The notes beneath the pieces were generated by a model. That model was not told the DNA's origin. It was given only the letters and a program-made list of their open reading frames with translations, and searched no databases. Below, piece after piece: positions 1 through 64,000 of a stretch of DNA of 64,000 nucleotides. Source of the DNA: Solirubrobacter phytolaccae. GTDB taxonomy: Bacteria; Actinomycetota; Thermoleophilia; Solirubrobacterales; Solirubrobacteraceae. The position numbers were made by a program, and so were the translations under genes. Numbering within the stretch: position 1 is the stretch's first letter; each line of letters begins with the position of its first letter. The stretch covers positions 1 to 64,000 of the forward strand of contig NZ_JAPDDP010000021.1 of the NCBI RefSeq assembly GCF_027587195.1. Direction: 5' to 3'.

Positions 1-1926
1 CTGACCGCCGACAAGATGGCCCTCCAGCGCCTGTACGAGGCGTCCGAGAAGGCCAAGATCGAGCTGTCCTCCGCCCGCGAGGCGCAGATCAACCTGCCGT
101 TCATCATCAACGACGCTTCCGGCTCCAAGCACCTGGACGTGCGCCTCACGCGCGCCAAGCTCAACGAGCTCGCCGGCCGCCTGATCGAGCGCGTCGTCGG
201 CCCGGTCCAGCAGGCCCTGGACGACGCCAAGGACAAGGGCGTCAAGGAGATCGACCGCGTGGTCATGGTCGGCGGCATGACGCGCATGCCCGCCGTCCGC
301 GAGAAGGTCACCGAGCTCACGGGCAAGGAGCCGCAACGCGGCGTGAACTCGGACGAGGTCGTGGCCGTCGGCGCCGCGATCCAGGCCGGCGTGCTCGGCG
401 GCGAGGTCAAGGACGTGCTGATGCTGGACGTCACGCCGCTCACCCTCGGCATCGAGACCAAGGGCGGCGTGATGACCAAGCTCATCGAGCGCAACACGAC
501 GGTCCCGACCCGCAAGTCCGAGGTCTTCTCCACCGCCGAGGACAACCAGCACACCGTCGAGATCCACATCCTGCAGGGCGAGCGCGAGATGGCGACCTAC
601 AACAAGTCGCTCGGCAAGTTCCAGCTGGGAGGCATCCCGCCCGCGCCGCGCGGCATCCCGCAGATCGAGGTCGGCTTCGAGATCGACGCCAACGGCATCG
701 TGCAGGTGTCGGCGCGGGACGTCGGCACGGGTGAGGCGCAGCAGATCACCGTGCGATCGGGAAGCGGCCTCTCCGAGTCCGAGATCGAAGAGGCGACCGA
801 GCGCGTCGCCGCGCAGCGCGTCAGCTCGGCAAGCGTCGCGTCCGTCCCGGAACCGGATGAGCGTGGGGAGCGCGCCGAGGCCGAGGACCAGCCGTCGGTG
901 CCCGACGACCCGGAATGGAACACCTGGGCCGCGCCCACCGACACCCCGGATGAACCGCCGGCTCCGTCGCCGCCACCCGCTCCCCCGCGCGCGCCATGGA
1001 CCGAGCGACCACTCGACGTGATCGCGGACACGATCAGCGCGTCCGGGCTGCGGCTCTCCCCGCGGATCATCAGCCGCTACCACCTCAGCACCAAGACACG
1101 CGGACTCGTGGTGCTGACCGGCATGAGCGGCACCGGGAAGACCTGGTTGGCCGAGGCGTACGCGGACGCGATCGACGCCGAGCATCTCGTCGTGCCGGTC
1201 GCGCCGAACTGGTCGTCGAACGAGGATCTGCTGGGCTTCTGGGACCCGTTTCAGAACGCCTATCGGCACACCGCGTTCAGCGGGTTCCTGCTCCAGGCCA
1301 CCGAGGAGCACGACCGTGCGGTCGCCGAGCGCCGCAAGCCGCGGCCGTTCCACGTGGTGCTGGACGAGATGAACCTCGCGCGGGTCGAGTTCTACTTCGC
1401 CAAGTTCCTGTCGGCGATGGAGGTGCGGGCCCGGACGGGCACGGCGACGCTCGAGCTGGCGCCGTCGGTCGAGGTCAAGCTGACGCGGAACTTCGTGTTC
1501 ATCGGCACGGTGAACATGGACGAGACGACGAACGGCTTCGCCGACAAGGTGCTCGATCGCGCGCAGCTGATCGAGATCGAGGCACGTGAGCAGGACATCT
1601 ACGAACATCTCGAAGGCCGCCCGTACCAGACGATCCTCGTCGACGTCTGGAGGTCGCTCGTGAACGTCGCGCCGTTCGCGTTCCGCGTGCTCGACGAGAT
1701 CGGGAGCTATGTCGACGAGGCGGATGCGGTCGGCGTGGCGTGGGAGGAGGCTCTCGACGAGCAGGTGCTCCAGAAGGTGCTGCCGAAGGTCAGGGGCGCC
1801 AGCCCGCTGGTCGGGCCGGCGCTCCTGTCGCTCGTCTCGTTGGACGAGGCGCTGCCCGAGACGGCGACGAAAGCCCGGCAGATGCTCACCCGCTTCGAGC
1901 AGCACGGTGTCACCTCCTACTTCTAG
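1..1926 (+). CDS. Hsp70 (DnaK) - McrB-type AAA+ ATPase fusion protein, 5' partial
   Basis: The frame is open from base 1, so the start lies outside the window; the ATG at 16 is internal. Visible residues 1-270 match DnaK from late in the ATPase domain (VGGMTRMP) through the interdomain linker ([11 protein letters not shown]) and the beta substrate-binding domain ([11 protein letters not shown]). Only the first lid helix remains. A Pro/acidic linker follows (about 275-335), then a AAA+ domain with Walker A GMSGTGKT (374-381), Walker B VLDEMNL (D455, E456) and sensor-1 GTVNMDETT followed by KVLDRA, a signature of McrB-like ATPases paired with DUF2357 nucleases. Only 3 of the first 240 codons end in A or T, against 17 of codons 241-340, so composition changes at about base 720. 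The gene overlaps the nuclease gene. A role in phage or DNA conflict is inferred; a peptide- or protein-sensing Hsp70 part is speculation. Confidence 0.85.
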
Positions 1927-3469
1927 GTGGTCGTTCGCCGATCGGCGCGGCGCGCCGCTCCCCGCGCCGGTCGAGTGGGAACGGGCCGCGGTGGTGCTGG
2001 ACATCGAGCTGTCGGAGCTCGCGAGCGTGACCGTTCACGCCAACGGGCAGCCGCTGGAGCTGTCCGCGTCCCTCGTCGGTGACCGCACCGTCGTCCACGC
2101 GAAGTGGCCGCGTCTCGGCGCGGGGTTCTACCTGCTCGAGCTCAACGGTCCGGGCTGGACCGACCACGCGCCGGTGACCGTGACCCCGTCCAAGCTGACG
2201 GCGGCCGACCACGACGCGCTGATCGACGACCTCGAGCGCCGGCTCCCGGCGAACATCGCGGTCTCCCTGCAGCGGCTCGGCGCGAACGTCGGCGTCGATG
2301 TCCTCGCCGAACGTGGTGCGACGTTCGCCGAGGAGGTGCTCCGCCTGCGTCGGGCCTGCCTCGGCGAGGGCACCCGTGCCGGGTTGTTCGAGGTGCTGGA
2401 GGCGCTCAAGAGCAACCCGCACTCCGCGCTGGCCAAGCGCTCGAACTGGCGTGCCGCTCGCAGTGTCCGCCGCGTCGACCACGTCCGGCTGCATCAGGCC
2501 TACCGGCGTGCGACACCGAACCCCGACGGCAGCTGGCCGGTCCCTGAGATCCTGCCCGAGCCGCTCGACCACGCGACCGTCGACACCTACGAGAACCGCG
2601 TGATCCTGTTCCTGTGCGGGCTCGTCGAGCGGCGGCTGCAGGCCGTCATCAAGGAGGCACGACGCCGCCGCGCGCCGACCGTCCTCGCCGACTTGCTGGA
2701 GCTGGCCGCCGGTCTCGCCCAGCGCGTGCGCCAGGCCCGGTTCCTGGAGCAGGTCACGGCGCTGAGCGGGCCGCCGACCACCGCGACGCCGACGCTGCTC
2801 GAGCGCCGGTACTACCGCGACGCGTTCGAGGGCCTCGCGCAGCTGCAGAAGGGGTTCGTCGCCCGGCTCGCCCACGCGGAGATGCAGGTCGACCTGACCG
2901 ACATCCCCAAGCTCTACGAGACGTGGGGAACCCTCATCGTCATCGCGGCGCTGCTCGAGGTCGCGCCCACGCTCGGCTACCGGGTCGAGCGGCACGACCT
3001 GGTGTCGCGCCGCGCGAACGAGGCGTGGGTGCACGTGCTCGGCAACGGCCGGGCGTGCGTCACGCTCGTCCGGGCGACCGACGGGACGCGACTGGAGGTC
3101 GTGCCGCAGCGAACCTACAGCCGGACGACGACGCCGCTCCGATCGCTCAGCTTCTCCCAGCGTCCCGACGTGTCGATCGAGATGACCACGGCGGCAGGCC
3201 GCTCCGTCTGGATCTTCGACCCGAAGTACAAGCTCGCGACGTCCAAGAGGTCGATGCCCAAGAAGGAGGACATCGACACCATGCACGCCTACCGGGACGC
3301 GATCCGCGACGGGGATGACGAGCGTGTCGTCGTCTCCGCCGCGATCCTCTACCCCGGGCCGTCCCAGGAGTACGGGGCCGGCATCGCCGCGATCGAGGCC
3401 CGCCCGCTCGACGGCCGCGCACTCCAAACCGCGCTCGGCGAGCTGCTCACCGTGAGCCTCGGCCGCTAG
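1907..3469 (+). CDS. DUF2357 / McrC-like PD-(D/E)XK nuclease, partner of the upstream ATPase
   Basis: About 520 residues. The C-terminal half carries a PD-(D/E)XK nuclease core: an Asp in RPDVSIEM, then IFDPKYK (D-x-K), as in McrC and DUF2357 proteins of COG1700. The central part is helical ([24 protein letters not shown]), which is also typical of that family. These proteins usually sit beside a McrB-type AAA+ ATPase, and that is the arrangement here. The start is uncertain. GTG 1907 overlaps the upstream stop by 20 bases and gives a plausible N-terminus; GTG 1991 or 1994 are alternatives. Predicted role: the nuclease effector of a McrBC-like system. No specificity domain such as the McrB DUF3578 domain is visible in either gene. 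Confidence 0.8.
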
Positions 3470-3470
3470 C

Positions 3471-3496
3471 TGGGGGGCAACGACAGGGCCCCCCGG
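3471..3496. promoter_or_regulatory. Operator-like dyad, site D of the GGGGYCCTG...CCCC family
   Basis: The 19-bp core at 3474-3492 reads GGGGCCCTGTCGTTGCCCC on the minus strand. It matches three other sites in the window (6631-6649, 10299-10317, 12397-12415). It lies in the 56-base gap before the cupin/aldo-keto reductase operon. It could also fold as a GC-rich hairpin after the nuclease gene, but the match to the other three sites favours an operator. Confidence 0.55.
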
Positions 3497-3525
3497 TCCG
3501 CGAGCCACCGGGGTAGGCCCGGCAG

Positions 3526-4088
3526 ATGGGAAATGAGCCGAAGGTGAGAACCTTCAACCGCCGCGGCGCACTTCGCCGGTTGGGCATGGCCGGCGGCGCC
3601 GTGGCCGCCCCGGCCCTGCTGGGGCCGTTGGCGGGCGAAGCCACGGCGATGCGCATCACGCGCAGCGGCAAGATCCGCACCGAGCCGGGAGCGCGCGAGC
3701 GGTTCACCGGCGACGCCTACATCGACCGGTTCGTCGAGCCCTCGGCGGGATCGAACGTCGCGGCGTCGAACGTGCGCTTCGCGCCGGGCGCGCGCACGGC
3801 CTGGCACACGCATCCGCTCGGGCAGACGCTCGTCGTCATCGAAGGCGTCGGACTCTGCCAGCGCCGCGGCGGTCCGATCAAGGTGATCCGCCCCGGCGAC
3901 GTCGTGTTCTTCGAGCCCGGCGAGGACCACTGGCACGGTGCCGCGCCGAACAACTTCATGACCCACTTCGCGGTGGTCGGCGCCGACGCGTCCGGCAGCA
4001 CGGCGACCTGGGGCGAGCACGTCACCGACCGTGAGTACGGCCGCGCGCCGCGCGTGAGTCGCTCGGCCACGAGACAGGAGCAGCGAGG

Positions 4089-4092
<4 letters not shown>
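3526..4092 (+). CDS. Secreted (TAT) single-domain cupin protein
   Basis: 188 residues. The N-terminus has basic NRRGALRRLG followed by an Ala/Gly-rich hydrophobic stretch, a likely twin-arginine signal. The cupin fold follows, with metal-ligand motif 1 AWHTHPLGQT (Q in place of the usual E) and motif 2 PGEDHWHGAAPNN, so a bound metal is likely. Such small cupins include carboxymuconolactone-decarboxylase-associated and mandelonitrile-lyase-like enzymes; the substrate here is unknown. The stop overlaps the ATG of the aldo/keto reductase (ATGA), so the two are co-translated and probably act on the same compound outside the membrane. The operator-like dyad at 3471-3496 is upstream. GTG 3544 is an alternative start. 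Confidence 0.8.
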
Positions 4093-5231
<1,139 letters not shown>

Positions 5232-5252
5232 GGCAGGTACGACGGGCTCGTC

Positions 5253-5284
5253 GGCCGCCGCCCGATGAGGGTCGGGCGACGGCC
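5253..5284. terminator. Bidirectional hairpin terminator candidate between convergent genes
   Basis: GGCCGCCGCCCGA at 5253-5265 pairs with TCGGGCGACGGCC at 5272-5284 (12 of 13 pairs) around a 6-base loop. It lies between the aldo/keto reductase stop and the ROK gene stop. There is no clear T-run, which is common in GC-rich actinobacteria. Confidence 0.5.
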
Positions 5285-5376
5285 TACGAAGCACCGGTCG
5301 CTCGCGCGGACCGCGCCTGGGGTTGTTGACAGGCACGGGCCGACGAGCAACCTCTTCCGGGTGCTCGACCCGAAGC

Positions 5377-6570
5377 TCACATGCGTGCGGCCAGGACCGC
5401 CGGCGCCCGCTCGAGCTGCATCGCGGCGGCGCCGAGCACCTCGGCCCGCTCTCCGAGCTCGCCGACGACGATCTCCACGGTGTCGACGGCCGGGGCGACG
5501 GCGCCCCGCGCCACCGCTGAGCGCAGCGGCTCGATGAGGATGTCGCCCGCCGCCGCGAGGTCGCCGCCGACGATCACGCGCTGCGGGTTGAGGAGGTTGA
5601 CGGCGCCGGCGAGGGTGCGGCCGACCGCGTCGGCGGCGTCGATGATCGCCCGCCGCGCGCTGCGGTCCCCGACGCGGGCCAGCTCGATCAGCTCCGTCAC
5701 CGAGACCCGCTCACCATGGCTGCGGCTGAACCGCTCCGCGACGACGACGGAGCTGGCGACCAGCTCGAGGCAGCCACGGTTGCCGCACCGGCAGATGTGG
5801 TCCGTCTCCGCCACCCGCGTGTGGCCGAGCTCTCCGGCGATGCCGGCCACGCCGGCGTACGGAAGCCCGTCGAGGATCAGCCCGACGCCGATACCCGCGG
5901 ACAGGCGGATGTACAGCGCATCGGAGATCCTGCGGGCTGCCCCGAACAGGCGCTCGCCGACCGCGCCGGCGTTCGCGTCGTTCGTGAGGCGGATCGACAT
6001 CTGCAGGCGCTTGCGCAGCTCGGCGACCGGCTGGATGCCGCGCCAGGCCGGCAGGAAGTCGCGCGCGTGCACGGTGCCGGTGCGGGCGTCGATCGGGGCG
6101 GGCAGCCCGACTCCGACGCCCATCACGCGGGCGGCCGGAACGTCGGCGTCGCGCAGTGCGGCGTGCGCGAGCTCGCAGGCGCGGTCGAAGGTCTCGAACG
6201 GCAGCGCGGTGAGATCGGTCGGCTCGGCCTGGAGCGACAGCACCCGGCCCTGGAGGTCGCAGACGGCGCTGCGGACCTGGTCCCGGCCGATGTCGAGCCC
6301 GATCGCGAAGGCGGCGTCGGGCGCGAGCGAGATGCGCAACGGAGGGCGGCCGATCAGCGGCCCCTCGCTCTCCAGCTGCGGCCGCTGCACGACGAGCCCG
6401 GCCTCTTCGGCCTCGGCCACGACGTTGGTCACCGTCTGGCGCGACAGGCCGAGCACGGAGACGAGCTCGGCGCGGCTGCACTCGGGATGGCGAAGGACCG
6501 CGTCGAGCAGGCGCACGCGGGTGCGGACGCGCTCGTCCACGGTTCGTTCTGTCGAAGCGGTCATCGTCAT
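5377..6570 (-). CDS. ROK-family transcriptional regulator
   Basis: 397 residues. An N-terminal winged helix (about 15-60; SRAELVSVLGLSRQTVTNVV) precedes a ROK sugar-kinase-like domain with GLDIGRDQV, NDANAGAVGE and the zinc site C260-R-C262-GNRGC267 preceded by GELGH250. ROK repressors (NagC/XylR type) bind a sugar or sugar phosphate and control carbohydrate genes. It is divergent from the XRE regulator, with the 6615-6651 inverted repeat in the shared promoter. No sugar transport genes adjoin it, so its targets are probably elsewhere. It could retain kinase activity, though repressors of this layout generally do not. Confidence 0.88.
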   Translation of the reverse strand: MTMTASTERTVDERVRTRVRLLDAVLRHPECSRAELVSVLGLSRQTVTNVVAEAEEAGLVVQRPQLESEGPLIGRPPLRISLAPDAAFAIGLDIGRDQVRSAVCDLQGRVLSLQAEPTDLTALPFETFDRACELAHAALRDADVPAARVMGVGVGLPAPIDARTGTVHARDFLPAWRGIQPVAELRKRLQMSIRLTNDANAGAVGERLFGAARRISDALYIRLSAGIGVGLILDGLPYAGVAGIAGELGHTRVAETDHICRCGNRGCLELVASSVVVAERFSRSHGERVSVTELIELARVGDRSARRAIIDAADAVGRTLAGAVNLLNPQRVIVGGDLAAAGDILIEPLRSAVARGAVAPAVDTVEIVVGELGERAEVLGAAAMQLERAPAVLAARM

Positions 6571-6614
6571 CGTCGCCGGTGTCGGACCACTATGCCCGCG
6601 GGCAACCGGCCCGT

Positions 6615-6651
6615 GAGGGGTCCTGTGAAAGGGGTACTGACAGGGCCCCTC
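6615..6651. promoter_or_regulatory. Operator-like dyad, site A, within a larger inverted repeat
   Basis: The 19-bp core at 6631-6649, read on the minus strand, is GGGGCCCTGTCAGTACCCC. It also forms one arm of a larger inverted repeat: GAGGGGTCCTGT at 6615-6626 and ACAGGGCCCCTC at 6640-6651. The site is between the divergent ROK gene and XRE regulator and ends 29 bases before the XRE ATG, where a repressor could block transcription. Confidence 0.6.
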
Positions 6652-6680
6652 AGATGCGCCAAGAACGCTTTACGGTCGCG

Positions 6681-7535
6681 ATGACCGTGAACGCCACCAA
6701 CGACATCGCCGAGTTCCTGGCCAGCCGCCGCGCGCGGGTCACGCCGGAGCAGGCCGGCCTGCCGAACCGCGGTGACCGGCGGGTTCCCGGGTTGCGCCGT
6801 GAAGAAGTCGCCTCGCTGGCCGGCGTCAGCGCGGACTACTACCGGCGCCTGGAGCGCGGGCAGGTCGCGGGCGTCTCCGAGCTCGTGCTCGAGGCGCTCG
6901 CCCGCGCGCTCCAGCTCGACGAGGCCGAGCAGACGCACCTCTTCAACCTCGCCCGCGCCGCGAACCCGGTCGCGGCCCGGGGCGTCGGGTCGGCCAACGC
7001 CCGCGTGCGTCCGATCGTGCACCGGTTCCTCGACCAGATCGAGGCGCCCGCGATCGTCGACAACCGCCCGGGCGACCTGCTGGCGGCCAACGCGTTGGGG
7101 CGGGCGCTGTACGCGCCGATGTTCGAGAGCTCGGAGCAGCCGGCCAACACCGCGCGGTTCACGTTCCTCGACCCCATGGCGACCGAGTTCTTCCCGGACT
7201 GGGATCACCTCGCGACCGGCCTCGTCGCGTCGCTGCGATCCAAGGCCGGGCAGCACCCGCACGACCGCAGCCTCCAGGACCTCGTCCGCGAGTTGTCCGA
7301 GCGGAGCGAGGCGTTCCGCGTCCGATGGGCGGCGCACGACGTCCGCTTCCATCGCACGGGCAGCAAGCGCCTGATGCACCCGGTCGTCGGTGAGGTGCAG
7401 CTCAGCTACGAGACGCTCACCCTGGACGCCGACGACGGGCTGCGGCTCGCGCTCTACACGACCGCTCCCGGCTCCAGGAGCGAAGACGCGCTGCAGCTGC
7501 TGGCGAGCTGGGTCGCGGCCCCGAACGACCGCTAG
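6681..7535 (+). CDS. XRE-type regulator with MmyB-like ligand-binding domain (copy 1)
   Basis: 284 residues. The N-terminal helix-turn-helix (about 1-90) includes TPEQAGLPNRGDRRVPGLRR then LAGVSADYYRRLERG. The rest (PIVHRFLDQIEAPAIVDNR, DLLAANALGRAL, RTGSKRLMHPVVGEV) is the MmyB-like ligand-binding domain (MLTR_LBD) common in actinobacterial repressors beside oxidoreductase genes. ATG 6681 was chosen because the family motif NDIAEFLASRR begins there; upstream codons in this frame run through the operator. Its stop shares the CTAG with the convergent apbE stop. Copy 2 at 10372 is about three-quarters identical by eye. It probably binds the GGGGYCCTG...CCCC dyads; ligand unknown. Confidence 0.88.
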   Translation: MTVNATNDIAEFLASRRARVTPEQAGLPNRGDRRVPGLRREEVASLAGVSADYYRRLERGQVAGVSELVLEALARALQLDEAEQTHLFNLARAANPVAARGVGSANARVRPIVHRFLDQIEAPAIVDNRPGDLLAANALGRALYAPMFESSEQPANTARFTFLDPMATEFFPDWDHLATGLVASLRSKAGQHPHDRSLQDLVRELSERSEAFRVRWAAHDVRFHRTGSKRLMHPVVGEVQLSYETLTLDADDGLRLALYTTAPGSRSEDALQLLASWVAAPNDR

Positions 7536-8416
7536 GCGAAGGTCTCGCCCTCGAAGCCGTCGGACGTCTCGAGTCCGTCGGGCCGCATCCGCACGAACGA
7601 GAAGCCGAACGCCGGCTGGAGGCGGTCCGGCTCGGTCAGGAAGAGCGCCGTGGCGAGGCCGTCGGCGAGCATCGCGGTCTCGGCGATCACCCACGTCGCG
7701 AGCACCCGGTCGACGCACGTGCCGGTGCGTGCGTCGAGCACGTGGTGCAGGCCGGGCCCCCACGCGCGGCGGTTGGCGGCGGACGCGCACAACGCCCGGT
7801 CGTGCAGGTCGACCGTGCCGACGACACGCAAGGCGTCGAGCGGGTGCTCGAGCCCGACGCGGATCGGCGCGTCCCCCCGCTGGCGGAGGTCCCCGCCGGC
7901 GTCGACGACGAACGCCTCGACCCCCTCGTCCTCCAGCACCTGGGCGACGAGATCGACGAGCTGTCCCTTGCCCGCCGCGCCGACGTCGATCAGCACGGGG
8001 CGATCGGTGGTGATCGTGCGGCCCCGGCGCCGGACGTCCGGCCAGCGGGCGCGTCGCTCGTGAGCTCGGACTCGGTCCGGGAGCGGAGCGGCACGCAGGG
8101 AGTACGTCGCGTCGTAGCCCAGGAGCTCGAGGTCACGGCCGACCAGCGGGTCGAGCGCCCCGTCGGTCAGCTCGTGCAGGCGGTCGTAGAGGTCGAGCAG
8201 CGCGACGGCGTGCCGCGGCAGCTCGAAGCGCCCACCCGCCGGCGCCGCGGCGATCTCGGTGACGAGCGAGTCCGGCCGGAACCGCGACCAGGTGCGGTCG
8301 TAGTCCTCGATGACGTCCTGGATCCGAGCCCGCGGCGCGGGGCTCAGCGGCCGCGCGGTCTCGATCTGCCAGCGGGTGCCGATGGCGTCGAGCTCGAGCA
8401 GCCCGCCGGACGTCAC
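7532..8416 (-). CDS. apbE: FAD:protein FMN transferase (ApbE)
   Basis: 294 residues. It begins GGLLELDAIGTRWQ and carries the ApbE hallmarks DYDRTWSRFRPDS, DVGAAGKGQLVDLVAQ and VVDAGGDLR, with a late metal/FAD segment HHVLDARTGTCVD. The enzyme covalently attaches FMN from FAD to a Thr/Ser in FMN-binding domains. Its likely target is encoded immediately upstream. GTG 8416 overlaps that gene's TGA (GTGA), so the enzyme and substrate are translationally coupled. No N-terminal signal is visible from this start. ApbE often works outside the membrane, so either the start is further upstream (in another gene's frame, unlikely) or the modification happens before export. Confidence 0.9.
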   Translation of the reverse strand: MTSGGLLELDAIGTRWQIETARPLSPAPRARIQDVIEDYDRTWSRFRPDSLVTEIAAAPAGGRFELPRHAVALLDLYDRLHELTDGALDPLVGRDLELLGYDATYSLRAAPLPDRVRAHERRARWPDVRRRGRTITTDRPVLIDVGAAGKGQLVDLVAQVLEDEGVEAFVVDAGGDLRQRGDAPIRVGLEHPLDALRVVGTVDLHDRALCASAANRRAWGPGLHHVLDARTGTCVDRVLATWVIAETAMLADGLATALFLTEPDRLQPAFGFSFVRMRPDGLETSDGFEGETFA

Positions 8417-8868
8417 GAAGCGGCCTGGTCCTTGATGCGCTCGATCGCCTGGTTGAAGCCGTCCGGGGTCCCGCTGGACCCGGCCAGCCGGGAGACGCGC
8501 ACCTCGTCCAGGCGCTTGCCGACCACCGCGTCGGGGACGGCCTCCGCGAAGCGCTCCTGGTAGTCGCGTGACGTGGCGTTGGTGGCGTTCGCCGTGACCT
8601 CGACGTCGGTCACGCGGTTGTCGCGGAGCGTGAGGGCGACGTCGATGTTCGACGGCAGGCCGCCGTACCACCCCTTGGCCTCGTAGTCGCCGTCCCGGTA
8701 GGTGGTGCCGGCCTCCGCGCGCGGACGCTGGGCCGTCGCCGTCGCCGTCGCCGTCGCGGTCGGCTGTGCACCGTCGCCGGGCGGCGCGTCGCTGCCGCAG
8801 CCCGTGGCGAGCGTGGCGCCCGTGAGCGCCAGCGCCACGAGCGCGCGGCCGTCACGGACCGACGCCAT
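8413..8868 (-). CDS. FMN-binding domain lipoprotein, predicted flavinylated by ApbE
   Basis: 151 residues. A hydrophobic signal ends in lipobox LATGC at about residue 20, then a Thr/Ala repeat linker (TATATATATA) and a small FMN-bind domain: YRDGDYEAKGW, NIDVALTLRDNRVTDVEV and the probable flavinylation site SSGTPDGF near residue 135. By family knowledge the Thr would carry FMN through a phosphoester bond. It would sit on the outer face of the membrane and pass electrons. ATG 8868 overlaps the stop of the SDR gene by one base, and apbE follows with GTGA overlap. No membrane redox partner such as an NqrB or Fer-reductase protein is encoded nearby. Confidence 0.85.
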   Translation of the reverse strand: MASVRDGRALVALALTGATLATGCGSDAPPGDGAQPTATATATATAQRPRAEAGTTYRDGDYEAKGWYGGLPSNIDVALTLRDNRVTDVEVTANATNATSRDYQERFAEAVPDAVVGKRLDEVRVSRLAGSSGTPDGFNQAIERIKDQAAS

Positions 8869-9596
8869 CAACCGGCCTGCGCGGTCGGACGGACGAGGAT
8901 CTCGTTGAGCGTCATGCGGCGCGGCCGGGTCACGGCGAAGGCGATGATCTCGGCGACGTCCTCCGGGCGGATCGCGAGATCCTTGACGAACGCCTCGGTG
9001 GCCTCCTTCGTGGCCGCGTGCGTGATGTGATCGGTGAGCTCGGTGCCGACCGCGCCCGGTTCGATCACGGTGACCCGCACGTCGGGCTGCAGCTCCTGGC
9101 GCAGCGACTCCGACCAGCCGTTGATCCCCCACTTGGTGGCGGCGTAGACGCCGTTCGTCGGGCGCGCCGTGCGGCCGGCGACCGAGGAGATGTTGATCAG
9201 GTCACCGCCGCCGTCCGCACGCAGCGGCTCGAGGAAGACCTCGGTGGCGGTGATCGCGCCGAGCAGGTTGACCTCGATCATCTGGCGGTAGTCCGCGCGT
9301 TGCTCGGACGAGAACGGGCCGAGCAGCATCACGCCGGCGTTGTTGACCAGCACGTCGACGCGACCGAACGTGTCCTGGACCCGTTCGGCGGCGGCGACCA
9401 GCGAGTCGCGTCGGGTCACGTCGGCCTCGATCGCGAGCGCGGCGCCGCCGAGCTCGTCGGCCAGCGCCTGGAGGCGGTCCGCGCGGCGGGCCAGCAGGGC
9501 GACGCGGTAGCCGTCGGCGGCCAGCGCGCGGGCCGTGGCCTCACCGATGCCGGACGAGGCGCCGGTGATGACGGCGACGGGGGATTCAGTGCTCAT
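8868..9596 (-). CDS. Short-chain dehydrogenase/reductase
   Basis: 242 residues. A classical SDR with nucleotide-binding TGASSGIG near the N-terminus, NNAGV, catalytic Ser in INISSVAG and YAATK. These predict an NAD(P)-dependent oxidoreductase of the YdfG/serine-dehydrogenase-like group. Start ATG 9596 has GGAGAAGGAC directly upstream, a strong ribosome site; an upstream in-frame ATG adds 19 unconvincing residues. It heads the operon with the FMN lipoprotein and apbE. A functional link between this soluble enzyme and the flavinylated lipoprotein is suggested only by coupling. Confidence 0.9.
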   Translation of the reverse strand: MSTESPVAVITGASSGIGEATARALAADGYRVALLARRADRLQALADELGGAALAIEADVTRRDSLVAAAERVQDTFGRVDVLVNNAGVMLLGPFSSEQRADYRQMIEVNLLGAITATEVFLEPLRADGGGDLINISSVAGRTARPTNGVYAATKWGINGWSESLRQELQPDVRVTVIEPGAVGTELTDHITHAATKEATEAFVKDLAIRPEDVAEIIAFAVTRPRRMTLNEILVRPTAQAG

Positions 9597-9622
9597 GTCC
9601 TTCTCCAGTACCCATTGAGTCC

Positions 9623-10267
9623 TCAACGGCGCAGACGCGTGCGACGCAGCCACGCGTCGACTTCCTCGCGCGCTTGCCGCACCCGCTCGCCCTGCACGGC
9701 GAGCCCGGTGCCGATGCGCGCGCCCTTGCAGGCCTCCTCGTACACCTCGGGCGTCGTGCCGAGCTCGCTCATCGCGTGTGTGGTCACGGGGTAGACGGTC
9801 TTGCCCGAGAAGTCGTAGCGCTCCGCGAACGTCGACATGATCATCGGCGCGCGGACGTTCCAGATCGGGCTCGCGAGGATGATCACGTCGTAGCGCGCGA
9901 TCGACGCCGGCGGCCGCACGATCGCCGGCCGGGCGTCCGCGTCCTGCTCTTCGACGTTGCGCCGGACGGTCTCCTCGTAGTCCGTCGGGTAGCGGTCCAC
10001 CTCGCGGATCCGGTACACGTCGCAGCCGAGCCGTTGCCGGATGGTGCGGGCCAGCACCTCGGTGTTCCCGACCTTCAGGTTCCGCCGGCCGCCGAAGTGG
10101 TAGTTCTCCCCCGGGCGGGAGAAGTACGCCAGCAGGATGCTCCGCCGCTCGCGCGCTTCGCTCACGGCGTCCGCGCCGCAGGCCGTCAGCGTGGCACCGG
10201 CGGCCCCCACGGCGGCGATGCGGAGGAAGGATCGTCGGTCGATCGAGTTCGCGTCGTGCATGTCCAT
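9623..10267 (-). CDS. Secreted flavodoxin-family protein with TAT/lipoprotein signal
   Basis: 214 residues. The signal SIDRRSFLRIAAVGAAGATL combines a twin-arginine motif with a following LTAC lipobox, so the protein is probably a TAT-exported lipoprotein. The flavodoxin-4-like domain follows: ILLAYFSRPGENY with the FMN phosphate loop, ILASPIWNVRAPMIM and YPVTTHAMSELG. Such proteins bind FMN noncovalently and carry electrons or act as quinone/disulfide reductases. The start could be ATG 10267 or 10261. It is divergent from XRE copy 2, with operator-like site C between them. Confidence 0.85.
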   Translation of the reverse strand: MDMHDANSIDRRSFLRIAAVGAAGATLTACGADAVSEARERRSILLAYFSRPGENYHFGGRRNLKVGNTEVLARTIRQRLGCDVYRIREVDRYPTDYEETVRRNVEEQDADARPAIVRPPASIARYDVIILASPIWNVRAPMIMSTFAERYDFSGKTVYPVTTHAMSELGTTPEVYEEACKGARIGTGLAVQGERVRQAREEVDAWLRRTRLRR

Positions 10268-10298
10268 ACCGACTCTGCCCACCCGCGCGGCATTCTCA

Positions 10299-10317
10299 GG
10301 GGCCCCATCAGGACCCC
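10299..10317. promoter_or_regulatory. Operator-like dyad, site C
   Basis: On the minus strand this reads GGGGTCCTGATGGGGCCCC, the third member of the GGGGYCCTG...CCCC family. It sits 31 bases upstream of the flavodoxin start and 54 bases upstream of XRE copy 2, so one bound repressor could control both. Confidence 0.55.
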
Positions 10318-10371
10318 CCACGCGCGGCACGGGAGGTCTACCGTCGGGGGGAGCAACCGAGAGGTCAGACC

Positions 10372-11250
10372 GTGAACCCCGCCACCGACATCGCCGAGTT
10401 CCTCACTTCACGCCGCGCGAAGATCACTCCCGAGCAGGCCGGGCTGCCGAGCTACGGCACGCGACGGGTGCCGGGTCTGCGCCGCGAGGAGGTCGCGTCG
10501 CTCGCCGGGGTCAGCGCGGAGTACTACCGGCGCCTGGAACGCGGCCAGGTGACGGGCGTCTCGGACCTCGTGCTCGAGGCACTGGCCCGCGCCCTCCAGC
10601 TCGACGACGCCGAGCGGACGCACCTGTTCGACCTCGCGCGGGCCGCGGGACGCGTCGGTGTCGTCTCGCCGAGCCGCGCGCGTGCGCCCAAGACGCTGGT
10701 CCGTCCCATCGTGCAGCGGCTGCTCGACCAGATCGAGGCGGCGGCGATCGTGGGCAACGTCCGCGGTGATCTGCTGGCCGCCAACGCGCTCGGCCGGGCG
10801 CTATACGCGCCCGTCTTCGAGAGCCCGGAGCAGCCCGCCAACAGCGCGCGGTTCACGTTCCTGGATCCGGCGGCGCCCGACTTCTATCCCGACTGGGACC
10901 GGCTCGCGTCCGAGCTCGTCGCGACGCTGCGCTCGCAGGCCGGGCGCAACCCGCACGACCGCAACCTCCAGGACCTGATCGGCGAGCTGTCGACGCGCAG
11001 CGACGCGTTCCGCGTCCGCTGGGCCGCCCACAACGTCCGCTTCCACCGCACCGGCACGAAGCGCATGCACCACCCCGTCGTGGGCGAGCTGACGCTCAGC
11101 TACGAGACGATGACCGTCGACGCCGACGCCGACGACGGCCTGCGCGTGGCGCTCTACACCGCCGAACCGGGGTCGGCCTCCCAGCAGGCGCTCGACCTGC
11201 TGGCCAGCTGGACGGCGACGCCCGCGACGGACGCCACGCCCCGCGCCTGA
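10372..11250 (+). CDS. XRE-type regulator with MmyB-like ligand-binding domain (copy 2)
   Basis: 292 residues. It has the same architecture as the protein at 6681: helix-turn-helix with LAGVSAEYYRRLERG and a ligand domain (PIVQRLLDQIEAAAIVGN, RTGTKRMHHPVVGEL). The near-identical recognition region implies that the two bind the same operator. GTG 10372 follows GAGAGGTCAGACC and starts at the family motif TDIAEFLTSRR. It is divergent from the flavodoxin gene and convergent with the alpha/beta hydrolase, both of which have or share a matching dyad. Ligand unknown; a lipophilic or electrophilic compound is a guess based on the reductases around it. Confidence 0.88.
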   Translation: MNPATDIAEFLTSRRAKITPEQAGLPSYGTRRVPGLRREEVASLAGVSAEYYRRLERGQVTGVSDLVLEALARALQLDDAERTHLFDLARAAGRVGVVSPSRARAPKTLVRPIVQRLLDQIEAAAIVGNVRGDLLAANALGRALYAPVFESPEQPANSARFTFLDPAAPDFYPDWDRLASELVATLRSQAGRNPHDRNLQDLIGELSTRSDAFRVRWAAHNVRFHRTGTKRMHHPVVGELTLSYETMTVDADADDGLRVALYTAEPGSASQQALDLLASWTATPATDATPRA

Positions 11251-11258
11251 CACGCCGC

Positions 11259-12362
11259 TCAGCTCAGGCCTTTGCGCGCGAGGAAGCTTGCGATGTGGCG
11301 GGCGATCCGCTCGTTGTTGAGGTCCGAGAAGAGGAAGTGCGTGTTGCCGCGGATGCCGACCGCGGGCAGGTGCACGAGCGTCGCGTCGCCGCCGTGCCGG
11401 TTGATCGCGTCGACCCACAGGCGCGCCATCGCGAGTCGCACCCGCCAGTTGTCGCGGCCCGCGATGTCGGTCGGCTCGGTGGGGATGTTGTCGCCGTAGT
11501 AGACGGCGATCGGGATCCGCGTCAGCCGCCGGAAGTTGGCCAGGGACACCGCCTCGCCGTTCAGGGTGCCGGCGGAGCTGGGCATCGGCGGCGGGACCTC
11601 ACCCTCCGGGAACACGAACCCGCTGCCCGGCTCGAGGGCGACGACCCCCTTGACCCGGGGGTTGACCATCGCCGTGCGCCAGCCGAAGCCGCAGGCCTGC
11701 GAGTGGGTCATGAGGATGCCGCGGCCGATGCGGTCGAACACGGCGGAGACGCCGTCCCTGAGGAGGTTCCCGTCGATCGGCCCGGTGTCGGGGACCATCT
11801 GCCGGAAGAACTGCTCGAGCGCCTGCGGATCGTCGGGGAACTGCACGCCGGGATAGAGGTTCGGCCACAGCCCGAGGCGGAACTGGTTGTAGAACCACTG
11901 CTCGTCGGTGGCGATGTCAACCGTCGCGCGCTGGGTCGTCCGGCCGGCCGCGCCGCGACGCGGTTGGTCGAGCGTGTACACCGCGAACCGACGGCGCAGG
12001 AAGAGGGTCTGGAAGCCCTCGCGCCCGTCCGGGGTCATCCCCCACGACGTGCCGGACTCCTTGAAGCCGTGCCACAGCACCAGCGGAAGCGCGCGGGGAC
12101 GGTCGGGCACTTGGTAGAAGACGCGCGCGTGGTCGCCGTGCAGCGTCTGCCCCGCCGGGTTGGTGGGACGCCGCGGATCGAACGTGCCGGGCGTGGTCAC
12201 CACGCTGCCCCCGACCGCGAAGCCGCCCTGATCCCGGATCACCAACGGGCCGAACCCGTCACCTTCGGCAGCCGCGGCCGACGGCGGCAGCGCGCCACCC
12301 ACGGCGACCGCGGGCACGGCGACCGCCAGCCGTTGCAGCACGTCTCGACGACTCATCTTCAT
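11259..12362 (-). CDS. Secreted (TAT) alpha/beta hydrolase
   Basis: 367 residues. TAT signal SRRDVLQRLAVAVPAVAVGG, then an alpha/beta hydrolase fold: VLWHGFKESGTSWGM (oxyanion region), nucleophile Ser in LMTHSQACGFG, acid region YYGDNIP and a terminal His in GIRGNTHFLF. It resembles secreted esterases of unknown substrate. Start ATG 12362 is preceded by AGGGTAGGG. The frame stays open far upstream, but that part lies over the LuxR gene and is not protein-like. Dyad site B lies 35 bases upstream of the start, so it probably belongs to the same regulon as the flavodoxin and cupin units. Confidence 0.85.
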   Translation of the reverse strand: MKMSRRDVLQRLAVAVPAVAVGGALPPSAAAAEGDGFGPLVIRDQGGFAVGGSVVTTPGTFDPRRPTNPAGQTLHGDHARVFYQVPDRPRALPLVLWHGFKESGTSWGMTPDGREGFQTLFLRRRFAVYTLDQPRRGAAGRTTQRATVDIATDEQWFYNQFRLGLWPNLYPGVQFPDDPQALEQFFRQMVPDTGPIDGNLLRDGVSAVFDRIGRGILMTHSQACGFGWRTAMVNPRVKGVVALEPGSGFVFPEGEVPPPMPSSAGTLNGEAVSLANFRRLTRIPIAVYYGDNIPTEPTDIAGRDNWRVRLAMARLWVDAINRHGGDATLVHLPAVGIRGNTHFLFSDLNNERIARHIASFLARKGLS

Positions 12363-12396
12363 CGGGCACGCCCTACCCTTTATGAGCGCTTGCTGA

Positions 12397-12415
12397 GGGG
12401 CCCTGTTGGTGCCCC
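12397..12415. promoter_or_regulatory. Operator-like dyad, site B
   Basis: GGGGCCCTGTTGGTGCCCC on the plus strand, flanked by CTGA and TCAG that extend the dyad. It lies just upstream of the alpha/beta hydrolase start and directly abuts the stop codon of the LuxR regulator. Confidence 0.6.
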
Positions 12416-15118
12416 TCAGAGCTGGATGTCGTTGCCTCGCGCGCGCCCGCGCAGCTCGGTGCGCGAGCGCACGCCGAGCTTGAGGTAGACGTTGCGCAGG
12501 TGGAACTCGACCGTCTTCGCGCTCAGCATCAGCTCCTTGGCGACCTCGCGGTTGGTCATGCCGGCGACGACGAGGCGCGTGACGGCGGTCTCCTGCGGCG
12601 TGAGGCGCGCGTAGTCGCGGGTCGACCGCACCGCGGGGCGCAGGCCGCACGCGGTCAGCTCCTGCTCGCACCGCCGGAGCGCGGGTTGCGCGGAGAGCGC
12701 GGTGAACGTCTTCCGCGCCTCGAGCAGCAACTCCGAGGCGACGCGCCGCCGGCCTTCGCGCCGCAGCAGTTGCGCGTGGGCGAGCGCGACGATGGCGCGC
12801 TCGTACGGCATCTCGAGCGACTCGAGCAGCTCGCGCGCCGCCTCGAACGCCTCCGTGGCCCCGTCCCCGTGGCGTGCGATCGCGACCCGCGCTCGAGCGT
12901 GCAGCAGACGGGCCGCGAGCAACGGGTACCGCCGAGCCGTCGCCAGCGCGGCGGCCTCGTCGATGAACGCCGACGCTTCGTCGAGGCGCTCGAGGTCGAC
13001 CAGCGCGTGCGCATGTAGGTGCTGCCAGGGCAGCACCGTGAAGTCGGCCTGCAGCGCGACCACCGGGCGCAGGTGCTCGAGGACGTCCGCCGGACGCTCC
13101 TGCGCGGCGGCGACCTGCGCGGCGAACAGGGCTTGCAGCGCCGTGTGGCGTTCGAACTCGGCGCGCTCGGCCACGACCACCGCCGCGAGGCGCTGCACGC
13201 TCTCGAGGTCCCCGCGCGCCGTCGCCACCAGCGACGCCGCCCACTGCGCCTGGGCGAGCACCCAACGGTCCTCGGACTCGGTCGCGACCGCCACCGCGCG
13301 CTGGGCGGAGACGACGGCGTCGTCCCACGCGCCGGCCAGGAACTGCACGCGCGTGTGGCCCGCGAGCGCCATGCCGGCGACGACGAGCAGGCCTTCCTTC
13401 AGGCCGACGTCGGACGCGCGGGCGAACAGGTCCTCAGCCGACCGGATCTCCCCCTGCGCCTCGAGCAGCCGTGCCTTCAGCGTGAGGAGCACGTAGCCAC
13501 TGCCGGGCGCCGGGGCGTCACGGTCCATGAGCCAGCGGTCGAGCGTCGCGTGCGCCTCGTCGATCCGCCCCGCGAACGCGAGGCCGTTCGCGAGCGACGG
13601 CGTGGCGAGCATCGCCGTCCCCGGATCCCCCGGGAGCATCGCGATCGCGCGCTCGGCCCACTCGATGGCTTCCTCCCCACGCAACCGCGAGCTGGCCAGG
13701 AACGCGCGGCGCTGCGCGATCGTCGCCGCGAGCCGCGGGTCCTCGCCGCGCGCCGCCCACGCTCGGTCGAGCCGCTGCTCGGCCACGTCGAGGTCGCCGG
13801 CGAACATCGCGAGGTAGGCCCAGACGGTGTCCCGGCGCACGCTGTCCGGGAGCTCCGAGTGATCGGCCAGCCGACGCGCGGCGCCGCCGTCGCCCGAGTA
13901 CATGAGGGTCTCGATGGCGTCGAGCGTCAGCCGTTCCCGATCGGACGGGTCGGTGGCGACCCGCCGGGCGGCGAGCAGCGCGCGGATCGCCCCCGCCCAC
14001 GCCCCGCGCGCGCTGTATGCACGGGCCGCGGCTTCGAGCTCGGCGAGCAGCGCGTCGTCCGCGCCGGCCGTCGCCTCCACGCGGTGGTGCAGGGCCGCCT
14101 CGGCCGACGGGGCGAGCTCGGCGGCCGCGCGGTGCAGCTGCTCGCGCCGGGCGTGCGGCATCGCCTCGTGGACGGCCGCACGCGTGAGCGGATGCGTGAA
14201 GACGAGCCACGTGCCGTCCTCCCGTTCGGCCACCGCGACCAGGCCGGTGTCCACGGCACGGTCGATCGTCGGCAGCGGGTCGGCGAGCTCGGCCAACTCG
14301 AGCACCGCGTGCAGCTGGGCGCGGACGCCGAGCACCGCGAGCGTGTGCAGCAGGGCCACGACGTCGTCGGGGAAGCGGCGCAGCTGCACGTCGACCAGCT
14401 GCGCGTACCGGCGCGGCACCGGCAGCGACCGATCGTCGTGCAGCCAGCTGCCCGTGGCCGGCAGCTCGCGCAGCACGGCCCGCAGATGGAGCGGATTGCC
14501 GCCCGTGTGCTCGACCAGCCGCTCGGCGGCGCCGGCGGTCAGCGCCACGCCCGTTTCCTCCGCCAAGGAGCGCGCGTCGTCGGCGAGCAACGGCCGCGGC
14601 CGGAGCACGGACTCGTCGGCGAGCTTGAGCCAACCTTCCGGCAGCGCCACCGCGGCCGAGCCGCGCACCACCAGCACGAACAGCGTCGCGCTCTCGCTCA
14701 GACGGCGCGCGCAGAACAGCAGCGCGCGCACGGAGGCCTCGTCGGCGAGGTGCGCATCGTCGATCACGACCACCGTCCGGCGACCGCCGTCACTCGCGCC
14801 GAGCAGCTCGATGAGCTCCAGCCCCACCGTCAGGTGATCCCCGGCGCCCAGCACGTCGACCGTGCCGGCACCCGCCGACCGCATCAGCTGGTCGACGATC
14901 GCGAAGCTGACGCCGCGCTCGGTCTCCTCCCCGCTCGCGCGCAGGATCCGGTCCTCGCCGCAGCGCTCGAGGAAGCGCTCGACCAGCGTCGTCTTGCCGA
15001 TCCCCGCCTCCCCCTCGATCAGCACGACCTGCGGGGTGCCGTCGGCCGCGTCGGCGAACACCTCGCCGAGCGCGGCCATCTCAAGCTCCCGGCCCACGAA
15101 GGCCTGCACCGTCTGCAC
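12416..15118 (-). CDS. LAL-family (large ATP-binding LuxR) transcriptional regulator
   Basis: 900 residues. N-terminal FVGRELEMAAL leads into a P-loop ATPase (GEAGIGKTTLVERF, Walker B TVVVIDDAHLAD). A long helical TPR-like middle follows, and a C-terminal LuxR helix-turn-helix (LTPQETAVTRLVVAGMTNRE, then AKTVEFHLRNVYLKLGV). LAL proteins of the MalT/PikD type activate transcription after binding ATP and an inducer. Start is GTG 15118; a second in-frame GTG a few codons on is also possible. It is followed at once by the hydrolase unit and preceded by the DeoR gene on the same strand. Target unknown. Confidence 0.9.
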   Translation of the reverse strand: MQTVQAFVGRELEMAALGEVFADAADGTPQVVLIEGEAGIGKTTLVERFLERCGEDRILRASGEETERGVSFAIVDQLMRSAGAGTVDVLGAGDHLTVGLELIELLGASDGGRRTVVVIDDAHLADEASVRALLFCARRLSESATLFVLVVRGSAAVALPEGWLKLADESVLRPRPLLADDARSLAEETGVALTAGAAERLVEHTGGNPLHLRAVLRELPATGSWLHDDRSLPVPRRYAQLVDVQLRRFPDDVVALLHTLAVLGVRAQLHAVLELAELADPLPTIDRAVDTGLVAVAEREDGTWLVFTHPLTRAAVHEAMPHARREQLHRAAAELAPSAEAALHHRVEATAGADDALLAELEAAARAYSARGAWAGAIRALLAARRVATDPSDRERLTLDAIETLMYSGDGGAARRLADHSELPDSVRRDTVWAYLAMFAGDLDVAEQRLDRAWAARGEDPRLAATIAQRRAFLASSRLRGEEAIEWAERAIAMLPGDPGTAMLATPSLANGLAFAGRIDEAHATLDRWLMDRDAPAPGSGYVLLTLKARLLEAQGEIRSAEDLFARASDVGLKEGLLVVAGMALAGHTRVQFLAGAWDDAVVSAQRAVAVATESEDRWVLAQAQWAASLVATARGDLESVQRLAAVVVAERAEFERHTALQALFAAQVAAAQERPADVLEHLRPVVALQADFTVLPWQHLHAHALVDLERLDEASAFIDEAAALATARRYPLLAARLLHARARVAIARHGDGATEAFEAARELLESLEMPYERAIVALAHAQLLRREGRRRVASELLLEARKTFTALSAQPALRRCEQELTACGLRPAVRSTRDYARLTPQETAVTRLVVAGMTNREVAKELMLSAKTVEFHLRNVYLKLGVRSRTELRGRARGNDIQL

Positions 15119-15133
15119 GCTGCAAGGAATAGC

Positions 15134-15886
15134 TCACACCGTGCGGACCGTCACGCCGTCCGCATGCAGCCGTGGGTCGTCGACCTCCGTCAGCACGAGC
15201 GACACACGCCGCAGGGAGGCGATCGCGTGGCGGCCGTGCGTGCCGAGCTTGGACTCGTCGACCAGCAGCGTCGCGTCCGCCGCCTGCTCGAGCATCGCCT
15301 GCTTGACCGCGGCCTCGAGGTCGTCCGCGTCGGTCAACGTGCCCGTCGCGGCGAGGCCCGTGACGCTGAAGAACAGGCGGTCGACGAAGTGCTCGCGGAT
15401 CATCCGCACCGCGGAGGGTCCGACGAACGAGCCGGTCAGGCGCCGGTGCGTGCCGCCGATGACCGACAGCGGCACGTCGTGCTCGGAGCTCGCCAGCACC
15501 TGCATCGCCGGGCCGCTGTTGGTGAGCACCCGGACGTCGAAGCCGGTCTCCGCGATCCGGCGCGCCAGGAAGTACGCCGTCGAGGACGAGTCCAGGAACA
15601 CCGTCTCCCCCGGCACCAGCGTGGCGAACGCCGCGTCCGCGAGCCGCAGCTTGGCGGTGGCCGCGACGGTCACCCGCTGCGAGAAGGAGTTCTCGGGCGC
15701 CGCGATCGACGGCAGGACCGCGCCACCGTGCGTCCGGCGGGCGGTGCCCCGCTCCTCCAGCAGCACGAGGTCCCGCCGCGCGGTCATCGGCGACACGCCG
15801 AAGCGCGCCTGGAGCTGGCCGACGGTGACGGCTCCGTCCTCCATCAGCATCTCGCGGATCTGCTCTCTGCGCGCTTCGGCGATCAT
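15134..15886 (-). CDS. DeoR/GlpR-family transcriptional repressor
   Basis: 250 residues. N-terminal winged helix (REQIREMLMEDGAVTVGQLQ, then VSPMTARRDLVLLEERG) and a DeoR sensor domain (FLDSSSTAYFLARRI, VLTNSGPAMQVL, KLGTHGRHAIASL). This family responds to phosphorylated sugars. It is 7 bases downstream of the rhamnosidase-like gene on the same strand, so it is probably the regulator of the rhamnoside-degrading pair and part of the same transcript. The inverted repeat at 18816-18850 is a candidate binding site. Confidence 0.9.
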   Translation of the reverse strand: MIAEARREQIREMLMEDGAVTVGQLQARFGVSPMTARRDLVLLEERGTARRTHGGAVLPSIAAPENSFSQRVTVAATAKLRLADAAFATLVPGETVFLDSSSTAYFLARRIAETGFDVRVLTNSGPAMQVLASSEHDVPLSVIGGTHRRLTGSFVGPSAVRMIREHFVDRLFFSVTGLAATGTLTDADDLEAAVKQAMLEQAADATLLVDESKLGTHGRHAIASLRRVSLVLTEVDDPRLHADGVTVRTV

Positions 15887-15893
15887 CGTCGTC

Positions 15894-18785
15894 CTACGGC
15901 GTCGTCGTGCTCAGCGTGAACGTCAGCGTCCGGCTGTACGTCCCGGTGCGGAGCGGGTCGTTGGCGCCGATCGCCTGCCGGAAGGTGATCGTCACCGGGT
16001 CGTTGGACACGGGTGCCGTCCAGGTCGACTTCGAGAACGCCACCCGCAGCGGCTGCGGCAGCGAGAACGCGCCGTTGGTCAGGTGGCCGGGGTCGGAGAC
16101 GCTGAGCGTCGCGTCGCCGGCCGTCGAGAGCACCTTCGCGTCGGTGGTCGCCGTGTAGTCGCTGGCCACGCCGGGGACGAACGGCGGGAACGTCGCGGGC
16201 GTGCCGAGCGTCAGCGCCAGCGTCGCCGGCACGGTGCCGCCGACCGTGCCCGGCGTGTCCGCCGTGACGGTGCCGAACGCGAACGTGTGCGTGCCCGTGA
16301 CGCCGGTGAACTCGACCGCGCCGTCACGCTGCGTGCCGGCGAAGCCGCCGACCGAGCGGCCGTCCTGCCACACCACCGCGCCGTCCACGGCGATCGTGCG
16401 CGAGCGCCCGAGCAGCGGCACCCGGACCGTGCCCGACGTGCCCGCCGGCGCCGCGACCGTCAGCTTGAACGTGCCGTCGCCCCGCACCCAGCGAGAGGAC
16501 AGGCCGCCGAACGGGGTCGGGAGCGTGGCCTGCGCCCAGGCGAGCTCACCCGGCTGCGGATCGACGATCCACGTCTTGTAGCCCGCCGCGACCGGCCGCG
16601 CACCCGCGACGTAGTGGCTCAGGCTGGAGACCGGCCCGCTACCCCAGCCGTGCGCGAGGCTCGCGTTGGCGTCGACGTCCGTGCCGTCCTGGTTGAGCTT
16701 CTCCCACACCGTGCCGGTGTAGTACGGCCCGTTCTCGTCGGTCATCTGGTCCCACATCAGGTGGATCAGGTCGATCGCGCCCTTGGTGTCTCCCGCGTGG
16801 AAGCGCGCGTCGACCTCCTTGCCGGTCACGAACGGGCTGATGACCGTCGAGTAGTTGGCCTCGGGCGAGTACGGCTGTGGGCCGAACGTGCCCCAGAGGT
16901 TGCTGCGCAGCCAGCTGAGGATGCCCGCGCGGGCGCTCTCGGGCGCGATGTCCCACATCACCGCTTCGGAGTTGGCGTCCTGCGGGATCGCGTTGCCCGA
17001 GGTGGCGCCGTTGTTGCGGTCGGCGAGCTTGTAGACGCCGCGCGTCGCGTCGAACAGCGTGGCGTTGAGCCGGGCCTTGACGTCCGCGGCCTGGCCGGAC
17101 CACAGCACCGCGTCCGCCTCGTTGCCGAGCTCGCGCGCGAGGTAGGCGGCGTCGGTCAGCGCCTTGTAGTAGATGGCGTTGTAGGCGGTCACCGCGCCGG
17201 GCTTGCCGCCGTCGTAGAAGTCCCAGTCGCGGCCGTCGCCGCCCGCGTTGGTGATCAGCAGGCCGAGGTTCGGGTCGACCAGCGAGCGGTTGTACGCAAG
17301 CTGGCGCCGGATGATCTCGTACTGCGCGCGCACGAAGTCCAGGTCGGCTGTGTAGTGGTAGTAGCCGGCGACGCTGAGCACGTGGTACATCGAGTAGCTC
17401 GTGGAGTAGAAGCCGCCGCTCGGGGGCCAGATCGTCCAGTTCTGGATGTGGCCGAAGATCCGCCCGTCGGCGCCCTGCGTGCCGCCGAACGCGTGCAGCG
17501 TGCCCTTGATGTAGTCCGTGCCCTTGGCGCCGATGCCGATGCTGGTCGCCGAGGTCCGGTTCTGCAGGTCCAGATCACCGCTCCACGGGCGGCGGTCGCG
17601 CTTGGCGCCGTCGAGGATCACCGGGATCGTCTGCCCCGGCACGGCACCGATCGGCACGGAGTTCGTGTCGTTGGTGTAGGCGCCCTGGTACCAGAGCTTG
17701 TTGAGCTTGCTGTCGCTCGAGAGGAAGTTGCCCTGGTAGTCGGCCGCGCCGGAGTTCGGGTGGCGGAAGTCGATGCCGACGCTGCTCAGCTCGAGTGTGC
17801 CCGGCGTCGTCAGCGACACCGTCTGGAAGCGCTGGCCGCCCTGCATCAGGTTGGCCGCGTTGCCGACGCGCCCGGGCGCCGCGATCGTGAAGTTCTCCGC
17901 GCGGCTGCCGGACATGCCGACGCCGTTGAAGCCGACGCGGTCGCCCGTGATCGCGCCGGGCGTGGAGCGCACGTTCGCGCCGGCGGCCTGCGCGGCGGTG
18001 AGCGGCGTGTCGAGGGTGATGCCGGTGCCGTCGTAGCGGACCGCGGCGCCGGCGGCGGCGGCTTCCGGGAGCGGCGCGGCGAGCGTCAGCCCGGTGCCGT
18101 TGGCGCCCTGCGTGCCGACGGCCGTCACCTGCACGGTCTGCCCGCCGACGGTGATCGCGGTGTTGGGGATCAGGCCCGTGACGCTGGCCACGCGAAGGTT
18201 GGTGGCGCCCGCGGCCGCGGCGGTCGACAGCGTCGTCGCCCGGCCCTGGGTGCCGACCTCGGTGATCTTCACGCTCGCGCCGCCGAGCGTGAGCGTGTCG
18301 CCGACCACGAAGTTGGCCGTGCTCGCGACCTTGAGGGTGCGGTCCCCGGCGGCGGCGGGCGAGAACAGCGTCGTCGCGCCGGGCGTCCACAGGAACTCGC
18401 GCGCTTCGCTGTAGGCGGCGCGCAGCGTGACGGAGGTCGTGGTGCCGGAGGGAGCGACGGCGCTCGAGACGAAGAACGGGAGGCCGCCGACCTCGCGGCC
18501 GTAGTCGAGGATGATGACCGGCGCCGGCCCGGTCCCCGAGTAGGTCAGCTTCGCCGGCCCTTTCGACGGGTCGACGAGCCCTTCGGCGTTGGTCACGTCG
18601 CCGCTCGTGGCGTTGATGCGGACGGGCTTCGCGGTCGCCTCACCCGTGCCGACCACGTAGCTCTTCCAGCTCTGGTTCTCGGGCACGGGCGAGCTCGACA
18701 GCTCGACCGGTCCTTGCGCGAACGCCGGCGCCGCCGCCAGCGCGGTCAGCCCGAGCGACAGCCACGCGATGCGTGCTCTCCTCAC
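15894..18785 (-). CDS. Secreted alpha-L-rhamnosidase-type glycoside hydrolase (GH78-like)
   Basis: 963 residues. Signal peptide at the N-terminus (ARIAWLSLGLTALAAAPAFA). The (alpha/alpha)6 barrel typical of GH78-like enzymes spans roughly residues 390-730: VILDGAKRDRRPWSGDLDLQ (where rhamnosidases have their acid/base region) through GGDGRDWDF and YYTGTVWEKLNQDGTDVD. Residues about 135-280 are an inserted set of beta repeats (GATNLRVASVTGL, VTAVGTQG). The last 115 residues form a module nearly repeated in the protein encoded at 19063. Start GTG 18785 has GCGAGGAGAGA upstream. It lacks the classical N-terminal rhamnosidase domains of its neighbour. It probably cleaves rhamnose or a related sugar from plant or microbial polymers outside the cell. 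Confidence 0.82.
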   Translation of the reverse strand: MRRARIAWLSLGLTALAAAPAFAQGPVELSSSPVPENQSWKSYVVGTGEATAKPVRINATSGDVTNAEGLVDPSKGPAKLTYSGTGPAPVIILDYGREVGGLPFFVSSAVAPSGTTTSVTLRAAYSEAREFLWTPGATTLFSPAAAGDRTLKVASTANFVVGDTLTLGGASVKITEVGTQGRATTLSTAAAAGATNLRVASVTGLIPNTAITVGGQTVQVTAVGTQGANGTGLTLAAPLPEAAAAGAAVRYDGTGITLDTPLTAAQAAGANVRSTPGAITGDRVGFNGVGMSGSRAENFTIAAPGRVGNAANLMQGGQRFQTVSLTTPGTLELSSVGIDFRHPNSGAADYQGNFLSSDSKLNKLWYQGAYTNDTNSVPIGAVPGQTIPVILDGAKRDRRPWSGDLDLQNRTSATSIGIGAKGTDYIKGTLHAFGGTQGADGRIFGHIQNWTIWPPSGGFYSTSYSMYHVLSVAGYYHYTADLDFVRAQYEIIRRQLAYNRSLVDPNLGLLITNAGGDGRDWDFYDGGKPGAVTAYNAIYYKALTDAAYLARELGNEADAVLWSGQAADVKARLNATLFDATRGVYKLADRNNGATSGNAIPQDANSEAVMWDIAPESARAGILSWLRSNLWGTFGPQPYSPEANYSTVISPFVTGKEVDARFHAGDTKGAIDLIHLMWDQMTDENGPYYTGTVWEKLNQDGTDVDANASLAHGWGSGPVSSLSHYVAGARPVAAGYKTWIVDPQPGELAWAQATLPTPFGGLSSRWVRGDGTFKLTVAAPAGTSGTVRVPLLGRSRTIAVDGAVVWQDGRSVGGFAGTQRDGAVEFTGVTGTHTFAFGTVTADTPGTVGGTVPATLALTLGTPATFPPFVPGVASDYTATTDAKVLSTAGDATLSVSDPGHLTNGAFSLPQPLRVAFSKSTWTAPVSNDPVTITFRQAIGANDPLRTGTYSRTLTFTLSTTTP
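17940..18390 (-). repeat. Beta-repeat module array, copy in the minus-strand rhamnosidase
   Basis: About three units of 45-50 codons containing AAGATNLRVASVTGL / TVGGQTVQVTAVGTQG. It is closely similar at DNA level, in opposite orientation, to 20200-20540 in the neighbouring gene, so the two arrays form a long-range imperfect inverted repeat. Confidence 0.75.
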
Positions 18786-18815
18786 GATCTCTCTCCTCGC
18801 GTTGTGTTCGACTGC

Positions 18816-18850
18816 GGTCGAGTCACCTACGCCTGGCCCTCGACTCGACC
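18816..18850. promoter_or_regulatory. Inverted repeat in the divergent rhamnosidase promoter region
   Basis: GGTCGAGTC at 18816-18824 and GACTCGACC at 18842-18850 are a perfect 9-bp inverted repeat with a 17-base spacer. TCGAC at 18808 adds another half site. It is 31 bases upstream of the minus-strand gene start. The rest of the 18786-19062 gap shows no other clear element. Confidence 0.4.
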
Positions 18851-19062
18851 AAAGCAGCCCTAACGCGGTTGTACAGAACGCTTCTGGAGGTTCGCGCCGG
18901 GGAACCGGAGCGGCCGACCAAGGGTTCCAGCGCCACAAACCCTGGGTGCCGGGATCCCTAGGTCCGAAGCACTAGGGCTTTTCCCCGGCGCGAGGCATGA
19001 GAGGCCGACTTAGAGTCGCTTGCTGATCGATATCGGTCTGTTGTTCCAAGTGAGGAGAGAAA

Positions 19063-22000
19063 ATGGTCACCAAGCACCGACCTCGACGGTCCAGGAGGAT
19101 CCGTCGCGGTGTCGCGTTGGCTGCCGTAGCATCGGCGGGGTTGTGGACCTCGACGGCAGTGGCCGCTCCGGCGCTGAGCACGAGCGAGCTCAAGACGGGT
19201 CGCCTGTCCCAACCGCTCGGCATCGGCGACAGCACGCCTGACTTCAGCTGGAAGCTCAGCGGCGCGGGGCGCGCGGCCCAGCAGTCCGCCTACGAGATCC
19301 GCGTGGCCACGTCCGAGGCGCGGCTCGCGTCGGGCCCGTACCTGTGGCAGTCGGGCAAGGTGGCCTCCGACGAGGTCAACGACATCGAGTACGGCGGCGC
19401 TCCGCTGCCCTCGCGCCAGCCCGCCGTGTGGCAGGTGCGCGTCTGGGACGCGAACGGTGAGGCGTCCGCGTGGAGCTCGCTCGCGAGCTTCGAGACCGGG
19501 CTGCTCGACCAGTCGGACTGGGGCTCGGCGAAGTGGATCGAGCTCGCCGGCCGCACGACCCAGCAGCCGCTGCCGATCTTCGCCCGTGGCTTCACGCTCG
19601 ACAAGAGCGTCCAGAGCGCACGCCTGCACATCAGCGGGCTCGGGCTGTTCGACGCCAAGCTCAACGGCGCCGCGCTGACCGACGAGGTGCTCGCGCCGGG
19701 CTACTCGAACTACCAGCTGTCGGCCGAGTACCGCACCTACGACGTCACGAGCAAGCTCCGCAGCGGGGCCAACACGCTCGGCGTCGAGCTCGGCCAGGGC
19801 ACCGCGCACAACGTCAAGATGGCCAACCCGGCGCCCGGCGTCGCGCGCACGAACTCGTTCGCGTGGTGGAGCAGCTCCGCGGTCGGCAGCGGCACACTGC
19901 TGGACGCCGCGCCCGCCGGCGCGACCAACGTGCGCGTCTCCAGCGTCGCGAGCTACTACGTCGGCGGCGCGATCAACGTCGACACCGGTGACGGTGGCGA
20001 GCGCTTCGAGTCGCGCACGATCACGTCGATCGGCACGGCGCCGTCGAGCACCGCGCTCGCGTTCCCGGCCGCCGCGGGCGACACCAACGTCAAGGTCACC
20101 AGCGTCACCGGCCTGGGCGTCGGGGACACGCTCCGCTTCGACGGTGGCGGCACGGCGACCGTCACGGCGGTCGGTACCGCCCGCTCGCAGACCACGCTCT
20201 TCTCCCCCGTTGCGGCGGGCGCGACCAACGTCAAGCTCGCGGCCATCACCGGCATCGTCGCGGGCAACACGCTCGCGATCGACGGCGAGACCCGCACGGT
20301 GACCGACGTCGGCACGCAGGGCCGGGCGACGACGCTCGCCGCCGCGGCGGACGCCGGCGCGACCAACGTGCGCGTCGCCAGCGTCACCGGCCTCGTCCCC
20401 GACAGCACGATCACCATCGGCGGCCAGACGGCGCGCGTCACGGCCGTCGGCACGCAGGGCGCCGCCGGCACCGGCCTCACGCTGGCCGAGCCGCTCGCCG
20501 CCGCCGCGGCCAACGGCGCCGCGGTGCGCTACGACGGCACCGGCGTGTCCTTCACGCCCGCCCTCGGCGCCGCGCACGCGCAGAACGCGACGGTCGTGAA
20601 CTCCGGCTCCGGCCTCACGGTCTCGGCGCTGGACCGCGCCTACGCGACCGGCACGGCGGTCACCACGCCGGGCACGGGCATCACGTTCACGCCGGCGCTC
20701 TCGAGCGCGCACGCCGCGGGCTCGCTCGTGACCGGTTCGGGCAACCCGATCGCCAACCTCGACGCGAGCGCCGGCGCGCAGGTCACGCCGCGCCTGATCG
20801 GACGGCTCGAGATCACGTTCACCGACGGCTCCACGCAGACGATCGTCACCAACCGCGACTGGCAGGCCGCGTTCGGCCCGGCGGTCACCGACCACTGGTT
20901 CGGCGGCACGGACTACGACGCCCGCCGGGAGCTCGCCGACGCGAGCGATCTGAGCGCGTCGGCCACGCGCCGTGACGGCAGCGCCGTCGAGTGGCGCAGC
21001 GCGGGTCTGGTCCCCGCGCCCAACCTCACCACCAAGCTCGCCGCCCGGCGCGCCGAGCCGGTGAAGGTGCAGCGGACCTGGACGCCGGTGAGCGTCACCA
21101 ACCCGCAGCCGGGCGTGTGGGTCTTCGACCTCGGCCAGAACTTTGCGGGCTGGCCCGAGCTCCGCCTCCCCGCGGGGTTCCCGGCCGGCACGGTGGTCAA
21201 GGCGCTGCCCGCCGAGACGCTGAACGCCAACGGCACCGTCAATCAGGCGTCGATCGGCGTCGGTGGCCGCGGCTCGGACATCTTCGCCACCTACACCACG
21301 CGCGGTGCGGCCGGCGGCGAGACCTGGCATCCGAAGTTCAACTACTTCGCGATGCAGTACCTGCAGGTGACCGGTCTCCCGGCGGGCTTCACCCCCACGA
21401 CCGATCTGGTCCGTGGCCTGCAGCTGTTCGCCGACGTCCCGAAGGCCGGTGACGTCGAGACCGACAACGCGCGCATCAACCGCCTGCACGACATGTCGGT
21501 GCACTCGATCGAGAGCAACCAGATGTCGACGTTCACGGACTGCCCGGGCCGCGAGAAGCTGCCCTACGGCGCCGACTACGTCCAGCCGATCGGCTCGCTC
21601 AACGTCAACTTCGACTACGCCGCCTACCTGCGCAACATGCAGGTCCAGCTCGTCGAGGGCCAGTCCAAGCAGGGTCCTGACGCGGGCAACGTCGCGCTGA
21701 AGACGCCCGTCTACGACTGGGGCTACTCGGGCCAGTTCGGCGACGAGATCAACTGGGGCTCGTCGATCGTGCAGGTCCCGTGGCTGCTGCACAAGCTCTA
21801 CGGCGACACGCAGACCATGCGTGAGTTCTGGGAGCAGATGAACACGTACATGGACTTCGTCGCGCGCCGCAAGGCCGGCACCGGCGCGGACGCGTACATC
21901 GTCACCGCCCTGCTCGCCGACTGGGTCTCCAACGAGCAGACCTCCCAGCAGATGTTCGGCACCTGGGGCTACTACCTGTCCGCCAAGTACATGTCCGAGA

Positions 22001-23196
22001 TGGCGACCCTGATCGGCCGCACCCAGGACGCCGCCCGCTACGGCGAGCTCGCGGCCAGCATCAAGACCGCCTACAACGCCCGCTTCTACAACACCGCCTT
22101 GAAGCGGTACACCGCGGCCGGCAACGCCGGGACCGCCGGCGCGACCCAGGCCGCGCAGGCGATCGCGCTCGACGCCGGCCTCGCCCCTGAGGCCGACCGC
22201 CCGCAGATCCTGCAGGCGCTCGTCGACAACATCTACGCCTACGCGCCGTTCGGCGGTGGCCCGCACTTCAGCGCCGGCCACGTCGGCCTCGGCCCGGTCG
22301 TCCGGTCACTCATGGAGGGCGGCCGGTCGGACGTGCTGTGGGACGTGATGCAGGAGAACACGCGGCCCGGCTACGGCTTCCTGCTGCAGCCCACCGCCGC
22401 GCACCCGAACGGCATGACCACCATGCCCGAGCGCTGGACCCTCGGCGACTCCCAGAACCACGTGATCCTGCTCCAGATCGAGGAGTGGTTCCACACCGGC
22501 GTGGCCGGCATCAAGCAGTCGGCGAGCTCGATCGCCTACCGCGACCTCGTGTTCAAGCCGACCCCGGTCGGCGACCTCACCCACGCCAAGGGCCACTACA
22601 CCACCCCGCAGGGCACGGCCCGCAGCGAGTGGCGCCGCAACGCCACCGGGATCACCCGCTACGACGTCACGGTCCCCGCCAACACGACCGCCACCGTCTA
22701 CGTCCCCGCCAAGAGCGCGGCGCAGACGTTCGTCGCCACCGGCAGCGGCGACGCGAAGCACCTCCGCTACGAGAACGGCTACCAGGTCTACGACGTGGCC
22801 TCCGGTGACGTGACCTTCCTGCAGGGCACGAGCACCGACCTCCCGGTCGGCGGCACGGTCCCGGCGACGCTCTCGCTCTCACTCGGCGCGCCGGCGACGT
22901 TCCCCGCGTTCGTCCCCGGCGTGGACCGCACCTACGACGCCAGCACGGACGCCAAGGTCATCTCGACCGCCGGCGACGCCACCTTGTCGGTGTCGGACCC
23001 GGGCCGGCTGACGAACGGCGCGTTCTCGCTCCGCGAGCCGTTGCAGGTCTCGTTCACCAAGTCCCGCTGGACGGCGCCGATCTCCAACGACCCGGTGACG
23101 ATCGCGTTCAAGCAGCACATCGCGGCCAACGAACCGCTGCGCACGGGCACGTACAGCAGGACGCTGACGTTCACCTTGTCCACGACGACGCCGTAA
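19063..23196 (+). CDS. Secreted multidomain alpha-L-rhamnosidase (GH78)
   Basis: 1377 residues. After a signal peptide come an Ig-like domain (residues about 40-150, QSAYEIRVATSEARL), the Bac_rhamnosid_N domain (LFDAKLNGAALTDEVLAPGY), the concanavalin-like domain (WVFDLGQNFAGWPELRL) and the six-hairpin barrel. The barrel has the conserved FTDCPGREKLPYGAD (general acid E) and TTMPERWTLGDSQNH (base E). About 300 residues of beta repeats (about 275-575) interrupt Bac_rhamnosid_N, which resumes at RLIGRLEITFTDGS. A C-terminal 115-residue module matches the divergent neighbour. SD GAGGAGAGA precedes ATG 19063. It hydrolyses terminal alpha-L-rhamnose outside the cell; the repeats may bind polymer or wall. 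Confidence 0.92.
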   Translation: MVTKHRPRRSRRIRRGVALAAVASAGLWTSTAVAAPALSTSELKTGRLSQPLGIGDSTPDFSWKLSGAGRAAQQSAYEIRVATSEARLASGPYLWQSGKVASDEVNDIEYGGAPLPSRQPAVWQVRVWDANGEASAWSSLASFETGLLDQSDWGSAKWIELAGRTTQQPLPIFARGFTLDKSVQSARLHISGLGLFDAKLNGAALTDEVLAPGYSNYQLSAEYRTYDVTSKLRSGANTLGVELGQGTAHNVKMANPAPGVARTNSFAWWSSSAVGSGTLLDAAPAGATNVRVSSVASYYVGGAINVDTGDGGERFESRTITSIGTAPSSTALAFPAAAGDTNVKVTSVTGLGVGDTLRFDGGGTATVTAVGTARSQTTLFSPVAAGATNVKLAAITGIVAGNTLAIDGETRTVTDVGTQGRATTLAAAADAGATNVRVASVTGLVPDSTITIGGQTARVTAVGTQGAAGTGLTLAEPLAAAAANGAAVRYDGTGVSFTPALGAAHAQNATVVNSGSGLTVSALDRAYATGTAVTTPGTGITFTPALSSAHAAGSLVTGSGNPIANLDASAGAQVTPRLIGRLEITFTDGSTQTIVTNRDWQAAFGPAVTDHWFGGTDYDARRELADASDLSASATRRDGSAVEWRSAGLVPAPNLTTKLAARRAEPVKVQRTWTPVSVTNPQPGVWVFDLGQNFAGWPELRLPAGFPAGTVVKALPAETLNANGTVNQASIGVGGRGSDIFATYTTRGAAGGETWHPKFNYFAMQYLQVTGLPAGFTPTTDLVRGLQLFADVPKAGDVETDNARINRLHDMSVHSIESNQMSTFTDCPGREKLPYGADYVQPIGSLNVNFDYAAYLRNMQVQLVEGQSKQGPDAGNVALKTPVYDWGYSGQFGDEINWGSSIVQVPWLLHKLYGDTQTMREFWEQMNTYMDFVARRKAGTGADAYIVTALLADWVSNEQTSQQMFGTWGYYLSAKYMSEMATLIGRTQDAARYGELAASIKTAYNARFYNTALKRYTAAGNAGTAGATQAAQAIALDAGLAPEADRPQILQALVDNIYAYAPFGGGPHFSAGHVGLGPVVRSLMEGGRSDVLWDVMQENTRPGYGFLLQPTAAHPNGMTTMPERWTLGDSQNHVILLQIEEWFHTGVAGIKQSASSIAYRDLVFKPTPVGDLTHAKGHYTTPQGTARSEWRRNATGITRYDVTVPANTTATVYVPAKSAAQTFVATGSGDAKHLRYENGYQVYDVASGDVTFLQGTSTDLPVGGTVPATLSLSLGAPATFPAFVPGVDRTYDASTDAKVISTAGDATLSVSDPGRLTNGAFSLREPLQVSFTKSRWTAPISNDPVTIAFKQHIAANEPLRTGTYSRTLTFTLSTTTP
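19885..20790 (+). repeat. Beta-repeat module array inserted in the plus-strand rhamnosidase
   Basis: Four clear units with GATNVRV(A/S)S and VTAVGT-type strands, then two degenerate units with TGTGVSFTPALGAAHA / TGITFTPALSSAHA. The whole array is inserted within the Bac_rhamnosid_N domain. The units at 20200-20540 match 17940-18390 on the other strand. Confidence 0.75.
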
Positions 23197-23210
23197 CGCC
23201 TGCGTGACGT

Positions 23211-23236
23211 GGAGGCCCCGCTTCGGCGGGGCCTCC
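23211..23236 (+). terminator. Rho-independent-type hairpin after the rhamnosidase gene
   Basis: GGAGGCCCCGC (23211-23221) pairs perfectly with GCGGGGCCTCC (23226-23236) around a TTCG tetraloop, 14 bases after the stop. It argues against the ATG at 23209 as a start for the next gene. Confidence 0.8.
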
Positions 23237-23307
23237 CAAGTTGTGCGTACACGCCAGACGCGCCCCGCCCAGCTCAAGCCGGAGCACCGCGTGTCGATTG
23301 CTTGGTA

Positions 23308-25296
23308 GTGAAGCTGTTCTGCGCGTCGCGCCTTCAGACGTGGTTGCTGGTCGCCGCCGGGTTGAGCCTCGCCGCAGTGCTGCTGCGCGTGGCCGGCGTG
23401 ATCCCACCTGTGTTCCCCTGGTGGTGGGACAAGGCCTACAACGCGGTCGAGTTCCTCGTGATCGCCGTGTGCGCGCTCCGGGTGCGGGCCTCGCGCGGGA
23501 CCGAGCGGACGGCGTGGGCCGTGTTGACGGTCGGGCTGTTCGGCTACGCCGCGGGCGACATCTACTACCTCGCGGCGCTCCAGGGACTCGCCTCGCCGCC
23601 GTACCCCTCGTGGGCCGACGCGGGCTACCTGAGCATCTTCCCCGCCACGTACGCGGCGCTCGTGCTGCTGCTGCGTGCTCGCGCCGGCCGCGTGTCGTCG
23701 GTGCTGTTCCTCGACGGGCTGCTCTGTGGCCTGGCGGTCGCCGCGGTCGGAGCGGCACTCGTGTTCGGGGTGGTCGCCAGCACCGAGGGAACGCTCTCGA
23801 CGGTCGCGACCAACCTCGCCTATCCGCTCGGCGATCTGAGCCTCCTCGCCTTCGTGATCGCGGTGACCGCGATGACGGGACGCCGCGCGGGTGCCTCGTG
23901 GCTGCTGCTCGGCGCGGCGTTCGCGACCTGGGCCGTCGCGGACGTGATCTACCTCTACCAGGCCGCGCTGGGCACGTACCGCGACTACACCCTGCTCGAC
24001 CTGACCTGGCCGGCCGCCTACCTGCTGATCGGCCTGGCCGCCTGCCTCCCGGCCCAGCGGCTCGACGCGCGCCGCCTTCGCGGCGGCCTGCTCGTCCTGC
24101 CGGCGACCTTCACGCTCGTCGCGCTGGGCGTGCTGGTGGTCGATCACTACGTCGTGCTCAACCATGTGGCGGTCTGGCTGGCCTGCGGCACGATCGTCGT
24201 CGCCGTCGTCCGCTTCGCCCTGACGTTCCGCGAGAACCTGCAGACGCTTCGCGCCAGTGAGCACGACGCGCTGACCGACGCGCTGACCGGTCTCGGCAAC
24301 CGCCGCGCGCTCATCCTCGACCTCGAGCGTGCGGTCGAGGACGCCGGACCGGACCGCGGCGCGGTCCTGGCCACGTTCGACCTCGACGGCTTCAAGGCCT
24401 ACAACGACAGCTTCGGACACCCGGCCGGGGACGCGCTCCTGGTGCGGCTCGGACGCAACCTCGCCGCCACCATGGGCCCGGCGGCAAGCGCCTACCGCCT
24501 CGGCGGCGACGAGTTCTGCGTGCTCTCGCACGAACCCGTTCCCGACCGCGTCCTGGTCGCGCGGGCCAAGGACGCGCTCAGCGAGCGGGGCGAGCGCTTC
24601 AGCATCAGCTGCTCCGCGGGCGCCGTCGCCATCCCGACGGACGTCGGCGACGCCGCGGACGCGCTGCGCCTCTGCGACCAGCGCATGTACGCGGACAAGG
24701 GACGTGGCCGGCGGACGGTGGACGAGGCCGTGCACCACGTGCTGCTGTGCGTCGCCGCCGAGCACGACGGTGAGCTGCGCGAGCACGTCGACGACGTGGC
24801 CGACCTCGCGGGAGCCGTCGGCGAAGAGCTCGGGCTCGCTCCCACGGACCTGCTCGCCCTGCGCCGGGCGGCCGCCCTGCACGACATCGGCAAGATCGCG
24901 ATCCCCGACGCGATCCTGCACGCCCCGCGCGCGCTCGACGAGGCCGAGTGGGAGTACATGCGCCAGCACACGATCATCGGCGAGCGCATCATCGCCGCCG
25001 CTCCCGGCCTTTCCGAGGTCGCCACCATCGTCCGCTCCAGCCACGAGCGCTACGACGGCAACGGCTACCCCGACCGCCTCGCCGGAGAGCAGATCCCGCT
25101 CGCCGCTCGCATCGTGGCCGTCTGCGACACCTACGACGCCATCGTCACCGACCGCTCGTACCGCCGTGGCCGCACCCCAGCGGAAGCCATCGTCGAGCTC
25201 CGGCGCTGCTCGGGCACCCAGTTCGACCCGCAGGTCGTCGACGCCGCCGTCACCGTGCTGCAGCGGCTGGCGCAGCGACAGCTCGTCACGAGCTGA
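23308..25296 (+). CDS. Membrane GGDEF - HD-GYP cyclic-di-GMP enzyme
   Basis: 662 residues. The first 310 or so hold about nine hydrophobic segments, forming a membrane sensor. The diguanylate cyclase domain follows, with ALTDALTGLGNRRAL, FDLDGFKAYND and an intact RLGGDEF. The HD-GYP phosphodiesterase domain has HDIGKIAIPD, ERYDGNGYP, LAARIVAVCDTYDAI and GTQFDPQVVDA. Both active sites look complete, so it may make and break c-di-GMP, or GGDEF may act as a GTP sensor. GTG 23308 was chosen because ATG 23209 lies in the preceding terminator hairpin. It stands alone. Confidence 0.9.
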   Translation: MKLFCASRLQTWLLVAAGLSLAAVLLRVAGVIPPVFPWWWDKAYNAVEFLVIAVCALRVRASRGTERTAWAVLTVGLFGYAAGDIYYLAALQGLASPPYPSWADAGYLSIFPATYAALVLLLRARAGRVSSVLFLDGLLCGLAVAAVGAALVFGVVASTEGTLSTVATNLAYPLGDLSLLAFVIAVTAMTGRRAGASWLLLGAAFATWAVADVIYLYQAALGTYRDYTLLDLTWPAAYLLIGLAACLPAQRLDARRLRGGLLVLPATFTLVALGVLVVDHYVVLNHVAVWLACGTIVVAVVRFALTFRENLQTLRASEHDALTDALTGLGNRRALILDLERAVEDAGPDRGAVLATFDLDGFKAYNDSFGHPAGDALLVRLGRNLAATMGPAASAYRLGGDEFCVLSHEPVPDRVLVARAKDALSERGERFSISCSAGAVAIPTDVGDAADALRLCDQRMYADKGRGRRTVDEAVHHVLLCVAAEHDGELREHVDDVADLAGAVGEELGLAPTDLLALRRAAALHDIGKIAIPDAILHAPRALDEAEWEYMRQHTIIGERIIAAAPGLSEVATIVRSSHERYDGNGYPDRLAGEQIPLAARIVAVCDTYDAIVTDRSYRRGRTPAEAIVELRRCSGTQFDPQVVDAAVTVLQRLAQRQLVTS

Positions 25297-25318
25297 AGCG
25301 CGGGACGCGGGACGCGGG

Positions 25319-25756
25319 CTACGCGCAGTCGGATGCCGGCTGGTTGAGCGCGAGGAGGAGCGCTCGCAGCTGTTCCCGCTGCTGCGTGTCCAGCGCCGCG
25401 AACAGGTCGTCCTCGACCGCACGCTGAGCCTCGCCGGCGGCAACCAGCAGCGTGGCGCCCGCCGGCGTGAGGCTCACCGTATGGCGCCGGCGGTCAGCCG
25501 GGTCGCGCTCGCGGCTGACGAAGCCGTCCGCCTCCAGCGGGTTGAGCAGCGCGACCACGAGGCTGGGGTCGAGGCCCATGCGGTCGTTGAGCTCGCGTTG
25601 GCTGAGCCCGCCGTGCTCGAGCAGGCCGAGGATCTGGAACTGACGCGGCTTGAGGCCGTGCGCGTCGTGAGCGGCGCGCAGTCGGCGCATCGCGTCGTAG
25701 CCGAGCAGGGCGAGCAGCAGGCCGGGACTGCTCTCGTGCTCCTCGAGGATGCTCAC
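25319..25756 (-). CDS. MarR-family transcriptional regulator
   Basis: 145 residues. A typical winged-helix MarR fold: LKPRQFQILGLLEHGGLSQR, DPSLVVALLNPLEADGFVSR and the wing RDPADRRRHTVSLTPAG. Start is GTG. It is divergent from the SDR/oxidoreductase operon, with an inverted repeat between them at 25773-25795. By family precedent it represses that operon and itself, and is released by a phenolic or electrophile, or by oxidation. Confidence 0.92.
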   Translation of the reverse strand: MSILEEHESSPGLLLALLGYDAMRRLRAAHDAHGLKPRQFQILGLLEHGGLSQRELNDRMGLDPSLVVALLNPLEADGFVSRERDPADRRRHTVSLTPAGATLLVAAGEAQRAVEDDLFAALDTQQREQLRALLLALNQPASDCA

Positions 25757-25772
25757 AGCTTCATTGTAGGTC

Positions 25773-25795
25773 GTAGATCATGGAGGATGCTCTAC
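25773..25795. promoter_or_regulatory. MarR operator candidate
   Basis: GTAGATCAT (25773-25781) and ATGCTCTAC (25787-25795) form an inverted repeat (8 of 9 pairs) with a 5-base spacer. It lies in the 48-base divergent gap, 10 bases before the ATG of the SDR gene. Confidence 0.65.
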
Positions 25796-25804
25796 GATTG
25801 ACGT

Positions 25805-26410
25805 ATGTCCAAGACGCTTGCCATCGTCGGCGCCGGACCGGGCCTCGGCCTGTCGCTGGCGCGGCGCTTCGCCACCGCGGGCTTCGAGATCGTCTTGATC
25901 TCGCGGGACCCGTCCAAGCTCGACTTCGACGCCCGCAAGGTCGCCGCCGACGTCACCGACCACGAAGGCCTCGCCGCCGCCCTGCACTCGATCGGCCCGA
26001 TCGACGTGCTCGAGTACAGCCCCACCCCGACGTTCGGGCTCGTGGAGCCGAAGGACCTCACGCCGGAGGCCGTCCTCGCGCCGTTCCAGCACCAGGTCCT
26101 CGGCGCCATCGCCGCCGTCAACGCGACGGAGCTGCGGCCCGGTGGTGCCCTGCTGTTCACCACCGCCGCGTCGTCGATCACGCCCGTGCCGATGACGGCC
26201 AACGTGGGCATCGCCATGGCCGCGCTGCGCGCCTACGCGAAGACGCTGCACCTCGCGCTGGCGCCGGACACGTACGTCGGGCATCTCGCGATCGACATGT
26301 TCATGCAGGGCGACGACGCCGACACCGCGGCCGCCGCGCTCTACGACCTCTACGCCGCCCGCACCGACTTCGAGGTCAAGGTCGGCAACTTCCTGGAGAC
26401 GCTCACATGA
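25805..26410 (+). CDS. Short-chain dehydrogenase-like protein
   Basis: 201 residues. N-terminal Rossmann motif GAGPGLGLSLARRF with the SDR-like ISRDPSKL. The catalytic Tyr-x-x-x-Lys is not evident: where YxxxK is expected there is ASSITPVPMTANVGIAMAAL, so this is an atypical or degenerate SDR. It is short for the family (usually about 250). The ATG follows the MarR operator closely, and the stop overlaps the next ATG (ATGA). It probably uses NADPH alongside the downstream oxidoreductase. Confidence 0.85.
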   Translation: MSKTLAIVGAGPGLGLSLARRFATAGFEIVLISRDPSKLDFDARKVAADVTDHEGLAAALHSIGPIDVLEYSPTPTFGLVEPKDLTPEAVLAPFQHQVLGAIAAVNATELRPGGALLFTTAASSITPVPMTANVGIAMAALRAYAKTLHLALAPDTYVGHLAIDMFMQGDDADTAAAALYDLYAARTDFEVKVGNFLETLT

Positions 26411-27252
26411 AGGCCTTCACCCTCGACGCGTTCGACACCGCGCCCGGAATCCGCACCGACCTCCCCAACCCCACCGGCGAGCGCATCGTGCGCCTGCATG
26501 CGAGCTCGGTCAACCCCGTCGACGCCGCGATCGCCGGCGGCATGCTGCGCGGGATGGCGGACTACGCCTTCCCCGTTGTCCTCGGCCGGGACTTCGCCGG
26601 TGTCGTCGAGGACACCGGCGAAGAAGTGTTCGGGTTCGTCCCCCACGCCGACCCTGCGGTCGGAGCGGGCGCGTGGGCCGAGCGGATCACGCTCAGCCCG
26701 TTCTTCGCCCCCAAGCCCGCGTCCCTCAGCCTGACCGAGGCGGGCGCCGCGCCGCTGGCCGGCATCACGGCGCTGCTCTCCGTCGAGGCGCTCGCGCTGA
26801 CCGGCGGCGAGCGCGTGCTCATCCTTGGCGCCACCGGCGGCGTCGGCGCCTTCGCCGTCCAGCTCGCCGCACGCGCGGGCGCGACCGTGATCGCTCCCGC
26901 CAACGCGGACGACCGCGACTACCTCGAGGCGCTCGGAGCAAGCGAAGTGCCCGAACGCGGGTCCGCGCCGCAGGCCGACGCGCTCATCGACCTCATCTCC
27001 TACTCGCCCGAGCAGCTCGCCGCGAACGCACCCGGGCTGCGCGACGGCGCCAAGACCGTGTCCGCGCTCGGCGCCGCCGAGATCAACGTGATGGCCGTCT
27101 CGGACCCCGAGGCCCCCGCCCGGCTCGCCCGCGCCATCGACGAGCACGGACTGCAGGTCCCGCTCGCCCGCTCGTTCGCGTTCGACGAGCTCGGCGAGGC
27201 ACTCGGCGCGCTCGGCACCCACAAGCGCGGGAAGATCTCCGTCGTCGCGTAA
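26407..27252 (+). CDS. NADPH:quinone-oxidoreductase-type (MDR) dehydrogenase
   Basis: 281 residues. A zinc-independent medium-chain dehydrogenase: GroES-like start (RLHASSVNPVDAAIAGG, FPVVLGRDFAGVV), then a Rossmann domain (LILGATGGVGAFAVQLA). It ends FDELGEALGALGTHKRGKI, the usual C-terminus of this family. No zinc ligands of alcohol dehydrogenases are present. It reduces quinones or enones using NADPH by family knowledge. Co-translated with the SDR and likely MarR-repressed. Confidence 0.9.
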   Translation: MKAFTLDAFDTAPGIRTDLPNPTGERIVRLHASSVNPVDAAIAGGMLRGMADYAFPVVLGRDFAGVVEDTGEEVFGFVPHADPAVGAGAWAERITLSPFFAPKPASLSLTEAGAAPLAGITALLSVEALALTGGERVLILGATGGVGAFAVQLAARAGATVIAPANADDRDYLEALGASEVPERGSAPQADALIDLISYSPEQLAANAPGLRDGAKTVSALGAAEINVMAVSDPEAPARLARAIDEHGLQVPLARSFAFDELGEALGALGTHKRGKISVVA

Positions 27253-27261
27253 GGGCCGGCG

Positions 27262-28134
27262 CTACTTCTTGCGCCCGTCCTTGGCCCCATAGACGCGCTC
27301 GAACGCGGCCTCGACCCGTGCGCGATCGCGAACGACCGTCGCGGTCGGGTGTGCGCCCTCGAGCGTCGTCAGTCGTGCGGCGGCGTCGCCTTCGAGCACC
27401 TCGTAGGTCTCCCAGCGGATCGAGGACGGTGCCTCGCCGGCGTCGCGGCCGGGGTCGCTCAGCTCGAGCGGCTTGCCGTCCTCGGCCGAGACCCACACCT
27501 TCCAGACGGGACGTCCGGCGTCCGGCTTCAGGGCGATCTCCCACGCGTCTTGCCCGTTGTGGCGGCCGCGGCCCGTGACCGTCAGGAACTGCTCCGTGAG
27601 CCCGAACCGGACCTTCTTGACGACCGGGTCGCCGACGATCGACTCCACGGGGTCGTCCTTGGTCGCCGGCTTGGGGGCCTTGTAGATCGTGTCGGTCGTC
27701 GGGTCGTACAGGCCGTCGCCCGCGGTCTCGTAGCGGATCGGGCCGTCGAGGATCTCGCGGCTGTTCGTCGGCGTGTCCGCGTCCTGCCAGCTCTCGCGCG
27801 TCGTCGTGCGCCCGTCCTGCGTCTCGACGCTGCGCACGTGCAGGACGGTGCCGTCCGGCGGGCTGAACCAGCGCAGCGCCTGCTCGATCGCGACCGCCGA
27901 GGACGGCCCACCGAGGTCGCCCGGGCCACCCGCGAACATCACCGTCGCCGCAGCGGCCAGCGTCGCTCCCGCAGTGGCGACGGGGATGACCACACGGCGG
28001 CCGACAGACCGGGAGGGCGTTTCAGGAAGACGCATGACCTGCGCCAAGAGATCCGCGTCGAACGCGTCCTCGTCGACGTCCGCGGCCTCCGGACGGCTCG
28101 CGCGCAGGCGGTGCTCGATCACAGGGTTTCCCAT
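27262..28134 (-). CDS. Membrane protein co-encoded with ECF sigma factor (CU044_5270-like)
   Basis: 290 residues. A short cytoplasmic N-terminus (residues 1-50) is followed by one membrane segment (VVIPVATAGATLAAAATVMF). The outside domain (ALRWFSPPDGTVLHVRSVET, YDPTTDTIYKAPKP) resembles the LolA/outer-membrane lipoprotein carrier fold seen in actinobacterial proteins encoded after ECF sigma genes. ATG 28134 overlaps the sigma gene by 16 bases. It probably acts as anti-sigma factor or signal receptor; that role is inferred from position only. Confidence 0.7.
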   Translation of the reverse strand: MGNPVIEHRLRASRPEAADVDEDAFDADLLAQVMRLPETPSRSVGRRVVIPVATAGATLAAAATVMFAGGPGDLGGPSSAVAIEQALRWFSPPDGTVLHVRSVETQDGRTTTRESWQDADTPTNSREILDGPIRYETAGDGLYDPTTDTIYKAPKPATKDDPVESIVGDPVVKKVRFGLTEQFLTVTGRGRHNGQDAWEIALKPDAGRPVWKVWVSAEDGKPLELSDPGRDAGEAPSSIRWETYEVLEGDAAARLTTLEGAHPTATVVRDRARVEAAFERVYGAKDGRKK

Positions 28135-28622
28135 CGGGGTTGCTCCTTGCTCGCAGTCGGGGTGAGGGCGGCGCGCAGCCGACGACGGGCTCGCGCCGAG
28201 CGCATGCGGAACGCCGCCGGGGTGATCCCGAGCGCGCGGGCGGCGTCCGCGCTCGAGAGGTCGAACCACGCGGTGAGCACGACCGCCTCTCGATCGAGCG
28301 GCGAGAGCGTGAGCAGCGCTTCACGCAGCTCGCCGTCGTCAATGCGGTCGGCCGGGTCGATGCCGACCACCTTCGGTTGCAGGTCCAGCAGCGCGTGCAA
28401 CGCCCCGGCGCGGCGGCCGCTGCGGCGGGTGTTGGCCAGAACGCGGCGCGTGACGCCGATCAGCCAGCCCAGCTCGGCGCCGCGGGGAATGTCCCGCTTG
28501 CGGCGCCAGGCGATCGCGTAGGCCTCGGCTACGGCGTCATCGGCGTCCTCGCGCGACGCCATCGAACGGGCATAGGCCAGCACCCGCGGATAGGTCGTCC
28601 GGTAGAGGTCTTCGAAGTCCAC
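28119..28622 (-). CDS. ECF-type RNA polymerase sigma factor
   Basis: 167 residues from GTG 28622. Region 2 (DFEDLYRTTYPRVLAYARSM, DADDAVAEAYAIAWRR) and region 4 (LLTLSPLDREAVVLTAWFDL, ITPAAFRMRSARARRRL) are present, the core of a sigma-70 ECF factor. An upstream ATG at 28676 would add 18 residues lacking family similarity. It directs RNA polymerase to a small regulon, probably including its own gene. The divergent gap to the DUF1269 gene carries the 17-bp dyad at 28716. Confidence 0.9.
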   Translation of the reverse strand: MDFEDLYRTTYPRVLAYARSMASREDADDAVAEAYAIAWRRKRDIPRGAELGWLIGVTRRVLANTRRSGRRAGALHALLDLQPKVVGIDPADRIDDGELREALLTLSPLDREAVVLTAWFDLSSADAARALGITPAAFRMRSARARRRLRAALTPTASKEQPRWETL

Positions 28623-28715
28623 GCTGGGCAAGTGTCCAGCGTCCCGCAAACTGCAACCGCACCGATGGCCGGCCACGAGTTGCCGAGGGCCACGTCGAGT
28701 CGCTGCGCCCGTAGA

Positions 28716-28732
28716 TCATGCGGATCGGGTGA
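28716..28732. promoter_or_regulatory. 17-bp dyad TCAnnCG-N3-CGGGTGA, copy 1
   Basis: TCATGCGGATCGGGTGA, in the divergent region between the ECF sigma gene and a DUF1269 gene. It matches sites at 37125, 44215 and 47285. Confidence 0.45.
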
Positions 28733-28794
28733 TGCAGGGCGCCCGCGGACGCGGTTGGGTTGGAGGGGATCAGCCAGCGAGGAGGAGCCACGTC

Positions 28795-29292
28795 ATGAGC
28801 ACCCTGGTCGCCATCGCCTATCCCGACGTCGCCACCGCGGACGCGGTGCGGACGGAGTTGGTGCAGGCCACGAAGGAGAACCTGCTGGCGCTCGAGGACC
28901 TGGTGGTCGTTGAGCACCGGGGTGACGGGAAGGTCAAGCTGCGGCAGGGAGCGAGCCTGACCGGGGCCGGCGCGGCGGGCGGCGCGCTCTGGGGTGGCCT
29001 GATCGGGCTGCTGTTCCTCGCGCCCGTGATCGGGATGGCGCTCGGCGCCGCGACCGGCGCGGCCGCCGGCAAGGTCACGGACATCGGCGTGGACGACCAG
29101 TTCGTCAAGCAGCTCGGCGCGAAGCTCGGGCCGGGCGGCGCGGCGGTGATCGTGCTCGGCCGCGCCGGGGCGCCCGAGCGCGTGCTCGAGCGGATCGGGC
29201 GCTACGGCGGTGAGGTGATCCAGACCTCGCTGAGCCGCGAGGACGAGGCCCGCGTGCGCGACGCGCTCGGCGAGCCGGTTCCGGCGGCGTGA
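28795..29292 (+). CDS. DUF1269-family membrane-associated protein (copy 1)
   Basis: 165 residues. Starts MSTLVAIAYPDVATADAV; a central Gly/Ala-rich hydrophobic hairpin (GGALWGGLIGLLFLAPVIGM, then LGAATGAAAG) is flanked by alpha/beta segments. It ends GGEVIQTSLSREDEARVRDA. This is the DUF1269 pattern, of unknown function and often associated with stress and envelope genes. ATG 28795 has GCGAGGAGGAG upstream. The stop overlaps the ATG of the Ppx gene. The protein at 37225 is a close paralogue; the one at 36166 is more distant. Confidence 0.88.
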   Translation: MSTLVAIAYPDVATADAVRTELVQATKENLLALEDLVVVEHRGDGKVKLRQGASLTGAGAAGGALWGGLIGLLFLAPVIGMALGAATGAAAGKVTDIGVDDQFVKQLGAKLGPGGAAVIVLGRAGAPERVLERIGRYGGEVIQTSLSREDEARVRDALGEPVPAA

Positions 29293-30776
29293 TGGCGGTG
29301 CCGGCGGAGATCGTCCCGCGCTGGGAGTGGCGCAGCTTCGGGGAGCGCTTCGGCGCCGCCGAGGCCGCACTCACCGCGCGGACGCCGGAGCGGGTGCACG
29401 AGACGGACGAGCTGTACCTGCTCTCGCCGGAGAGCGACGCGTCGGTGAAGGTGCGCGACGCGCTGATGGACGTCAAGCAGCTCGAGGGCGTCAACGCGGA
29501 CGGGCTCGAGCAGTGGCGGCCGGTGATGAAGGCGGCGTTCCCGCTCGCCCCGACCGACGTGCGGTCGGTGCTGCAGGCGCTCCACGCCCCGGCTCCCCCG
29601 CCCGGTCCGCCCGCGTACGCGCTCGCCGACCTCGCCCGGCTCGCGCTCGCGGCGCCGGTCCACAAGCGGCGGGCCCACTATCGGCTTGACGGCTGCCTGG
29701 CCGAGCTGAGCGAGCTTCGCGTCGGTGAGCACTCGACGCGCACGATCGTGATCGAGGGCGAGGACCCGCGGCGCGTGATCGCGGCGGTGCGCAAGCTCGG
29801 CCTCGCCGGACGCCGGAACGTGTCGGTCGCGCGCGGGATCAAGGCGCTGCTCGGCGTCGGCGCGCACCGGTACGCGGTGATCGACGTCGGCACGAACTCG
29901 GTCAAGCTCCACGTCGCGGAGCGCTCCGCGGATGGCGAGTGGCACGCGCTCGCGGACCGCGCGGAGGTGACGCGGCTCGGTGAGGGCCTGCACGAGTCCG
30001 GTCGGCTGGGTGCGGAGCCGATCCGCCGCACGACCGACGCGATCACCGAGCTCGCCGAGGCGGCGCGGGCGCTCGGCGCGACGGAGATCGCCGCCGTCGG
30101 CACCGCGGGGCTGCGGCTCGCGCCCAACACGTCCGAGCTGATGGCGTCGGTGCACGCCGCCAGCGGCGTGATCGTGGAGGTGATCCCCGGCGAGGAGGAG
30201 GCGCGGCTCGCGTTCCTGGCCGCGACGGAAGGGCTCGGCCTCGGCCGGCAGTCGCTCGTGGTCTTCGACACCGGCGGCGGGAGCTCGCAGTTCACGATCG
30301 GTGCCGGTGGCCACGTCGCGGAGCAGTTCAGCGTCGACGTCGGCTCGGTGCGGTTGACCGAGCGCTTCGACCTGGACGAGGCGGTGTCGCGGGACGTCGT
30401 CGCGGCGGCGTGCGTCGCGGTCGCGGGTGATCTGGAGCGGCTCGCCGGCCGCCCCGCGGCGCCCGCGGTGATCGGCATGGGTGGCGCGGTGACGAACTTG
30501 GTCGCGATCGAGCTCGCGCTCGCGTCCTACGACCCCGACGCCGTCCAGGGCAGCGTCCTGCGCCGCGCGGACATCGCCGCCCAGATCGAACGCCTCCGCC
30601 GGATGAACGCGCAGGAGCGCCGGTCGATCGTCGGCCTCCAGCCCGCCCGCGCCGAGGTCATCCTGGCCGGCGCCTGCATCGTCCAGACCGTGCTCGACGT
30701 GCTCGGCGCCGAAGCGCTGACCGTGAGCGACCGCGCGCTGCGGCACGGCCTGATCGCGGACCGGTTCGCGCCCTGA
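29292..30776 (+). CDS. Exopolyphosphatase/GppA-family protein with N-terminal CYTH-like domain
   Basis: 494 residues. Residues from about 196 are Ppx/GppA: YAVIDVGTNSVKLHV, GTAGLRLAPN, IPGEEEARLAF, FDTGGGSSQF and IGMGGAVTNL, the ASKHA phosphate-binding loops. These enzymes release phosphate from polyphosphate or pppGpp. The first 190 residues resemble a CYTH / triphosphate-tunnel domain: RWEWRSFGERF, TDELYLLSPESDASVKVRD, LMDVKQLEGV and RTIVIEGEDP. The usual ExExK is not clear. It follows DUF1269 with a TGATG overlap. The length is near that of two-domain Ppx, but the extra domain is at the front. Confidence 0.85.
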   Translation: MAVPAEIVPRWEWRSFGERFGAAEAALTARTPERVHETDELYLLSPESDASVKVRDALMDVKQLEGVNADGLEQWRPVMKAAFPLAPTDVRSVLQALHAPAPPPGPPAYALADLARLALAAPVHKRRAHYRLDGCLAELSELRVGEHSTRTIVIEGEDPRRVIAAVRKLGLAGRRNVSVARGIKALLGVGAHRYAVIDVGTNSVKLHVAERSADGEWHALADRAEVTRLGEGLHESGRLGAEPIRRTTDAITELAEAARALGATEIAAVGTAGLRLAPNTSELMASVHAASGVIVEVIPGEEEARLAFLAATEGLGLGRQSLVVFDTGGGSSQFTIGAGGHVAEQFSVDVGSVRLTERFDLDEAVSRDVVAAACVAVAGDLERLAGRPAAPAVIGMGGAVTNLVAIELALASYDPDAVQGSVLRRADIAAQIERLRRMNAQERRSIVGLQPARAEVILAGACIVQTVLDVLGAEALTVSDRALRHGLIADRFAP

Positions 30777-30777
30777 G

Positions 30778-32637
30778 CTAGACCGACGCGTGCGCGTCGA
30801 GCGGCACGAGCCCGATGATGCGCGTGCCGCGTCCGGGCGCGCTGTCGATGCTCAGCGACCCGCCGACGGCCTCGAGCCGATCGCGCATGTTGCGCAGCCC
30901 GCTGCACGAGCGCAGCGTGCCGTCCAGCGACTCCACCGGCAGCCTGAACCCGGGGCCGTCGTCGCGCACCTCGAGCGCCAGCGTCCGGCGCTGCTCGAGC
31001 TGCACCCACACCGCGGTGGCCGTCGGCGCGTGCTTGATCGCGTTCTGCACCGCCTCCAGGCACGTGAAGTACACGGCGGTCTCGATCTCCATCGGCTGCC
31101 GGGTCAGCCCGATCGTCTGCAGGTGCAGCGGGACGGTCACGTCCGCCGCGAGGCTGCGCAGCGCCTCCTCGAGCCCACGGTCGCTGAGGATCGGTGGATA
31201 GACGCCGTGCGCGAGCGCCCGGAGCTCTTCGAGCGTGCGCTCGGCCTCCGTGCCGAGCTCGTGCAGCGCGTCGGCACCGCCCACGGGATCGGTGCGCAGG
31301 AGCTCTTCGGCGAGCGAGAGCCGGATCCGCAGCATCATCAGCCGCTGCTGGGCGCCGTCGTGGAGGTCACGTTCGATCCGGGCGCGCTCCAGGTCGGCCG
31401 CCTCGGCGATCCGGCGGCGCGACTGCTCGAGCTGGCGCAACGTCGCCGCGAGCCGGGTCGTGACCTCGTGATGGCGGACGGCCTCGCGCACGATGCCGCT
31501 GATCGCGCCCAGGAGCTCCTCGTCCCCACGGAGCCCGGGAGCGTGGACGAGCGCGACGACCGACACGCCGCTGTCGTCACGGATGATCGTCAGCTCGCGC
31601 CCGGCCGCCACCGGAAGCCGTCCCACGCGACGACCGCAGCTGTCGAGCCAGCGGACCGGACCGTCGGCGACCAGCACGTCGAGCGTCGGATCGCACAGCG
31701 CCGTCCGCAGCACGTCGCGCAGGCGGCCGGCGTCCACCCCGTCGCTCAGCTGGCCGGTCAGCCGCGCGAGCACGTCCCCGACCAGCAGCCGCCGGCGCAC
31801 GAGACCGACCCAGAACGCCGCGGCCAGCCCGGCGACGCACAGCCCCCACAGGAGCCCGAGCGTCTCGACCGCCGGTGCGGAGGGATCGGAGCGGCGCACC
31901 ACAAGGAACGCCGCCAGCAGCCCGACGGACGCGCCGCTCGCCAGCAGCACCGGCAGCAGGGTGCGCCGCCGCAGCGGCGTCGCGGCCCGCCAGCGCCACG
32001 CCATCGACCCGACCACCGCGGCGAACAGCAGGATCGCGAACAGCTCGCGCAGCGGCTGCACGACGGACTCCATGAACGCCGGTTCGCTGTCCAGCACCAG
32101 GAACGCGTTCGGCGGGCAGTCCTGGAGGCACGTCGCCCACGGCGTGTGCTCGGGGTAGTGCTCGACGAAGAGGGCCGATCCGATGTAGCCGAGCACGAGC
32201 AGCCCGTTCAACGCGCGGAACAGCGTGCGGTCGACCCCGCGCGTGACCCGTCCCGAGGGGAAGGCCGTCATCAGGAAGATCAGGCTCGGGAACACGAGCC
32301 ACGCCGCGACGCGGCCGACGCTGTAGGGGAGGCTGGCCTCGGACTCGCCGAGCGCCGTCAGCGACCACGCGAAGCCGGTGGCGATCAGCGCGAGGCCGAA
32401 GCGCACGTTCTCCGGCACCTGGATCGCGTACAGGCCCGCCGCGATCGGCACGGAGATCACCAGCAGCTCGATCGTCCCGCGCCCGACCGCCTCGTCCGCC
32501 GGGACGGAGCGCACGATGAACGTCACCGACACCGCGCAGACCGCCGCGCCGATGAGCCCGATCGTCGCCGCGAGACGGCGATGCAGGGTCGATGTCGTCG
32601 GCGCCGGACCGCGCTCGGCCGGCAGCAGCGCGCTCAC
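30778..32637 (-). CDS. Membrane sensor histidine kinase (NarL/LiaS-type)
   Basis: About 619 residues from GTG 32637. The N-terminal half has about eight membrane segments. A divergent sensor region comes next, then the HisKA_3 dimerisation segment with phospho-His in RIERDLHDGAQQRLMMLRIR, and an HATPase_c domain with N box EAVQNAIKHA and G boxes VRDDGPGF and GLRNMRDR. It pairs with LuxR-type response regulators, and one (33215) is encoded close by. The open frame continues upstream to 32799, but that part overlaps the divergent receiver gene region and looks non-coding. Confidence 0.88.
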   Translation of the reverse strand: MSALLPAERGPAPTTSTLHRRLAATIGLIGAAVCAVSVTFIVRSVPADEAVGRGTIELLVISVPIAAGLYAIQVPENVRFGLALIATGFAWSLTALGESEASLPYSVGRVAAWLVFPSLIFLMTAFPSGRVTRGVDRTLFRALNGLLVLGYIGSALFVEHYPEHTPWATCLQDCPPNAFLVLDSEPAFMESVVQPLRELFAILLFAAVVGSMAWRWRAATPLRRRTLLPVLLASGASVGLLAAFLVVRRSDPSAPAVETLGLLWGLCVAGLAAAFWVGLVRRRLLVGDVLARLTGQLSDGVDAGRLRDVLRTALCDPTLDVLVADGPVRWLDSCGRRVGRLPVAAGRELTIIRDDSGVSVVALVHAPGLRGDEELLGAISGIVREAVRHHEVTTRLAATLRQLEQSRRRIAEAADLERARIERDLHDGAQQRLMMLRIRLSLAEELLRTDPVGGADALHELGTEAERTLEELRALAHGVYPPILSDRGLEEALRSLAADVTVPLHLQTIGLTRQPMEIETAVYFTCLEAVQNAIKHAPTATAVWVQLEQRRTLALEVRDDGPGFRLPVESLDGTLRSCSGLRNMRDRLEAVGGSLSIDSAPGRGTRIIGLVPLDAHASV

Positions 32638-32819
32638 CTCACGTCTCGCCCGAGGCGATCGAACCCATGGGATGAACGGTCCCGCTGGGCGGGACGACGC
32701 CGCCTCGCCCGCGGCGGATGATCTCGCCACTCGGGGAAGCTCCTTCGTGCGTGCATCAGGCGCCTGCCGTGCAGGCCTCCTTGCCCGGGCCGCCGGCACC
32801 CGGGACGCTGCTCGCAGCC

Positions 32820-33212
32820 ATGGCCAGCTCCGAAGCGCAGCCGCCCGTCCGGGTCGTCGCCGTCGACGACCTGCCCGCGTTCCGGGCGACGGCCGCGGCG
32901 CTGATCGCCTCGACGCCCGGGTTCGAGCTCGTCGGCACCTCGGCGGACGGCGAGTCCGCGCTGCGGCTCGTACGCGAGACCGACCCCGATCTCGTCCTCG
33001 TCGACGTCCGCATGCCGGGGATCGACGGCGTCGCCGTCGCGACGCGGCTGCTGGCCGGCGACCCGACGCGGGTCGTCGTGCTCGCGTCGACGCTGGACCA
33101 GGCGTCGTTGTCGCGCGTCGCTCGTGGCTGCGGCGCCGCGGCCGTGATCTGCAAGCACTGGTTGACGCCGCGCCTGCTGCACGGCCTCTGGGTCGCGCAC
33201 CGGCGCCGCTGA
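32820..33212 (+). CDS. Stand-alone response-regulator receiver domain
   Basis: 130 residues. REC fold only: acidic pair in VVAVDDLPAF, phospho-acceptor Asp in LVLVDVRMPGIDGV, Ser/Thr in VVVLASTLD and Lys in AVICKHW. There is no output domain. It is encoded between the kinase (divergent) and the NarL-type regulator (convergent), so it may be a phosphate sink or relay for the same kinase. Start ATG 32820; the frame upstream is Pro-rich and unlike a receiver. Confidence 0.8.
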   Translation: MASSEAQPPVRVVAVDDLPAFRATAAALIASTPGFELVGTSADGESALRLVRETDPDLVLVDVRMPGIDGVAVATRLLAGDPTRVVVLASTLDQASLSRVARGCGAAAVICKHWLTPRLLHGLWVAHRRR

Positions 33213-33214
33213 CG

Positions 33215-33898
33215 CTACGGGACGCGGCTCACGCTGCCCGACTCCGACAGGAGCATGAGCGCCGCCTTGACGCGCTTGCTGACGTCCTCGGCGTTCGCGA
33301 GGCCGAGCTTCAGAAAGATCGCGTTGATGTGCTTCTCGACCGCGCGCTTGGTCAGGAACAGCTCCTCCGCGATCGCCATGTTGCTCTTGCCGCGCGCGAT
33401 CTCGACCAGCACCTCGCGCTCGCGTACCGTGAGCTCGTTCAGCGGCGACCGCTCTGCCTGGCTGCGGGCCGCCACCAGCGCGTCCACGATCTTCGCGTCC
33501 ACCAGCGAACCACCGGCGGCGACCGCGTGGATCGCGGCCGTCAGCTCCGCCCGGTTGTGCACACGCTCCTTCAGCAGGTAGGCCCGGCGGGCCGAGCCGC
33601 CGTCCAGTAGCGCCAGCGCGTAGATCGGGTCGGCGTACTGACTGAGCACGACCACCCCCGTCTCCGGGAACCGCTCGCGCAGCTCGGCGGCGAGGCGGAT
33701 GCCCTCGTCGGTGTTCGTCGGCGGCATCCGGATGTCCGTGACGACGACATCCGGGCGCTCGCGGTCGCACGCCTCGCGCAGCGACTCGAGATCCCCCACC
33801 GCGGCGACGACCTCGACGTCGGGATCGATGTCGAGCAGTTGCTTGACACCCTCGCGAACCAGCAGGTTGTCCTCGCCGAGCACCACCCGGATCGGCAT
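33215..33898 (-). CDS. NarL/LuxR-type response regulator
   Basis: 227 residues. Receiver domain with GEDNLLVREGV, phospho-Asp in VVVTDIRMPP and K in YLLKERV, then a LuxR helix-turn-helix (LTVREREVLVEIARGKSNMA, then LTKRAVEKHINAIFLKLGL). It is the probable DNA-binding partner of the histidine kinase at 30778. Its start is back to back with the MalT-like gene. Targets unknown. Confidence 0.92.
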   Translation of the reverse strand: MPIRVVLGEDNLLVREGVKQLLDIDPDVEVVAAVGDLESLREACDRERPDVVVTDIRMPPTNTDEGIRLAAELRERFPETGVVVLSQYADPIYALALLDGGSARRAYLLKERVHNRAELTAAIHAVAAGGSLVDAKIVDALVAARSQAERSPLNELTVREREVLVEIARGKSNMAIAEELFLTKRAVEKHINAIFLKLGLANAEDVSKRVKAALMLLSESGSVSRVP

Positions 33899-34066
33899 GG
33901 GCCGGACCCTACACGCCAGTTGGCGCGTTGCCGCGTTTCGTCAACCTTGGCCGCGATCCGGTCGAATCGGCCCACCACACCGGCGGAGGTGGTGCCTACG
34001 CCCGTGCCGGTCGGCGGGCGAGCGCCCTTGGCCGTCGGGGGCAGCTGGACGGATGCTGCTGGAGCC

Positions 34067-36169
34067 GTGTCCGCCTCCACGCTGACCCTGGTCGAGCCGC
34101 TCGCCCTCCCCGCCGCCGGGTTACCGGCGAGTGCGGTGCCGCGCACGCGGCTGGTGCGTCAGCTGACCACGACCGACGCGCCGATCGTCCTCGTCGTCGC
34201 CCCGGCGGGCTACGGCAAGACGACGCTGCTCGAGGAGTGGGCGGCGCGGGACCCACGTCCGTTCACCTGGCTCGCGTGCCCCGGCGACCACGCGGTGGAC
34301 GCGGTGCAGCGCCGGCTCGAGGGCGTCATCCGCTCGCCGGCGGCCCAGGTCGTCGTCGTCGACGACACGCGCCTGACCTCCCCCGCGCGCACGCAGGCGC
34401 TGCTCAACACGGCCTGCCGGCTTCCCCGCGGCAGCCGGTTGGTCCTCGCGTCGCGTGCACGCCCGCCCGGTGCGCTCGGGCGGCTGCGCGCGCGGCGGCT
34501 GCTGCTCGAGCTCGGAGCCCCGGAGCTCGCGCTCACCCCGCTCGAAGCCGCGCGGCTCGTCGAGACGGCCGGACTGCGGCTGGATCGCCACCGGCTCGGA
34601 CGGCTGCTCGCCCGCACCGGCGGCTGGCCCGTGATGGTCGACCTGGCCACGGCGGCGGTCGCCGGAGCCACGGATCAGGACGCGGCGATCATGGCCTTCG
34701 GCGGCGCCGACCGCGCGGTCGCCGAGCTGCTGCGCGACGAGGTGCTCGCCCCGCTCACCCCGGTCGAGCGCGCCTTCGTGCGGCGGACCTCGATCATCGG
34801 CCGGCTGACCGCGGGCGCCTGCGACGCCGTCCTCGACGGGCACGGCTCCGGCGCGACGCTGGAGCGGCTCGCGCGCTCCGGCGTCCCGATCGAGCCGCTG
34901 GACCGCACGGACCTCGCCTTCCGCTGGAACCCGCTGCTCGCGCAGATGCTCCGGGCCGAGCTCTGCGTCCACGAGCCGGAGCGGGTGGGCGTGCTGCACC
35001 GCCGCGCGGCGCGCTGGTTCACGCGCGAGCGCGAGCCGAGCCTCGCCATCCGCCACGCCGTCGCCTGCGGTGACACGCGGCTCGCCGGACGCATCGCCTG
35101 GGCGCACGCGCCGCGGCTGGCGGCGAACGGACGCGTCGAGCCGCTCGGCGAATGGCTCGGCGCCGTCCGGGGCTCCGCCGTGTCCGACGACGCGGGCCTC
35201 GCCTTGACCGCAACGGTCCACCACCTGCTCACGGGCCGGCGCCGGGCGGCGTGCGCCGCGGTCGCCGTCGCCGAGCACCGGCTGCAGACGGACCGGCTCG
35301 CCGGCGGCCACGCGGCGGTCGCGCTGCTGCGCGCGTGCCTCGCTCCGTCCGGCCTCGCGGCGGCCGCGCAGGACGCCGCCCACGCCCGTGCGCTGCTGCC
35401 CGCGGACAGCCCCTGGCATGCGCTCGCGCTCCTGATCCTCGGGATCGCCGCGCACCTGGACGGGGATGTCGAAGGCGCGGTCGTGTGCCTCGACGAGGCC
35501 GCGGGCCGCGCGACCGGTCACGTCGCGACGGTCGCGGCCACCGCGCATGCGCAGCTCGCGCTGGTCGCGGCGGAGATCGAGGACTGGGACGAGGCCGCCC
35601 ATCACGCGCTCGAGGCCCGCACGACGCTCCCGCCCACCGGACCGGAGGCGATCCACGCGTTCGTGGCCGCGACCTCCGCCGTCGTCGCCGCCCACCGCGG
35701 CGAGATCGCGCAGGCCCGGCACGACGCTGGAGAAGCCGACCGGCTGCTGGCGTCGCGCGCCGACTTCCCGCCGTGGCTCGTGTGCGAGGCCCACGTCTGG
35801 CTCGCCCGCGCCGCGATCCGCCTCAGCGACGGCCCGACGGCGCGTCGGCTGCTGGCGCGCGCGGCGCGGCTGGCCCCCACGGGCGGGGAGGCGGACGGGT
35901 TCTCGCGGTGGATCCACGACGGCTGGGAACGTGCGGACGCGTTCGCGGAGAGCGCCACGGGCGACGGCCCCGCGCTGACCAACGCCGAGCTGCGGATCCT
36001 GCGGCTGCTCCCGAGCCACCTGTCGTTCCGGGAGATCGGCGAGCGCCTGCACGTCTCCACCAACACGGTCAAGACGCAGGCGCTGGCCGTGTACCGCAAG
36101 CTCGACGTGTCGTGTCGCTCGGACGCGGTCGAGCGCGGCCGCCAGGCCGGCTTGGTCGGCGACACATGA
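34067..36169 (+). CDS. MalT-type LuxR-family transcriptional activator
   Basis: About 700 residues. The N-terminus VPRTRLVRQL precedes a STAND-type P-loop VVAPAGYGKTTLLEEWAARD, as in MalT. Next come Walker B-like VVVVDDTRL, a helical TPR-rich middle, and a C-terminal LuxR helix-turn-helix (LTNAELRILRLLPSHLSFRE, then VSTNTVKTQALAVYRKL). Start is uncertain: GTG 34067 gives a MalT-like N-terminus, while GTG 33989, 33992 or 34004 are possible. The stop overlaps the next DUF1269 gene (ATGA), an unusual partner for such a regulator, suggesting that it senses envelope state. Confidence 0.85.
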   Translation: MSASTLTLVEPLALPAAGLPASAVPRTRLVRQLTTTDAPIVLVVAPAGYGKTTLLEEWAARDPRPFTWLACPGDHAVDAVQRRLEGVIRSPAAQVVVVDDTRLTSPARTQALLNTACRLPRGSRLVLASRARPPGALGRLRARRLLLELGAPELALTPLEAARLVETAGLRLDRHRLGRLLARTGGWPVMVDLATAAVAGATDQDAAIMAFGGADRAVAELLRDEVLAPLTPVERAFVRRTSIIGRLTAGACDAVLDGHGSGATLERLARSGVPIEPLDRTDLAFRWNPLLAQMLRAELCVHEPERVGVLHRRAARWFTREREPSLAIRHAVACGDTRLAGRIAWAHAPRLAANGRVEPLGEWLGAVRGSAVSDDAGLALTATVHHLLTGRRRAACAAVAVAEHRLQTDRLAGGHAAVALLRACLAPSGLAAAAQDAAHARALLPADSPWHALALLILGIAAHLDGDVEGAVVCLDEAAGRATGHVATVAATAHAQLALVAAEIEDWDEAAHHALEARTTLPPTGPEAIHAFVAATSAVVAAHRGEIAQARHDAGEADRLLASRADFPPWLVCEAHVWLARAAIRLSDGPTARRLLARAARLAPTGGEADGFSRWIHDGWERADAFAESATGDGPALTNAELRILRLLPSHLSFREIGERLHVSTNTVKTQALAVYRKLDVSCRSDAVERGRQAGLVGDT

Positions 36170-36654
36170 ACACGTTGACGGTGTGGGCCTTTCCCGGCCC
36201 GGAGGACGCGGCGCTGGCGCTCGGGGAGCTCCGCGAGCTCGTCGAGGACGGTCAGGTCAGCGTGACCGACGCGGCGCTGGTCGCCTGGCCGCGCGGCCGG
36301 CGCACGCCCGCGACCCGCGAGCTCGGCGCCATCAGCGCGCCCGGTCAGATGTGGGGCGGGTTCTGGGGCATGCTCCTGGGCCTGGTGTTCCTCACGCCGC
36401 TGGCCGGCCCGGCGTTCGGCGCCGCCGCCGGGGCGGTCGCCGGGACGCTGGAGGACTTCGGCGTCGCCGACGACTTCGTCAAGCGCATCCGCGACCACGT
36501 CACGCCCGGCACGTCGGCGATCTTCGTGCTGACCGGGCGCGCCTCGGCCGACGAGGTGGCGGTTCGCCTCGCCGGCCCGGAGGTCGTGATGCTGCGCTCC
36601 GAGCTCTCCCCGGAGCAGGCCGAGCACCTGCGCAAGGCGCTCGCCGACGGATAG
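36166..36654 (+). CDS. DUF1269-family protein (divergent copy 2)
   Basis: 162 residues. Same layout as the other two DUF1269 proteins (GGFWGMLLGLVFLTPLAGPA hairpin, then DFGVADDFVKRIRDHVTPGT), but clearly more diverged, with a distinct front (NTLTVWAFPGPEDAALALGE). Translationally coupled to the MalT-like regulator. Convergent with the DUF7144 gene, whose stop begins at the next base. Function unknown. Confidence 0.82.
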   Translation: MNTLTVWAFPGPEDAALALGELRELVEDGQVSVTDAALVAWPRGRRTPATRELGAISAPGQMWGGFWGMLLGLVFLTPLAGPAFGAAAGAVAGTLEDFGVADDFVKRIRDHVTPGTSAIFVLTGRASADEVAVRLAGPEVVMLRSELSPEQAEHLRKALADG

Positions 36655-37089
36655 CTACAACTCGGCGCGCGCTTCCTCCCAGCGTGCCGTGAGCGCGTAG
36701 ATGACGATCACGTCGAGCGCGATGATCGTCAGCGACCAGATCGGGAACGCCGCGAGGAAGGCGATCTGCACGAGGATGCTCACGCAGGCGACGGTGACCG
36801 CGAGCACGCGCGCCCAGCCGTGTCCGGTGTTGAGCCCCATGCCGGCCGCGACCTGGGCCCCACCCCAGATCAGCATCACGATGCCCCACGTCTCGAAGTC
36901 GCCGACCAGCAGCTCGTTGCCGCTCTGGATGACGAAGTAGTCCTCGCTGAACAGCGCCGCGAACCCCTGGACGAGGTTGATCAGGCCCACCACCGCCAGC
37001 ATGATCGAGGCGAACACGACCCAGCCGGTCCACGCCGCGCCGGCGGAGGAGGCCTCGGCCGGCGGCACCCTTGTCTGCGTCTTGGTCAT
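36655..37089 (-). CDS. DUF7144-like four-helix membrane protein
   Basis: 144 residues. Four membrane helices: WVVFASIMLAVVGLINLVQG, a second after the GNELLVGDFETWG loop, VLAVTVACVSILVQIAFLAA and LTIIALDVIVIYAL. The FEDYF-type loop (FSEDYFVIQSGNELL) resembles the actinobacterial DUF7144 family. Function unknown. Divergent from DUF1269 copy 3, sharing the 37125 dyad. Confidence 0.8.
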   Translation of the reverse strand: MTKTQTRVPPAEASSAGAAWTGWVVFASIMLAVVGLINLVQGFAALFSEDYFVIQSGNELLVGDFETWGIVMLIWGGAQVAAGMGLNTGHGWARVLAVTVACVSILVQIAFLAAFPIWSLTIIALDVIVIYALTARWEEARAEL

Positions 37090-37124
37090 GCCCCGGAGCA
37101 TCCGGCGGCGGCCGCGCGGGGGCA

Positions 37125-37141
37125 TCATCCGATCCGGGTGA
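37125..37141. promoter_or_regulatory. 17-bp dyad TCAnnCG-N3-CGGGTGA, copy 2
   Basis: TCATCCGATCCGGGTGA, between DUF7144 (minus) and DUF1269 (plus). It lies inside a 28-base segment (37119-37146) that is identical to 47279-47306. Confidence 0.6.
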
Positions 37142-37224
37142 GGCGCGGTGGCCGCCCCGAGGTGACGATCCGGGCGTTCCGGCGCGGGTGGTCCGCTGCC
37201 GACCGACCGAAGGAGCTGAGCAGC

Positions 37225-37719
37225 ATGGGCAACCTCGTGGCGATCGCCTATCCCGACATGGCGACGGCGGAGCAGGTGCGCGCGGAGCTCGTGCAGGCGA
37301 CCAAGGAGCATCTGGTCGCCCTCGAGGACGCGGTCATCGTCGAGCACCGCGCCGACGGCAAGATCAAGTTGCACCAGGCGATGAGCACGGCGGGCGCGGG
37401 CGCGGCCGGCGGCGCGCTGTGGGGCGGCCTGATCGGCCTGCTGTTCCTCGTGCCCGTGTTCGGGATGGCGATCGGCGCCGCGTCGGGAGCGGTGGCCGGC
37501 AAGGTCTCCGACGTCGGCGTCGACGACACCTTCATGAAGACGCTCGGCTCCAAGCTCGTGCCCGGCGGCGCGGCGCTGATCGCGCTCGGGCGCGCCGAAG
37601 CGCCGGACAAGCTGCTCGACCGCCTGCGCCCGTTCGGCGGGGAGGTCATCCAGACCTCGCTCAGCACGGAGGACGAGGAACACCTGCGCGCCGTGCTCGG
37701 CGAGCCCGTCACGGCCTGA
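37225..37719 (+). CDS. DUF1269-family protein (copy 3)
   Basis: 164 residues. Very close to the protein at 28795: LVAIAYPDMATAEQVRAELV, GGALWGGLIGLLFLVPVFGM and GGEVIQTSLSTEDEEHLRA. A Gly-rich hydrophobic hairpin suggests membrane association. AAGGAG precedes ATG 37225. The P-type ATPase gene starts 30 bases later, so the two are probably co-transcribed. Function unknown. Confidence 0.88.
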   Translation: MGNLVAIAYPDMATAEQVRAELVQATKEHLVALEDAVIVEHRADGKIKLHQAMSTAGAGAAGGALWGGLIGLLFLVPVFGMAIGAASGAVAGKVSDVGVDDTFMKTLGSKLVPGGAALIALGRAEAPDKLLDRLRPFGGEVIQTSLSTEDEEHLRAVLGEPVTA

Positions 37720-37749
37720 CTGCGCGCCCCGAGGCCTGAAGGGAACGAG

Positions 37750-40470
37750 ATGGCGACCACGACCGCGCCGCTGCCCACCGCGACCGAAGTCCCGACCTGG
37801 CACGCGCTGACGCGCGAGGGCGCCGTGCACGAGCTGCACGTCGAGCCCGAGCGGGGCCTGACGACCGAGGAGGCGGGCGCCCGGCTCGAGCGCTACGGCG
37901 CGAACAAGTTCGCCGTGGCGAAGACCGAGCCGCGCTGGCACGCCTTCCTGCGCCAGTACCGCGACCCGATGCAGCTCGTCCTGCTGGCCGCGGGCGTCAT
38001 CTCGATCTACCCCGTCAAGCAGCCCGGGACCGGGATCATGATCCTGCTGCTGACGCTGCTGAACGCCGTGCTCGGCCTCAGCCAGGAGGGCAAGGCGGCG
38101 GCGGCCGTGGCCGCGCTGGCGAAGATGATGATCGTCAAGGCGCGCGTGCGCCGCGACGGCAAGCTCGCGCAGCTGCCGGCCGAGCAGCTCGTGCCGGGCG
38201 ACGTGGTCGAGATCGAGGCGGGCGACGTCGTGCCCGCCGACGGCCGGCTGCTGGGCGCGGCCACGCTGGAGGTCGCCGAGTCGGCGCTGACGGGCGAGAG
38301 CCTGCCGGTGTCCAAGGGCGTCGAGTCCGTCGCCGCGCCGGACGCCGCGCTCGGCGACCGCACGGACATGGTCTACATGAACACGAACGTCACGCGTGGC
38401 TCCGGCGAGTTCGTGGTCACGTCGACCGGGATGGCGACCGAGGTCGGCCACATCTCCGGGATGCTCCAGCGCCAGGACGAGTCCAAGTCGCCGCTGACGG
38501 TGCAGCTGGAGAAGCTGACCAAGCAGCTCGTGACGATCGCCGGGCTCGCGCTCGTGGCGTCCGTCGTGCTGAACATGATCCGCGGGCAGAGCTTCACCGA
38601 GGTCTTCACGGTGGCCGTCGCGTTCGCGATCGCCGCCATCCCGACCGGCCTGCCCGCCGTGGTCACGACGATCCTCGCGCGCGGCACGCGCCTGCTCGCC
38701 GACGCCAACGCGATCATGAAGCGCCTACGCTCGACCGAGACGCTCGGCGCGACCTCGGCGATCTGCTCGGACAAGACCGGGACGCTGACGCTCAACCAGA
38801 TGACCGCGGTCGAGCTCACGCTGCCCGGGCGCCGCTACCGCGTGTCCGGCACGGGCTACTCGACCGAGGGCCAGATCAAGCACGTCGCCGGGGAGCCCGA
38901 GATCGACCTCGAGGCATTCATGCTCCCGCTCGCGCTGGCCTGCGACGCCGTCCTCACCGACACCGGCGAGATGATCGGCGACCCCACGGAGGGCGCGCTC
39001 GTGGTGCTCGCCGAGAAGGGCGGGCTGGACCTGGAGATGACGCGCGCGAAGTACCCGCGCGTGGCCGAGCTGCCGTTCGACACCGCCTACAAGCTGATGG
39101 CCACGTTCCACCGGATGGCGGACGAGGACGGGCGGCCCGTGGTGCGCTGCTTCGTCAAGGGCGCGCCCGACCAGCTGCTCGCCCGCGCCGCCTGGCACCT
39201 GGACCCGAACCTCGCCCGCGTCGGCGTCGACGCCGACTTCCGGCAGCGGTATCTCGCCGAGAACGAGCGCCTGGCGTCGCAGGGCCTGCGCGTGATGGCC
39301 ACCGCGCGCAAGGACTTCGAGCCGGCGAGCTTCGACCCGGCCGCCGACCTGCTGACGCTGATGGACGGGCTGACGCTGCTGGCGCTCGTCGGCATCGTCG
39401 ACCCGCCGCGCCCCGCGGCCAAGGACGCGATCGCGCTCGCGCACTCGGCCGGGATCCAGGTGCGCATGATCACGGGCGACCACGCCGTCACCGCGCAGGC
39501 GATCGCACGCGAGCTCGGCATCCGCGGCCGCGCGATCTCCGGCGCCCAGTTCGCCGAGCTCAGCGAGGAGCAGGCCGACGCCGAGATCGACGACATCGGC
39601 GTGATCGCGCGCGTCACCCCCGAGCAGAAGGTCCGGCTCGTGGACATCCTCAAGCGCAACGGCCACGTCGTCGGCATGACCGGCGACGGCGTCAATGACG
39701 CCCCGGCGCTCAAGCGCGCCGACATCGGGATCGCGATGGGCATCACCGGCACCGAGGTCTCCAAGGAGGCCGCGGCGATGATCCTCACCGACGACAACTT
39801 CGCGACGATCGTCAAGGCGGTCGAGCTCGGCCGGCGGCTCTACGACAACCTCGTCAAGTACATCCGCTTCCAGATGGGCGCGCTGGCGGGGATGATCGTC
39901 ACCTTCCTCGGCGCGAGCATCCTGAACATCGTCTCCGGCGTCCCGTTCCTGCCGATGCAGACGCTGTGGGTGAACTTCACCACGCAGATCTTCCAGGCGG
40001 TCGGGCTCGGCTACGGGGAGCCCGCGGACGGGCTGATGAAGCGCCGCCCACGCAAGCCCGAGCAGCCGATCCTGCGTCGCGCCGACACGCGCTGGTTCGT
40101 CGTCGCCGGCCTCGTGATGGGCGCCGCGACGCTGGCCGTGGCCGCGTGGGCCGAGCACGAGCACGGCGAGGACGTCGCGCGCACGATGGCGCTGACGACG
40201 TTCGCGATCGCCAACCTCACGTTCTCGTTCACGGCGCGTGACGAGCGCAAGTCGATCTTCAGCCTGGACACCTTCGACGACCGCACGTTCCTGAAGGCGT
40301 CACTGCTGTCGGTGGTCGCGATCATCCTCGCGACCGAGCTCGGGTTCCTGCACCGGGTCCTGGACACGGTCGAGCTGACCGGCAACCAGTGGCTGATCTG
40401 CATCGGCGCCGGCCTGGTCGTGGTCGCGGCGTCCGAGCTGAAGAAGCTCATGGCGCGCCGCCATGGCTGA
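37750..40470 (+). CDS. P-type cation-transporting ATPase (P2-like), substrate unclear
   Basis: 906 residues. Cation-ATPase N-terminus (GLTTEEAGARLERYGANKFA), actuator TGES, phosphorylation site CSDKTGTLTLNQ, nucleotide domain KGAPDQLL, hinge MITGDHAVTAQ and TGDGVNDAPALKRAD, plus about ten membrane helices. In helix M4 the ion-site motif is IPTGLP. Ca2+ pumps have PEGLP, and plasma-membrane H+ pumps have P-x-GLP with a non-acidic residue. So Ca2+ specificity is doubtful, and H+, Na+ or another ion is possible. It follows DUF1269 and overlaps the MFS gene by 8 bases. Confidence 0.9.
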   Translation: MATTTAPLPTATEVPTWHALTREGAVHELHVEPERGLTTEEAGARLERYGANKFAVAKTEPRWHAFLRQYRDPMQLVLLAAGVISIYPVKQPGTGIMILLLTLLNAVLGLSQEGKAAAAVAALAKMMIVKARVRRDGKLAQLPAEQLVPGDVVEIEAGDVVPADGRLLGAATLEVAESALTGESLPVSKGVESVAAPDAALGDRTDMVYMNTNVTRGSGEFVVTSTGMATEVGHISGMLQRQDESKSPLTVQLEKLTKQLVTIAGLALVASVVLNMIRGQSFTEVFTVAVAFAIAAIPTGLPAVVTTILARGTRLLADANAIMKRLRSTETLGATSAICSDKTGTLTLNQMTAVELTLPGRRYRVSGTGYSTEGQIKHVAGEPEIDLEAFMLPLALACDAVLTDTGEMIGDPTEGALVVLAEKGGLDLEMTRAKYPRVAELPFDTAYKLMATFHRMADEDGRPVVRCFVKGAPDQLLARAAWHLDPNLARVGVDADFRQRYLAENERLASQGLRVMATARKDFEPASFDPAADLLTLMDGLTLLALVGIVDPPRPAAKDAIALAHSAGIQVRMITGDHAVTAQAIARELGIRGRAISGAQFAELSEEQADAEIDDIGVIARVTPEQKVRLVDILKRNGHVVGMTGDGVNDAPALKRADIGIAMGITGTEVSKEAAAMILTDDNFATIVKAVELGRRLYDNLVKYIRFQMGALAGMIVTFLGASILNIVSGVPFLPMQTLWVNFTTQIFQAVGLGYGEPADGLMKRRPRKPEQPILRRADTRWFVVAGLVMGAATLAVAAWAEHEHGEDVARTMALTTFAIANLTFSFTARDERKSIFSLDTFDDRTFLKASLLSVVAIILATELGFLHRVLDTVELTGNQWLICIGAGLVVVAASELKKLMARRHG

Positions 40471-42034
40471 GCAGGCTCAGGGCAGCAACCGGCTCGCGCT
40501 GCTGCTGGCGGCGGCGATGTTCGTGCTCGTGGTCGACACATCGCTGATGAACGTGTCGATCGCGAGCGTGGTCGAGGACCTCGACACGACCGTCAGCGGT
40601 GTCCAGGGCGCGATCGCGCTCGAGGCGCTCGTGTCGGCCGCGTTCATCCTGATCGGGAGCAAGGTGGCCGACCTGTTCGGCCGCAAGCGCGCGTTCGTGC
40701 TCGGCCTGCTCGGCTACGCGACCGGCGCCGTGGCGATGACGTTCGCGCAGGGGCTGACGGCGATCATCGTCTTCTGGGCCGTGATCGGCGGCCTCGGCGC
40801 TTCGCTGCTGCTGCCCTCGATGCAGGCGCTGATCCACGGCAACTTCCAGGGCGCTGCGCAGAAGAAGGCCTACGCGCTCGTCGGCGCGGCCTCGGGGATC
40901 GCCGCCGCCGTCGGGCCGCTGCTCGGCGGGCTGCTGACGACGACGCTGTCGTGGCGCGTCGGCTTCGCGCTGGAGGCCGTCGTGATCGTGGTGGTGCTCC
41001 TGAACCTGCGGCTGATCGGTGACGTGCCGTACACCGGGCCGCGCAGGGTGGATGGCGTCGGCGCGGTGCTGTCGGCGGTCGGGATGGGCGGCGTGATCGT
41101 CGGCATCCTCGTCTGGCAGGAGGGCGGGGAGTACGTCGGCGTGCTGATCGCGGTCGGGCTCGTCGCCCTCGTCTCGCTCGCGCGCTGGCTCGTGCGCCGC
41201 CGCCGCGCGGGCCGCCCCACGCTGATCGATCCCGACCTGTTCCGCGAGGACCGCTTCCGGCTCGGGATCGGCTCGCAGATGCTGCAGAACATCGCGCTCG
41301 GCGGGATGATGATCGCGCTGCCGATCTTCCTGCAGATGGTGCTCGAGTACAACGCGCTCGAGACCGGGCTGACGATCGCGCCGCTGTCGCTGACGATGTT
41401 CGCCGCAGCGCTGCTGGCGGGTCGGCGGACGGGCGGCCGGCGGCCGGCGGCGGTCATCCGCGGCGGCTGGGCGCTGCTGCTGCTCGGGGTGGTGGCGCTG
41501 CTGCCGGTGGTGCCGCGCGCGGAATCGGGCTGGGCGCTCGTCGTGCCACTGATCGTCGCCGGCGCCGGGCTCGGGCTCTTGCTCTCCCAGCTGAACAACT
41601 ACACGCTCTCCCCTGTCTCCGACGAGCGCGTGAGCGAGGCCGCCGGGGTGAACTCCGCGGCCGGCTCGTTCGGCCTGTCGTTCGGGCTCGCGTTCGCCGG
41701 CGCGATCCTGCTGGCCACGCTCTCGCTCACCTTCACGCGCATGGCCGACGACAGCTCCGTGCTGCCGCCCGCCGCCAAGACGCAGGTGGCGCAGGCGCTG
41801 CAGGACGACGCGCAGGTGCTCAGCGACACCCAACTGCAGGCGCAGCTGCGCGGGCAGCCGCCGGAGATCCAGGAGGAGATGCTCGCGATCAACCACGACG
41901 CGCGGCCGCTCGCGCTCCAGGTCGCGCTCTTGATCCCGTTGCTCGCCGCGCTGCTCGGGTTCGTGAACGGGATGCGCATGCTGCGTCGTCCCGACCCGGT
42001 CGCGTCCGAGCGGGCCGACCTGGCGCTGGCATGA
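40463..42034 (+). CDS. MFS transporter of the DHA2 (14-helix) drug:H+ type
   Basis: 523 residues. The first helix reads MFVLVVDTSLMNVSI, as in EmrB/QacA transporters. Then motif A GSKVADLFGRKRAF, motif C region GAASGIAAAVGPLLGG, and about 14 membrane helices overall. It overlaps the ATPase gene by 8 bases and the following permease by 4, so the three form one operon. Substrate unknown; possibly a cationic toxicant. Confidence 0.88.
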   Translation: MAEQAQGSNRLALLLAAAMFVLVVDTSLMNVSIASVVEDLDTTVSGVQGAIALEALVSAAFILIGSKVADLFGRKRAFVLGLLGYATGAVAMTFAQGLTAIIVFWAVIGGLGASLLLPSMQALIHGNFQGAAQKKAYALVGAASGIAAAVGPLLGGLLTTTLSWRVGFALEAVVIVVVLLNLRLIGDVPYTGPRRVDGVGAVLSAVGMGGVIVGILVWQEGGEYVGVLIAVGLVALVSLARWLVRRRRAGRPTLIDPDLFREDRFRLGIGSQMLQNIALGGMMIALPIFLQMVLEYNALETGLTIAPLSLTMFAAALLAGRRTGGRRPAAVIRGGWALLLLGVVALLPVVPRAESGWALVVPLIVAGAGLGLLLSQLNNYTLSPVSDERVSEAAGVNSAAGSFGLSFGLAFAGAILLATLSLTFTRMADDSSVLPPAAKTQVAQALQDDAQVLSDTQLQAQLRGQPPEIQEEMLAINHDARPLALQVALLIPLLAALLGFVNGMRMLRRPDPVASERADLALA

Positions 42035-43160
42035 GCGTCCGCGGCGCGATCTTCCTCGGCGTCGGCTCGATGGTGGGCGCCGGCATCTTCGCCCTGCTCG
42101 GCGAGGCCGGCGCGGTGGCCGGTGCCGCGGTGTGGATGTCGTTCCTGCTGGCCGGGATCGTCGCGGGCCTGCTCGGCTACACGGCGTCAAGCTCGGCGTG
42201 CGCTTCCCGTCCTCCGGCGGCCTGATCGCCTACCTGATCGAAGGCTTCGGCAACGGCCGGCTGGTCGGGATCGCCTAGTGGCTGGGCTACATGTCGGCGA
42301 TCGTGATCGTCGAGCTGTGCGTGTTCGCGGTCTTCATCGCGGTCACGCTCCCCGACGTGGACTGGGGCCTGCTCGCGTTCAGCGGCTATCCCCCGCTCGC
42401 CGACGTCGTCGCCAGCGTCGCGCTGACGTTCTTCGCGTTCATGGGCTTCAGCGTGATTACGTTCTCGGCGGGCGACCTGCGCGATCCGGCGCGCGGGCTC
42501 CCGCGGGCGATGTACACCGCGCTGGCCGTGACCGGCGGCCTGTACGTCCTGATCGCGTTCGGCGTGTTCGGCACGCTGCCCGTCGACGACGTCGTCCGCC
42601 ACGGTGAGACGGCGATCGCCGAGGCCGCGCGCCCCGCGCTCGGTGACGCGGGCTTCACGATGATGGCGCTCGCGGCGATCCTGGCCACGACGTCCTCGGT
42701 CAACGCCACGCTGTACGCGTCCGGCGGCCTGACCCGGATGCTGGCCTCGGTCGGCCAGTTCCCGACCGTGTTCGGGCGCGCGACCAAGGGCGGCGCGCAC
42801 ATCGGCCTGCTGCTCACCGCCGCGCTCATCCTGCTCGTGGCCAACCTCGTCGACCTGTCGGCGATCGCCTCGCTCGGCAGCGCGATCGCGCTCTGCGTGT
42901 TCGTCCTCGTCGCGCTCGCCGGGTGGCGGCGGCGCGCGGACACGGGCGCGAACCCGGTGATCGCCGTCACCGCGATCGTCGTGGCGGTGGTCGTGCTCGG
43001 CTTCTTCGTGGCCGACACGCTGCGCAACGACCCGGCGACGTTCGTGGCGATCATCGCGCTGGCCGGGCTCGCCGTCGTGCTCGACGCGCTGTGGAAGCGC
43101 AGCGTGCGGCGCGACGAGCAGGCGCGCGGGCCCCACGAGGAGCGGCTCGCGCACCACTGA
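42031..43160 (+). pseudogene. Broken APC-family amino acid permease
   Basis: The start (VRGAIFLGVGSMVGAGIFAL) and the second part (VALTFFAFMGFSVITFSAGD to the C-terminus) are typical of an APC permease. The reading frame is lost near 42181-42190: the expected sequence (GVKLGVRFPSSGGLIAYLIE) continues in another frame, which is the frame of the downstream part. That frame has an in-frame TAG at 42276-42278. Compared with family members, several helices (roughly 75-80 residues by recollection of homologues) are also missing between SAIVIV and LPDVDWGLL. One frameshift, one nonsense codon and one internal deletion make a functional protein unlikely. The deletion rules out a single sequencing error. 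Confidence 0.8.
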
Positions 43161-43211
43161 CCTCCGGCCCGTCCGCCGTCCCCCGGGCGGGCGGGCCGGG
43201 GTCCACCCACG

Positions 43212-44180
43212 TCACGTGGCGCTCGGGGCGTGCGCGTCGGCGTCCGCGAGCAGCTCCTCCGCCTTGGCCTCGCTGCCGCGCGGGATCACGATCACCGGGC
43301 ACGCGGCGCGGTCGACGACGCGGCGGGAGACGCTGCCGAGCACGACCGCCCGGCGCGGGCCCAGGCCGCGTGAGCCCATGACCAACAGGTCCAGGTGCGC
43401 GGACGCGGCGACGAGCGCGCGGACCGGCTCGTCGATCATCACGTCGATCTCGGCGTCCACGCCTCCCGCCAGCTCGGTCAGCCGGGCGCGGGCGTTGGCC
43501 TCGATCGTGAACCGCATGCGCGCGGCGGTCTGCGCCTCGGTGCCGACCTCGTGGTGCTGCTCGGCGAGCAGGCCGTGCGCCTCCTCCTGCGCGTGCCGCG
43601 GATCGATCACGGTGAGCACGCGCAGCTTCGCGCCGCCGGTGCGCGCCAGCGAGCCGGCCACACGCAGGACCTCGTCGGACTCCGGTTGCGTGGGCAGCGC
43701 GACCCCGATCGTCGCGACGCCGCCGTCGGGCCGCACGTAGCCGTTCGGGACCACCGCGACCGGGCTCTCGCTGACGTGGATGACGCGCTCGGCCGTCGTG
43801 CCGAGGAGCATCGCGCCCCGGGGAGCGCGGCTCGTGGAGCCGACGACGACCAGCTCCGGCGAGCACTCGTCGATCGCCCGGGCCAGGCCGCGCGCCGCGG
43901 TGGAGTCCTCGAAGGGACGGATCTCGGCGACGATGCCGCGCCGCTCGAGGTCGTGCTCGAGATGGCGGACGGACTCGGCGATCGAGCCCGGAAGCGTCGG
44001 CGCCTCGTCGGCGCCGAAGTGCACGTGCAGCGAGCCCGTGTCGACCACGACGACGACCACGAGCGGCGCACCCGTCACGCGGCTCGCCGCCACGCCGAAC
44101 TCGACGGGCTCGCGCGCACCGGTGTCGGGCGAGAACGCCGCGATCACCGGGCTGCGATGGGTGTGGTCCAATGTCTCCAT
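43212..44180 (-). CDS. Universal stress protein, tandem Usp domains
   Basis: 322 residues with two UspA domains. Domain 1 (about 10-147) has the ATP-loop GSTSRAPRGAMLLGTTAERV. Domain 2 (about 155-305) has MGSRGLGPRRAVVLGSVSRR then CPVIVIPRG. Both keep the G-x2-G-x9-G-(S/T) ATP-binding pattern. Such tandem Usps accompany hypoxia and stress regulons in actinobacteria. It is divergent from hdeD with a 17-bp dyad between them. Confidence 0.92.
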   Translation of the reverse strand: METLDHTHRSPVIAAFSPDTGAREPVEFGVAASRVTGAPLVVVVVVDTGSLHVHFGADEAPTLPGSIAESVRHLEHDLERRGIVAEIRPFEDSTAARGLARAIDECSPELVVVGSTSRAPRGAMLLGTTAERVIHVSESPVAVVPNGYVRPDGGVATIGVALPTQPESDEVLRVAGSLARTGGAKLRVLTVIDPRHAQEEAHGLLAEQHHEVGTEAQTAARMRFTIEANARARLTELAGGVDAEIDVMIDEPVRALVAASAHLDLLVMGSRGLGPRRAVVLGSVSRRVVDRAACPVIVIPRGSEAKAEELLADADAHAPSAT

Positions 44181-44214
44181 GCCCCGACGCTAGGTCCGCG
44201 CCGGCCCGTGGGCA

Positions 44215-44231
44215 TCGCCTGATTCGGGTGA
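44215..44231. promoter_or_regulatory. 17-bp dyad TCAnnCG-N3-CGGGTGA, copy 3 (degenerate left arm)
   Basis: TCGCCTGATTCGGGTGA, between the universal stress gene and the HdeD gene. The right arm is perfect; the left arm differs from the best copies at three positions. Confidence 0.45.
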
Positions 44232-44352
44232 AGCCACACCCGTCGTGGACGGGTGCGCACACCACGTCGAGCGGCTGGCGCGCGCCCGTGCGCCCACCCC
44301 GCCGCGGCGGAACGATGACCTCGTTCACCACCCACTTCAAGGAGCGACCCGA

Positions 44353-44943
44353 GTGAGCTCGACCGTCTCCCCCCACGCCGGCGACGCCGCCCTCGGCGGC
44401 CAGTCGCAGGCGCTCGAACTCCAGGCCCAGAACCTCTGGTGGCTGTGGCTGATGACCGGCGTGGTCTGGATCGTCGCCGCCCTCGTGATCCTCCAGTTCG
44501 ACGCGGCCTCCGTGTCCACCGTCGGCGTGATCATCGGCTGCATGTTCGTCTTCGCCGGCATGACGAGCTTTCTCCAGGCCGCGGTCGCCGACCACCTGCG
44601 GTGGCTCTCGATCGTCTTCGGCGTGCTGATGCTGATCGCCGGGATCCTGTGCTTCGTCAACCCCGAGGCCACGTTCGCGGGCCTCGCCGACATGCTCGGC
44701 TTCCTGTTCCTGCTCGTCGGCGTCTGGTGGACGGTCGAGGCGTTCCTCGTCCAGGCCGGCAACCCGCTGTGGTGGCTGAGCCTGATCGCCGGGGTGCTGA
44801 TGATGATCGTGGCCTTCTGGACCGCCGGCCAGTTCTTCATCGAGAAGGCCTACACGCTGCTCGTCGTCGCCGGCATCTGGGCGCTGCTGCGCGGCGTCAC
44901 GGACATCGTGCGCGGGTTCCAGCTGCGGAACCTCACGCTGTGA
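44353..44943 (+). CDS. HdeD-family (DUF308) membrane protein
   Basis: 196 residues with six membrane helices in the DUF308 pattern: LWWLWLMTGVVWIVAALVIL, TVGVIIGCMFVFAGMTSFLQ, WLSIVFGVLMLIAGILCFVN and later segments. E. coli HdeD is an acid-resistance membrane protein; the mechanism is unknown. GTG 44353 has AAGGAGCGACCCGA upstream. The stop overlaps the next gene (GTGA). A 13-codon frame (ATG 44315) ends at the same spot and could be a leader. Confidence 0.88.
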   Translation: MSSTVSPHAGDAALGGQSQALELQAQNLWWLWLMTGVVWIVAALVILQFDAASVSTVGVIIGCMFVFAGMTSFLQAAVADHLRWLSIVFGVLMLIAGILCFVNPEATFAGLADMLGFLFLLVGVWWTVEAFLVQAGNPLWWLSLIAGVLMMIVAFWTAGQFFIEKAYTLLVVAGIWALLRGVTDIVRGFQLRNLTL

Positions 44944-45200
44944 CCGAGTTCCTGATCATCGTCACGCCGTTCCTGATCGTCCTCGCGGCCCTCTCCATCG
45001 TCGACCTGTTCGGCCGCGACTACGGCGGCTGGGCGATCACGGCCTGGGTGGCGTGCATCGTCTGCTTCCCCGTGCTCGGCTCGCTCGCCTACTGGCTCAC
45101 ACGTCGCGCCGCGCCCGAGAGCGCGGAGCAGGTCTACCTGGCCCAGGCCGACCTCCGGCGCGAGCGCGAGCGGCTGCCGATCGACCGCTCCGGCTACTGA
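44940..45200 (+). CDS. Small PLDc_N-type membrane protein
   Basis: 86 residues. Two membrane helices (FLIIVTPFLIVLAALSIVDL; WVACIVCFPVLGSLAYWL) match the phospholipase-D nuclease N-terminal family, here without any catalytic domain, as is usual for these small proteins. A charged tail (LAQADLRRERERLP) follows. Coupled to the HdeD gene by GTGA. Likely an envelope stress accessory; function unknown. Confidence 0.8.
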   Translation: MTEFLIIVTPFLIVLAALSIVDLFGRDYGGWAITAWVACIVCFPVLGSLAYWLTRRAAPESAEQVYLAQADLRRERERLPIDRSGY

Positions 45201-45280
45201 CGACGATCTGCTGGACCGCGCCCGGCGGCACGGCACCTGCACGGCGACCGACGCGGTCACGGTCGCCAGCAGGAGGCCGG

Positions 45281-45802
45281 TCATACCTTCGCGTGGGTCT
45301 CGTGCGCCACCACCGGGGTGCGCCGCGGGGGCGCCGGAGCCCGGGCGGGAACGTAGACCACGACGGTCCGGGCGATCCGGTCGTGCAGCGCGCGCCGCCG
45401 GCCGTCCACGAGGATCGTCAGGAACCCGGCGCACAGCGGGAGGGCCGAGAGCGGCAGCGCGAGCATGCGCAGCGCCGCGCGCCGGACCCGCAGCGGCTCG
45501 CCCGAGCGTGCCTCGCGGACCGTGATCCCGAGCAGCCGGTTGCCGGGCGTCTGCCCGTTGCCCGACCAGAAGAACACGAAGTACGCGGCCGTCCAGAGCA
45601 GCGCCACGCCGGCCGCGACGGCGGCGATGATCGTCCGCACCCCGTCCGGGACCGTCAGCAGGGACAGGCCGAGCGCGACGATCGCGCCCACGAGCCACGC
45701 GACGAGGTTGATCACCAGCGCGTCGACCGCGAACGCCAGCGTCCGGGTCGCCAGGCCGGCGTAGCTCGGCACCGGCGGCCCGGGCTCGGGCGGGACGTTC
45801 AC
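45281..45802 (-). CDS. RDD-family membrane protein
   Basis: 173 residues. RDD hallmark near the start: AGLATRTLAFAVDALVIN (R and D), then TPGNRLLGITVRE and a third Asp region DGRRRALHDRIARTVVVYVP. Four hydrophobic segments. GTG 45802 overlaps the stop of the upstream gene (GTGA). RDD proteins include Na+/H+ antiporters and proteins of unknown function. Confidence 0.88.
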   Translation of the reverse strand: MNVPPEPGPPVPSYAGLATRTLAFAVDALVINLVAWLVGAIVALGLSLLTVPDGVRTIIAAVAAGVALLWTAAYFVFFWSGNGQTPGNRLLGITVREARSGEPLRVRRAALRMLALPLSALPLCAGFLTILVDGRRRALHDRIARTVVVYVPARAPAPPRRTPVVAHETHAKV

Positions 45803-46470
45803 GCGGTGCCCGTCGTCGATGGCGCTCCTTCGCCCGCGGGCCGGCGGTGGAACAGCCGCCACGCGGCCCGCTCGAGCCGTTCGTCGGCGTTGCGCGAGCG
45901 CTCGCGCAGCTCGTCGCCCACCTGGTCGGCGAGGCCGGCGCTCTGCTGGGCGATCGCGTCCAGGACGGCCGGGCTCTGCGCGATGTCGTCGATCAACGTC
46001 CACAGCGCGCGGCTCTCGCGCAGTCGCCCGACGATGTCCTCGACGAGCCCCATCGTGGCGGTCTCGACGACGTCGCTCTCGACCACGCGCGCGATCATCC
46101 GCGCGGCTCCCGGGCTCGCGAGCGCCTGCTCGACGATGCGCTCGAGCTCGGGCCCTTCGAGCACCCGCTCGGCGAGTCGCTCGACCACGCCGCCGGCCAG
46201 CAGCCGGTCCGCCACCTGCTGCGCGGCGTGCTCCTCGTCCAGGCGGTCCAGGGCCCGGGCGACCACGTGCTCGGCCAGCGCGCTATCGACAATCCGCGTC
46301 ACGGCCTGGTGCGCGTACGGCGAGCCGAGGGCGGTGTCGACGCACACGAGCGTCACGCGCCCGCCGCCGTCGATCACGCGCCGGCGCGTGTCGCGCTCGG
46401 TCCGGAGGGCGAACGCCCAGCTCGCGCGCGCCGGGCGCAGCGCCGCGTCGGTGATTCGAGATCCGACCAT
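45799..46470 (-). CDS. Helical protein of unknown function
   Basis: 223 residues, not recognised. Mostly amphipathic helix with many charged residues (ERLAERVLEGPELERIVEQA, ALWTLIDDIAQSPAVLDAIA) and no membrane segment. It has a repetitive look of roughly 20-residue helices (VVARALDRL, VVERLAERVL, ARMIARVVE). Coupled to the RDD gene, so it may be a cytoplasmic partner of that membrane protein. Confidence 0.7.
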   Translation of the reverse strand: MVGSRITDAALRPARASWAFALRTERDTRRRVIDGGGRVTLVCVDTALGSPYAHQAVTRIVDSALAEHVVARALDRLDEEHAAQQVADRLLAGGVVERLAERVLEGPELERIVEQALASPGAARMIARVVESDVVETATMGLVEDIVGRLRESRALWTLIDDIAQSPAVLDAIAQQSAGLADQVGDELRERSRNADERLERAAWRLFHRRPAGEGAPSTTGTA

Positions 46471-46481
46471 CGCCTACAGCC

Positions 46482-46754
46482 TCAGCCCAGCACCTTGCGC
46501 TTCTCGGCGGCGAACTCCTCGTCGGTGAGGATCCCGTCGTCGCGGAGCTTGGCCAGCTCCCGCAGCTGCGCGACCGTGTCGACCGGCGGGGCCGACGGCG
46601 GCGGCGCGGCCGGCGGTTCCTCCGCGTACTGCGGCGGATAGGACCCCTGGCTCGCCCAGCGGTTCGCCTGGCGGCGTGAGACGCGGTTGCTGACGGCGGT
46701 CGCCGTGCCGGCGACGGCGGCGGTGCGGGCGATCCCGCGAAGCAGTCCGGGCAT
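46482..46754 (-). CDS. SHOCT-domain small protein
   Basis: 90 residues. A basic N-terminus with a short Ala/Val stretch (RTAAVAGTATAVSNRVSRRQ), a Pro-rich spacer and a C-terminal SHOCT helix pair (LRELAKLRDDGILTDEEFAA then EKRKVLG). SHOCT domains promote oligomerisation of short membrane-linked proteins. It is in the same minus-strand run as DUF6325, the helical protein and RDD. Confidence 0.88.
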   Translation of the reverse strand: MPGLLRGIARTAAVAGTATAVSNRVSRRQANRWASQGSYPPQYAEEPPAAPPPSAPPVDTVAQLRELAKLRDDGILTDEEFAAEKRKVLG

Positions 46755-46772
46755 GCGTGTCTCCTCTAGCTC

Positions 46773-47228
46773 TCAGCTCGCCGACGGGCTGGCGAGCTCG
46801 GTCTCCTCGAGCGCGGCAAGCAGCGCCTGGATGTGGATGCGCCCGCTCGCGGCGAGTTGGCCGCCGGAGCGCCGCAGCGCGACCGCCACCGGGGCGGCCC
46901 AGCGGTTCTCCCACACGAGCACGGCGGCGGAGGTCCCGGGCGCCAGCGCTTCGGCGGCCTCTTCGAGGTCCTCCTGCGTGATCAGGCCGGACGACGCGCC
47001 GTCGAACGCCTCGAAGCCGCCGCTGCCGCCATTGTCCGCGCCGAAGTCGACGGCCGCGACGGTGCCGTTCTCGGCCTTGATCATCAGCGCGACGTCGAGC
47101 ACGCGGATGATCCCGCGCTCGACGAGGTCGATCAGCAACGGCACGACCTCGCCCTTCGGCTGCCGGCCCGGCCATTCGAGCACGACGTAGTCGATCGGGC
47201 CCATTTCCTCGAGCGCTTCCTCGGTCAC
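46773..47228 (-). CDS. DUF6325-family protein
   Basis: 151 residues. Begins MGPIDYVVLEWPGRQPKGEV after a short acidic leader, with a later LEEAAEALAPGTSAAVLVWE. This matches DUF6325, which recalls the alpha/beta halves of DUF1269 proteins without the membrane hairpin. GTG 47228 was chosen over ATG 47204 because AAGGAGG lies 7 bases upstream. It is the first gene of the minus-strand run, divergent from the coiled-coil gene across a 17-bp dyad. Function unknown. Confidence 0.78.
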   Translation of the reverse strand: MTEEALEEMGPIDYVVLEWPGRQPKGEVVPLLIDLVERGIIRVLDVALMIKAENGTVAAVDFGADNGGSGGFEAFDGASSGLITQEDLEEAAEALAPGTSAAVLVWENRWAAPVAVALRRSGGQLAASGRIHIQALLAALEETELASPSAS

Positions 47229-47284
47229 CGGTTCCTCCTTCTCAGACGGGAATCCGAGCATCGCCCCGGGGTCCCGGCGGGGCA

Positions 47285-47301
47285 TCATCCGATCCGGGTG
47301 A
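47285..47301. promoter_or_regulatory. 17-bp dyad TCAnnCG-N3-CGGGTGA, copy 4
   Basis: TCATCCGATCCGGGTGA, between DUF6325 (minus) and the coiled-coil protein (plus). The surrounding 28 bases equal 37119-37146. Confidence 0.6.
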
Positions 47302-47336
47302 GGCGCATCCCGCGCCGGCGGAGCAGCCTCGGGAAC

Positions 47337-47939
47337 ATGTCGACCACCCAACCGCAGCCGGCCGCGACGCCCACCGCGACGCCGTCGCCGAAGCGCCGCA
47401 ACCCGTGGATCTGGATCAGCGCCGTGCTGCTGGTCGTCGCCGCGGGCCTGCTCGTCTGGGCCCTCTCCCTCGACTCGGACCTCGAGAGCACCCAGGCCGA
47501 CGTCACCGCGCTCCAGACCCAGGTCGACGAGGCCGAGCAGTCGGGCGGCACCGTCGCGGCCGCGCTCAAGGCCGGCTTCGACACGCTCATGCAGCAGATC
47601 GGGACCGCCCAGGCCGACGTCGACGCCACCCAGCAGGAGATCGAGACCGCCCAGCAGACCGTCACCCAGGCCCAGGAGGACGCGCAGGCCGCCGCGACCG
47701 TGGTCGCCGACACCGCCGCGGACGCCACCGACCGCGCCCAGGCGCGCCTCGACGAGGCCCAGGCGAAGGTCCAGGCCGCCGACGCCAAGGCCAAGATCGC
47801 CGCCGACTGCGGCAAGGCTTACCTGTCCGCCCTCGGCTCGCTGTTCTCGGGCGGGAACGTGAGCGAGCAGGTCGCCGGCGTCCGCGAGCAGCTCCAGGGC
47901 ATCTCCGCCGAGTGCCAGGCCGCGCTCGCGGGTCCGTGA
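47337..47939 (+). CDS. Single-pass membrane coiled-coil protein
   Basis: 200 residues, no family recognised. A Pro/Thr cytoplasmic start, one membrane helix (WIWISAVLLVVAAGLLVWAL), then a long coiled coil (about 50-155) rich in Ala, Gln, Asp and Thr (TQADVTALQTQVDEAEQ; AQARLDEAQAKVQAADAKA). The tail has two Cys (ADCGKAYL, SAECQAAL) that could form a disulfide outside the membrane. It resembles envelope-spanning or spacer proteins. Confidence 0.75.
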   Translation: MSTTQPQPAATPTATPSPKRRNPWIWISAVLLVVAAGLLVWALSLDSDLESTQADVTALQTQVDEAEQSGGTVAAALKAGFDTLMQQIGTAQADVDATQQEIETAQQTVTQAQEDAQAAATVVADTAADATDRAQARLDEAQAKVQAADAKAKIAADCGKAYLSALGSLFSGGNVSEQVAGVREQLQGISAECQAALAGP

Positions 47940-48139
47940 GTGGTAGCGGCGGCGTCGACGGCGTGCGCCGCAGAGCGGGTGCGACATGACCGGGGCCTGC
48001 TCAGATGCGGGCGGATCACGGACAGAGTTCGGGCTCGTAGCGCGTCCGCCCAGGTGATCCAATCACCCTACGTCTTCGGCGTTCGCCGCGGCAGGCTCCG
48101 AGGACACGTCGTCCGCGAACCACGAGAGGGGGTGAAACG

Positions 48140-48202
48140 GTGATCCTCGATGCGATCAACCATCCGGTCATCAACGAGTCCGGCCTGTGGAAGGGCTCTT
48201 GA
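48140..48202 (+). CDS. 20-residue peptide gene, candidate
   Basis: GTG 48140 opens a 20-codon frame encoding MILDAINHPVINESGLWKGS. GAGAGGGGG lies at proper Shine-Dalgarno distance, and a strong hairpin terminator starts 9 bases after the TGA. The compact layout (SD, short frame, terminator) is that of a deliberately expressed small peptide. No signal, Cys or protease motif is visible. It could be a signalling peptide, a small regulator or a leader. An overlapping 67-codon frame ending at 48143 looks non-coding. Confidence 0.45.
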   Translation: MILDAINHPVINESGLWKGS

Positions 48203-48210
48203 CGACGCCT

Positions 48211-48241
48211 GACCGCCCGTCCGCGTCGCGGACGGGCGGTC
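48211..48241 (+). terminator. Strong hairpin terminator after the peptide gene
   Basis: GACCGCCCGTCCGC (48211-48224) pairs perfectly with GCGGACGGGCGGTC (48228-48241) over a 3-base loop. No T-run follows. Confidence 0.75.
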
Positions 48242-48269
48242 CCAATCAGTGATCTGCGACCATTCAGCA

Positions 48270-48836
48270 ATGTCTGGCGCTCTCGGACGCGCGTTGAGCC
48301 ATCCGCTCCGCCACCGACTCCTCTTCGAGTATCTCAGCGGACCCGTGAGCCCGAGTGACGTGGCCCGCCGGCTCGGGGAGCCGGTCAACAGCGTCGCCTA
48401 CCACACCGGAATGCTCGTCAGGCACGGCTACGCCGAGCTGGTCGGCACAGAACGACGACGCGGCGCGAACACCCGCCTGTACCGCGCGACGATCGCACCG
48501 GAGATCGACGGATTCGAGTGGGAGTCGCTTCCGATCGAGATGCGCCGGAGCCTCACGCTCGGGCTCTTGCAGCTGATCAACGGCGAGGTACGACAGGCCG
48601 CTGCCGGAGGGAGCTTCGACGACGCCGACGCACATCTCACGCGCAGCCCGCTCCTGCTCGACGACGAGGGCCGGTCAGCCGTAGCGGAGCTGCTCCGCGG
48701 CGCGTACGACGAACTCGAGGCCATCAGGACTTCGTGCCGAGCCCGAGATGCACCGACGCAGGCGCGACACGAGGTCGTGATGATGGCCTACGAGCGTGCG
48801 CCTGACATCGAAGACGAGCGGCTCACCCGTTCCTAG
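48270..48836 (+). CDS. ArsR-like winged-helix transcriptional regulator
   Basis: 188 residues. Winged helix at the N-terminus: ALSHPLRHRLLFEYLSGPVS, then VARRLGEPVNSVAYHTGMLV and the wing YAELVGTERRRGANTRLYRA, the pattern of ArsR/HTH_20 regulators. The C-terminal 100 residues are helical, without metal-binding Cys pairs. ATG 48270 fits the family start. It follows the peptide gene terminator, so it is a separate transcript. Ligand and target unknown. Confidence 0.82.
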   Translation: MSGALGRALSHPLRHRLLFEYLSGPVSPSDVARRLGEPVNSVAYHTGMLVRHGYAELVGTERRRGANTRLYRATIAPEIDGFEWESLPIEMRRSLTLGLLQLINGEVRQAAAGGSFDDADAHLTRSPLLLDDEGRSAVAELLRGAYDELEAIRTSCRARDAPTQARHEVVMMAYERAPDIEDERLTRS

Positions 48837-48863
48837 CTCGGTCTGCCGCACGTGCACTGACGA

Positions 48864-48936
48864 TGGGCCGGGCAGGAATCGAACCTGCGCGCGTCGGATT
48901 ATGAGTCCGCTGCTCTAACCGCTGAGCTACCGGCCC
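48864..48936 (-). tRNA. tRNA-Met (CAT anticodon); tRNA-Ile2 not excluded
   Basis: 73 bases. Acceptor GGGCCGG pairs with CCGGCCC, discriminator A, D-arm TAGCTCAGCGGTTAGAGCA, anticodon loop ACTCATAAT with CAT, and T-arm AGGTTCGATTCCT. The lack of initiator features (C-A at 1-72, GGG/CCC anticodon stem) excludes tRNA-fMet. A CAT tRNA with C34 lysidine would read AUA as Ile; this cannot be settled by eye. No encoded CCA. Confidence 0.92.
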
Positions 48937-49011
48937 GCGTGTGAGAACGCGGCGCGAAAGCCTACCCCCGTTCTTACGTTCCTCTGACGGAGGCGTGCTC
49001 AAGTTTCACTC

Positions 49012-49737
49012 ATGCCCATCTCCGCAAAGCGCAAGCTGGTCGCCGGGGCGGCCGGGCTTGCGGTCCTCGCCGGGAGCGGCGGGGCGTACGCCGCCGGCCA
49101 GTCCGGGTCCGTGGCGCCGAAGCAGGCCGACCGGGCCGCCGAGCAGAAGGCGTTCCTGGACGACGTCGCCAAGCGGCTCAATGTCACGCGCGATCAGCTC
49201 GACACGGCGCTCAAGGGCGCGGCTGAGGCGCGGATCGACGCGGCGGTCGCCGCCGGGAAGCTGACGAAGGAGCAGGGTGACGCGGCCAAGCAGCGCCTGA
49301 GCTCCGGTGCGCCGCTGCTCCCCGGGCTCGGTCCGATCGTCGGCGGGCACGGCCCGAAGGCGCCGGGCGGACGCGGCGGACCTGGACCGGGTGGCCCGGG
49401 CGGCGGTCCCGGCGCGCGCGGGTTCGGGTTCGGGTTCGGCGGCGCCGAGGGCGCGGCCGAGTACCTCGGGCTCACGCAGGAGCAGCTGCGCGAGCAGCTC
49501 CGGGACGGCAAGTCACTCGCCGACATCGCCAAGGCGACCAGCGGCAAGACGGTCGAAGGGCTCAAGGCCGCGCTGAAGGCGAAGACGACCGAGCGGCTCG
49601 ACCAGGCCGTCAAGGACGGGCATCTCACCCAGGCGCAGCGCGACAAGATCGCGGCCGACCTGGACGAGCGGATCGACGACGTCGTCAACCTGACGCCACC
49701 GGACCGGCCGGACCGTCCGAAGCACCGCTGGCGCTAG
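49012..49737 (+). CDS. Secreted glycine-rich protein with two helical repeats
   Basis: 241 residues. Signal peptide (RKLVAGAAGLAVLAGSGGAYA). Two homologous helical segments (about 45-100, LNVTRDQLDTALKGAAEARI; about 148-222, LGLTQEQLREQLRDGKSLAD) flank a Gly/Pro linker (GGRGGPGPGGPGGGPGARG). It resembles small secreted proteins of unknown function with DUF2680-like repeats. The CTAG at the end holds its stop and that of the convergent neighbour. Confidence 0.78.
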   Translation: MPISAKRKLVAGAAGLAVLAGSGGAYAAGQSGSVAPKQADRAAEQKAFLDDVAKRLNVTRDQLDTALKGAAEARIDAAVAAGKLTKEQGDAAKQRLSSGAPLLPGLGPIVGGHGPKAPGGRGGPGPGGPGGGPGARGFGFGFGGAEGAAEYLGLTQEQLREQLRDGKSLADIAKATSGKTVEGLKAALKAKTTERLDQAVKDGHLTQAQRDKIAADLDERIDDVVNLTPPDRPDRPKHRWR

Positions 49738-50792
49738 CTCACGCGCGCGGCGACGGCGTCGGACGGCGCCAAGACCAAGTTCACCCGGGCGCCCGCGTGC
49801 CGCAACTGGGCGCCCGGCCGCCGCATGAACGGCCGGGCCCGCAGCCCGTCGGCGAGCGCGCGGGCTCCGCTCTCGGTGTCCCACTCCCAGGTCATCACCA
49901 GCGTGTGCTCGTCGCCGCGGCGCCAGAGCTCGAACTGGTCCCCGCCCCACCCGGTCGCGAGTCGTGGGCCGACGATCGCGCGCGTCCGCCACTCGCCCCA
50001 GACGTCCCGGTCCACGCGCTTCCAGCCCGGGCCGAGGTTCACGAGCGGCGTCTCGGTGGGCAGCGGCTCCTCGCCCGCGCGCCACTTCTCCGGGTGCAGC
50101 ACCTGCTCGCTGCTCTCCGGCGGCCGTGACGCCAGCGCCCGGTCCACCATCGGCCAGCCGCCCTGGTCACGCAGCGCGGCGACGAACCGCTCGCCCTCCT
50201 CGTACACGAACCGGTACTCGCGCCCCAGCCAGCCGTCGGACCAGTCGCCGTCGTCCGGCCGCTTGCCGCCGAGGTAGCGGTCGGCGTAGTCGCGCTCGAC
50301 CAGCATCGCGGTCCCCTCGGTCAGCGCGGCGGTGGCCGTCGCGGCGTCGTCGCTCATCTCCTCCGTCTCGTAGGCGCCGAAGTGCTGATCCTCGAGCGTG
50401 TGCGTCAGCTCGTGCGCGACGATCGACTCGTAGAGCGGCCCGAGCCGCGGCCCGTCGTCCGCGATGACGATGTAGTTCTCGCCGTGCACGGCGGCGCCCC
50501 AGACTCCGCCGTCGTCCTCCAGGGACTCGCCTGGAGCGACCAGATCGAGCAGCTCGAGCATCGCGCGTTGCGCTTCCGGCACCGACCAGACGCCGGAGGA
50601 AGCAGTCTCCTGGCTGACCCGAAAGGCCACAGGAGCGTCCTCGAAGCGCAAGCCGCGTAACTTCTCGACCCGTGCGGCGGTCTCACTCACGTCGATCTCG
50701 ACAATCCGCTCGCGCATCAGCAGCGCGGTCACAACCACGAGCAGGACGGCCACGGAGAGCCACCAGATGCGTATGTGTGTCGATGACAGCAA
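49734..50792 (-). CDS. Membrane-anchored HExxH (zinc peptidase-like) protein
   Basis: 352 residues. One N-terminal membrane anchor (WWLSVAVLLVVVTALLM), then an outside domain with IVAHELTHTLEDQHF (HELTH at 127-131) and a downstream Glu in ALTEGTAMLVERDY (E159), the layout of gluzincin-type zinc metallopeptidases. No close family recognised. The start is TTG, with GTGAGGGATC before it. It could process envelope proteins; catalytic activity is inferred from the motif only. Confidence 0.75.
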   Translation of the reverse strand: MLSSTHIRIWWLSVAVLLVVVTALLMRERIVEIDVSETAARVEKLRGLRFEDAPVAFRVSQETASSGVWSVPEAQRAMLELLDLVAPGESLEDDGGVWGAAVHGENYIVIADDGPRLGPLYESIVAHELTHTLEDQHFGAYETEEMSDDAATATAALTEGTAMLVERDYADRYLGGKRPDDGDWSDGWLGREYRFVYEEGERFVAALRDQGGWPMVDRALASRPPESSEQVLHPEKWRAGEEPLPTETPLVNLGPGWKRVDRDVWGEWRTRAIVGPRLATGWGGDQFELWRRGDEHTLVMTWEWDTESGARALADGLRARPFMRRPGAQLRHAGARVNLVLAPSDAVAARVS

Positions 50793-50864
50793 GATCCCTC
50801 ACGCCGCTGCGTTTCAGCGCTCAGTAGGCTAGTTCGAGCGTTGGCGGGCCCCGATGGTGGAGAT

Positions 50865-51605
50865 TTGAGCGCCGGTACTGAAGAGGAGACCGTTCCTCTC
50901 CTCCGTGCACGCCTTGAGCGCACGGAGCAGCAGGCCGCGTCCCGACAGCGTCAGCTGGAACGCTACGCGGCGGATCTGCGCGAGGTGTTCAAGCAGGAGC
51001 GCGCCCGCGCGCAGGAGCTTCGTCGCTCCTACAGGGCGACCGTGCGCGCGCTGTCGAACGCCGTGGAGGCGCGCGACGCGTACACGGGCAAGCACGCCGA
51101 GCGGGTGACGGCCTACGGGATGGAGCTCGCCCGCGCGGTCGGGCTCAGCCTCGAGGAGTCGCCGCAGATCGAGTTCGGCTTCCTGCTGCACGACATCGGC
51201 AAGGTGGCCGTGCCGGACGCGATCCTGTTCAAGACCAGCAAGCTCACCGAGGAGGAGTACGCGCTGATCGCCCAGCACCCCGTCGTCGGGGCGGAGATCC
51301 TGCGCGACGTCGACTTCCTCGGCGAGGGCAAGCTCGTCGTCCGCCACCACCACGAGCGCTGGGACGGCACCGGCTACCCGGACGGCCTCGCGGGTGAGGA
51401 GATCCCGCTCGCCGCGCGCGTGTTCTCGGTGGCGGACACGCTGGACGCGCTCACGACGGACCGCCCGTACCGGCCCGCGTCGAGCTGGCCGGACGCGCGC
51501 GTAGAGATCCGCAAGTTCTCCGGCACCCAGTTCGACCCGCAGGTAGTAGACGCGTTCGACAAGATCCCGGACGAGCAGTTCGCGCGGCTGCGGGGTGCGC
51601 TGTGA
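50865..51605 (+). CDS. HD-GYP domain protein with N-terminal coiled coil
   Basis: About 246 residues. Residues 1-65 form a charged coiled coil (RTEQQAASRQRQLERYAADL). The HD-GYP domain follows: DAYTGKHAERVTAYGMELA, LLHDIGKVAVPD, HHHERWDGTGYPDGLAGEEI, ADTLDALTTDRPYR and GTQFDPQVVDAF, all key residues present. It degrades c-di-GMP by family knowledge. The start is uncertain (TTG 50865 or TTG 50841; GGTGGAG precedes the first). It is coupled by GTGA to the receiver gene, together equivalent to a split RpfG-type regulator. Confidence 0.85.
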   Translation: MSAGTEEETVPLLRARLERTEQQAASRQRQLERYAADLREVFKQERARAQELRRSYRATVRALSNAVEARDAYTGKHAERVTAYGMELARAVGLSLEESPQIEFGFLLHDIGKVAVPDAILFKTSKLTEEEYALIAQHPVVGAEILRDVDFLGEGKLVVRHHHERWDGTGYPDGLAGEEIPLAARVFSVADTLDALTTDRPYRPASSWPDARVEIRKFSGTQFDPQVVDAFDKIPDEQFARLRGAL

Positions 51606-51976
51606 CGCGGACGATCCTGATCGTCGACGACGATCCGATGATCCGCAAGCTGATCGCCACCACGCTCGAGGACATCTCGGGCTACCGGCTGCAGGAGGCG
51701 GGCGACGGGCTCGAGGCGGTCGAGCGGGCGATGCTCGCGCGCCCGGAGATCGTCTTCCTGGACGTGGACATGCCGCGGCTGAACGGGATCGAGACGTGCC
51801 GGCGGCTGCGCAGCGACCCGGTGACGGCGAGCGCGACGATCGTGATGCTCACCGGCGACTCGGGTGACGTGGTCGAACGCGGCGCGCAGGAGGCCGGCGC
51901 GGACCTCTTCCTCACCAAGCCGTTCTCGCCGCTCCACCTGCTGCGGCTGGTGGACCGGATCGGCGCAGCCCGCTGA
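51602..51976 (+). CDS. Response-regulator receiver protein
   Basis: 124 residues, receiver only. DDD at VDDDPMIRKLI, phospho-Asp in IVFLDVDMPRLNGI, Thr in VMLTGDSGD and Lys in LFLTKPFSPLH. GTG 51602 overlaps the stop of the HD-GYP gene, so the two proteins are made together and probably interact. The kinase is not adjacent. Confidence 0.9.
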   Translation: MTRTILIVDDDPMIRKLIATTLEDISGYRLQEAGDGLEAVERAMLARPEIVFLDVDMPRLNGIETCRRLRSDPVTASATIVMLTGDSGDVVERGAQEAGADLFLTKPFSPLHLLRLVDRIGAAR

Positions 51977-51990
51977 TAGCTTGCCCAGCT

Positions 51991-53031
51991 GTGAAGCTGG
52001 GGTTGCACATCGGATATTGGGGTCTCGGGCTCACGGCCCAGCAGCAGCTGGAGCTGGTGCTGGAGGCCGAACGGCTCGGCTACGACAGCGTCTGGACGGC
52101 CGAGGCCTACGGGTCGGACGCCGCGACCATCCTCGCCTGGCTCGCGCAGGCCACGAGCACGATCAAGCTCGGCTCCGCGATCTTCCAGATGCCCGGGCGC
52201 AGCGCCGCGATGACGGCCATGACCGCGGCGACGATCGATCAGCTCAGCGACGGTCGCATGCTGCTCGGGATCGGCTCCAGCGGGCCGCAGGTGGCCGAGG
52301 GCTGGCACGGGCAGCGGTTCGCGCGTCAGCTGCAGCGCACGCGCGAGTACGTGGACGTGGTCCGGCTGGCGTTGCGGCGCGAGCGCGTCGTCTATGACGG
52401 TGAGACGCTGCAGCTGCCTTTGCCGGACGGGCCCGGGAAGGCGCTGAAGCTGACGATCGCGCCTGTCCAGGAGCGGATCCCGATCTACATCGCCGCGATC
52501 GGGCCGAAGAACACGACGCTCGCCGCCGAGATCGCCGACGGCTGGCTGCCGACGCTCTTCTCCCCCGAGCACGTCGGCGAGTTCCGGCCGCTGCTCGAGG
52601 AGGGCTTCGCCGCGGCGGGTGGCGGCAAGAGCTTCGCGGACTTCGACATCGTCCCCACCGTCACCGTGATGGTCAGCGAAGACCTGGAGCGCGCGCGCGA
52701 CGCGATGCGCCACTACGTCGCGCTCTACACGGGCGGGATGGGCTCGCGCAAGCAGAACTTCTACAACGCGCTGATCCGCCGCTACGGCTTCGAGGAGGCC
52801 GCGGACACGGTCCAGGAGCTGTACCTGGCGGGCAAGAAGGACGAGGCGGCCGCGTCCCTGCCGGGCGAGCTGATCGACACCGTCGCGCTCGTCGGGCCGG
52901 CCGACGTCGTGCGGGAGCGCCTGCGCGTGTACCGCGAGTCCGGGGTCGGCACGCTGATGGTCTCCCCCATGGCCTGGAGCTTCGAGGAACGCGTCGCGCA
53001 GCTGCGCGCGGTCGCCGAGCTGGTCGAGTGA
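51991..53031 (+). CDS. LLM-class F420-dependent oxidoreductase (Rv3520c-like)
   Basis: 346 residues. Luciferase-like TIM barrel: LGLHIGYWGLGLTAQQQLEL, GYDSVWTAEAYGSDA, IKLGSAIFQMPGRSAAMTA, LSDGRMLLGIGSSGPQVAEG and WHGQRF. These follow the actinobacterial F420-dependent subgroup that includes Rv3520c. It transfers hydride from F420H2 to an unknown substrate. GTG 51991. It heads an operon with the GNAT and glycosyltransferase genes, overlapping the first by 4 bases. Confidence 0.88.
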   Translation: MKLGLHIGYWGLGLTAQQQLELVLEAERLGYDSVWTAEAYGSDAATILAWLAQATSTIKLGSAIFQMPGRSAAMTAMTAATIDQLSDGRMLLGIGSSGPQVAEGWHGQRFARQLQRTREYVDVVRLALRRERVVYDGETLQLPLPDGPGKALKLTIAPVQERIPIYIAAIGPKNTTLAAEIADGWLPTLFSPEHVGEFRPLLEEGFAAAGGGKSFADFDIVPTVTVMVSEDLERARDAMRHYVALYTGGMGSRKQNFYNALIRRYGFEEAADTVQELYLAGKKDEAAASLPGELIDTVALVGPADVVRERLRVYRESGVGTLMVSPMAWSFEERVAQLRAVAELVE

Positions 53032-53504
53032 ACGTCCGGGCCCTCGGCGGCGCGGACCTGGACGCATTGACGGACCTCGCGCGCGCCTGCGACGAGACGT
53101 ATCTGGAGTGGACGCCCAAGGGCTGGACGGTGCCGATCGCGCCGACCGGGTGGGCGAACAAGTACCTGCAGCCGACCTCGTGGATCGAGGGCGCGTTCGA
53201 CGAGGACGGCCGGCTCGTCGCCACCGTCGCGTTCCGGCCGTCCGACGTGGCCGCGGACGTCGCGCACGTCGGGCTCGTGTTCACGCATCCCTCGCGCTGG
53301 CGTGAAGGCCTCGCGGGGATGCTGCTCTCCCGTGCGGAGGCCGAGATGGTCATCCGCGGGTACATCAGCGAGATCCTGTGGACGCCGGACGGCGCGCCCG
53401 CGGAGAGCTTCTACCAGGCGCGGGGCTGGGAGCGGGACGGCCGGACCGAGTGGCACCCGTGGGTCGGCCTGCAGATGGTCGGCTACGCGCGGGATCTGCC
53501 GTGA
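53028..53504 (+). CDS. GNAT-family N-acetyltransferase
   Basis: 158 residues. Acyl-CoA site pattern in VGLVFTHPSRWREGLAGMLL and a late AESFYQARGWERDGRTEW, typical of GNAT enzymes (motif A partly degenerate, with W-R-x-G-L-A in place of R-x-x-G-x-G/A). GTG start and stop overlap both neighbours by 4 bases. Substrate unknown. Confidence 0.85.
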   Translation: MNVRALGGADLDALTDLARACDETYLEWTPKGWTVPIAPTGWANKYLQPTSWIEGAFDEDGRLVATVAFRPSDVAADVAHVGLVFTHPSRWREGLAGMLLSRAEAEMVIRGYISEILWTPDGAPAESFYQARGWERDGRTEWHPWVGLQMVGYARDLP

Positions 53505-54706
53505 GGGTGCTGCTCGGGGCGTTCGGGGACCCGGGGCACGCGTTCCCGGTGCTCGCCCTCGGGACCGAGCTGGTCGCGCGCGGGCACGAGGTGGGGATCG
53601 AGACGTGGGAGCGCTGGCGCGAGCCCGCGGAGGCGGCGGGGATGACGTTCGCGGCGGCCCCCGAGTACCAGGTCTTCCCGACGCGGGAAGTGCCGCTGAA
53701 GCCCTACGAGGCGGCGGCGCGGGCGGCGCTCACCACGCGGTCGTTCGTGCAGTCGTTCGCGCCCGACGTGGCGGTTTCCGACATCCTCACTGCGGCGCCG
53801 GTCCTGGCCTGCGAGCTCGAGGGCGTCCCCGTGGCCACGCTCGTCCCCCACGTCTTCCCGTACCTCCCGCCCGGGTTCCCGCCGTTCTCGATCGGCGCGC
53901 GGCTGCCGCGGACCCGGTTGGGCCGGGCCGTGTGGACGCGCACCGACCGGCTGGTGGCCGTCGGGCTCGAGCAGGGGCGTGCGGAGTACAACGACTGCCG
54001 GGCACGGCTGGGGTTGCCGCCCTTGAGCTATGTCCACACCGGGCTCTCGCGCGGGTTGACGATGATCGGGACGTTCCCGCAGCTCGAGTACCCGCGGGCG
54101 TGGCCGTCGTGGACGCGGGTGGTCGGGCCAATGCTGTGGGAGCCGGGCGGGCCTTGCGTGGCACCGCCTCCCGGTGACGGACCCGTGGTGCTCGTCGCGA
54201 CCTCGACGTCGCAGGACCCGTCGGGGTCGCTGCTGCGCGCGGTGTTGGACGGGCTCGCGGACGAGCCGGTGCGCGTGATCGCGATCAGCGAGCCGCGGGA
54301 CGCTCCCGCGAACGCGGTGCTCGTGCCGTGGATGTCCTACGCCGAGACGATGCCGCGCTGCGACCTCGTGATCTGCCACGGCGGGCACGGGACGGTCGCG
54401 CGGGCCCTGGCGAGCGGCGTGCCGGTCTTGATCTGCCCGGCCGCCGGGGACATGGCCGAGACGGCGGCCCGCGTGGACTGGGCGGGCGTCGGTGTGCGGC
54501 TCGCGCCGCGTTTCCTGACGCCCTGGGGCGTCCGGTTGGCCGTGCGGCGGGCGCTGCGCTCACGCGGGTTGCGTGCGCGGGCGGGCGAGCTCGCGCGCTG
54601 GACGCGGATGCATCCCGGGCCCGCGGAGGCCGCGGCCCAGCTGGAGCGCTGGGCCGCGACCGTCGCGACGGCTAGTTCCCGCCGTGCGGGGGAGCCGGCG
54701 GCGTGA
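53501..54706 (+). CDS. Glycosyltransferase family 1 (macrolide/UGT-type)
   Basis: 401 residues. Two Rossmann halves. The first starts VLLGAFGDPGHAFPVLALGT. The nucleotide-sugar site in the second half is CDLVICHGGHGTVARALASG then PVLICPAAGDMAETAARVDW, the UGT/MGT signature. It transfers a sugar from an NDP donor to a small acceptor. Operon position after an oxidoreductase and a GNAT suggests tailoring or inactivation of a small molecule. Its 3' end overlaps the convergent sugar dehydrogenase gene by 35 bases. Confidence 0.88.
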   Translation: MRVLLGAFGDPGHAFPVLALGTELVARGHEVGIETWERWREPAEAAGMTFAAAPEYQVFPTREVPLKPYEAAARAALTTRSFVQSFAPDVAVSDILTAAPVLACELEGVPVATLVPHVFPYLPPGFPPFSIGARLPRTRLGRAVWTRTDRLVAVGLEQGRAEYNDCRARLGLPPLSYVHTGLSRGLTMIGTFPQLEYPRAWPSWTRVVGPMLWEPGGPCVAPPPGDGPVVLVATSTSQDPSGSLLRAVLDGLADEPVRVIAISEPRDAPANAVLVPWMSYAETMPRCDLVICHGGHGTVARALASGVPVLICPAAGDMAETAARVDWAGVGVRLAPRFLTPWGVRLAVRRALRSRGLRARAGELARWTRMHPGPAEAAAQLERWAATVATASSRRAGEPAA

Positions 54707-56813
54707 ACTGCACCTGGGTGGTGCCGGTCAGGCCCGGCTGCCCGTCGGCGCCCGCGTCGGTGTAGGACGCGCCGAGGATCGCGCTCAGGTTCGCCGCGCC
54801 CGCGTGGCCGGCGTCGAGCGGAACCGTGATCTGGCCCGTGCAGCCGACGCTCGAGGACTGCGGGTGGCCGTGGCGCTCGTGGCCGAGGATGTACGCCACG
54901 GTGACCTTCGTGCAGTCGACGACCGCGTCGTCGGTCACCTTGACCTCGTAGGTGATCGTCTGGCCGAACTGGAACGGCGCGGCCGGGTCGTTCGCCTTGG
55001 GGGTGGTGACGAGCTCCAGGACCGGCTCCTGGTTGCCGACCAGGATGCGCACGTCCGCGGACGCGGTGCGCTTGGTCTGGTCGGTCACCTTGACCGTCGC
55101 GCGGTACTCGCCGTTCTTGGTGTACGTGTAGCCCGGGTTCGGCGCGCTGCTGTCGACCTTGCCGTCGGCGTCGAAGTCCCACGCGTACGTGAGCTTGTCA
55201 CCGTCCGGGTCGGTGGTGCCGACCGAGCTGAACTGGACCGCGAGCGGCGCACGGCCGCCGTGGACGCTGGCTGCGACCTTCACCACGGGCGAGCGGTTGC
55301 CGCGCACGTAGTTGATCTTCGACAGCTGCGCGTCCGGGTTCTCGGCGAAGTAGCCGTCGCCGTACTCGAGCACGTAGAGCGAGCCGTCAGGGCCCCACTC
55401 GACGTCCATCGGGTTGTCGACGAACGGCGCGAAGCCGTCGATCTCGTCCACGCGACCGACCTTGTTGAGCTCGATCATCTTGATGTAGTCGCGCGTCCAC
55501 TCGTAGAAGAGCGGCTTGCCCGCGTACGAGTTCGGGAAGCGGAACACGGACTTGTTGCCCTTGATCGGCTCGTACGCCGGGCCGCCCATCGGGGCGATGC
55601 CGCCGTTGCCCTCCGGGCCCTTGACCTCGAGCTGCGGGAAGTGCGGCGAGAGGACGTACGAGTACCAGATGTCCGGGCGCGCGACCGGCGGCAGCTTGGT
55701 GAGGCCCGTGTTGTACGCCGAGTCGTTGGTCGGCCCGGCCTTGCAGTCGAACTTCAGGCCCGAGGTCTTCGTGGCGAAGTCGAAGTCGTTGTACGTCAGC
55801 GTCGGCGTCACGCAGTACGGCCAGCCATAGTTGGCCGCTTCCTTGATGATGATCCAGCGCCCGTGGCCGGCGGGGCCGCGCGCGGGATCGGGCTTCTCGG
55901 CGTCCGGCGAGTAGTCGCCGACGTAGAGCGTGCCCGACTTGGGATCGATCCCGAAGCGGTACGGGTTGCGCAGGCCCATCGCGAAGATCTCGGGCTTGGT
56001 CTTGGCCTTGCCCTTGGGGAACAGGTTGCCCTTCGGCACCGTGTAGCCCGGCTTGCCCGTCTTCGGCGTGATCCGCAGGATCTTGCCGCGCAGGTCGTTC
56101 GTGTTGCCCGCGCTGCGGCGAGCGTCGAACACCGGGTTGCGGTTCGGCGAGTCGTCCAGCGGCGAGTAGCCGTCCGAGAAGAACGGGTTCGTGTCGTCAC
56201 CGGTCGACAGGTACAGGTTGCCCGCGTTGTCGAACTCGATGTTGCCGCCCACGTGGCAGCACTGGCCACGGTCGACCGGCACGTCGATGATCTTCTGCTC
56301 GGTCCCGACGTCGATCCGGCTGCCCTTGAGCTTGAACCGCGACAGGCGGATCACGCCCTTGAACGGCTGGAACGTCGCGAGCGGCCCGTCATCCGGCGCG
56401 TCACCCTCGTTGAAGCCCGGCGTCGCCGGGTTGTCCGCCGGCGTGTTCTGCGGCGGCGAGTAGTACGCGTACACCCACTTGTCCTTCGCGAACGTCCGCG
56501 GGTTGATCGCGACGCTCTGCAGTCCTTCCTCGTCGTGCGAGTACACCTCGAACCGCACCGCGAGCACGTTGCGCCCGGACTTCGGGTCGTGGATTCGAAC
56601 CTCGCCGGTGCGCGCCGTGTGCAGCACGCGGCCGTCCGGCAGCACCGCGAGGTTCATCGGCTCGCCCGGAAAGTCGTTCAGCGTGACCTTCTCGAACTTC
56701 TCCGCCCCGGGCTGGGGCGTCGGCGTCGGCGCTGGCGTTTCCTGGGCCTGAGCTGCCGCCGGGATGCCGACACATCCCAACGTGAGCAGTGCCGCAATGG
56801 CCTGCTTTCGCAT
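54672..56813 (-). CDS. Secreted PQQ-dependent sugar dehydrogenase-like protein with PKD domain
   Basis: 713 residues. Signal peptide at MRKQAIAALLTLGCVGIPAAA. A glucose/sorbosone dehydrogenase beta-propeller spans about 60-480 (EPMNLAVLPDGRVLHTARTG, QCCHVGGNIEFDNAGNLYLS, EIFAMGLRNPYRFGIDPKSG). A PKD domain follows (about 500-585, GTTDPDGDKLTYAWDFDADG), then a C-terminal beta domain with likely disulfides. ATG 56813 has GGGAGGTAGGA before it. By family it oxidises sugars outside the cell with PQQ or Ca2+, but many such proteins are uncharacterised. Confidence 0.87.
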   Translation of the reverse strand: MRKQAIAALLTLGCVGIPAAAQAQETPAPTPTPQPGAEKFEKVTLNDFPGEPMNLAVLPDGRVLHTARTGEVRIHDPKSGRNVLAVRFEVYSHDEEGLQSVAINPRTFAKDKWVYAYYSPPQNTPADNPATPGFNEGDAPDDGPLATFQPFKGVIRLSRFKLKGSRIDVGTEQKIIDVPVDRGQCCHVGGNIEFDNAGNLYLSTGDDTNPFFSDGYSPLDDSPNRNPVFDARRSAGNTNDLRGKILRITPKTGKPGYTVPKGNLFPKGKAKTKPEIFAMGLRNPYRFGIDPKSGTLYVGDYSPDAEKPDPARGPAGHGRWIIIKEAANYGWPYCVTPTLTYNDFDFATKTSGLKFDCKAGPTNDSAYNTGLTKLPPVARPDIWYSYVLSPHFPQLEVKGPEGNGGIAPMGGPAYEPIKGNKSVFRFPNSYAGKPLFYEWTRDYIKMIELNKVGRVDEIDGFAPFVDNPMDVEWGPDGSLYVLEYGDGYFAENPDAQLSKINYVRGNRSPVVKVAASVHGGRAPLAVQFSSVGTTDPDGDKLTYAWDFDADGKVDSSAPNPGYTYTKNGEYRATVKVTDQTKRTASADVRILVGNQEPVLELVTTPKANDPAAPFQFGQTITYEVKVTDDAVVDCTKVTVAYILGHERHGHPQSSSVGCTGQITVPLDAGHAGAANLSAILGASYTDAGADGQPGLTGTTQVQFTPPAPPHGGN

Positions 56814-56990
56814 TCCTACCTCCCACACATCACTTGCGGAACGGGCTTCGCGCGAACTGCTGCGCGAGGGACGTCCCATCCCCTGACAATGTGTGCTCTT
56901 TAGCCGTTTAGGCCTGCAAACTAACGTCGGCTCCCGTACAGATGTGCCAACTCCTTGCGGAGTAGTAGGTCGAATCGGCGCCAGAACGCA

Positions 56991-57024
56991 AAAGAGGCCC
57001 GCATCTCGCGATGCGGACCTCTTT
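56991..57024 (-). terminator. Rho-independent terminator of tRNA-Asn
   Basis: AAAGAGG-C-CCGCATC (56991-57005) pairs with GATGCGG-A-CCTCTTT (57010-57024), 14 of 15 pairs, loop TCGC. It lies 4 bases downstream of the tRNA on the minus strand, with TTTT at the stem foot. Confidence 0.82.
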
Positions 57025-57028
57025 CAAG

Positions 57029-57100
<72 letters not shown>

Positions 57101-57285
57101 CCGAACAGCCGCTCAAGCAGCTGCGGCCCACATAGTAGTAACCGCGACGGCAGTTGCGTGGTTCCGCTCTCGACTTCGGCGCGGAGCAGGACGCACTTGG
57201 CCGCTTCGACCCTTGCCGCCGCCAGGGAACGGGCCGCTCCCTGGCGCGACGACGCGACGCTCTCGCGCTCGGATCGACGGGAAGC

Positions 57286-59907
57286 TCAGGCGAGGCGGGA
57301 GCGGATCTCGGTCAGCACGCGCTCGCGTTCCACGGCGAGCTCGGTCACGCCCGTCGCACCGCTCACCCGGGCGTTCGAGATGCGCCGCTCGATCCGGTGC
57401 AGCTCGAGCTGCAGCGCCTCGAGCTCGAACTTCGCGGACGTCGCGTCGAGCATGCCGGAGTCCACCACGAGCTTCGCGATGACGCGTGCGAGGTTCTCGT
57501 CACCCGTCGGCAGGTGCGCCGTGGGAGAGCGCAGCCGGCCGCGCAGGTACGCGGCGGCGTGACGCGTCGCAGGCGCGGAGAAGTAGTCGTCGACGTCGAA
57601 GGTCGCGAGGCGCTTCTCGCCCTCCTCGGGCAGCGCGATGCAGAACGCCAGGAACGCGTGCTCGTGACGCTCGCGCCGCGCGATCGCGGCGTGTGGATCG
57701 TTCGGCTCGGGCGGCGGCTCGTCACGGCGATAGCGATCGCGGTCACGCCCACCGCCGCCACGGTAGTTGCCCCGACCGCCGCCGCGCTGGTCGCGCCGAC
57801 CACCGCCGCCCCCGCCACGCGGCTGCCACTCGCGCTGCCAGCCCTGTTGCTGCGCCGGCGGTTGCGGAGTCCAGCCCGTCGCCTGAGGCTGCGGCTCCCA
57901 CGCACCGGGCGGCGGACCGACCGGCCCGGGGTCCGCGGCCGGAGCGTCGGCCCACTCCCCGGGAGCGCCGAACGCACCCGGGTCGTAGTCGTCGTCGCCG
58001 GAGAAGCCGTCCCACTCCGGCGGAGGCGGGCCGTCCGAGACCGGATTCTCCGGCACCGATGCCCCCGGGAGCGCCGACGCGCCGGTCGGACGCGTCCCGT
58101 GCGCGTCGCCCTCCGTGGGTGCCGCGCCAGGTTGCCCCGGCACCGACGGCCCGTGTGCGCCGGACGGCGCGTGCTGCCCAGCCGCGCCCGGGTTCGCAGG
58201 ATCGTGCCCGCCGGCCGGATGGTCGACCGGCGGATGTCCCCCGCCCCGCTGGTCGGCCGGAGGCTGCCCACCGCCCGATTGGTTCGCCGAGCCCTGTCCG
58301 CCGGCCCCCTGGTCGGCCGGAGGCTGCCCAGCACCCCGCTGGTTCGTCGGCGCCTGTCCGCCGCCCCGCTGGTCGGCCCCCGCGTGCGGGGGCGTGGCCT
58401 GTCCACCGCTGCCACCGTGCTGTGCCGGCGCTGGCCCGCCCTGAGCACCCTGAGGCGCGGGCCCTCCCTGGAGACGCCCCTGGGGCGGCTGTCCGCCCCC
58501 GCGCGTCCAGCCGGACCGCGGCGGGTTGCCGCCCCTTCCCGGCTCGCCGCGCCCGCGCATCTCGCCGCGGGAGCGGGCCGTGAACGGCGGCTGCTGGGTC
58601 GCCGGCGCCTGCAGGAGCTCGTTGACCATGTTCGACGTCATCGAGAACTTGTTCGCGATCAGCTCCACGAGCTGATCGCGCAAGATCGTGGGCCGCATCG
58701 ACGCGATGATCGGCTTGACGGCCGCGAGCATCTCGTCCGTGCTCGCGTCGCGCTGCTCGAGGGCCCGTTCGACCTCGAACCGCTCGATCGGGATCGCCTT
58801 CTCCAGCAGCGCGCGCATCTCGTCGGCGCCCGACTTCTGGACGACGTCCGCGGGATCCTCGCCCAGCGGCAGGCGCACGATCTTGAACTCGACCGCCCGG
58901 GTGGAGCGCCCCTTGTTGTGGGTCCGCAGCGACGCGATGCCCTTGGCCACCGACTCCTGCCCCGCCCGGTCCGGGTCCTGGCAGAACAAGGCCTTGGGCG
59001 CGAGCCGCGCGATCGCGTCCACCTGCGCGTCCGTCAACGCCGTACCCATCTGCGCCACGACCTCGGGCACGCCCGCCTGATGCAAGGCGATCACGTCCGT
59101 GTAGCCCTCGACGAGCACCACGCGCCCCGCCTTGGCCGCCGCCGCGCGGGCCAGGTCCGCCCCGTAGACGATCCGCCCCTTGTGGAACAGGTCGTTCTCG
59201 GACGTGTTGAGGTACTTGGGCTTGTCGTCGGGCTTCATCGCCCGCGCGCCGAAGCCCAGCACGCGCCCGCGCTCGTCGGCCAGCGGGAACGTGATCCGCC
59301 CGCGGAAGCGGTCGATCAGCGTGCCGCGCGAAGAGCGCGAGGCCAGCCCCGCGGCCACCAGCTCGCCCTCGCCGTAGCCCGCCCGCCGCGACCCGAGCAC
59401 GACGCGATCCCACGTGTCCGGAGCGAACCCCACGCGGAACGCCCGCAGCGCGCCCTCCTGGAGCCCACGCGACTGCAGGTACGCCCGCGCGTCCTCCGCC
59501 TCGGGCGACTCCCACAACACGCGCACGTAGTACGCGGCCGTGCGCTCGAGCAGCGCCAGCAACCGGTCGCGCTTCTGCCGGCGCTCGGCCTCCCGCGGGT
59601 CCTCGGACTCGCGCTCCAGCGGCACGCGATAGCGCTCGGCCAACGACTCCAGCGCCTCACCGAAGGACAGGTTCTCCGTGGCCATCACGAACTTGAAGAC
59701 GTCACCGCCGGCGCCGCAGCCGAAGCAGTAGTAGACCTTCTCCGTCGGGTTGATGCCGAAGGACGGCGAGCGCTCGTCGTGGAACGGGCACAGCCCTTCC
59801 AAGCGCGCGATGCCCGACCGCCGGAGCTCCGTGCGCGCGCCGACGACCTCGGCGAAGTCCACGGCGTCGCGGACCCGTTCGCGTGACTCGTCGGTGTACC
59901 GCGCCAT
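57286..59907 (-). CDS. dnaG: DNA primase with expanded repetitive linker
   Basis: 873 residues against about 600 usual. CHC2 zinc finger (C40, H43, C61, C64 in LCPFHDERSPSF and YYCFGCGAGGD), then RNA-polymerase and Toprim domains (VVLVEGYTDVIALHQAG; CQDPDRAGQESV). A linker of about 290 residues (about 440-735) has Gly/Gln/Pro decapeptide repeats and an RGG-rich basic patch (RRDQRGGGRGNYRGGGGRDR). The C-terminal helicase-interaction domain ends at 873. It makes primers for replication. ATG 59907 overlaps the dgt stop (ATGA). The linker may be intrinsically disordered and bind nucleic acid. Confidence 0.95.
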   Translation of the reverse strand: MARYTDESRERVRDAVDFAEVVGARTELRRSGIARLEGLCPFHDERSPSFGINPTEKVYYCFGCGAGGDVFKFVMATENLSFGEALESLAERYRVPLERESEDPREAERRQKRDRLLALLERTAAYYVRVLWESPEAEDARAYLQSRGLQEGALRAFRVGFAPDTWDRVVLGSRRAGYGEGELVAAGLASRSSRGTLIDRFRGRITFPLADERGRVLGFGARAMKPDDKPKYLNTSENDLFHKGRIVYGADLARAAAAKAGRVVLVEGYTDVIALHQAGVPEVVAQMGTALTDAQVDAIARLAPKALFCQDPDRAGQESVAKGIASLRTHNKGRSTRAVEFKIVRLPLGEDPADVVQKSGADEMRALLEKAIPIERFEVERALEQRDASTDEMLAAVKPIIASMRPTILRDQLVELIANKFSMTSNMVNELLQAPATQQPPFTARSRGEMRGRGEPGRGGNPPRSGWTRGGGQPPQGRLQGGPAPQGAQGGPAPAQHGGSGGQATPPHAGADQRGGGQAPTNQRGAGQPPADQGAGGQGSANQSGGGQPPADQRGGGHPPVDHPAGGHDPANPGAAGQHAPSGAHGPSVPGQPGAAPTEGDAHGTRPTGASALPGASVPENPVSDGPPPPEWDGFSGDDDYDPGAFGAPGEWADAPAADPGPVGPPPGAWEPQPQATGWTPQPPAQQQGWQREWQPRGGGGGGRRDQRGGGRGNYRGGGGRDRDRYRRDEPPPEPNDPHAAIARRERHEHAFLAFCIALPEEGEKRLATFDVDDYFSAPATRHAAAYLRGRLRSPTAHLPTGDENLARVIAKLVVDSGMLDATSAKFELEALQLELHRIERRISNARVSGATGVTELAVERERVLTEIRSRLA
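58249..58330. repeat. 60-bp in-frame repeat within the dnaG linker
   Basis: A 22-base segment beginning CTGGTCGGCCGGAGGCTGCC occurs at 58249-58270 and again at 58309-58330. Between and around them, 30-bp sub-units encode decapeptides such as GQPPADQRGG. All changes stay in frame, so length can vary by slippage without breaking dnaG. Confidence 0.85.
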
Positions 59908-60902
59908 CAGGCCGCCAGGCCCTGCGGAACGAAGCGCTCGCTCCAGGCACGAATGGCGAACCGGTCGGTCATCCCTGCCAAGTAGTCGATCACACGGTCC
60001 GGCATCTCCCCCGGCGGCAGCTCGTCCGGGTGCTCGCAGTACCAGTCGAAGAGTCCGCGCAGCACCCGCTCGACCCGAGCGGCCTGCGCGCGCTGGGTCG
60101 GCCCGAGGTACACGCGCTCGAACATGAACGAGCGCAGGGCGTACATCGCGCGCCCGATCTCCTCCCCCTGCGCGATGTCCCCCGCGGCCTCCGAGTGCTC
60201 GACGAGGTCGTTGACGAGCGTGTCGATCCGCGCCGGGCCGGTCGGGCCGAGGATGGCGATCTCGCGCGCGGGCAGGTCCTCCACCGCCAGCACGCCCGCT
60301 CGCAGCGCGTCGTCGATGTCGTGGTTGATGTACGCGATCCGGTCCACGAGCCGGACGATCTTGCCCTCGAGCGTGGCGGGCTCGCCGGCGCCGGACGAGT
60401 GGCGCAGGATCCCATCCCGCACCGGATCGGTCAGGTTGAGGTCCTCGAGCACGTCCACGACCCGCAGCGAGTGCTCATTGTGGCGGAACCCGCGGCCGAA
60501 GCGCTCACGCCCGGCGCGGTCCAGCACGTCCTCCCCGATGTGCCCGAACGGCGGATGCCCGACGTCGTGCCCGAGCCCGATCGCCTCCGTCAAGTCCTCG
60601 TTGAGCCGCAGCGCCCGCGCGACGGTGCGGCTGATGCCCGTGACCTCAAGCGTGTGCGTGAGCCGCGTGCGGAAGTGATCGCCCTCGGGCGAGACGAACA
60701 CCTGCGTCTTGTGCTTGAGCCGGCGGAACGGCTTGGAGTGCACGATCCGGTCGCGGTCGCGCTGGAACGGCGTGCGCACCCCGCTGTCTTCCTCCTCGCG
60801 CCGGCGCCGCGCCGGATACGACAACGTGGCCAGTGGCGACAGCCACGCGGCCTCCCGAGCCTGCTGGGCGGAGGCGAAGTCGCTGACGGTCGGGGCGCTC
60901 AC
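59907..60902 (-). CDS. dgt: Deoxyguanosinetriphosphate triphosphohydrolase-like protein
   Basis: 331 residues. HD-domain dNTPase: DRDRIVHSKPFRRLKHKTQV, RLTHTLEVTGISRTVARALR, GLGHDVGHPPFGHIGED (HD pair) and LVDRIAYINHDIDDALRAG. It hydrolyses dNTP to deoxynucleoside and triphosphate. The dgt-dnaG order with coupled starts is common in actinobacteria and links dNTP control to replication. GTG start at 60902. Confidence 0.93.
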   Translation of the reverse strand: MSAPTVSDFASAQQAREAAWLSPLATLSYPARRRREEEDSGVRTPFQRDRDRIVHSKPFRRLKHKTQVFVSPEGDHFRTRLTHTLEVTGISRTVARALRLNEDLTEAIGLGHDVGHPPFGHIGEDVLDRAGRERFGRGFRHNEHSLRVVDVLEDLNLTDPVRDGILRHSSGAGEPATLEGKIVRLVDRIAYINHDIDDALRAGVLAVEDLPAREIAILGPTGPARIDTLVNDLVEHSEAAGDIAQGEEIGRAMYALRSFMFERVYLGPTQRAQAARVERVLRGLFDWYCEHPDELPPGEMPDRVIDYLAGMTDRFAIRAWSERFVPQGLAA

Positions 60903-60971
60903 GCCTCCATTCTGACCGGCTCCGTGGATGGCACCGGACGATTGCGCAAAGTCGGCACGAACTCTTTGCGA

Positions 60972-63650
60972 TTACGCGTCAGCCCATGACCGATCGTTGG
61001 CATGGATGATCGCCGCCTGCGCGGCCGCCACCCGCGCGATCGGGACGCGGAACGGCGAGCACGAGACGTAGTCGAGCCCCGCCATGTGGAAGAACTCGAT
61101 CGAATCGGGATCGCCCCCGTGCTCGCCGCAGATGCCGAGCTTGAGGTCCGGCTTGGCCTCCCGCCCGACCCACGCCGCGAGCCGCACGAGCCAGCCGACG
61201 CCCGGCTTGTCGATCGTCTCGAACGGCGAGCGCTCGATGATCTTGCGCTCCATGTAGACCGGCACGAACTTGGACTCGACGTCGTCGCGGGAGAACCCGA
61301 GCGCCGTCTGAGTCAGGTCATTTGTGCCGAAAGAGAAGAAGTCTGCAAATTTTGCGATGCGATCTGCAACAAAACACGCGCGGGGGAGCTCGATCATGGT
61401 CCCGACCGTGTAGTCCTCTCCCTCATGCAGCCCTTCGTCGTCTCCGACCCGGACCACGAGCTCGCGCATGATCTCGAGCTCGTGCTCGTAGTCGACGAGC
61501 GGGATCATGATCTCGGGGTGCGGCGGCACGTCCATCGCCTTCGCCGCCCGCAGGATGGCGTGGACCTGCATCTCGTAGATCTCGGGGTAGAGGATCCCGA
61601 GCCGGCACCCGCGCGTGCCCAGCATCGGGTTCTCCTCCGAGATGCGCTCGGTCGTCTCCAACAGCTCCTCGAGCTCGTCCAGATCGTCCGTGCACTCGAT
61701 CCGCGCACGCTCCACCTGCGCCGCAAGGTCCGGCAGGTCCGGGAGGAACTCGTGCAGCGGCGGGTCCAGCAGCCGGATCGTCACCGGCAGGCCCTTCATC
61801 GCCGCGAAGAGCCCTTCGAAATCCTCCTGCTGCAGCGGCAGCAGCAGCGCGAGCGCGTCTTTGCGGGCCGAGCGCGTGTTGGCCATGATCATCCGCCGCA
61901 TCTTCGGCTGGCGGTCCTCGGCCATGAACATGTGCTCGGTCCGGCACAGCCCGATGCCCTCCGCGCCCAGCTCGCGCGCCTTCTTCGCGTCGGCCGGCGT
62001 GTCGGCATTGGTCCGCACGCCAAGCCGGCGCGTGTCGTCGGCCCAGCCCAGCACGGTCTCGAAGGCCTTGAGGATCTCGTCGAAGGCCGGGTCCTCGGCC
62101 GGGTCCACGAGCGGCACGTCGTCGAGCGTGACCTCGCCGTTGGTGCCGTTGATGGCGATGAAGTCGCCTTCGGCGATCGTGCGGTCGCCGACGCGGATGC
62201 ACTTGTCCTCGAGGCTGATCTTCAGCTCGGAGGCGGCCGTGACGCACGGCACGCCCATGCCACGGGCGACGAGCGCGGCGTGGCTGGCCTTCCCGCCCAG
62301 GCTGGTGAGGATGCCCTTGGCGGCGTGGAAGCCGCCGACGTCGTTGGCGTTGGTGTCCGGGCGGACGAGCACGACGTCGCGGCCCTCGGCGGCGGCGTCG
62401 ATCGCGTCGCGCGCCGTGAAGACGACCTCGCCCTTGGCGCCGCCGGGCGCGGCGGGCACGCCGGTGGTGATCACCTCGTAGTCCGCGTTGGGGTCGAACG
62501 TCTTCACCAGCAGGGCGGTCAGCATCTCCGCGTCGACGGTCATCAGGGCCTGGTCCCGCTCCAGGAGCCCTTCGTCGACGGCGTCGCGGGCGAAGCGCAC
62601 CGCGGCCTGCGCCGGCCGCTTGGCGTCGCGCGTCTGGAGCATGTAGAGCTGCCCCTCCTCCACCGTGAACTCGGTGTCCTGCATGTCGCCGTAGTGCTGC
62701 TCGAGTGTGCGGAGGATGTCCATCAGCTGCGCGTAGGCGTCGGGCAGCCAGTCCTCCATCTCGGCGATGTCACGCGGTGTGCGGGCGCCGGAGACGACGT
62801 CCTCGCCCTGCGCGTTCGGCAGGAAGTCGCCGGACGGCTCGGGCGCGCCCGTCACCTCGTCGCGGCTGAACGCGACCCCGGAGCCCGACGTGTCGCCCTT
62901 GTTGCCGAAGACCATCTGCTGGACGTTGACCGCCGTGCCCCAGTCGTCGGGGATGCGGTTGATGCGGCGGTACTCCTTCGCGCGGTCGCCGGTCCAGGAG
63001 TCGAACACCGCGCGGATCGCGAGCCGCAGCTGCTCCTTCGGGTCCTGCGGGAAGTCCTCCTCGGTGTGCTCGGAGTAGAGCGTCTTGAAGCGCTCCGTCA
63101 GCTCCTTCAGCGCGGCCGTGTCGAGGTCGGTGTCCTCCTCCACCCCGCGGTCGGCCTTGACCTCCGCGATCGCCTGCTCGAACACCTCACCGTCGATGCC
63201 GCGGCTGACGTTGCCGAACATCTGCACGAAGCGGCGGTAGGAGTCCCACGCGAAGCGCTCGTTGTCGGTGGCCTTCGCGAGCCCTTCCACCGACGTGTCG
63301 TTCATGCCCAGGTTCAGGACCGTGTCCAGCATCCCGGGCATGGACTCGCGGGCGCCGGAGCGGACGGAGACGAGCAGCGGATCGTCGTCGTCGCCGAGCT
63401 GCTTGCCGGTGTGCTCCTGCAGGCGCTCGAGCGCCGCGGCGACCTGGTCGGCCATCCCGGCGGGCTCGTCCTGGCCGGCCTCCATGTAGGCGACGCACGC
63501 CTCGGTCGTGATCGTGAAGCCCGCCGGCACGCGGTCCGCGCCGAGCACGCGCGTCATCTCGGCGACGTTCGCGCCCTTGCCGCCGAGCAGCTCCCGCATG
63601 TCCTTCGAGCCCTCGGCGAAGTCGTAGACCCACTGCTGCTCGTCGGCCAT
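60972..63650 (-). CDS. ppdK: Pyruvate, phosphate dikinase
   Basis: 892 residues, full length for PPDK. N-terminal ATP-grasp (YDFAEGSKDMRELLGGKGAN, then SVRSGARESMPGMLDTVLNL), central phospho-His domain (GGKASHAALVARGMGVPCVT) and C-terminal PEP-binding barrel (GTRGCRLGILYPEIYEMQV, GTNDLTQTALGFSRDD, and catalytic Cys in GICGEHGGDPDSIEFF). It interconverts pyruvate + ATP + Pi with PEP + AMP + PPi, and serves gluconeogenesis or PPi-based glycolysis. ATG 63650. It is on the same strand as dgt and dnaG; the gap to dgt is 69 bases. Confidence 0.96.
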   Translation of the reverse strand: MADEQQWVYDFAEGSKDMRELLGGKGANVAEMTRVLGADRVPAGFTITTEACVAYMEAGQDEPAGMADQVAAALERLQEHTGKQLGDDDDPLLVSVRSGARESMPGMLDTVLNLGMNDTSVEGLAKATDNERFAWDSYRRFVQMFGNVSRGIDGEVFEQAIAEVKADRGVEEDTDLDTAALKELTERFKTLYSEHTEEDFPQDPKEQLRLAIRAVFDSWTGDRAKEYRRINRIPDDWGTAVNVQQMVFGNKGDTSGSGVAFSRDEVTGAPEPSGDFLPNAQGEDVVSGARTPRDIAEMEDWLPDAYAQLMDILRTLEQHYGDMQDTEFTVEEGQLYMLQTRDAKRPAQAAVRFARDAVDEGLLERDQALMTVDAEMLTALLVKTFDPNADYEVITTGVPAAPGGAKGEVVFTARDAIDAAAEGRDVVLVRPDTNANDVGGFHAAKGILTSLGGKASHAALVARGMGVPCVTAASELKISLEDKCIRVGDRTIAEGDFIAINGTNGEVTLDDVPLVDPAEDPAFDEILKAFETVLGWADDTRRLGVRTNADTPADAKKARELGAEGIGLCRTEHMFMAEDRQPKMRRMIMANTRSARKDALALLLPLQQEDFEGLFAAMKGLPVTIRLLDPPLHEFLPDLPDLAAQVERARIECTDDLDELEELLETTERISEENPMLGTRGCRLGILYPEIYEMQVHAILRAAKAMDVPPHPEIMIPLVDYEHELEIMRELVVRVGDDEGLHEGEDYTVGTMIELPRACFVADRIAKFADFFSFGTNDLTQTALGFSRDDVESKFVPVYMERKIIERSPFETIDKPGVGWLVRLAAWVGREAKPDLKLGICGEHGGDPDSIEFFHMAGLDYVSCSPFRVPIARVAAAQAAIIHANDRSWADA

Positions 63651-63653
63651 GGC

Positions 63654-64000
63654 TCAGAACACCCGCTGTTTCTGGACGGAGACGGTGAACCCGTGCTTGG
63701 AGCGCAGGCTCTTGCACGTGATGCCGGACTCGCGCGATGTGCACTTCAGGCGCCCGAAGGTCGTGCTCTTGCCGTAGGCCAGCACTTTGGCCTTCGGGTC
63801 GAACACGGTGTCGGTGATCTTGATCCGCTTGCCCTTGCGGGTCTCGTCGAGCACCATCGCCCGGTCGTTGCCGCCCTTCCACTCACACCGGACCTGGCGC
63901 GACACGTCCACATCGGAGTAGAACTGGCAGCCGAGGTTGCCGGAGGGCGAGCGGAAGGTCCGCACCGCCGCATCGGCGGCGGTGGGAACGGCAGTGGCGG
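63654..64000 (-). CDS. Secreted small protein (DUF6636-like), 5' truncated by window end
   Basis: At least 115 residues. The frame stays open to the window edge, and the residues there (ATAVPTAADAAVRTFRSPSG) look like the end of a signal peptide, so the apparent GTG 63965 is probably internal. The domain SPSGNLGCQFYSDVDVSRQV with paired Cys (GC, VRCEW, LKCTS, ITCKS) fits small secreted DUF6636-type proteins. The stop is 3 bases before ppdK. Function unknown. Confidence 0.75.
   Translation of the reverse strand, partial: ATAVPTAADAAVRTFRSPSGNLGCQFYSDVDVSRQVRCEWKGGNDRAMVLDETRKGKRIKITDTVFDPKAKVLAYGKSTTFGRLKCTSRESGITCKSLRSKHGFTVSVQKQRVF

What the first reader, a model, noticed from the sequence alone, without database searches (positions are those of the whole stretch)
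28716..47301. Second dyad, TCAnnCG-N3-CGGGTGA, in four divergent stress/envelope promoters
Copies at 28716 (ECF sigma/DUF1269), 37125 (DUF7144/DUF1269), 44215 (Usp/HdeD) and 47285 (DUF6325/coiled-coil). Two copies are identical over 28 bases (37119-37146 and 47279-47306) although the genes differ. All four lie in divergent gaps. This looks like the site of an unknown stress regulator or an unusual promoter.
Basis: partly seen in the sequence, partly recalled or inferred. Interest (0 to 1): 0.75.

Follow-up and report, generated by a model that had tools for sequence, protein, structure and literature searches.

The report
Palindrome driving divergent actinobacterial stress promoters
A 23-base mirror-image DNA sequence sits at one exact distance from the start of a scattered set of stress and envelope genes in soil actinobacteria, almost certainly the landing site of one shared, undescribed switch-on protein, most likely a MalT-like regulator encoded in the same gene cluster.

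Summary
All four copies exist, all lie in divergent gaps, and the 28-base identity is exact. The full element is a 23-bp palindrome, GCATCAYCCG-N3-CGGRTGATGC. A matrix built only from sites outside the window ranks the four copies, plus a fifth at 32702-32724 (kinase/receiver gap), as the best five of 64 kb. Across Solirubrobacter, its order and a few other Actinomycetota I collected 100 distinct sites. Five lie inside genes (73% expected). On gene-facing sides a -10 hexamer [TG]AnnnT begins 31-32 bp from the palindrome centre in 58 of 108 cases (about 1 per offset elsewhere), with no -35 hexamer. Start codons peak at 43-47 bp (leaderless) and 62-76 bp. The palindrome is therefore centred near -43, the class II activator position, sometimes serving two divergent promoters. 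Targets recur across families: DUF6325, DUF1269, DUF7144, SHOCT, Usp. Best candidate activator: the MalT-like LAL/STAND regulator at 34067-36169. It co-occurs with the sites better than the NarL-type response regulator does, its relatives lie beside sites, and the half-site contains the MalT-box core GGA[T/G]GA. Binding is untested. I found no published description in the open-access library.

The parts
28713..28735 (.). Palindromic site 1 (imperfect; minus-strand reading GCATCACCCGATCCGCATGATCT), gap ECF sigma / DUF1269
   Evidence: matrix score 23.9; no -10 at the usual spacing
32702..32724 (.).
   Evidence: score 15.5, intergenic; no clear -10 at the usual spacing
37122..37144 (.). Palindromic site 2 (GCATCATCCGATCCGGGTGAGGC), gap DUF7144 / DUF1269
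   Evidence: score 31.1
44212..44234 (.). Palindromic site 3 (GCATCGCCTGATTCGGGTGAAGC), gap Usp / HdeD
   Evidence: score 15.2
47282..47304 (.). Palindromic site 4 (GCATCATCCGATCCGGGTGAGGC), gap DUF6325 / coiled-coil protein
   Evidence: score 31.1
37164..37169 (+). Predicted -10 hexamer GACGAT of the DUF1269 promoter (+31 from centre)
37097..37102 (-). Predicted -10 hexamer GATGCT of a leaderless DUF7144 promoter (ATG at 37089, 44 bp from centre)
44187..44192 (-). Predicted -10 hexamer TAGCGT of a leaderless Usp promoter (ATG at 44180, 43 bp from centre)
47257..47262 (-). Predicted -10 hexamer GATGCT of the DUF6325 promoter (start 65 bp from centre)
47324..47329 (+). Predicted weak -10 CAGCCT of a leaderless coiled-coil gene promoter (ATG at 47337, 44 bp from centre)
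34067..36169 (+). MalT-like LAL/STAND LuxR-type regulator, best candidate binder
33215..33898 (-). NarL-type response regulator (Response_reg + GerE), rival candidate
30778..32637 (-). HisKA_3 histidine kinase, adjacent to site 5
32820..33212 (+). Stand-alone receiver domain, adjacent to site 5
28119..28622 (-). ECF sigma factor, putative target
28795..29292 (+). DUF1269 protein, putative target
36655..37089 (-). DUF7144 membrane protein, putative target
37225..37719 (+). DUF1269 protein, putative target, followed by P-type cation ATPase and MFS genes
43212..44180 (-). Usp protein with two Usp stretches, putative target (leaderless)
44353..44943 (+). HdeD-like DUF308 protein, putative target (130 bp from centre; weak)
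46773..47228 (-). DUF6325, putative target, followed by a SHOCT protein (46482-46754) and two further genes
47337..47939 (+). Coiled-coil protein with N-terminal hydrophobic segment, putative target (leaderless)

Best explanation
The repeated dyad is the operator of one undescribed actinobacterial stress/envelope regulon. A dimeric activator binds GCATCAYCCG-N3-CGGRTGATGC, which lies centred about 43 bp upstream of the transcription start and takes the place of a -35 element. It contacts RNA polymerase carrying a housekeeping-type sigma (class II activation), and because the site is symmetric and mid-gap it can fire two divergent promoters. Many of the transcripts appear to be leaderless. The activator is most likely the MalT-like LAL/STAND ATPase regulator at 34067-36169 and its paralogues, switched on by an unknown ligand. 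Shown here by computation: the element, its intergenic placement, fixed -10 spacing, lack of -35, recurrent targets, and co-occurrence with the LAL gene. Inferred: activation rather than repression, class II contact, identity of the binder, and stress as the signal.
For: Element: 100 unique sites, 5 genic against 73% expected, p 4e-47; [TG]AnnnT at +31 in 41 and at +32 in 17 of 108 gene-facing sides against about 1 per offset elsewhere, p 9e-54. No -35: a 4/6 match to TTGACA at proper spacing in 9% of 58 promoters against 5% background. Start codons 43-47 bp (25) and 62-76 bp (28) from the centre; in 17 of 58 the predicted transcription start coincides with the start codon. -10 on both sides at 10 sites. 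Footprint over six DUF6325 promoters, one from another family outside the order: palindrome 87% identical, -10 region 70%, flanks 38-40%. Same targets in distant Actinomycetota: Actinomadura, Jiangella, Kocuria, Humibacillus and unnamed families. LAL as binder: LAL against site presence in 232 genomes, Fisher p 1.8e-10; it stays significant after genome size, completeness and the response regulator (p 6e-5; response regulator p 0.03); 9 genomes have LAL and sites without the response regulator; LAL-type genes lie in many of the site loci, Kocuria included. The LAL matches E. coli MalT (PDB 8bob, E 2e-23), including the HTH (39% over 57 aa). The half-site CGGRTGA contains the MalT-box core GGA[TG]GA (core as given in PMC9628970; chance about 0.8%).
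Against: No binding or expression data. Co-occurrence is not corrected for phylogeny. 20 of 47 site-bearing genomes lack a strong LAL hit and 21 of 48 LAL-bearing genomes lack a strict site (all of genus g45, for example); 5 genomes have sites with the response regulator but no strong LAL hit, though two of these carry LAL fragments at contig edges. E. coli MalT uses asymmetric boxes, not one palindrome (general knowledge). 36 of 100 sites show no -10 at +31/+32 on either side, site 28716 among them. Gene starts come from a home-made caller.
Confidence: 0.55

Rival explanations
1. The same class II operator, but bound by the NarL-type response regulator at 33215-33898, phosphorylated by the neighbouring HisKA_3 kinase (a DosR/DevR-like stress regulon).
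For: Present in five Solirubrobacter genomes with sites (75-85% identical outside the window) and absent from the two congeners without the regulon; associated with sites over 232 genomes (p 1.1e-8); a site lies in the kinase/receiver gap. NarL-family proteins classically bind palindromes near -42, and DosR regulons contain Usp genes (general knowledge).
Against: 11 of 16 genomes with this regulator but no strong LAL hit have no site; 9 genomes with sites and LAL lack it, and several of those sites have the -10 spacing. Weaker than LAL in the joint model.
Confidence: 0.2
2. The operator of some other dimeric regulator not encoded in the window, with LAL and the response regulator as fellow members of the same lineage-specific stress module.
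For: Some genomes with well-formed sites lack strong hits to both (e.g. G120 with two sites showing -10 spacing). Whole genomes could not be screened for every regulator.
Against: MalT-box core in the half-site and adjacency of LAL genes to sites in several families.
Confidence: 0.17
3. A repressor operator overlapping the promoters.
For: A position overlapping the -35 region would also suit repression.
Against: No -35 hexamer is present and the 1-bp-precise spacing to the -10 is expected of an activator, not needed for a repressor.
Confidence: 0.06
4. An alternative sigma factor promoter, for example that of the ECF sigma at 28119-28622.
For: One site lies upstream of the ECF gene in two species.
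Against: The palindrome is symmetric; the downstream element is a housekeeping-like [TG]AnnnT; the ECF orthologue is limited to five Solirubrobacter species and one genome without a site, while about 40 other site-bearing genomes lack it.
Confidence: 0.02

Closest known systems
E. coli MalT and its MalT boxes (LAL/STAND activators)
   Same: STAND-type ATPase plus C-terminal LuxR-type HTH; promoter element upstream of the -10; core GGA[TG]GA is contained in the half-site CGGRTGA
   Different: MalT boxes are asymmetric and repeated; here one symmetric 23-bp palindrome at a fixed distance; targets are stress/envelope genes, not maltose genes; ligand unknown
DosR/DevR regulon of mycobacteria (NarL-family palindrome, Usp targets)
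   Same: Palindromic operator near -42, Usp-type targets, kinase and NarL-type regulator in the cluster
   Different: Different sequence; the NarL-type gene here is a poorer predictor of sites than the LAL gene
SCO6993 of Streptomyces coelicolor (LAL regulator, PMC9628970)
   Same: An actinobacterial LAL protein that binds short palindromes, also at its own promoter
   Different: A repressor whose sites showed no consensus; here a strict consensus and an activator-type position

Membership tests
Class II activator operator | Site at a fixed distance overlapping the -35 position | tested here: met
   -10 at +31/+32 from the centre in 58/108 sides
Class II activator operator | Weak or missing -35 element | tested here: met
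Class II activator operator | Bound protein contacts RNA polymerase and raises transcription | not testable with these tools
   needs in vitro transcription
MalT/LAL regulator operator | Regulator gene present wherever sites are | tested here: inconclusive
   27 of 47 site-bearing genomes have a strong LAL hit; Fisher p 1.8e-10; many of the genomes are incomplete
MalT/LAL regulator operator | MalT-box core GGA[TG]GA | tested here: met
   contained in half-site CGGRTGA
MalT/LAL regulator operator | Asymmetric, repeated boxes as in E. coli mal promoters | tested here: not met
   single symmetric palindrome
LAL/MalT protein family (window 34067-36169) | STAND nucleotide-binding region plus C-terminal GerE HTH | tested here: met
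   8bob match residues 96-379; GerE at 636-688; blastp 26% over 401 aa to E. coli MalT
NarL/DosR-type operator | Regulator gene present wherever sites are | tested here: not met
   9 LAL+ genomes with sites lack it; 11 of 16 genomes with it but without LAL have no site
ECF sigma promoter | Cognate ECF gene present wherever the promoter is | tested here: not met

The most novel reading that the evidence does not exclude
An actinobacterial regulon, not described before, in which MalT-like STAND ATPases (relatives of NLR-type sensors) bind one symmetric palindrome and activate two divergent, often leaderless, promoters of stress/envelope genes of unknown function (DUF6325, DUF1269, DUF7144), with traces across the phylum.
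Probability: 0.45. Interest if true: 0.72.

Novelty: new member of a known kind. Interest (0 to 1): 0.6.

Why it matters
It gives a first shared regulatory identity to several widespread gene families without known function (DUF1269, DUF6325, DUF7144, SHOCT and coiled-coil proteins) and ties them to Usp genes. It also offers a ready test case for how actinobacterial LAL/STAND regulators, common in these genomes and almost never with a known operator consensus, recognise DNA and activate leaderless divergent promoters.

Tried and rejected
Literature searches for the motif, for DUF6325, and for DUF1269 with LuxR or with regulon found nothing relevant. ECF sigma as the recogniser was rejected. 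An unrelated large LuxR regulator of the window (12416-15118) used as a control does not follow the sites: it is present in the two congeners without the regulon and absent from two site-bearing ones. The recognition helix of LAL orthologues does not separate site-bearing from site-less genomes. The exact 23-mer in proteobacteria and a planctomycete (5 of the 14 contigs) shows no convincing promoter context and is probably chance. Scanning the home genome with 2 mismatches mixes real and random sites (129 against 35 reversed controls) and was not used to size the regulon. Structure prediction was not run because it could not tell which protein binds.

Full report
Check of the observation. The four copies were read directly and rescanned. 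Three match TCANNCGNNNCGGGTGA exactly; 44215 deviates at two bases. 37119-37146 and 47279-47306 are identical over 28 bases with different flanks. The gaps are divergent, between genes identified by Pfam as ECF sigma/DUF1269, DUF7144/DUF1269, Usp/DUF308 (HdeD-like) and DUF6325/coiled-coil. In the 7.74-Mb home genome the pattern occurs 12 times counting both strands, the reversed control none; a longer form finds further palindromes on other contigs.

What the element is. Sites from the home genome, its order (232 genomes, 47 with a strict site) and a few other Actinomycetota were fetched with flanks. After removal of duplicates 100 sites remain. The consensus is GCATCACCCG-N3-CGGGTGATGC, with T instead of C at the seventh base of an arm in a third of cases.

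Promoter architecture. Only 5 of 100 sites lie at least 60 bp inside a called gene although 73% of the loci does. For the 108 sides that face a start codon, the hexamer [TG]AnnnT starts at +31 from the palindrome centre in 41 and at +32 in 17, against about one per offset elsewhere. No TTGACA-like -35 is found at proper spacing. The predicted transcription start is thus about +43/+44, so the palindrome is centred near -43. Start codons cluster at 43-47 bp, where the predicted start of transcription coincides with the start codon (leaderless), and at 62-76 bp, with room for a Shine-Dalgarno sequence. Ten sites carry a -10 on both sides. In six DUF6325 promoters, one from outside the order, the palindrome is 87% and the -10 region 70% identical while everything else is at about 40%. 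These are direct sequence results; that they mean class II activation follows from general knowledge of activators at about -41 to -43 and is an inference.

Regulon. Families recurring next to sites: DUF1269, DUF6325 and SHOCT (9 sites each), DUF7144 (7), coiled-coil protein (5), RDD and the 223-aa family (4), MFS (4), a 70-aa 'YEIRV' family (4), Usp (3), class II glutamine amidotransferase (3), CYTH-Ppx and ECF sigma (2). Beyond the order, members of these families stand at sites in Actinomadura fibrosa, Jiangella and Kocuria, and a related small membrane protein in Humibacillus, and in unnamed Actinomycetota genomes. Beyond the order the long form of the motif is rare: 8 of some 380 sampled genomes. 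The window's genus is Solirubrobacter, inferred because G004, of the same genus, has the contig length and site of Solirubrobacter taibaiensis.

Which protein binds. Candidates in the cluster were the MalT-like LAL regulator (34067-36169), the NarL-type response regulator (33215-33898) and the ECF sigma. Over 232 genomes LAL presence (E at most 1e-55) is associated with strict sites (27 of 48 against 20 of 184, p 1.8e-10), as is the response regulator (23 of 41 against 24 of 191, p 1.1e-8). With genome size and completeness in the model LAL keeps p 6e-5 and the response regulator p 0.03. Nine genomes have LAL and sites without the response regulator. Of 16 genomes with the response regulator but no strong LAL hit 11 have no site, and in two of the other five LAL fragments lie at contig edges. 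These tests are not corrected for phylogeny. The ECF orthologue is confined to five congeners and one genome without a site, and an unrelated LuxR regulator does not track the sites. LAL-type genes lie near sites in many loci, Kocuria included. The LAL resembles E. coli MalT over the STAND region (PDB 8bob) and the HTH (39% over 57 aa). The half-site CGGRTGA contains the MalT-box core GGA[TG]GA quoted in PMC9628970; the composition-matched chance of this is about 0.8%. In E. coli, MalT is switched from a resting ADP form to an active ATP oligomer by a ligand (PMC10427625); a similar ligand-gated switch is assumed here, and the ligand is unknown.

What is weak. Nothing here is an experiment. 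36 of 100 sites have no -10 at the modal spacing on either side, including 28716. Site sets were chosen by a strict pattern, so the regulon size per genome is not known, and the conservation of the central 17 bases in the site set is partly by construction; the -10, the outer GCA/TGC arms, the intergenic placement and the start-codon distances are not. Gene starts come from a simple composition-based caller.

Verdict. A real, conserved operator of a class II type, with symmetric divergent use, of a regulon not found described in the open-access library searched. The kind of thing (palindromic activator site) is known; the regulon and the operator appear new.

Noticed in passing
window 32702-32724: A fifth copy of the dyad between the histidine kinase and a stand-alone receiver gene, suggesting that the signalling genes themselves may be in the regulon.
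   Followed up: partly
order Solirubrobacterales, genus g45 and g46 genomes: The reversed control pattern (AGTRGGCNNNGCCYACT) occurs once in each of about ten genomes of these two genera, probably a conserved gene or another palindrome; not examined.
   Followed up: no
G001 and G006 (same genus): These two congeners lack the LAL, the response regulator and the ECF gene, and carry only two copies each of a different palindrome form (TCATCCG-N3-CGGATGA with G/C-only centres); not examined further.
   Followed up: no
L014 (own genome contig C66, about 21241): A weaker copy (GCCTCATGCCGATCGGGTGAAGC) lies 43 bp from the start of a gene whose product starts like the CYTH-type proteins next to other sites: a likely further regulon member.
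   Followed up: partly
window 48864-48936 and 57028-57100: tRNA-Met (CAT) and tRNA-Asn (GTT) genes, minus strand; ordinary.
   Followed up: yes
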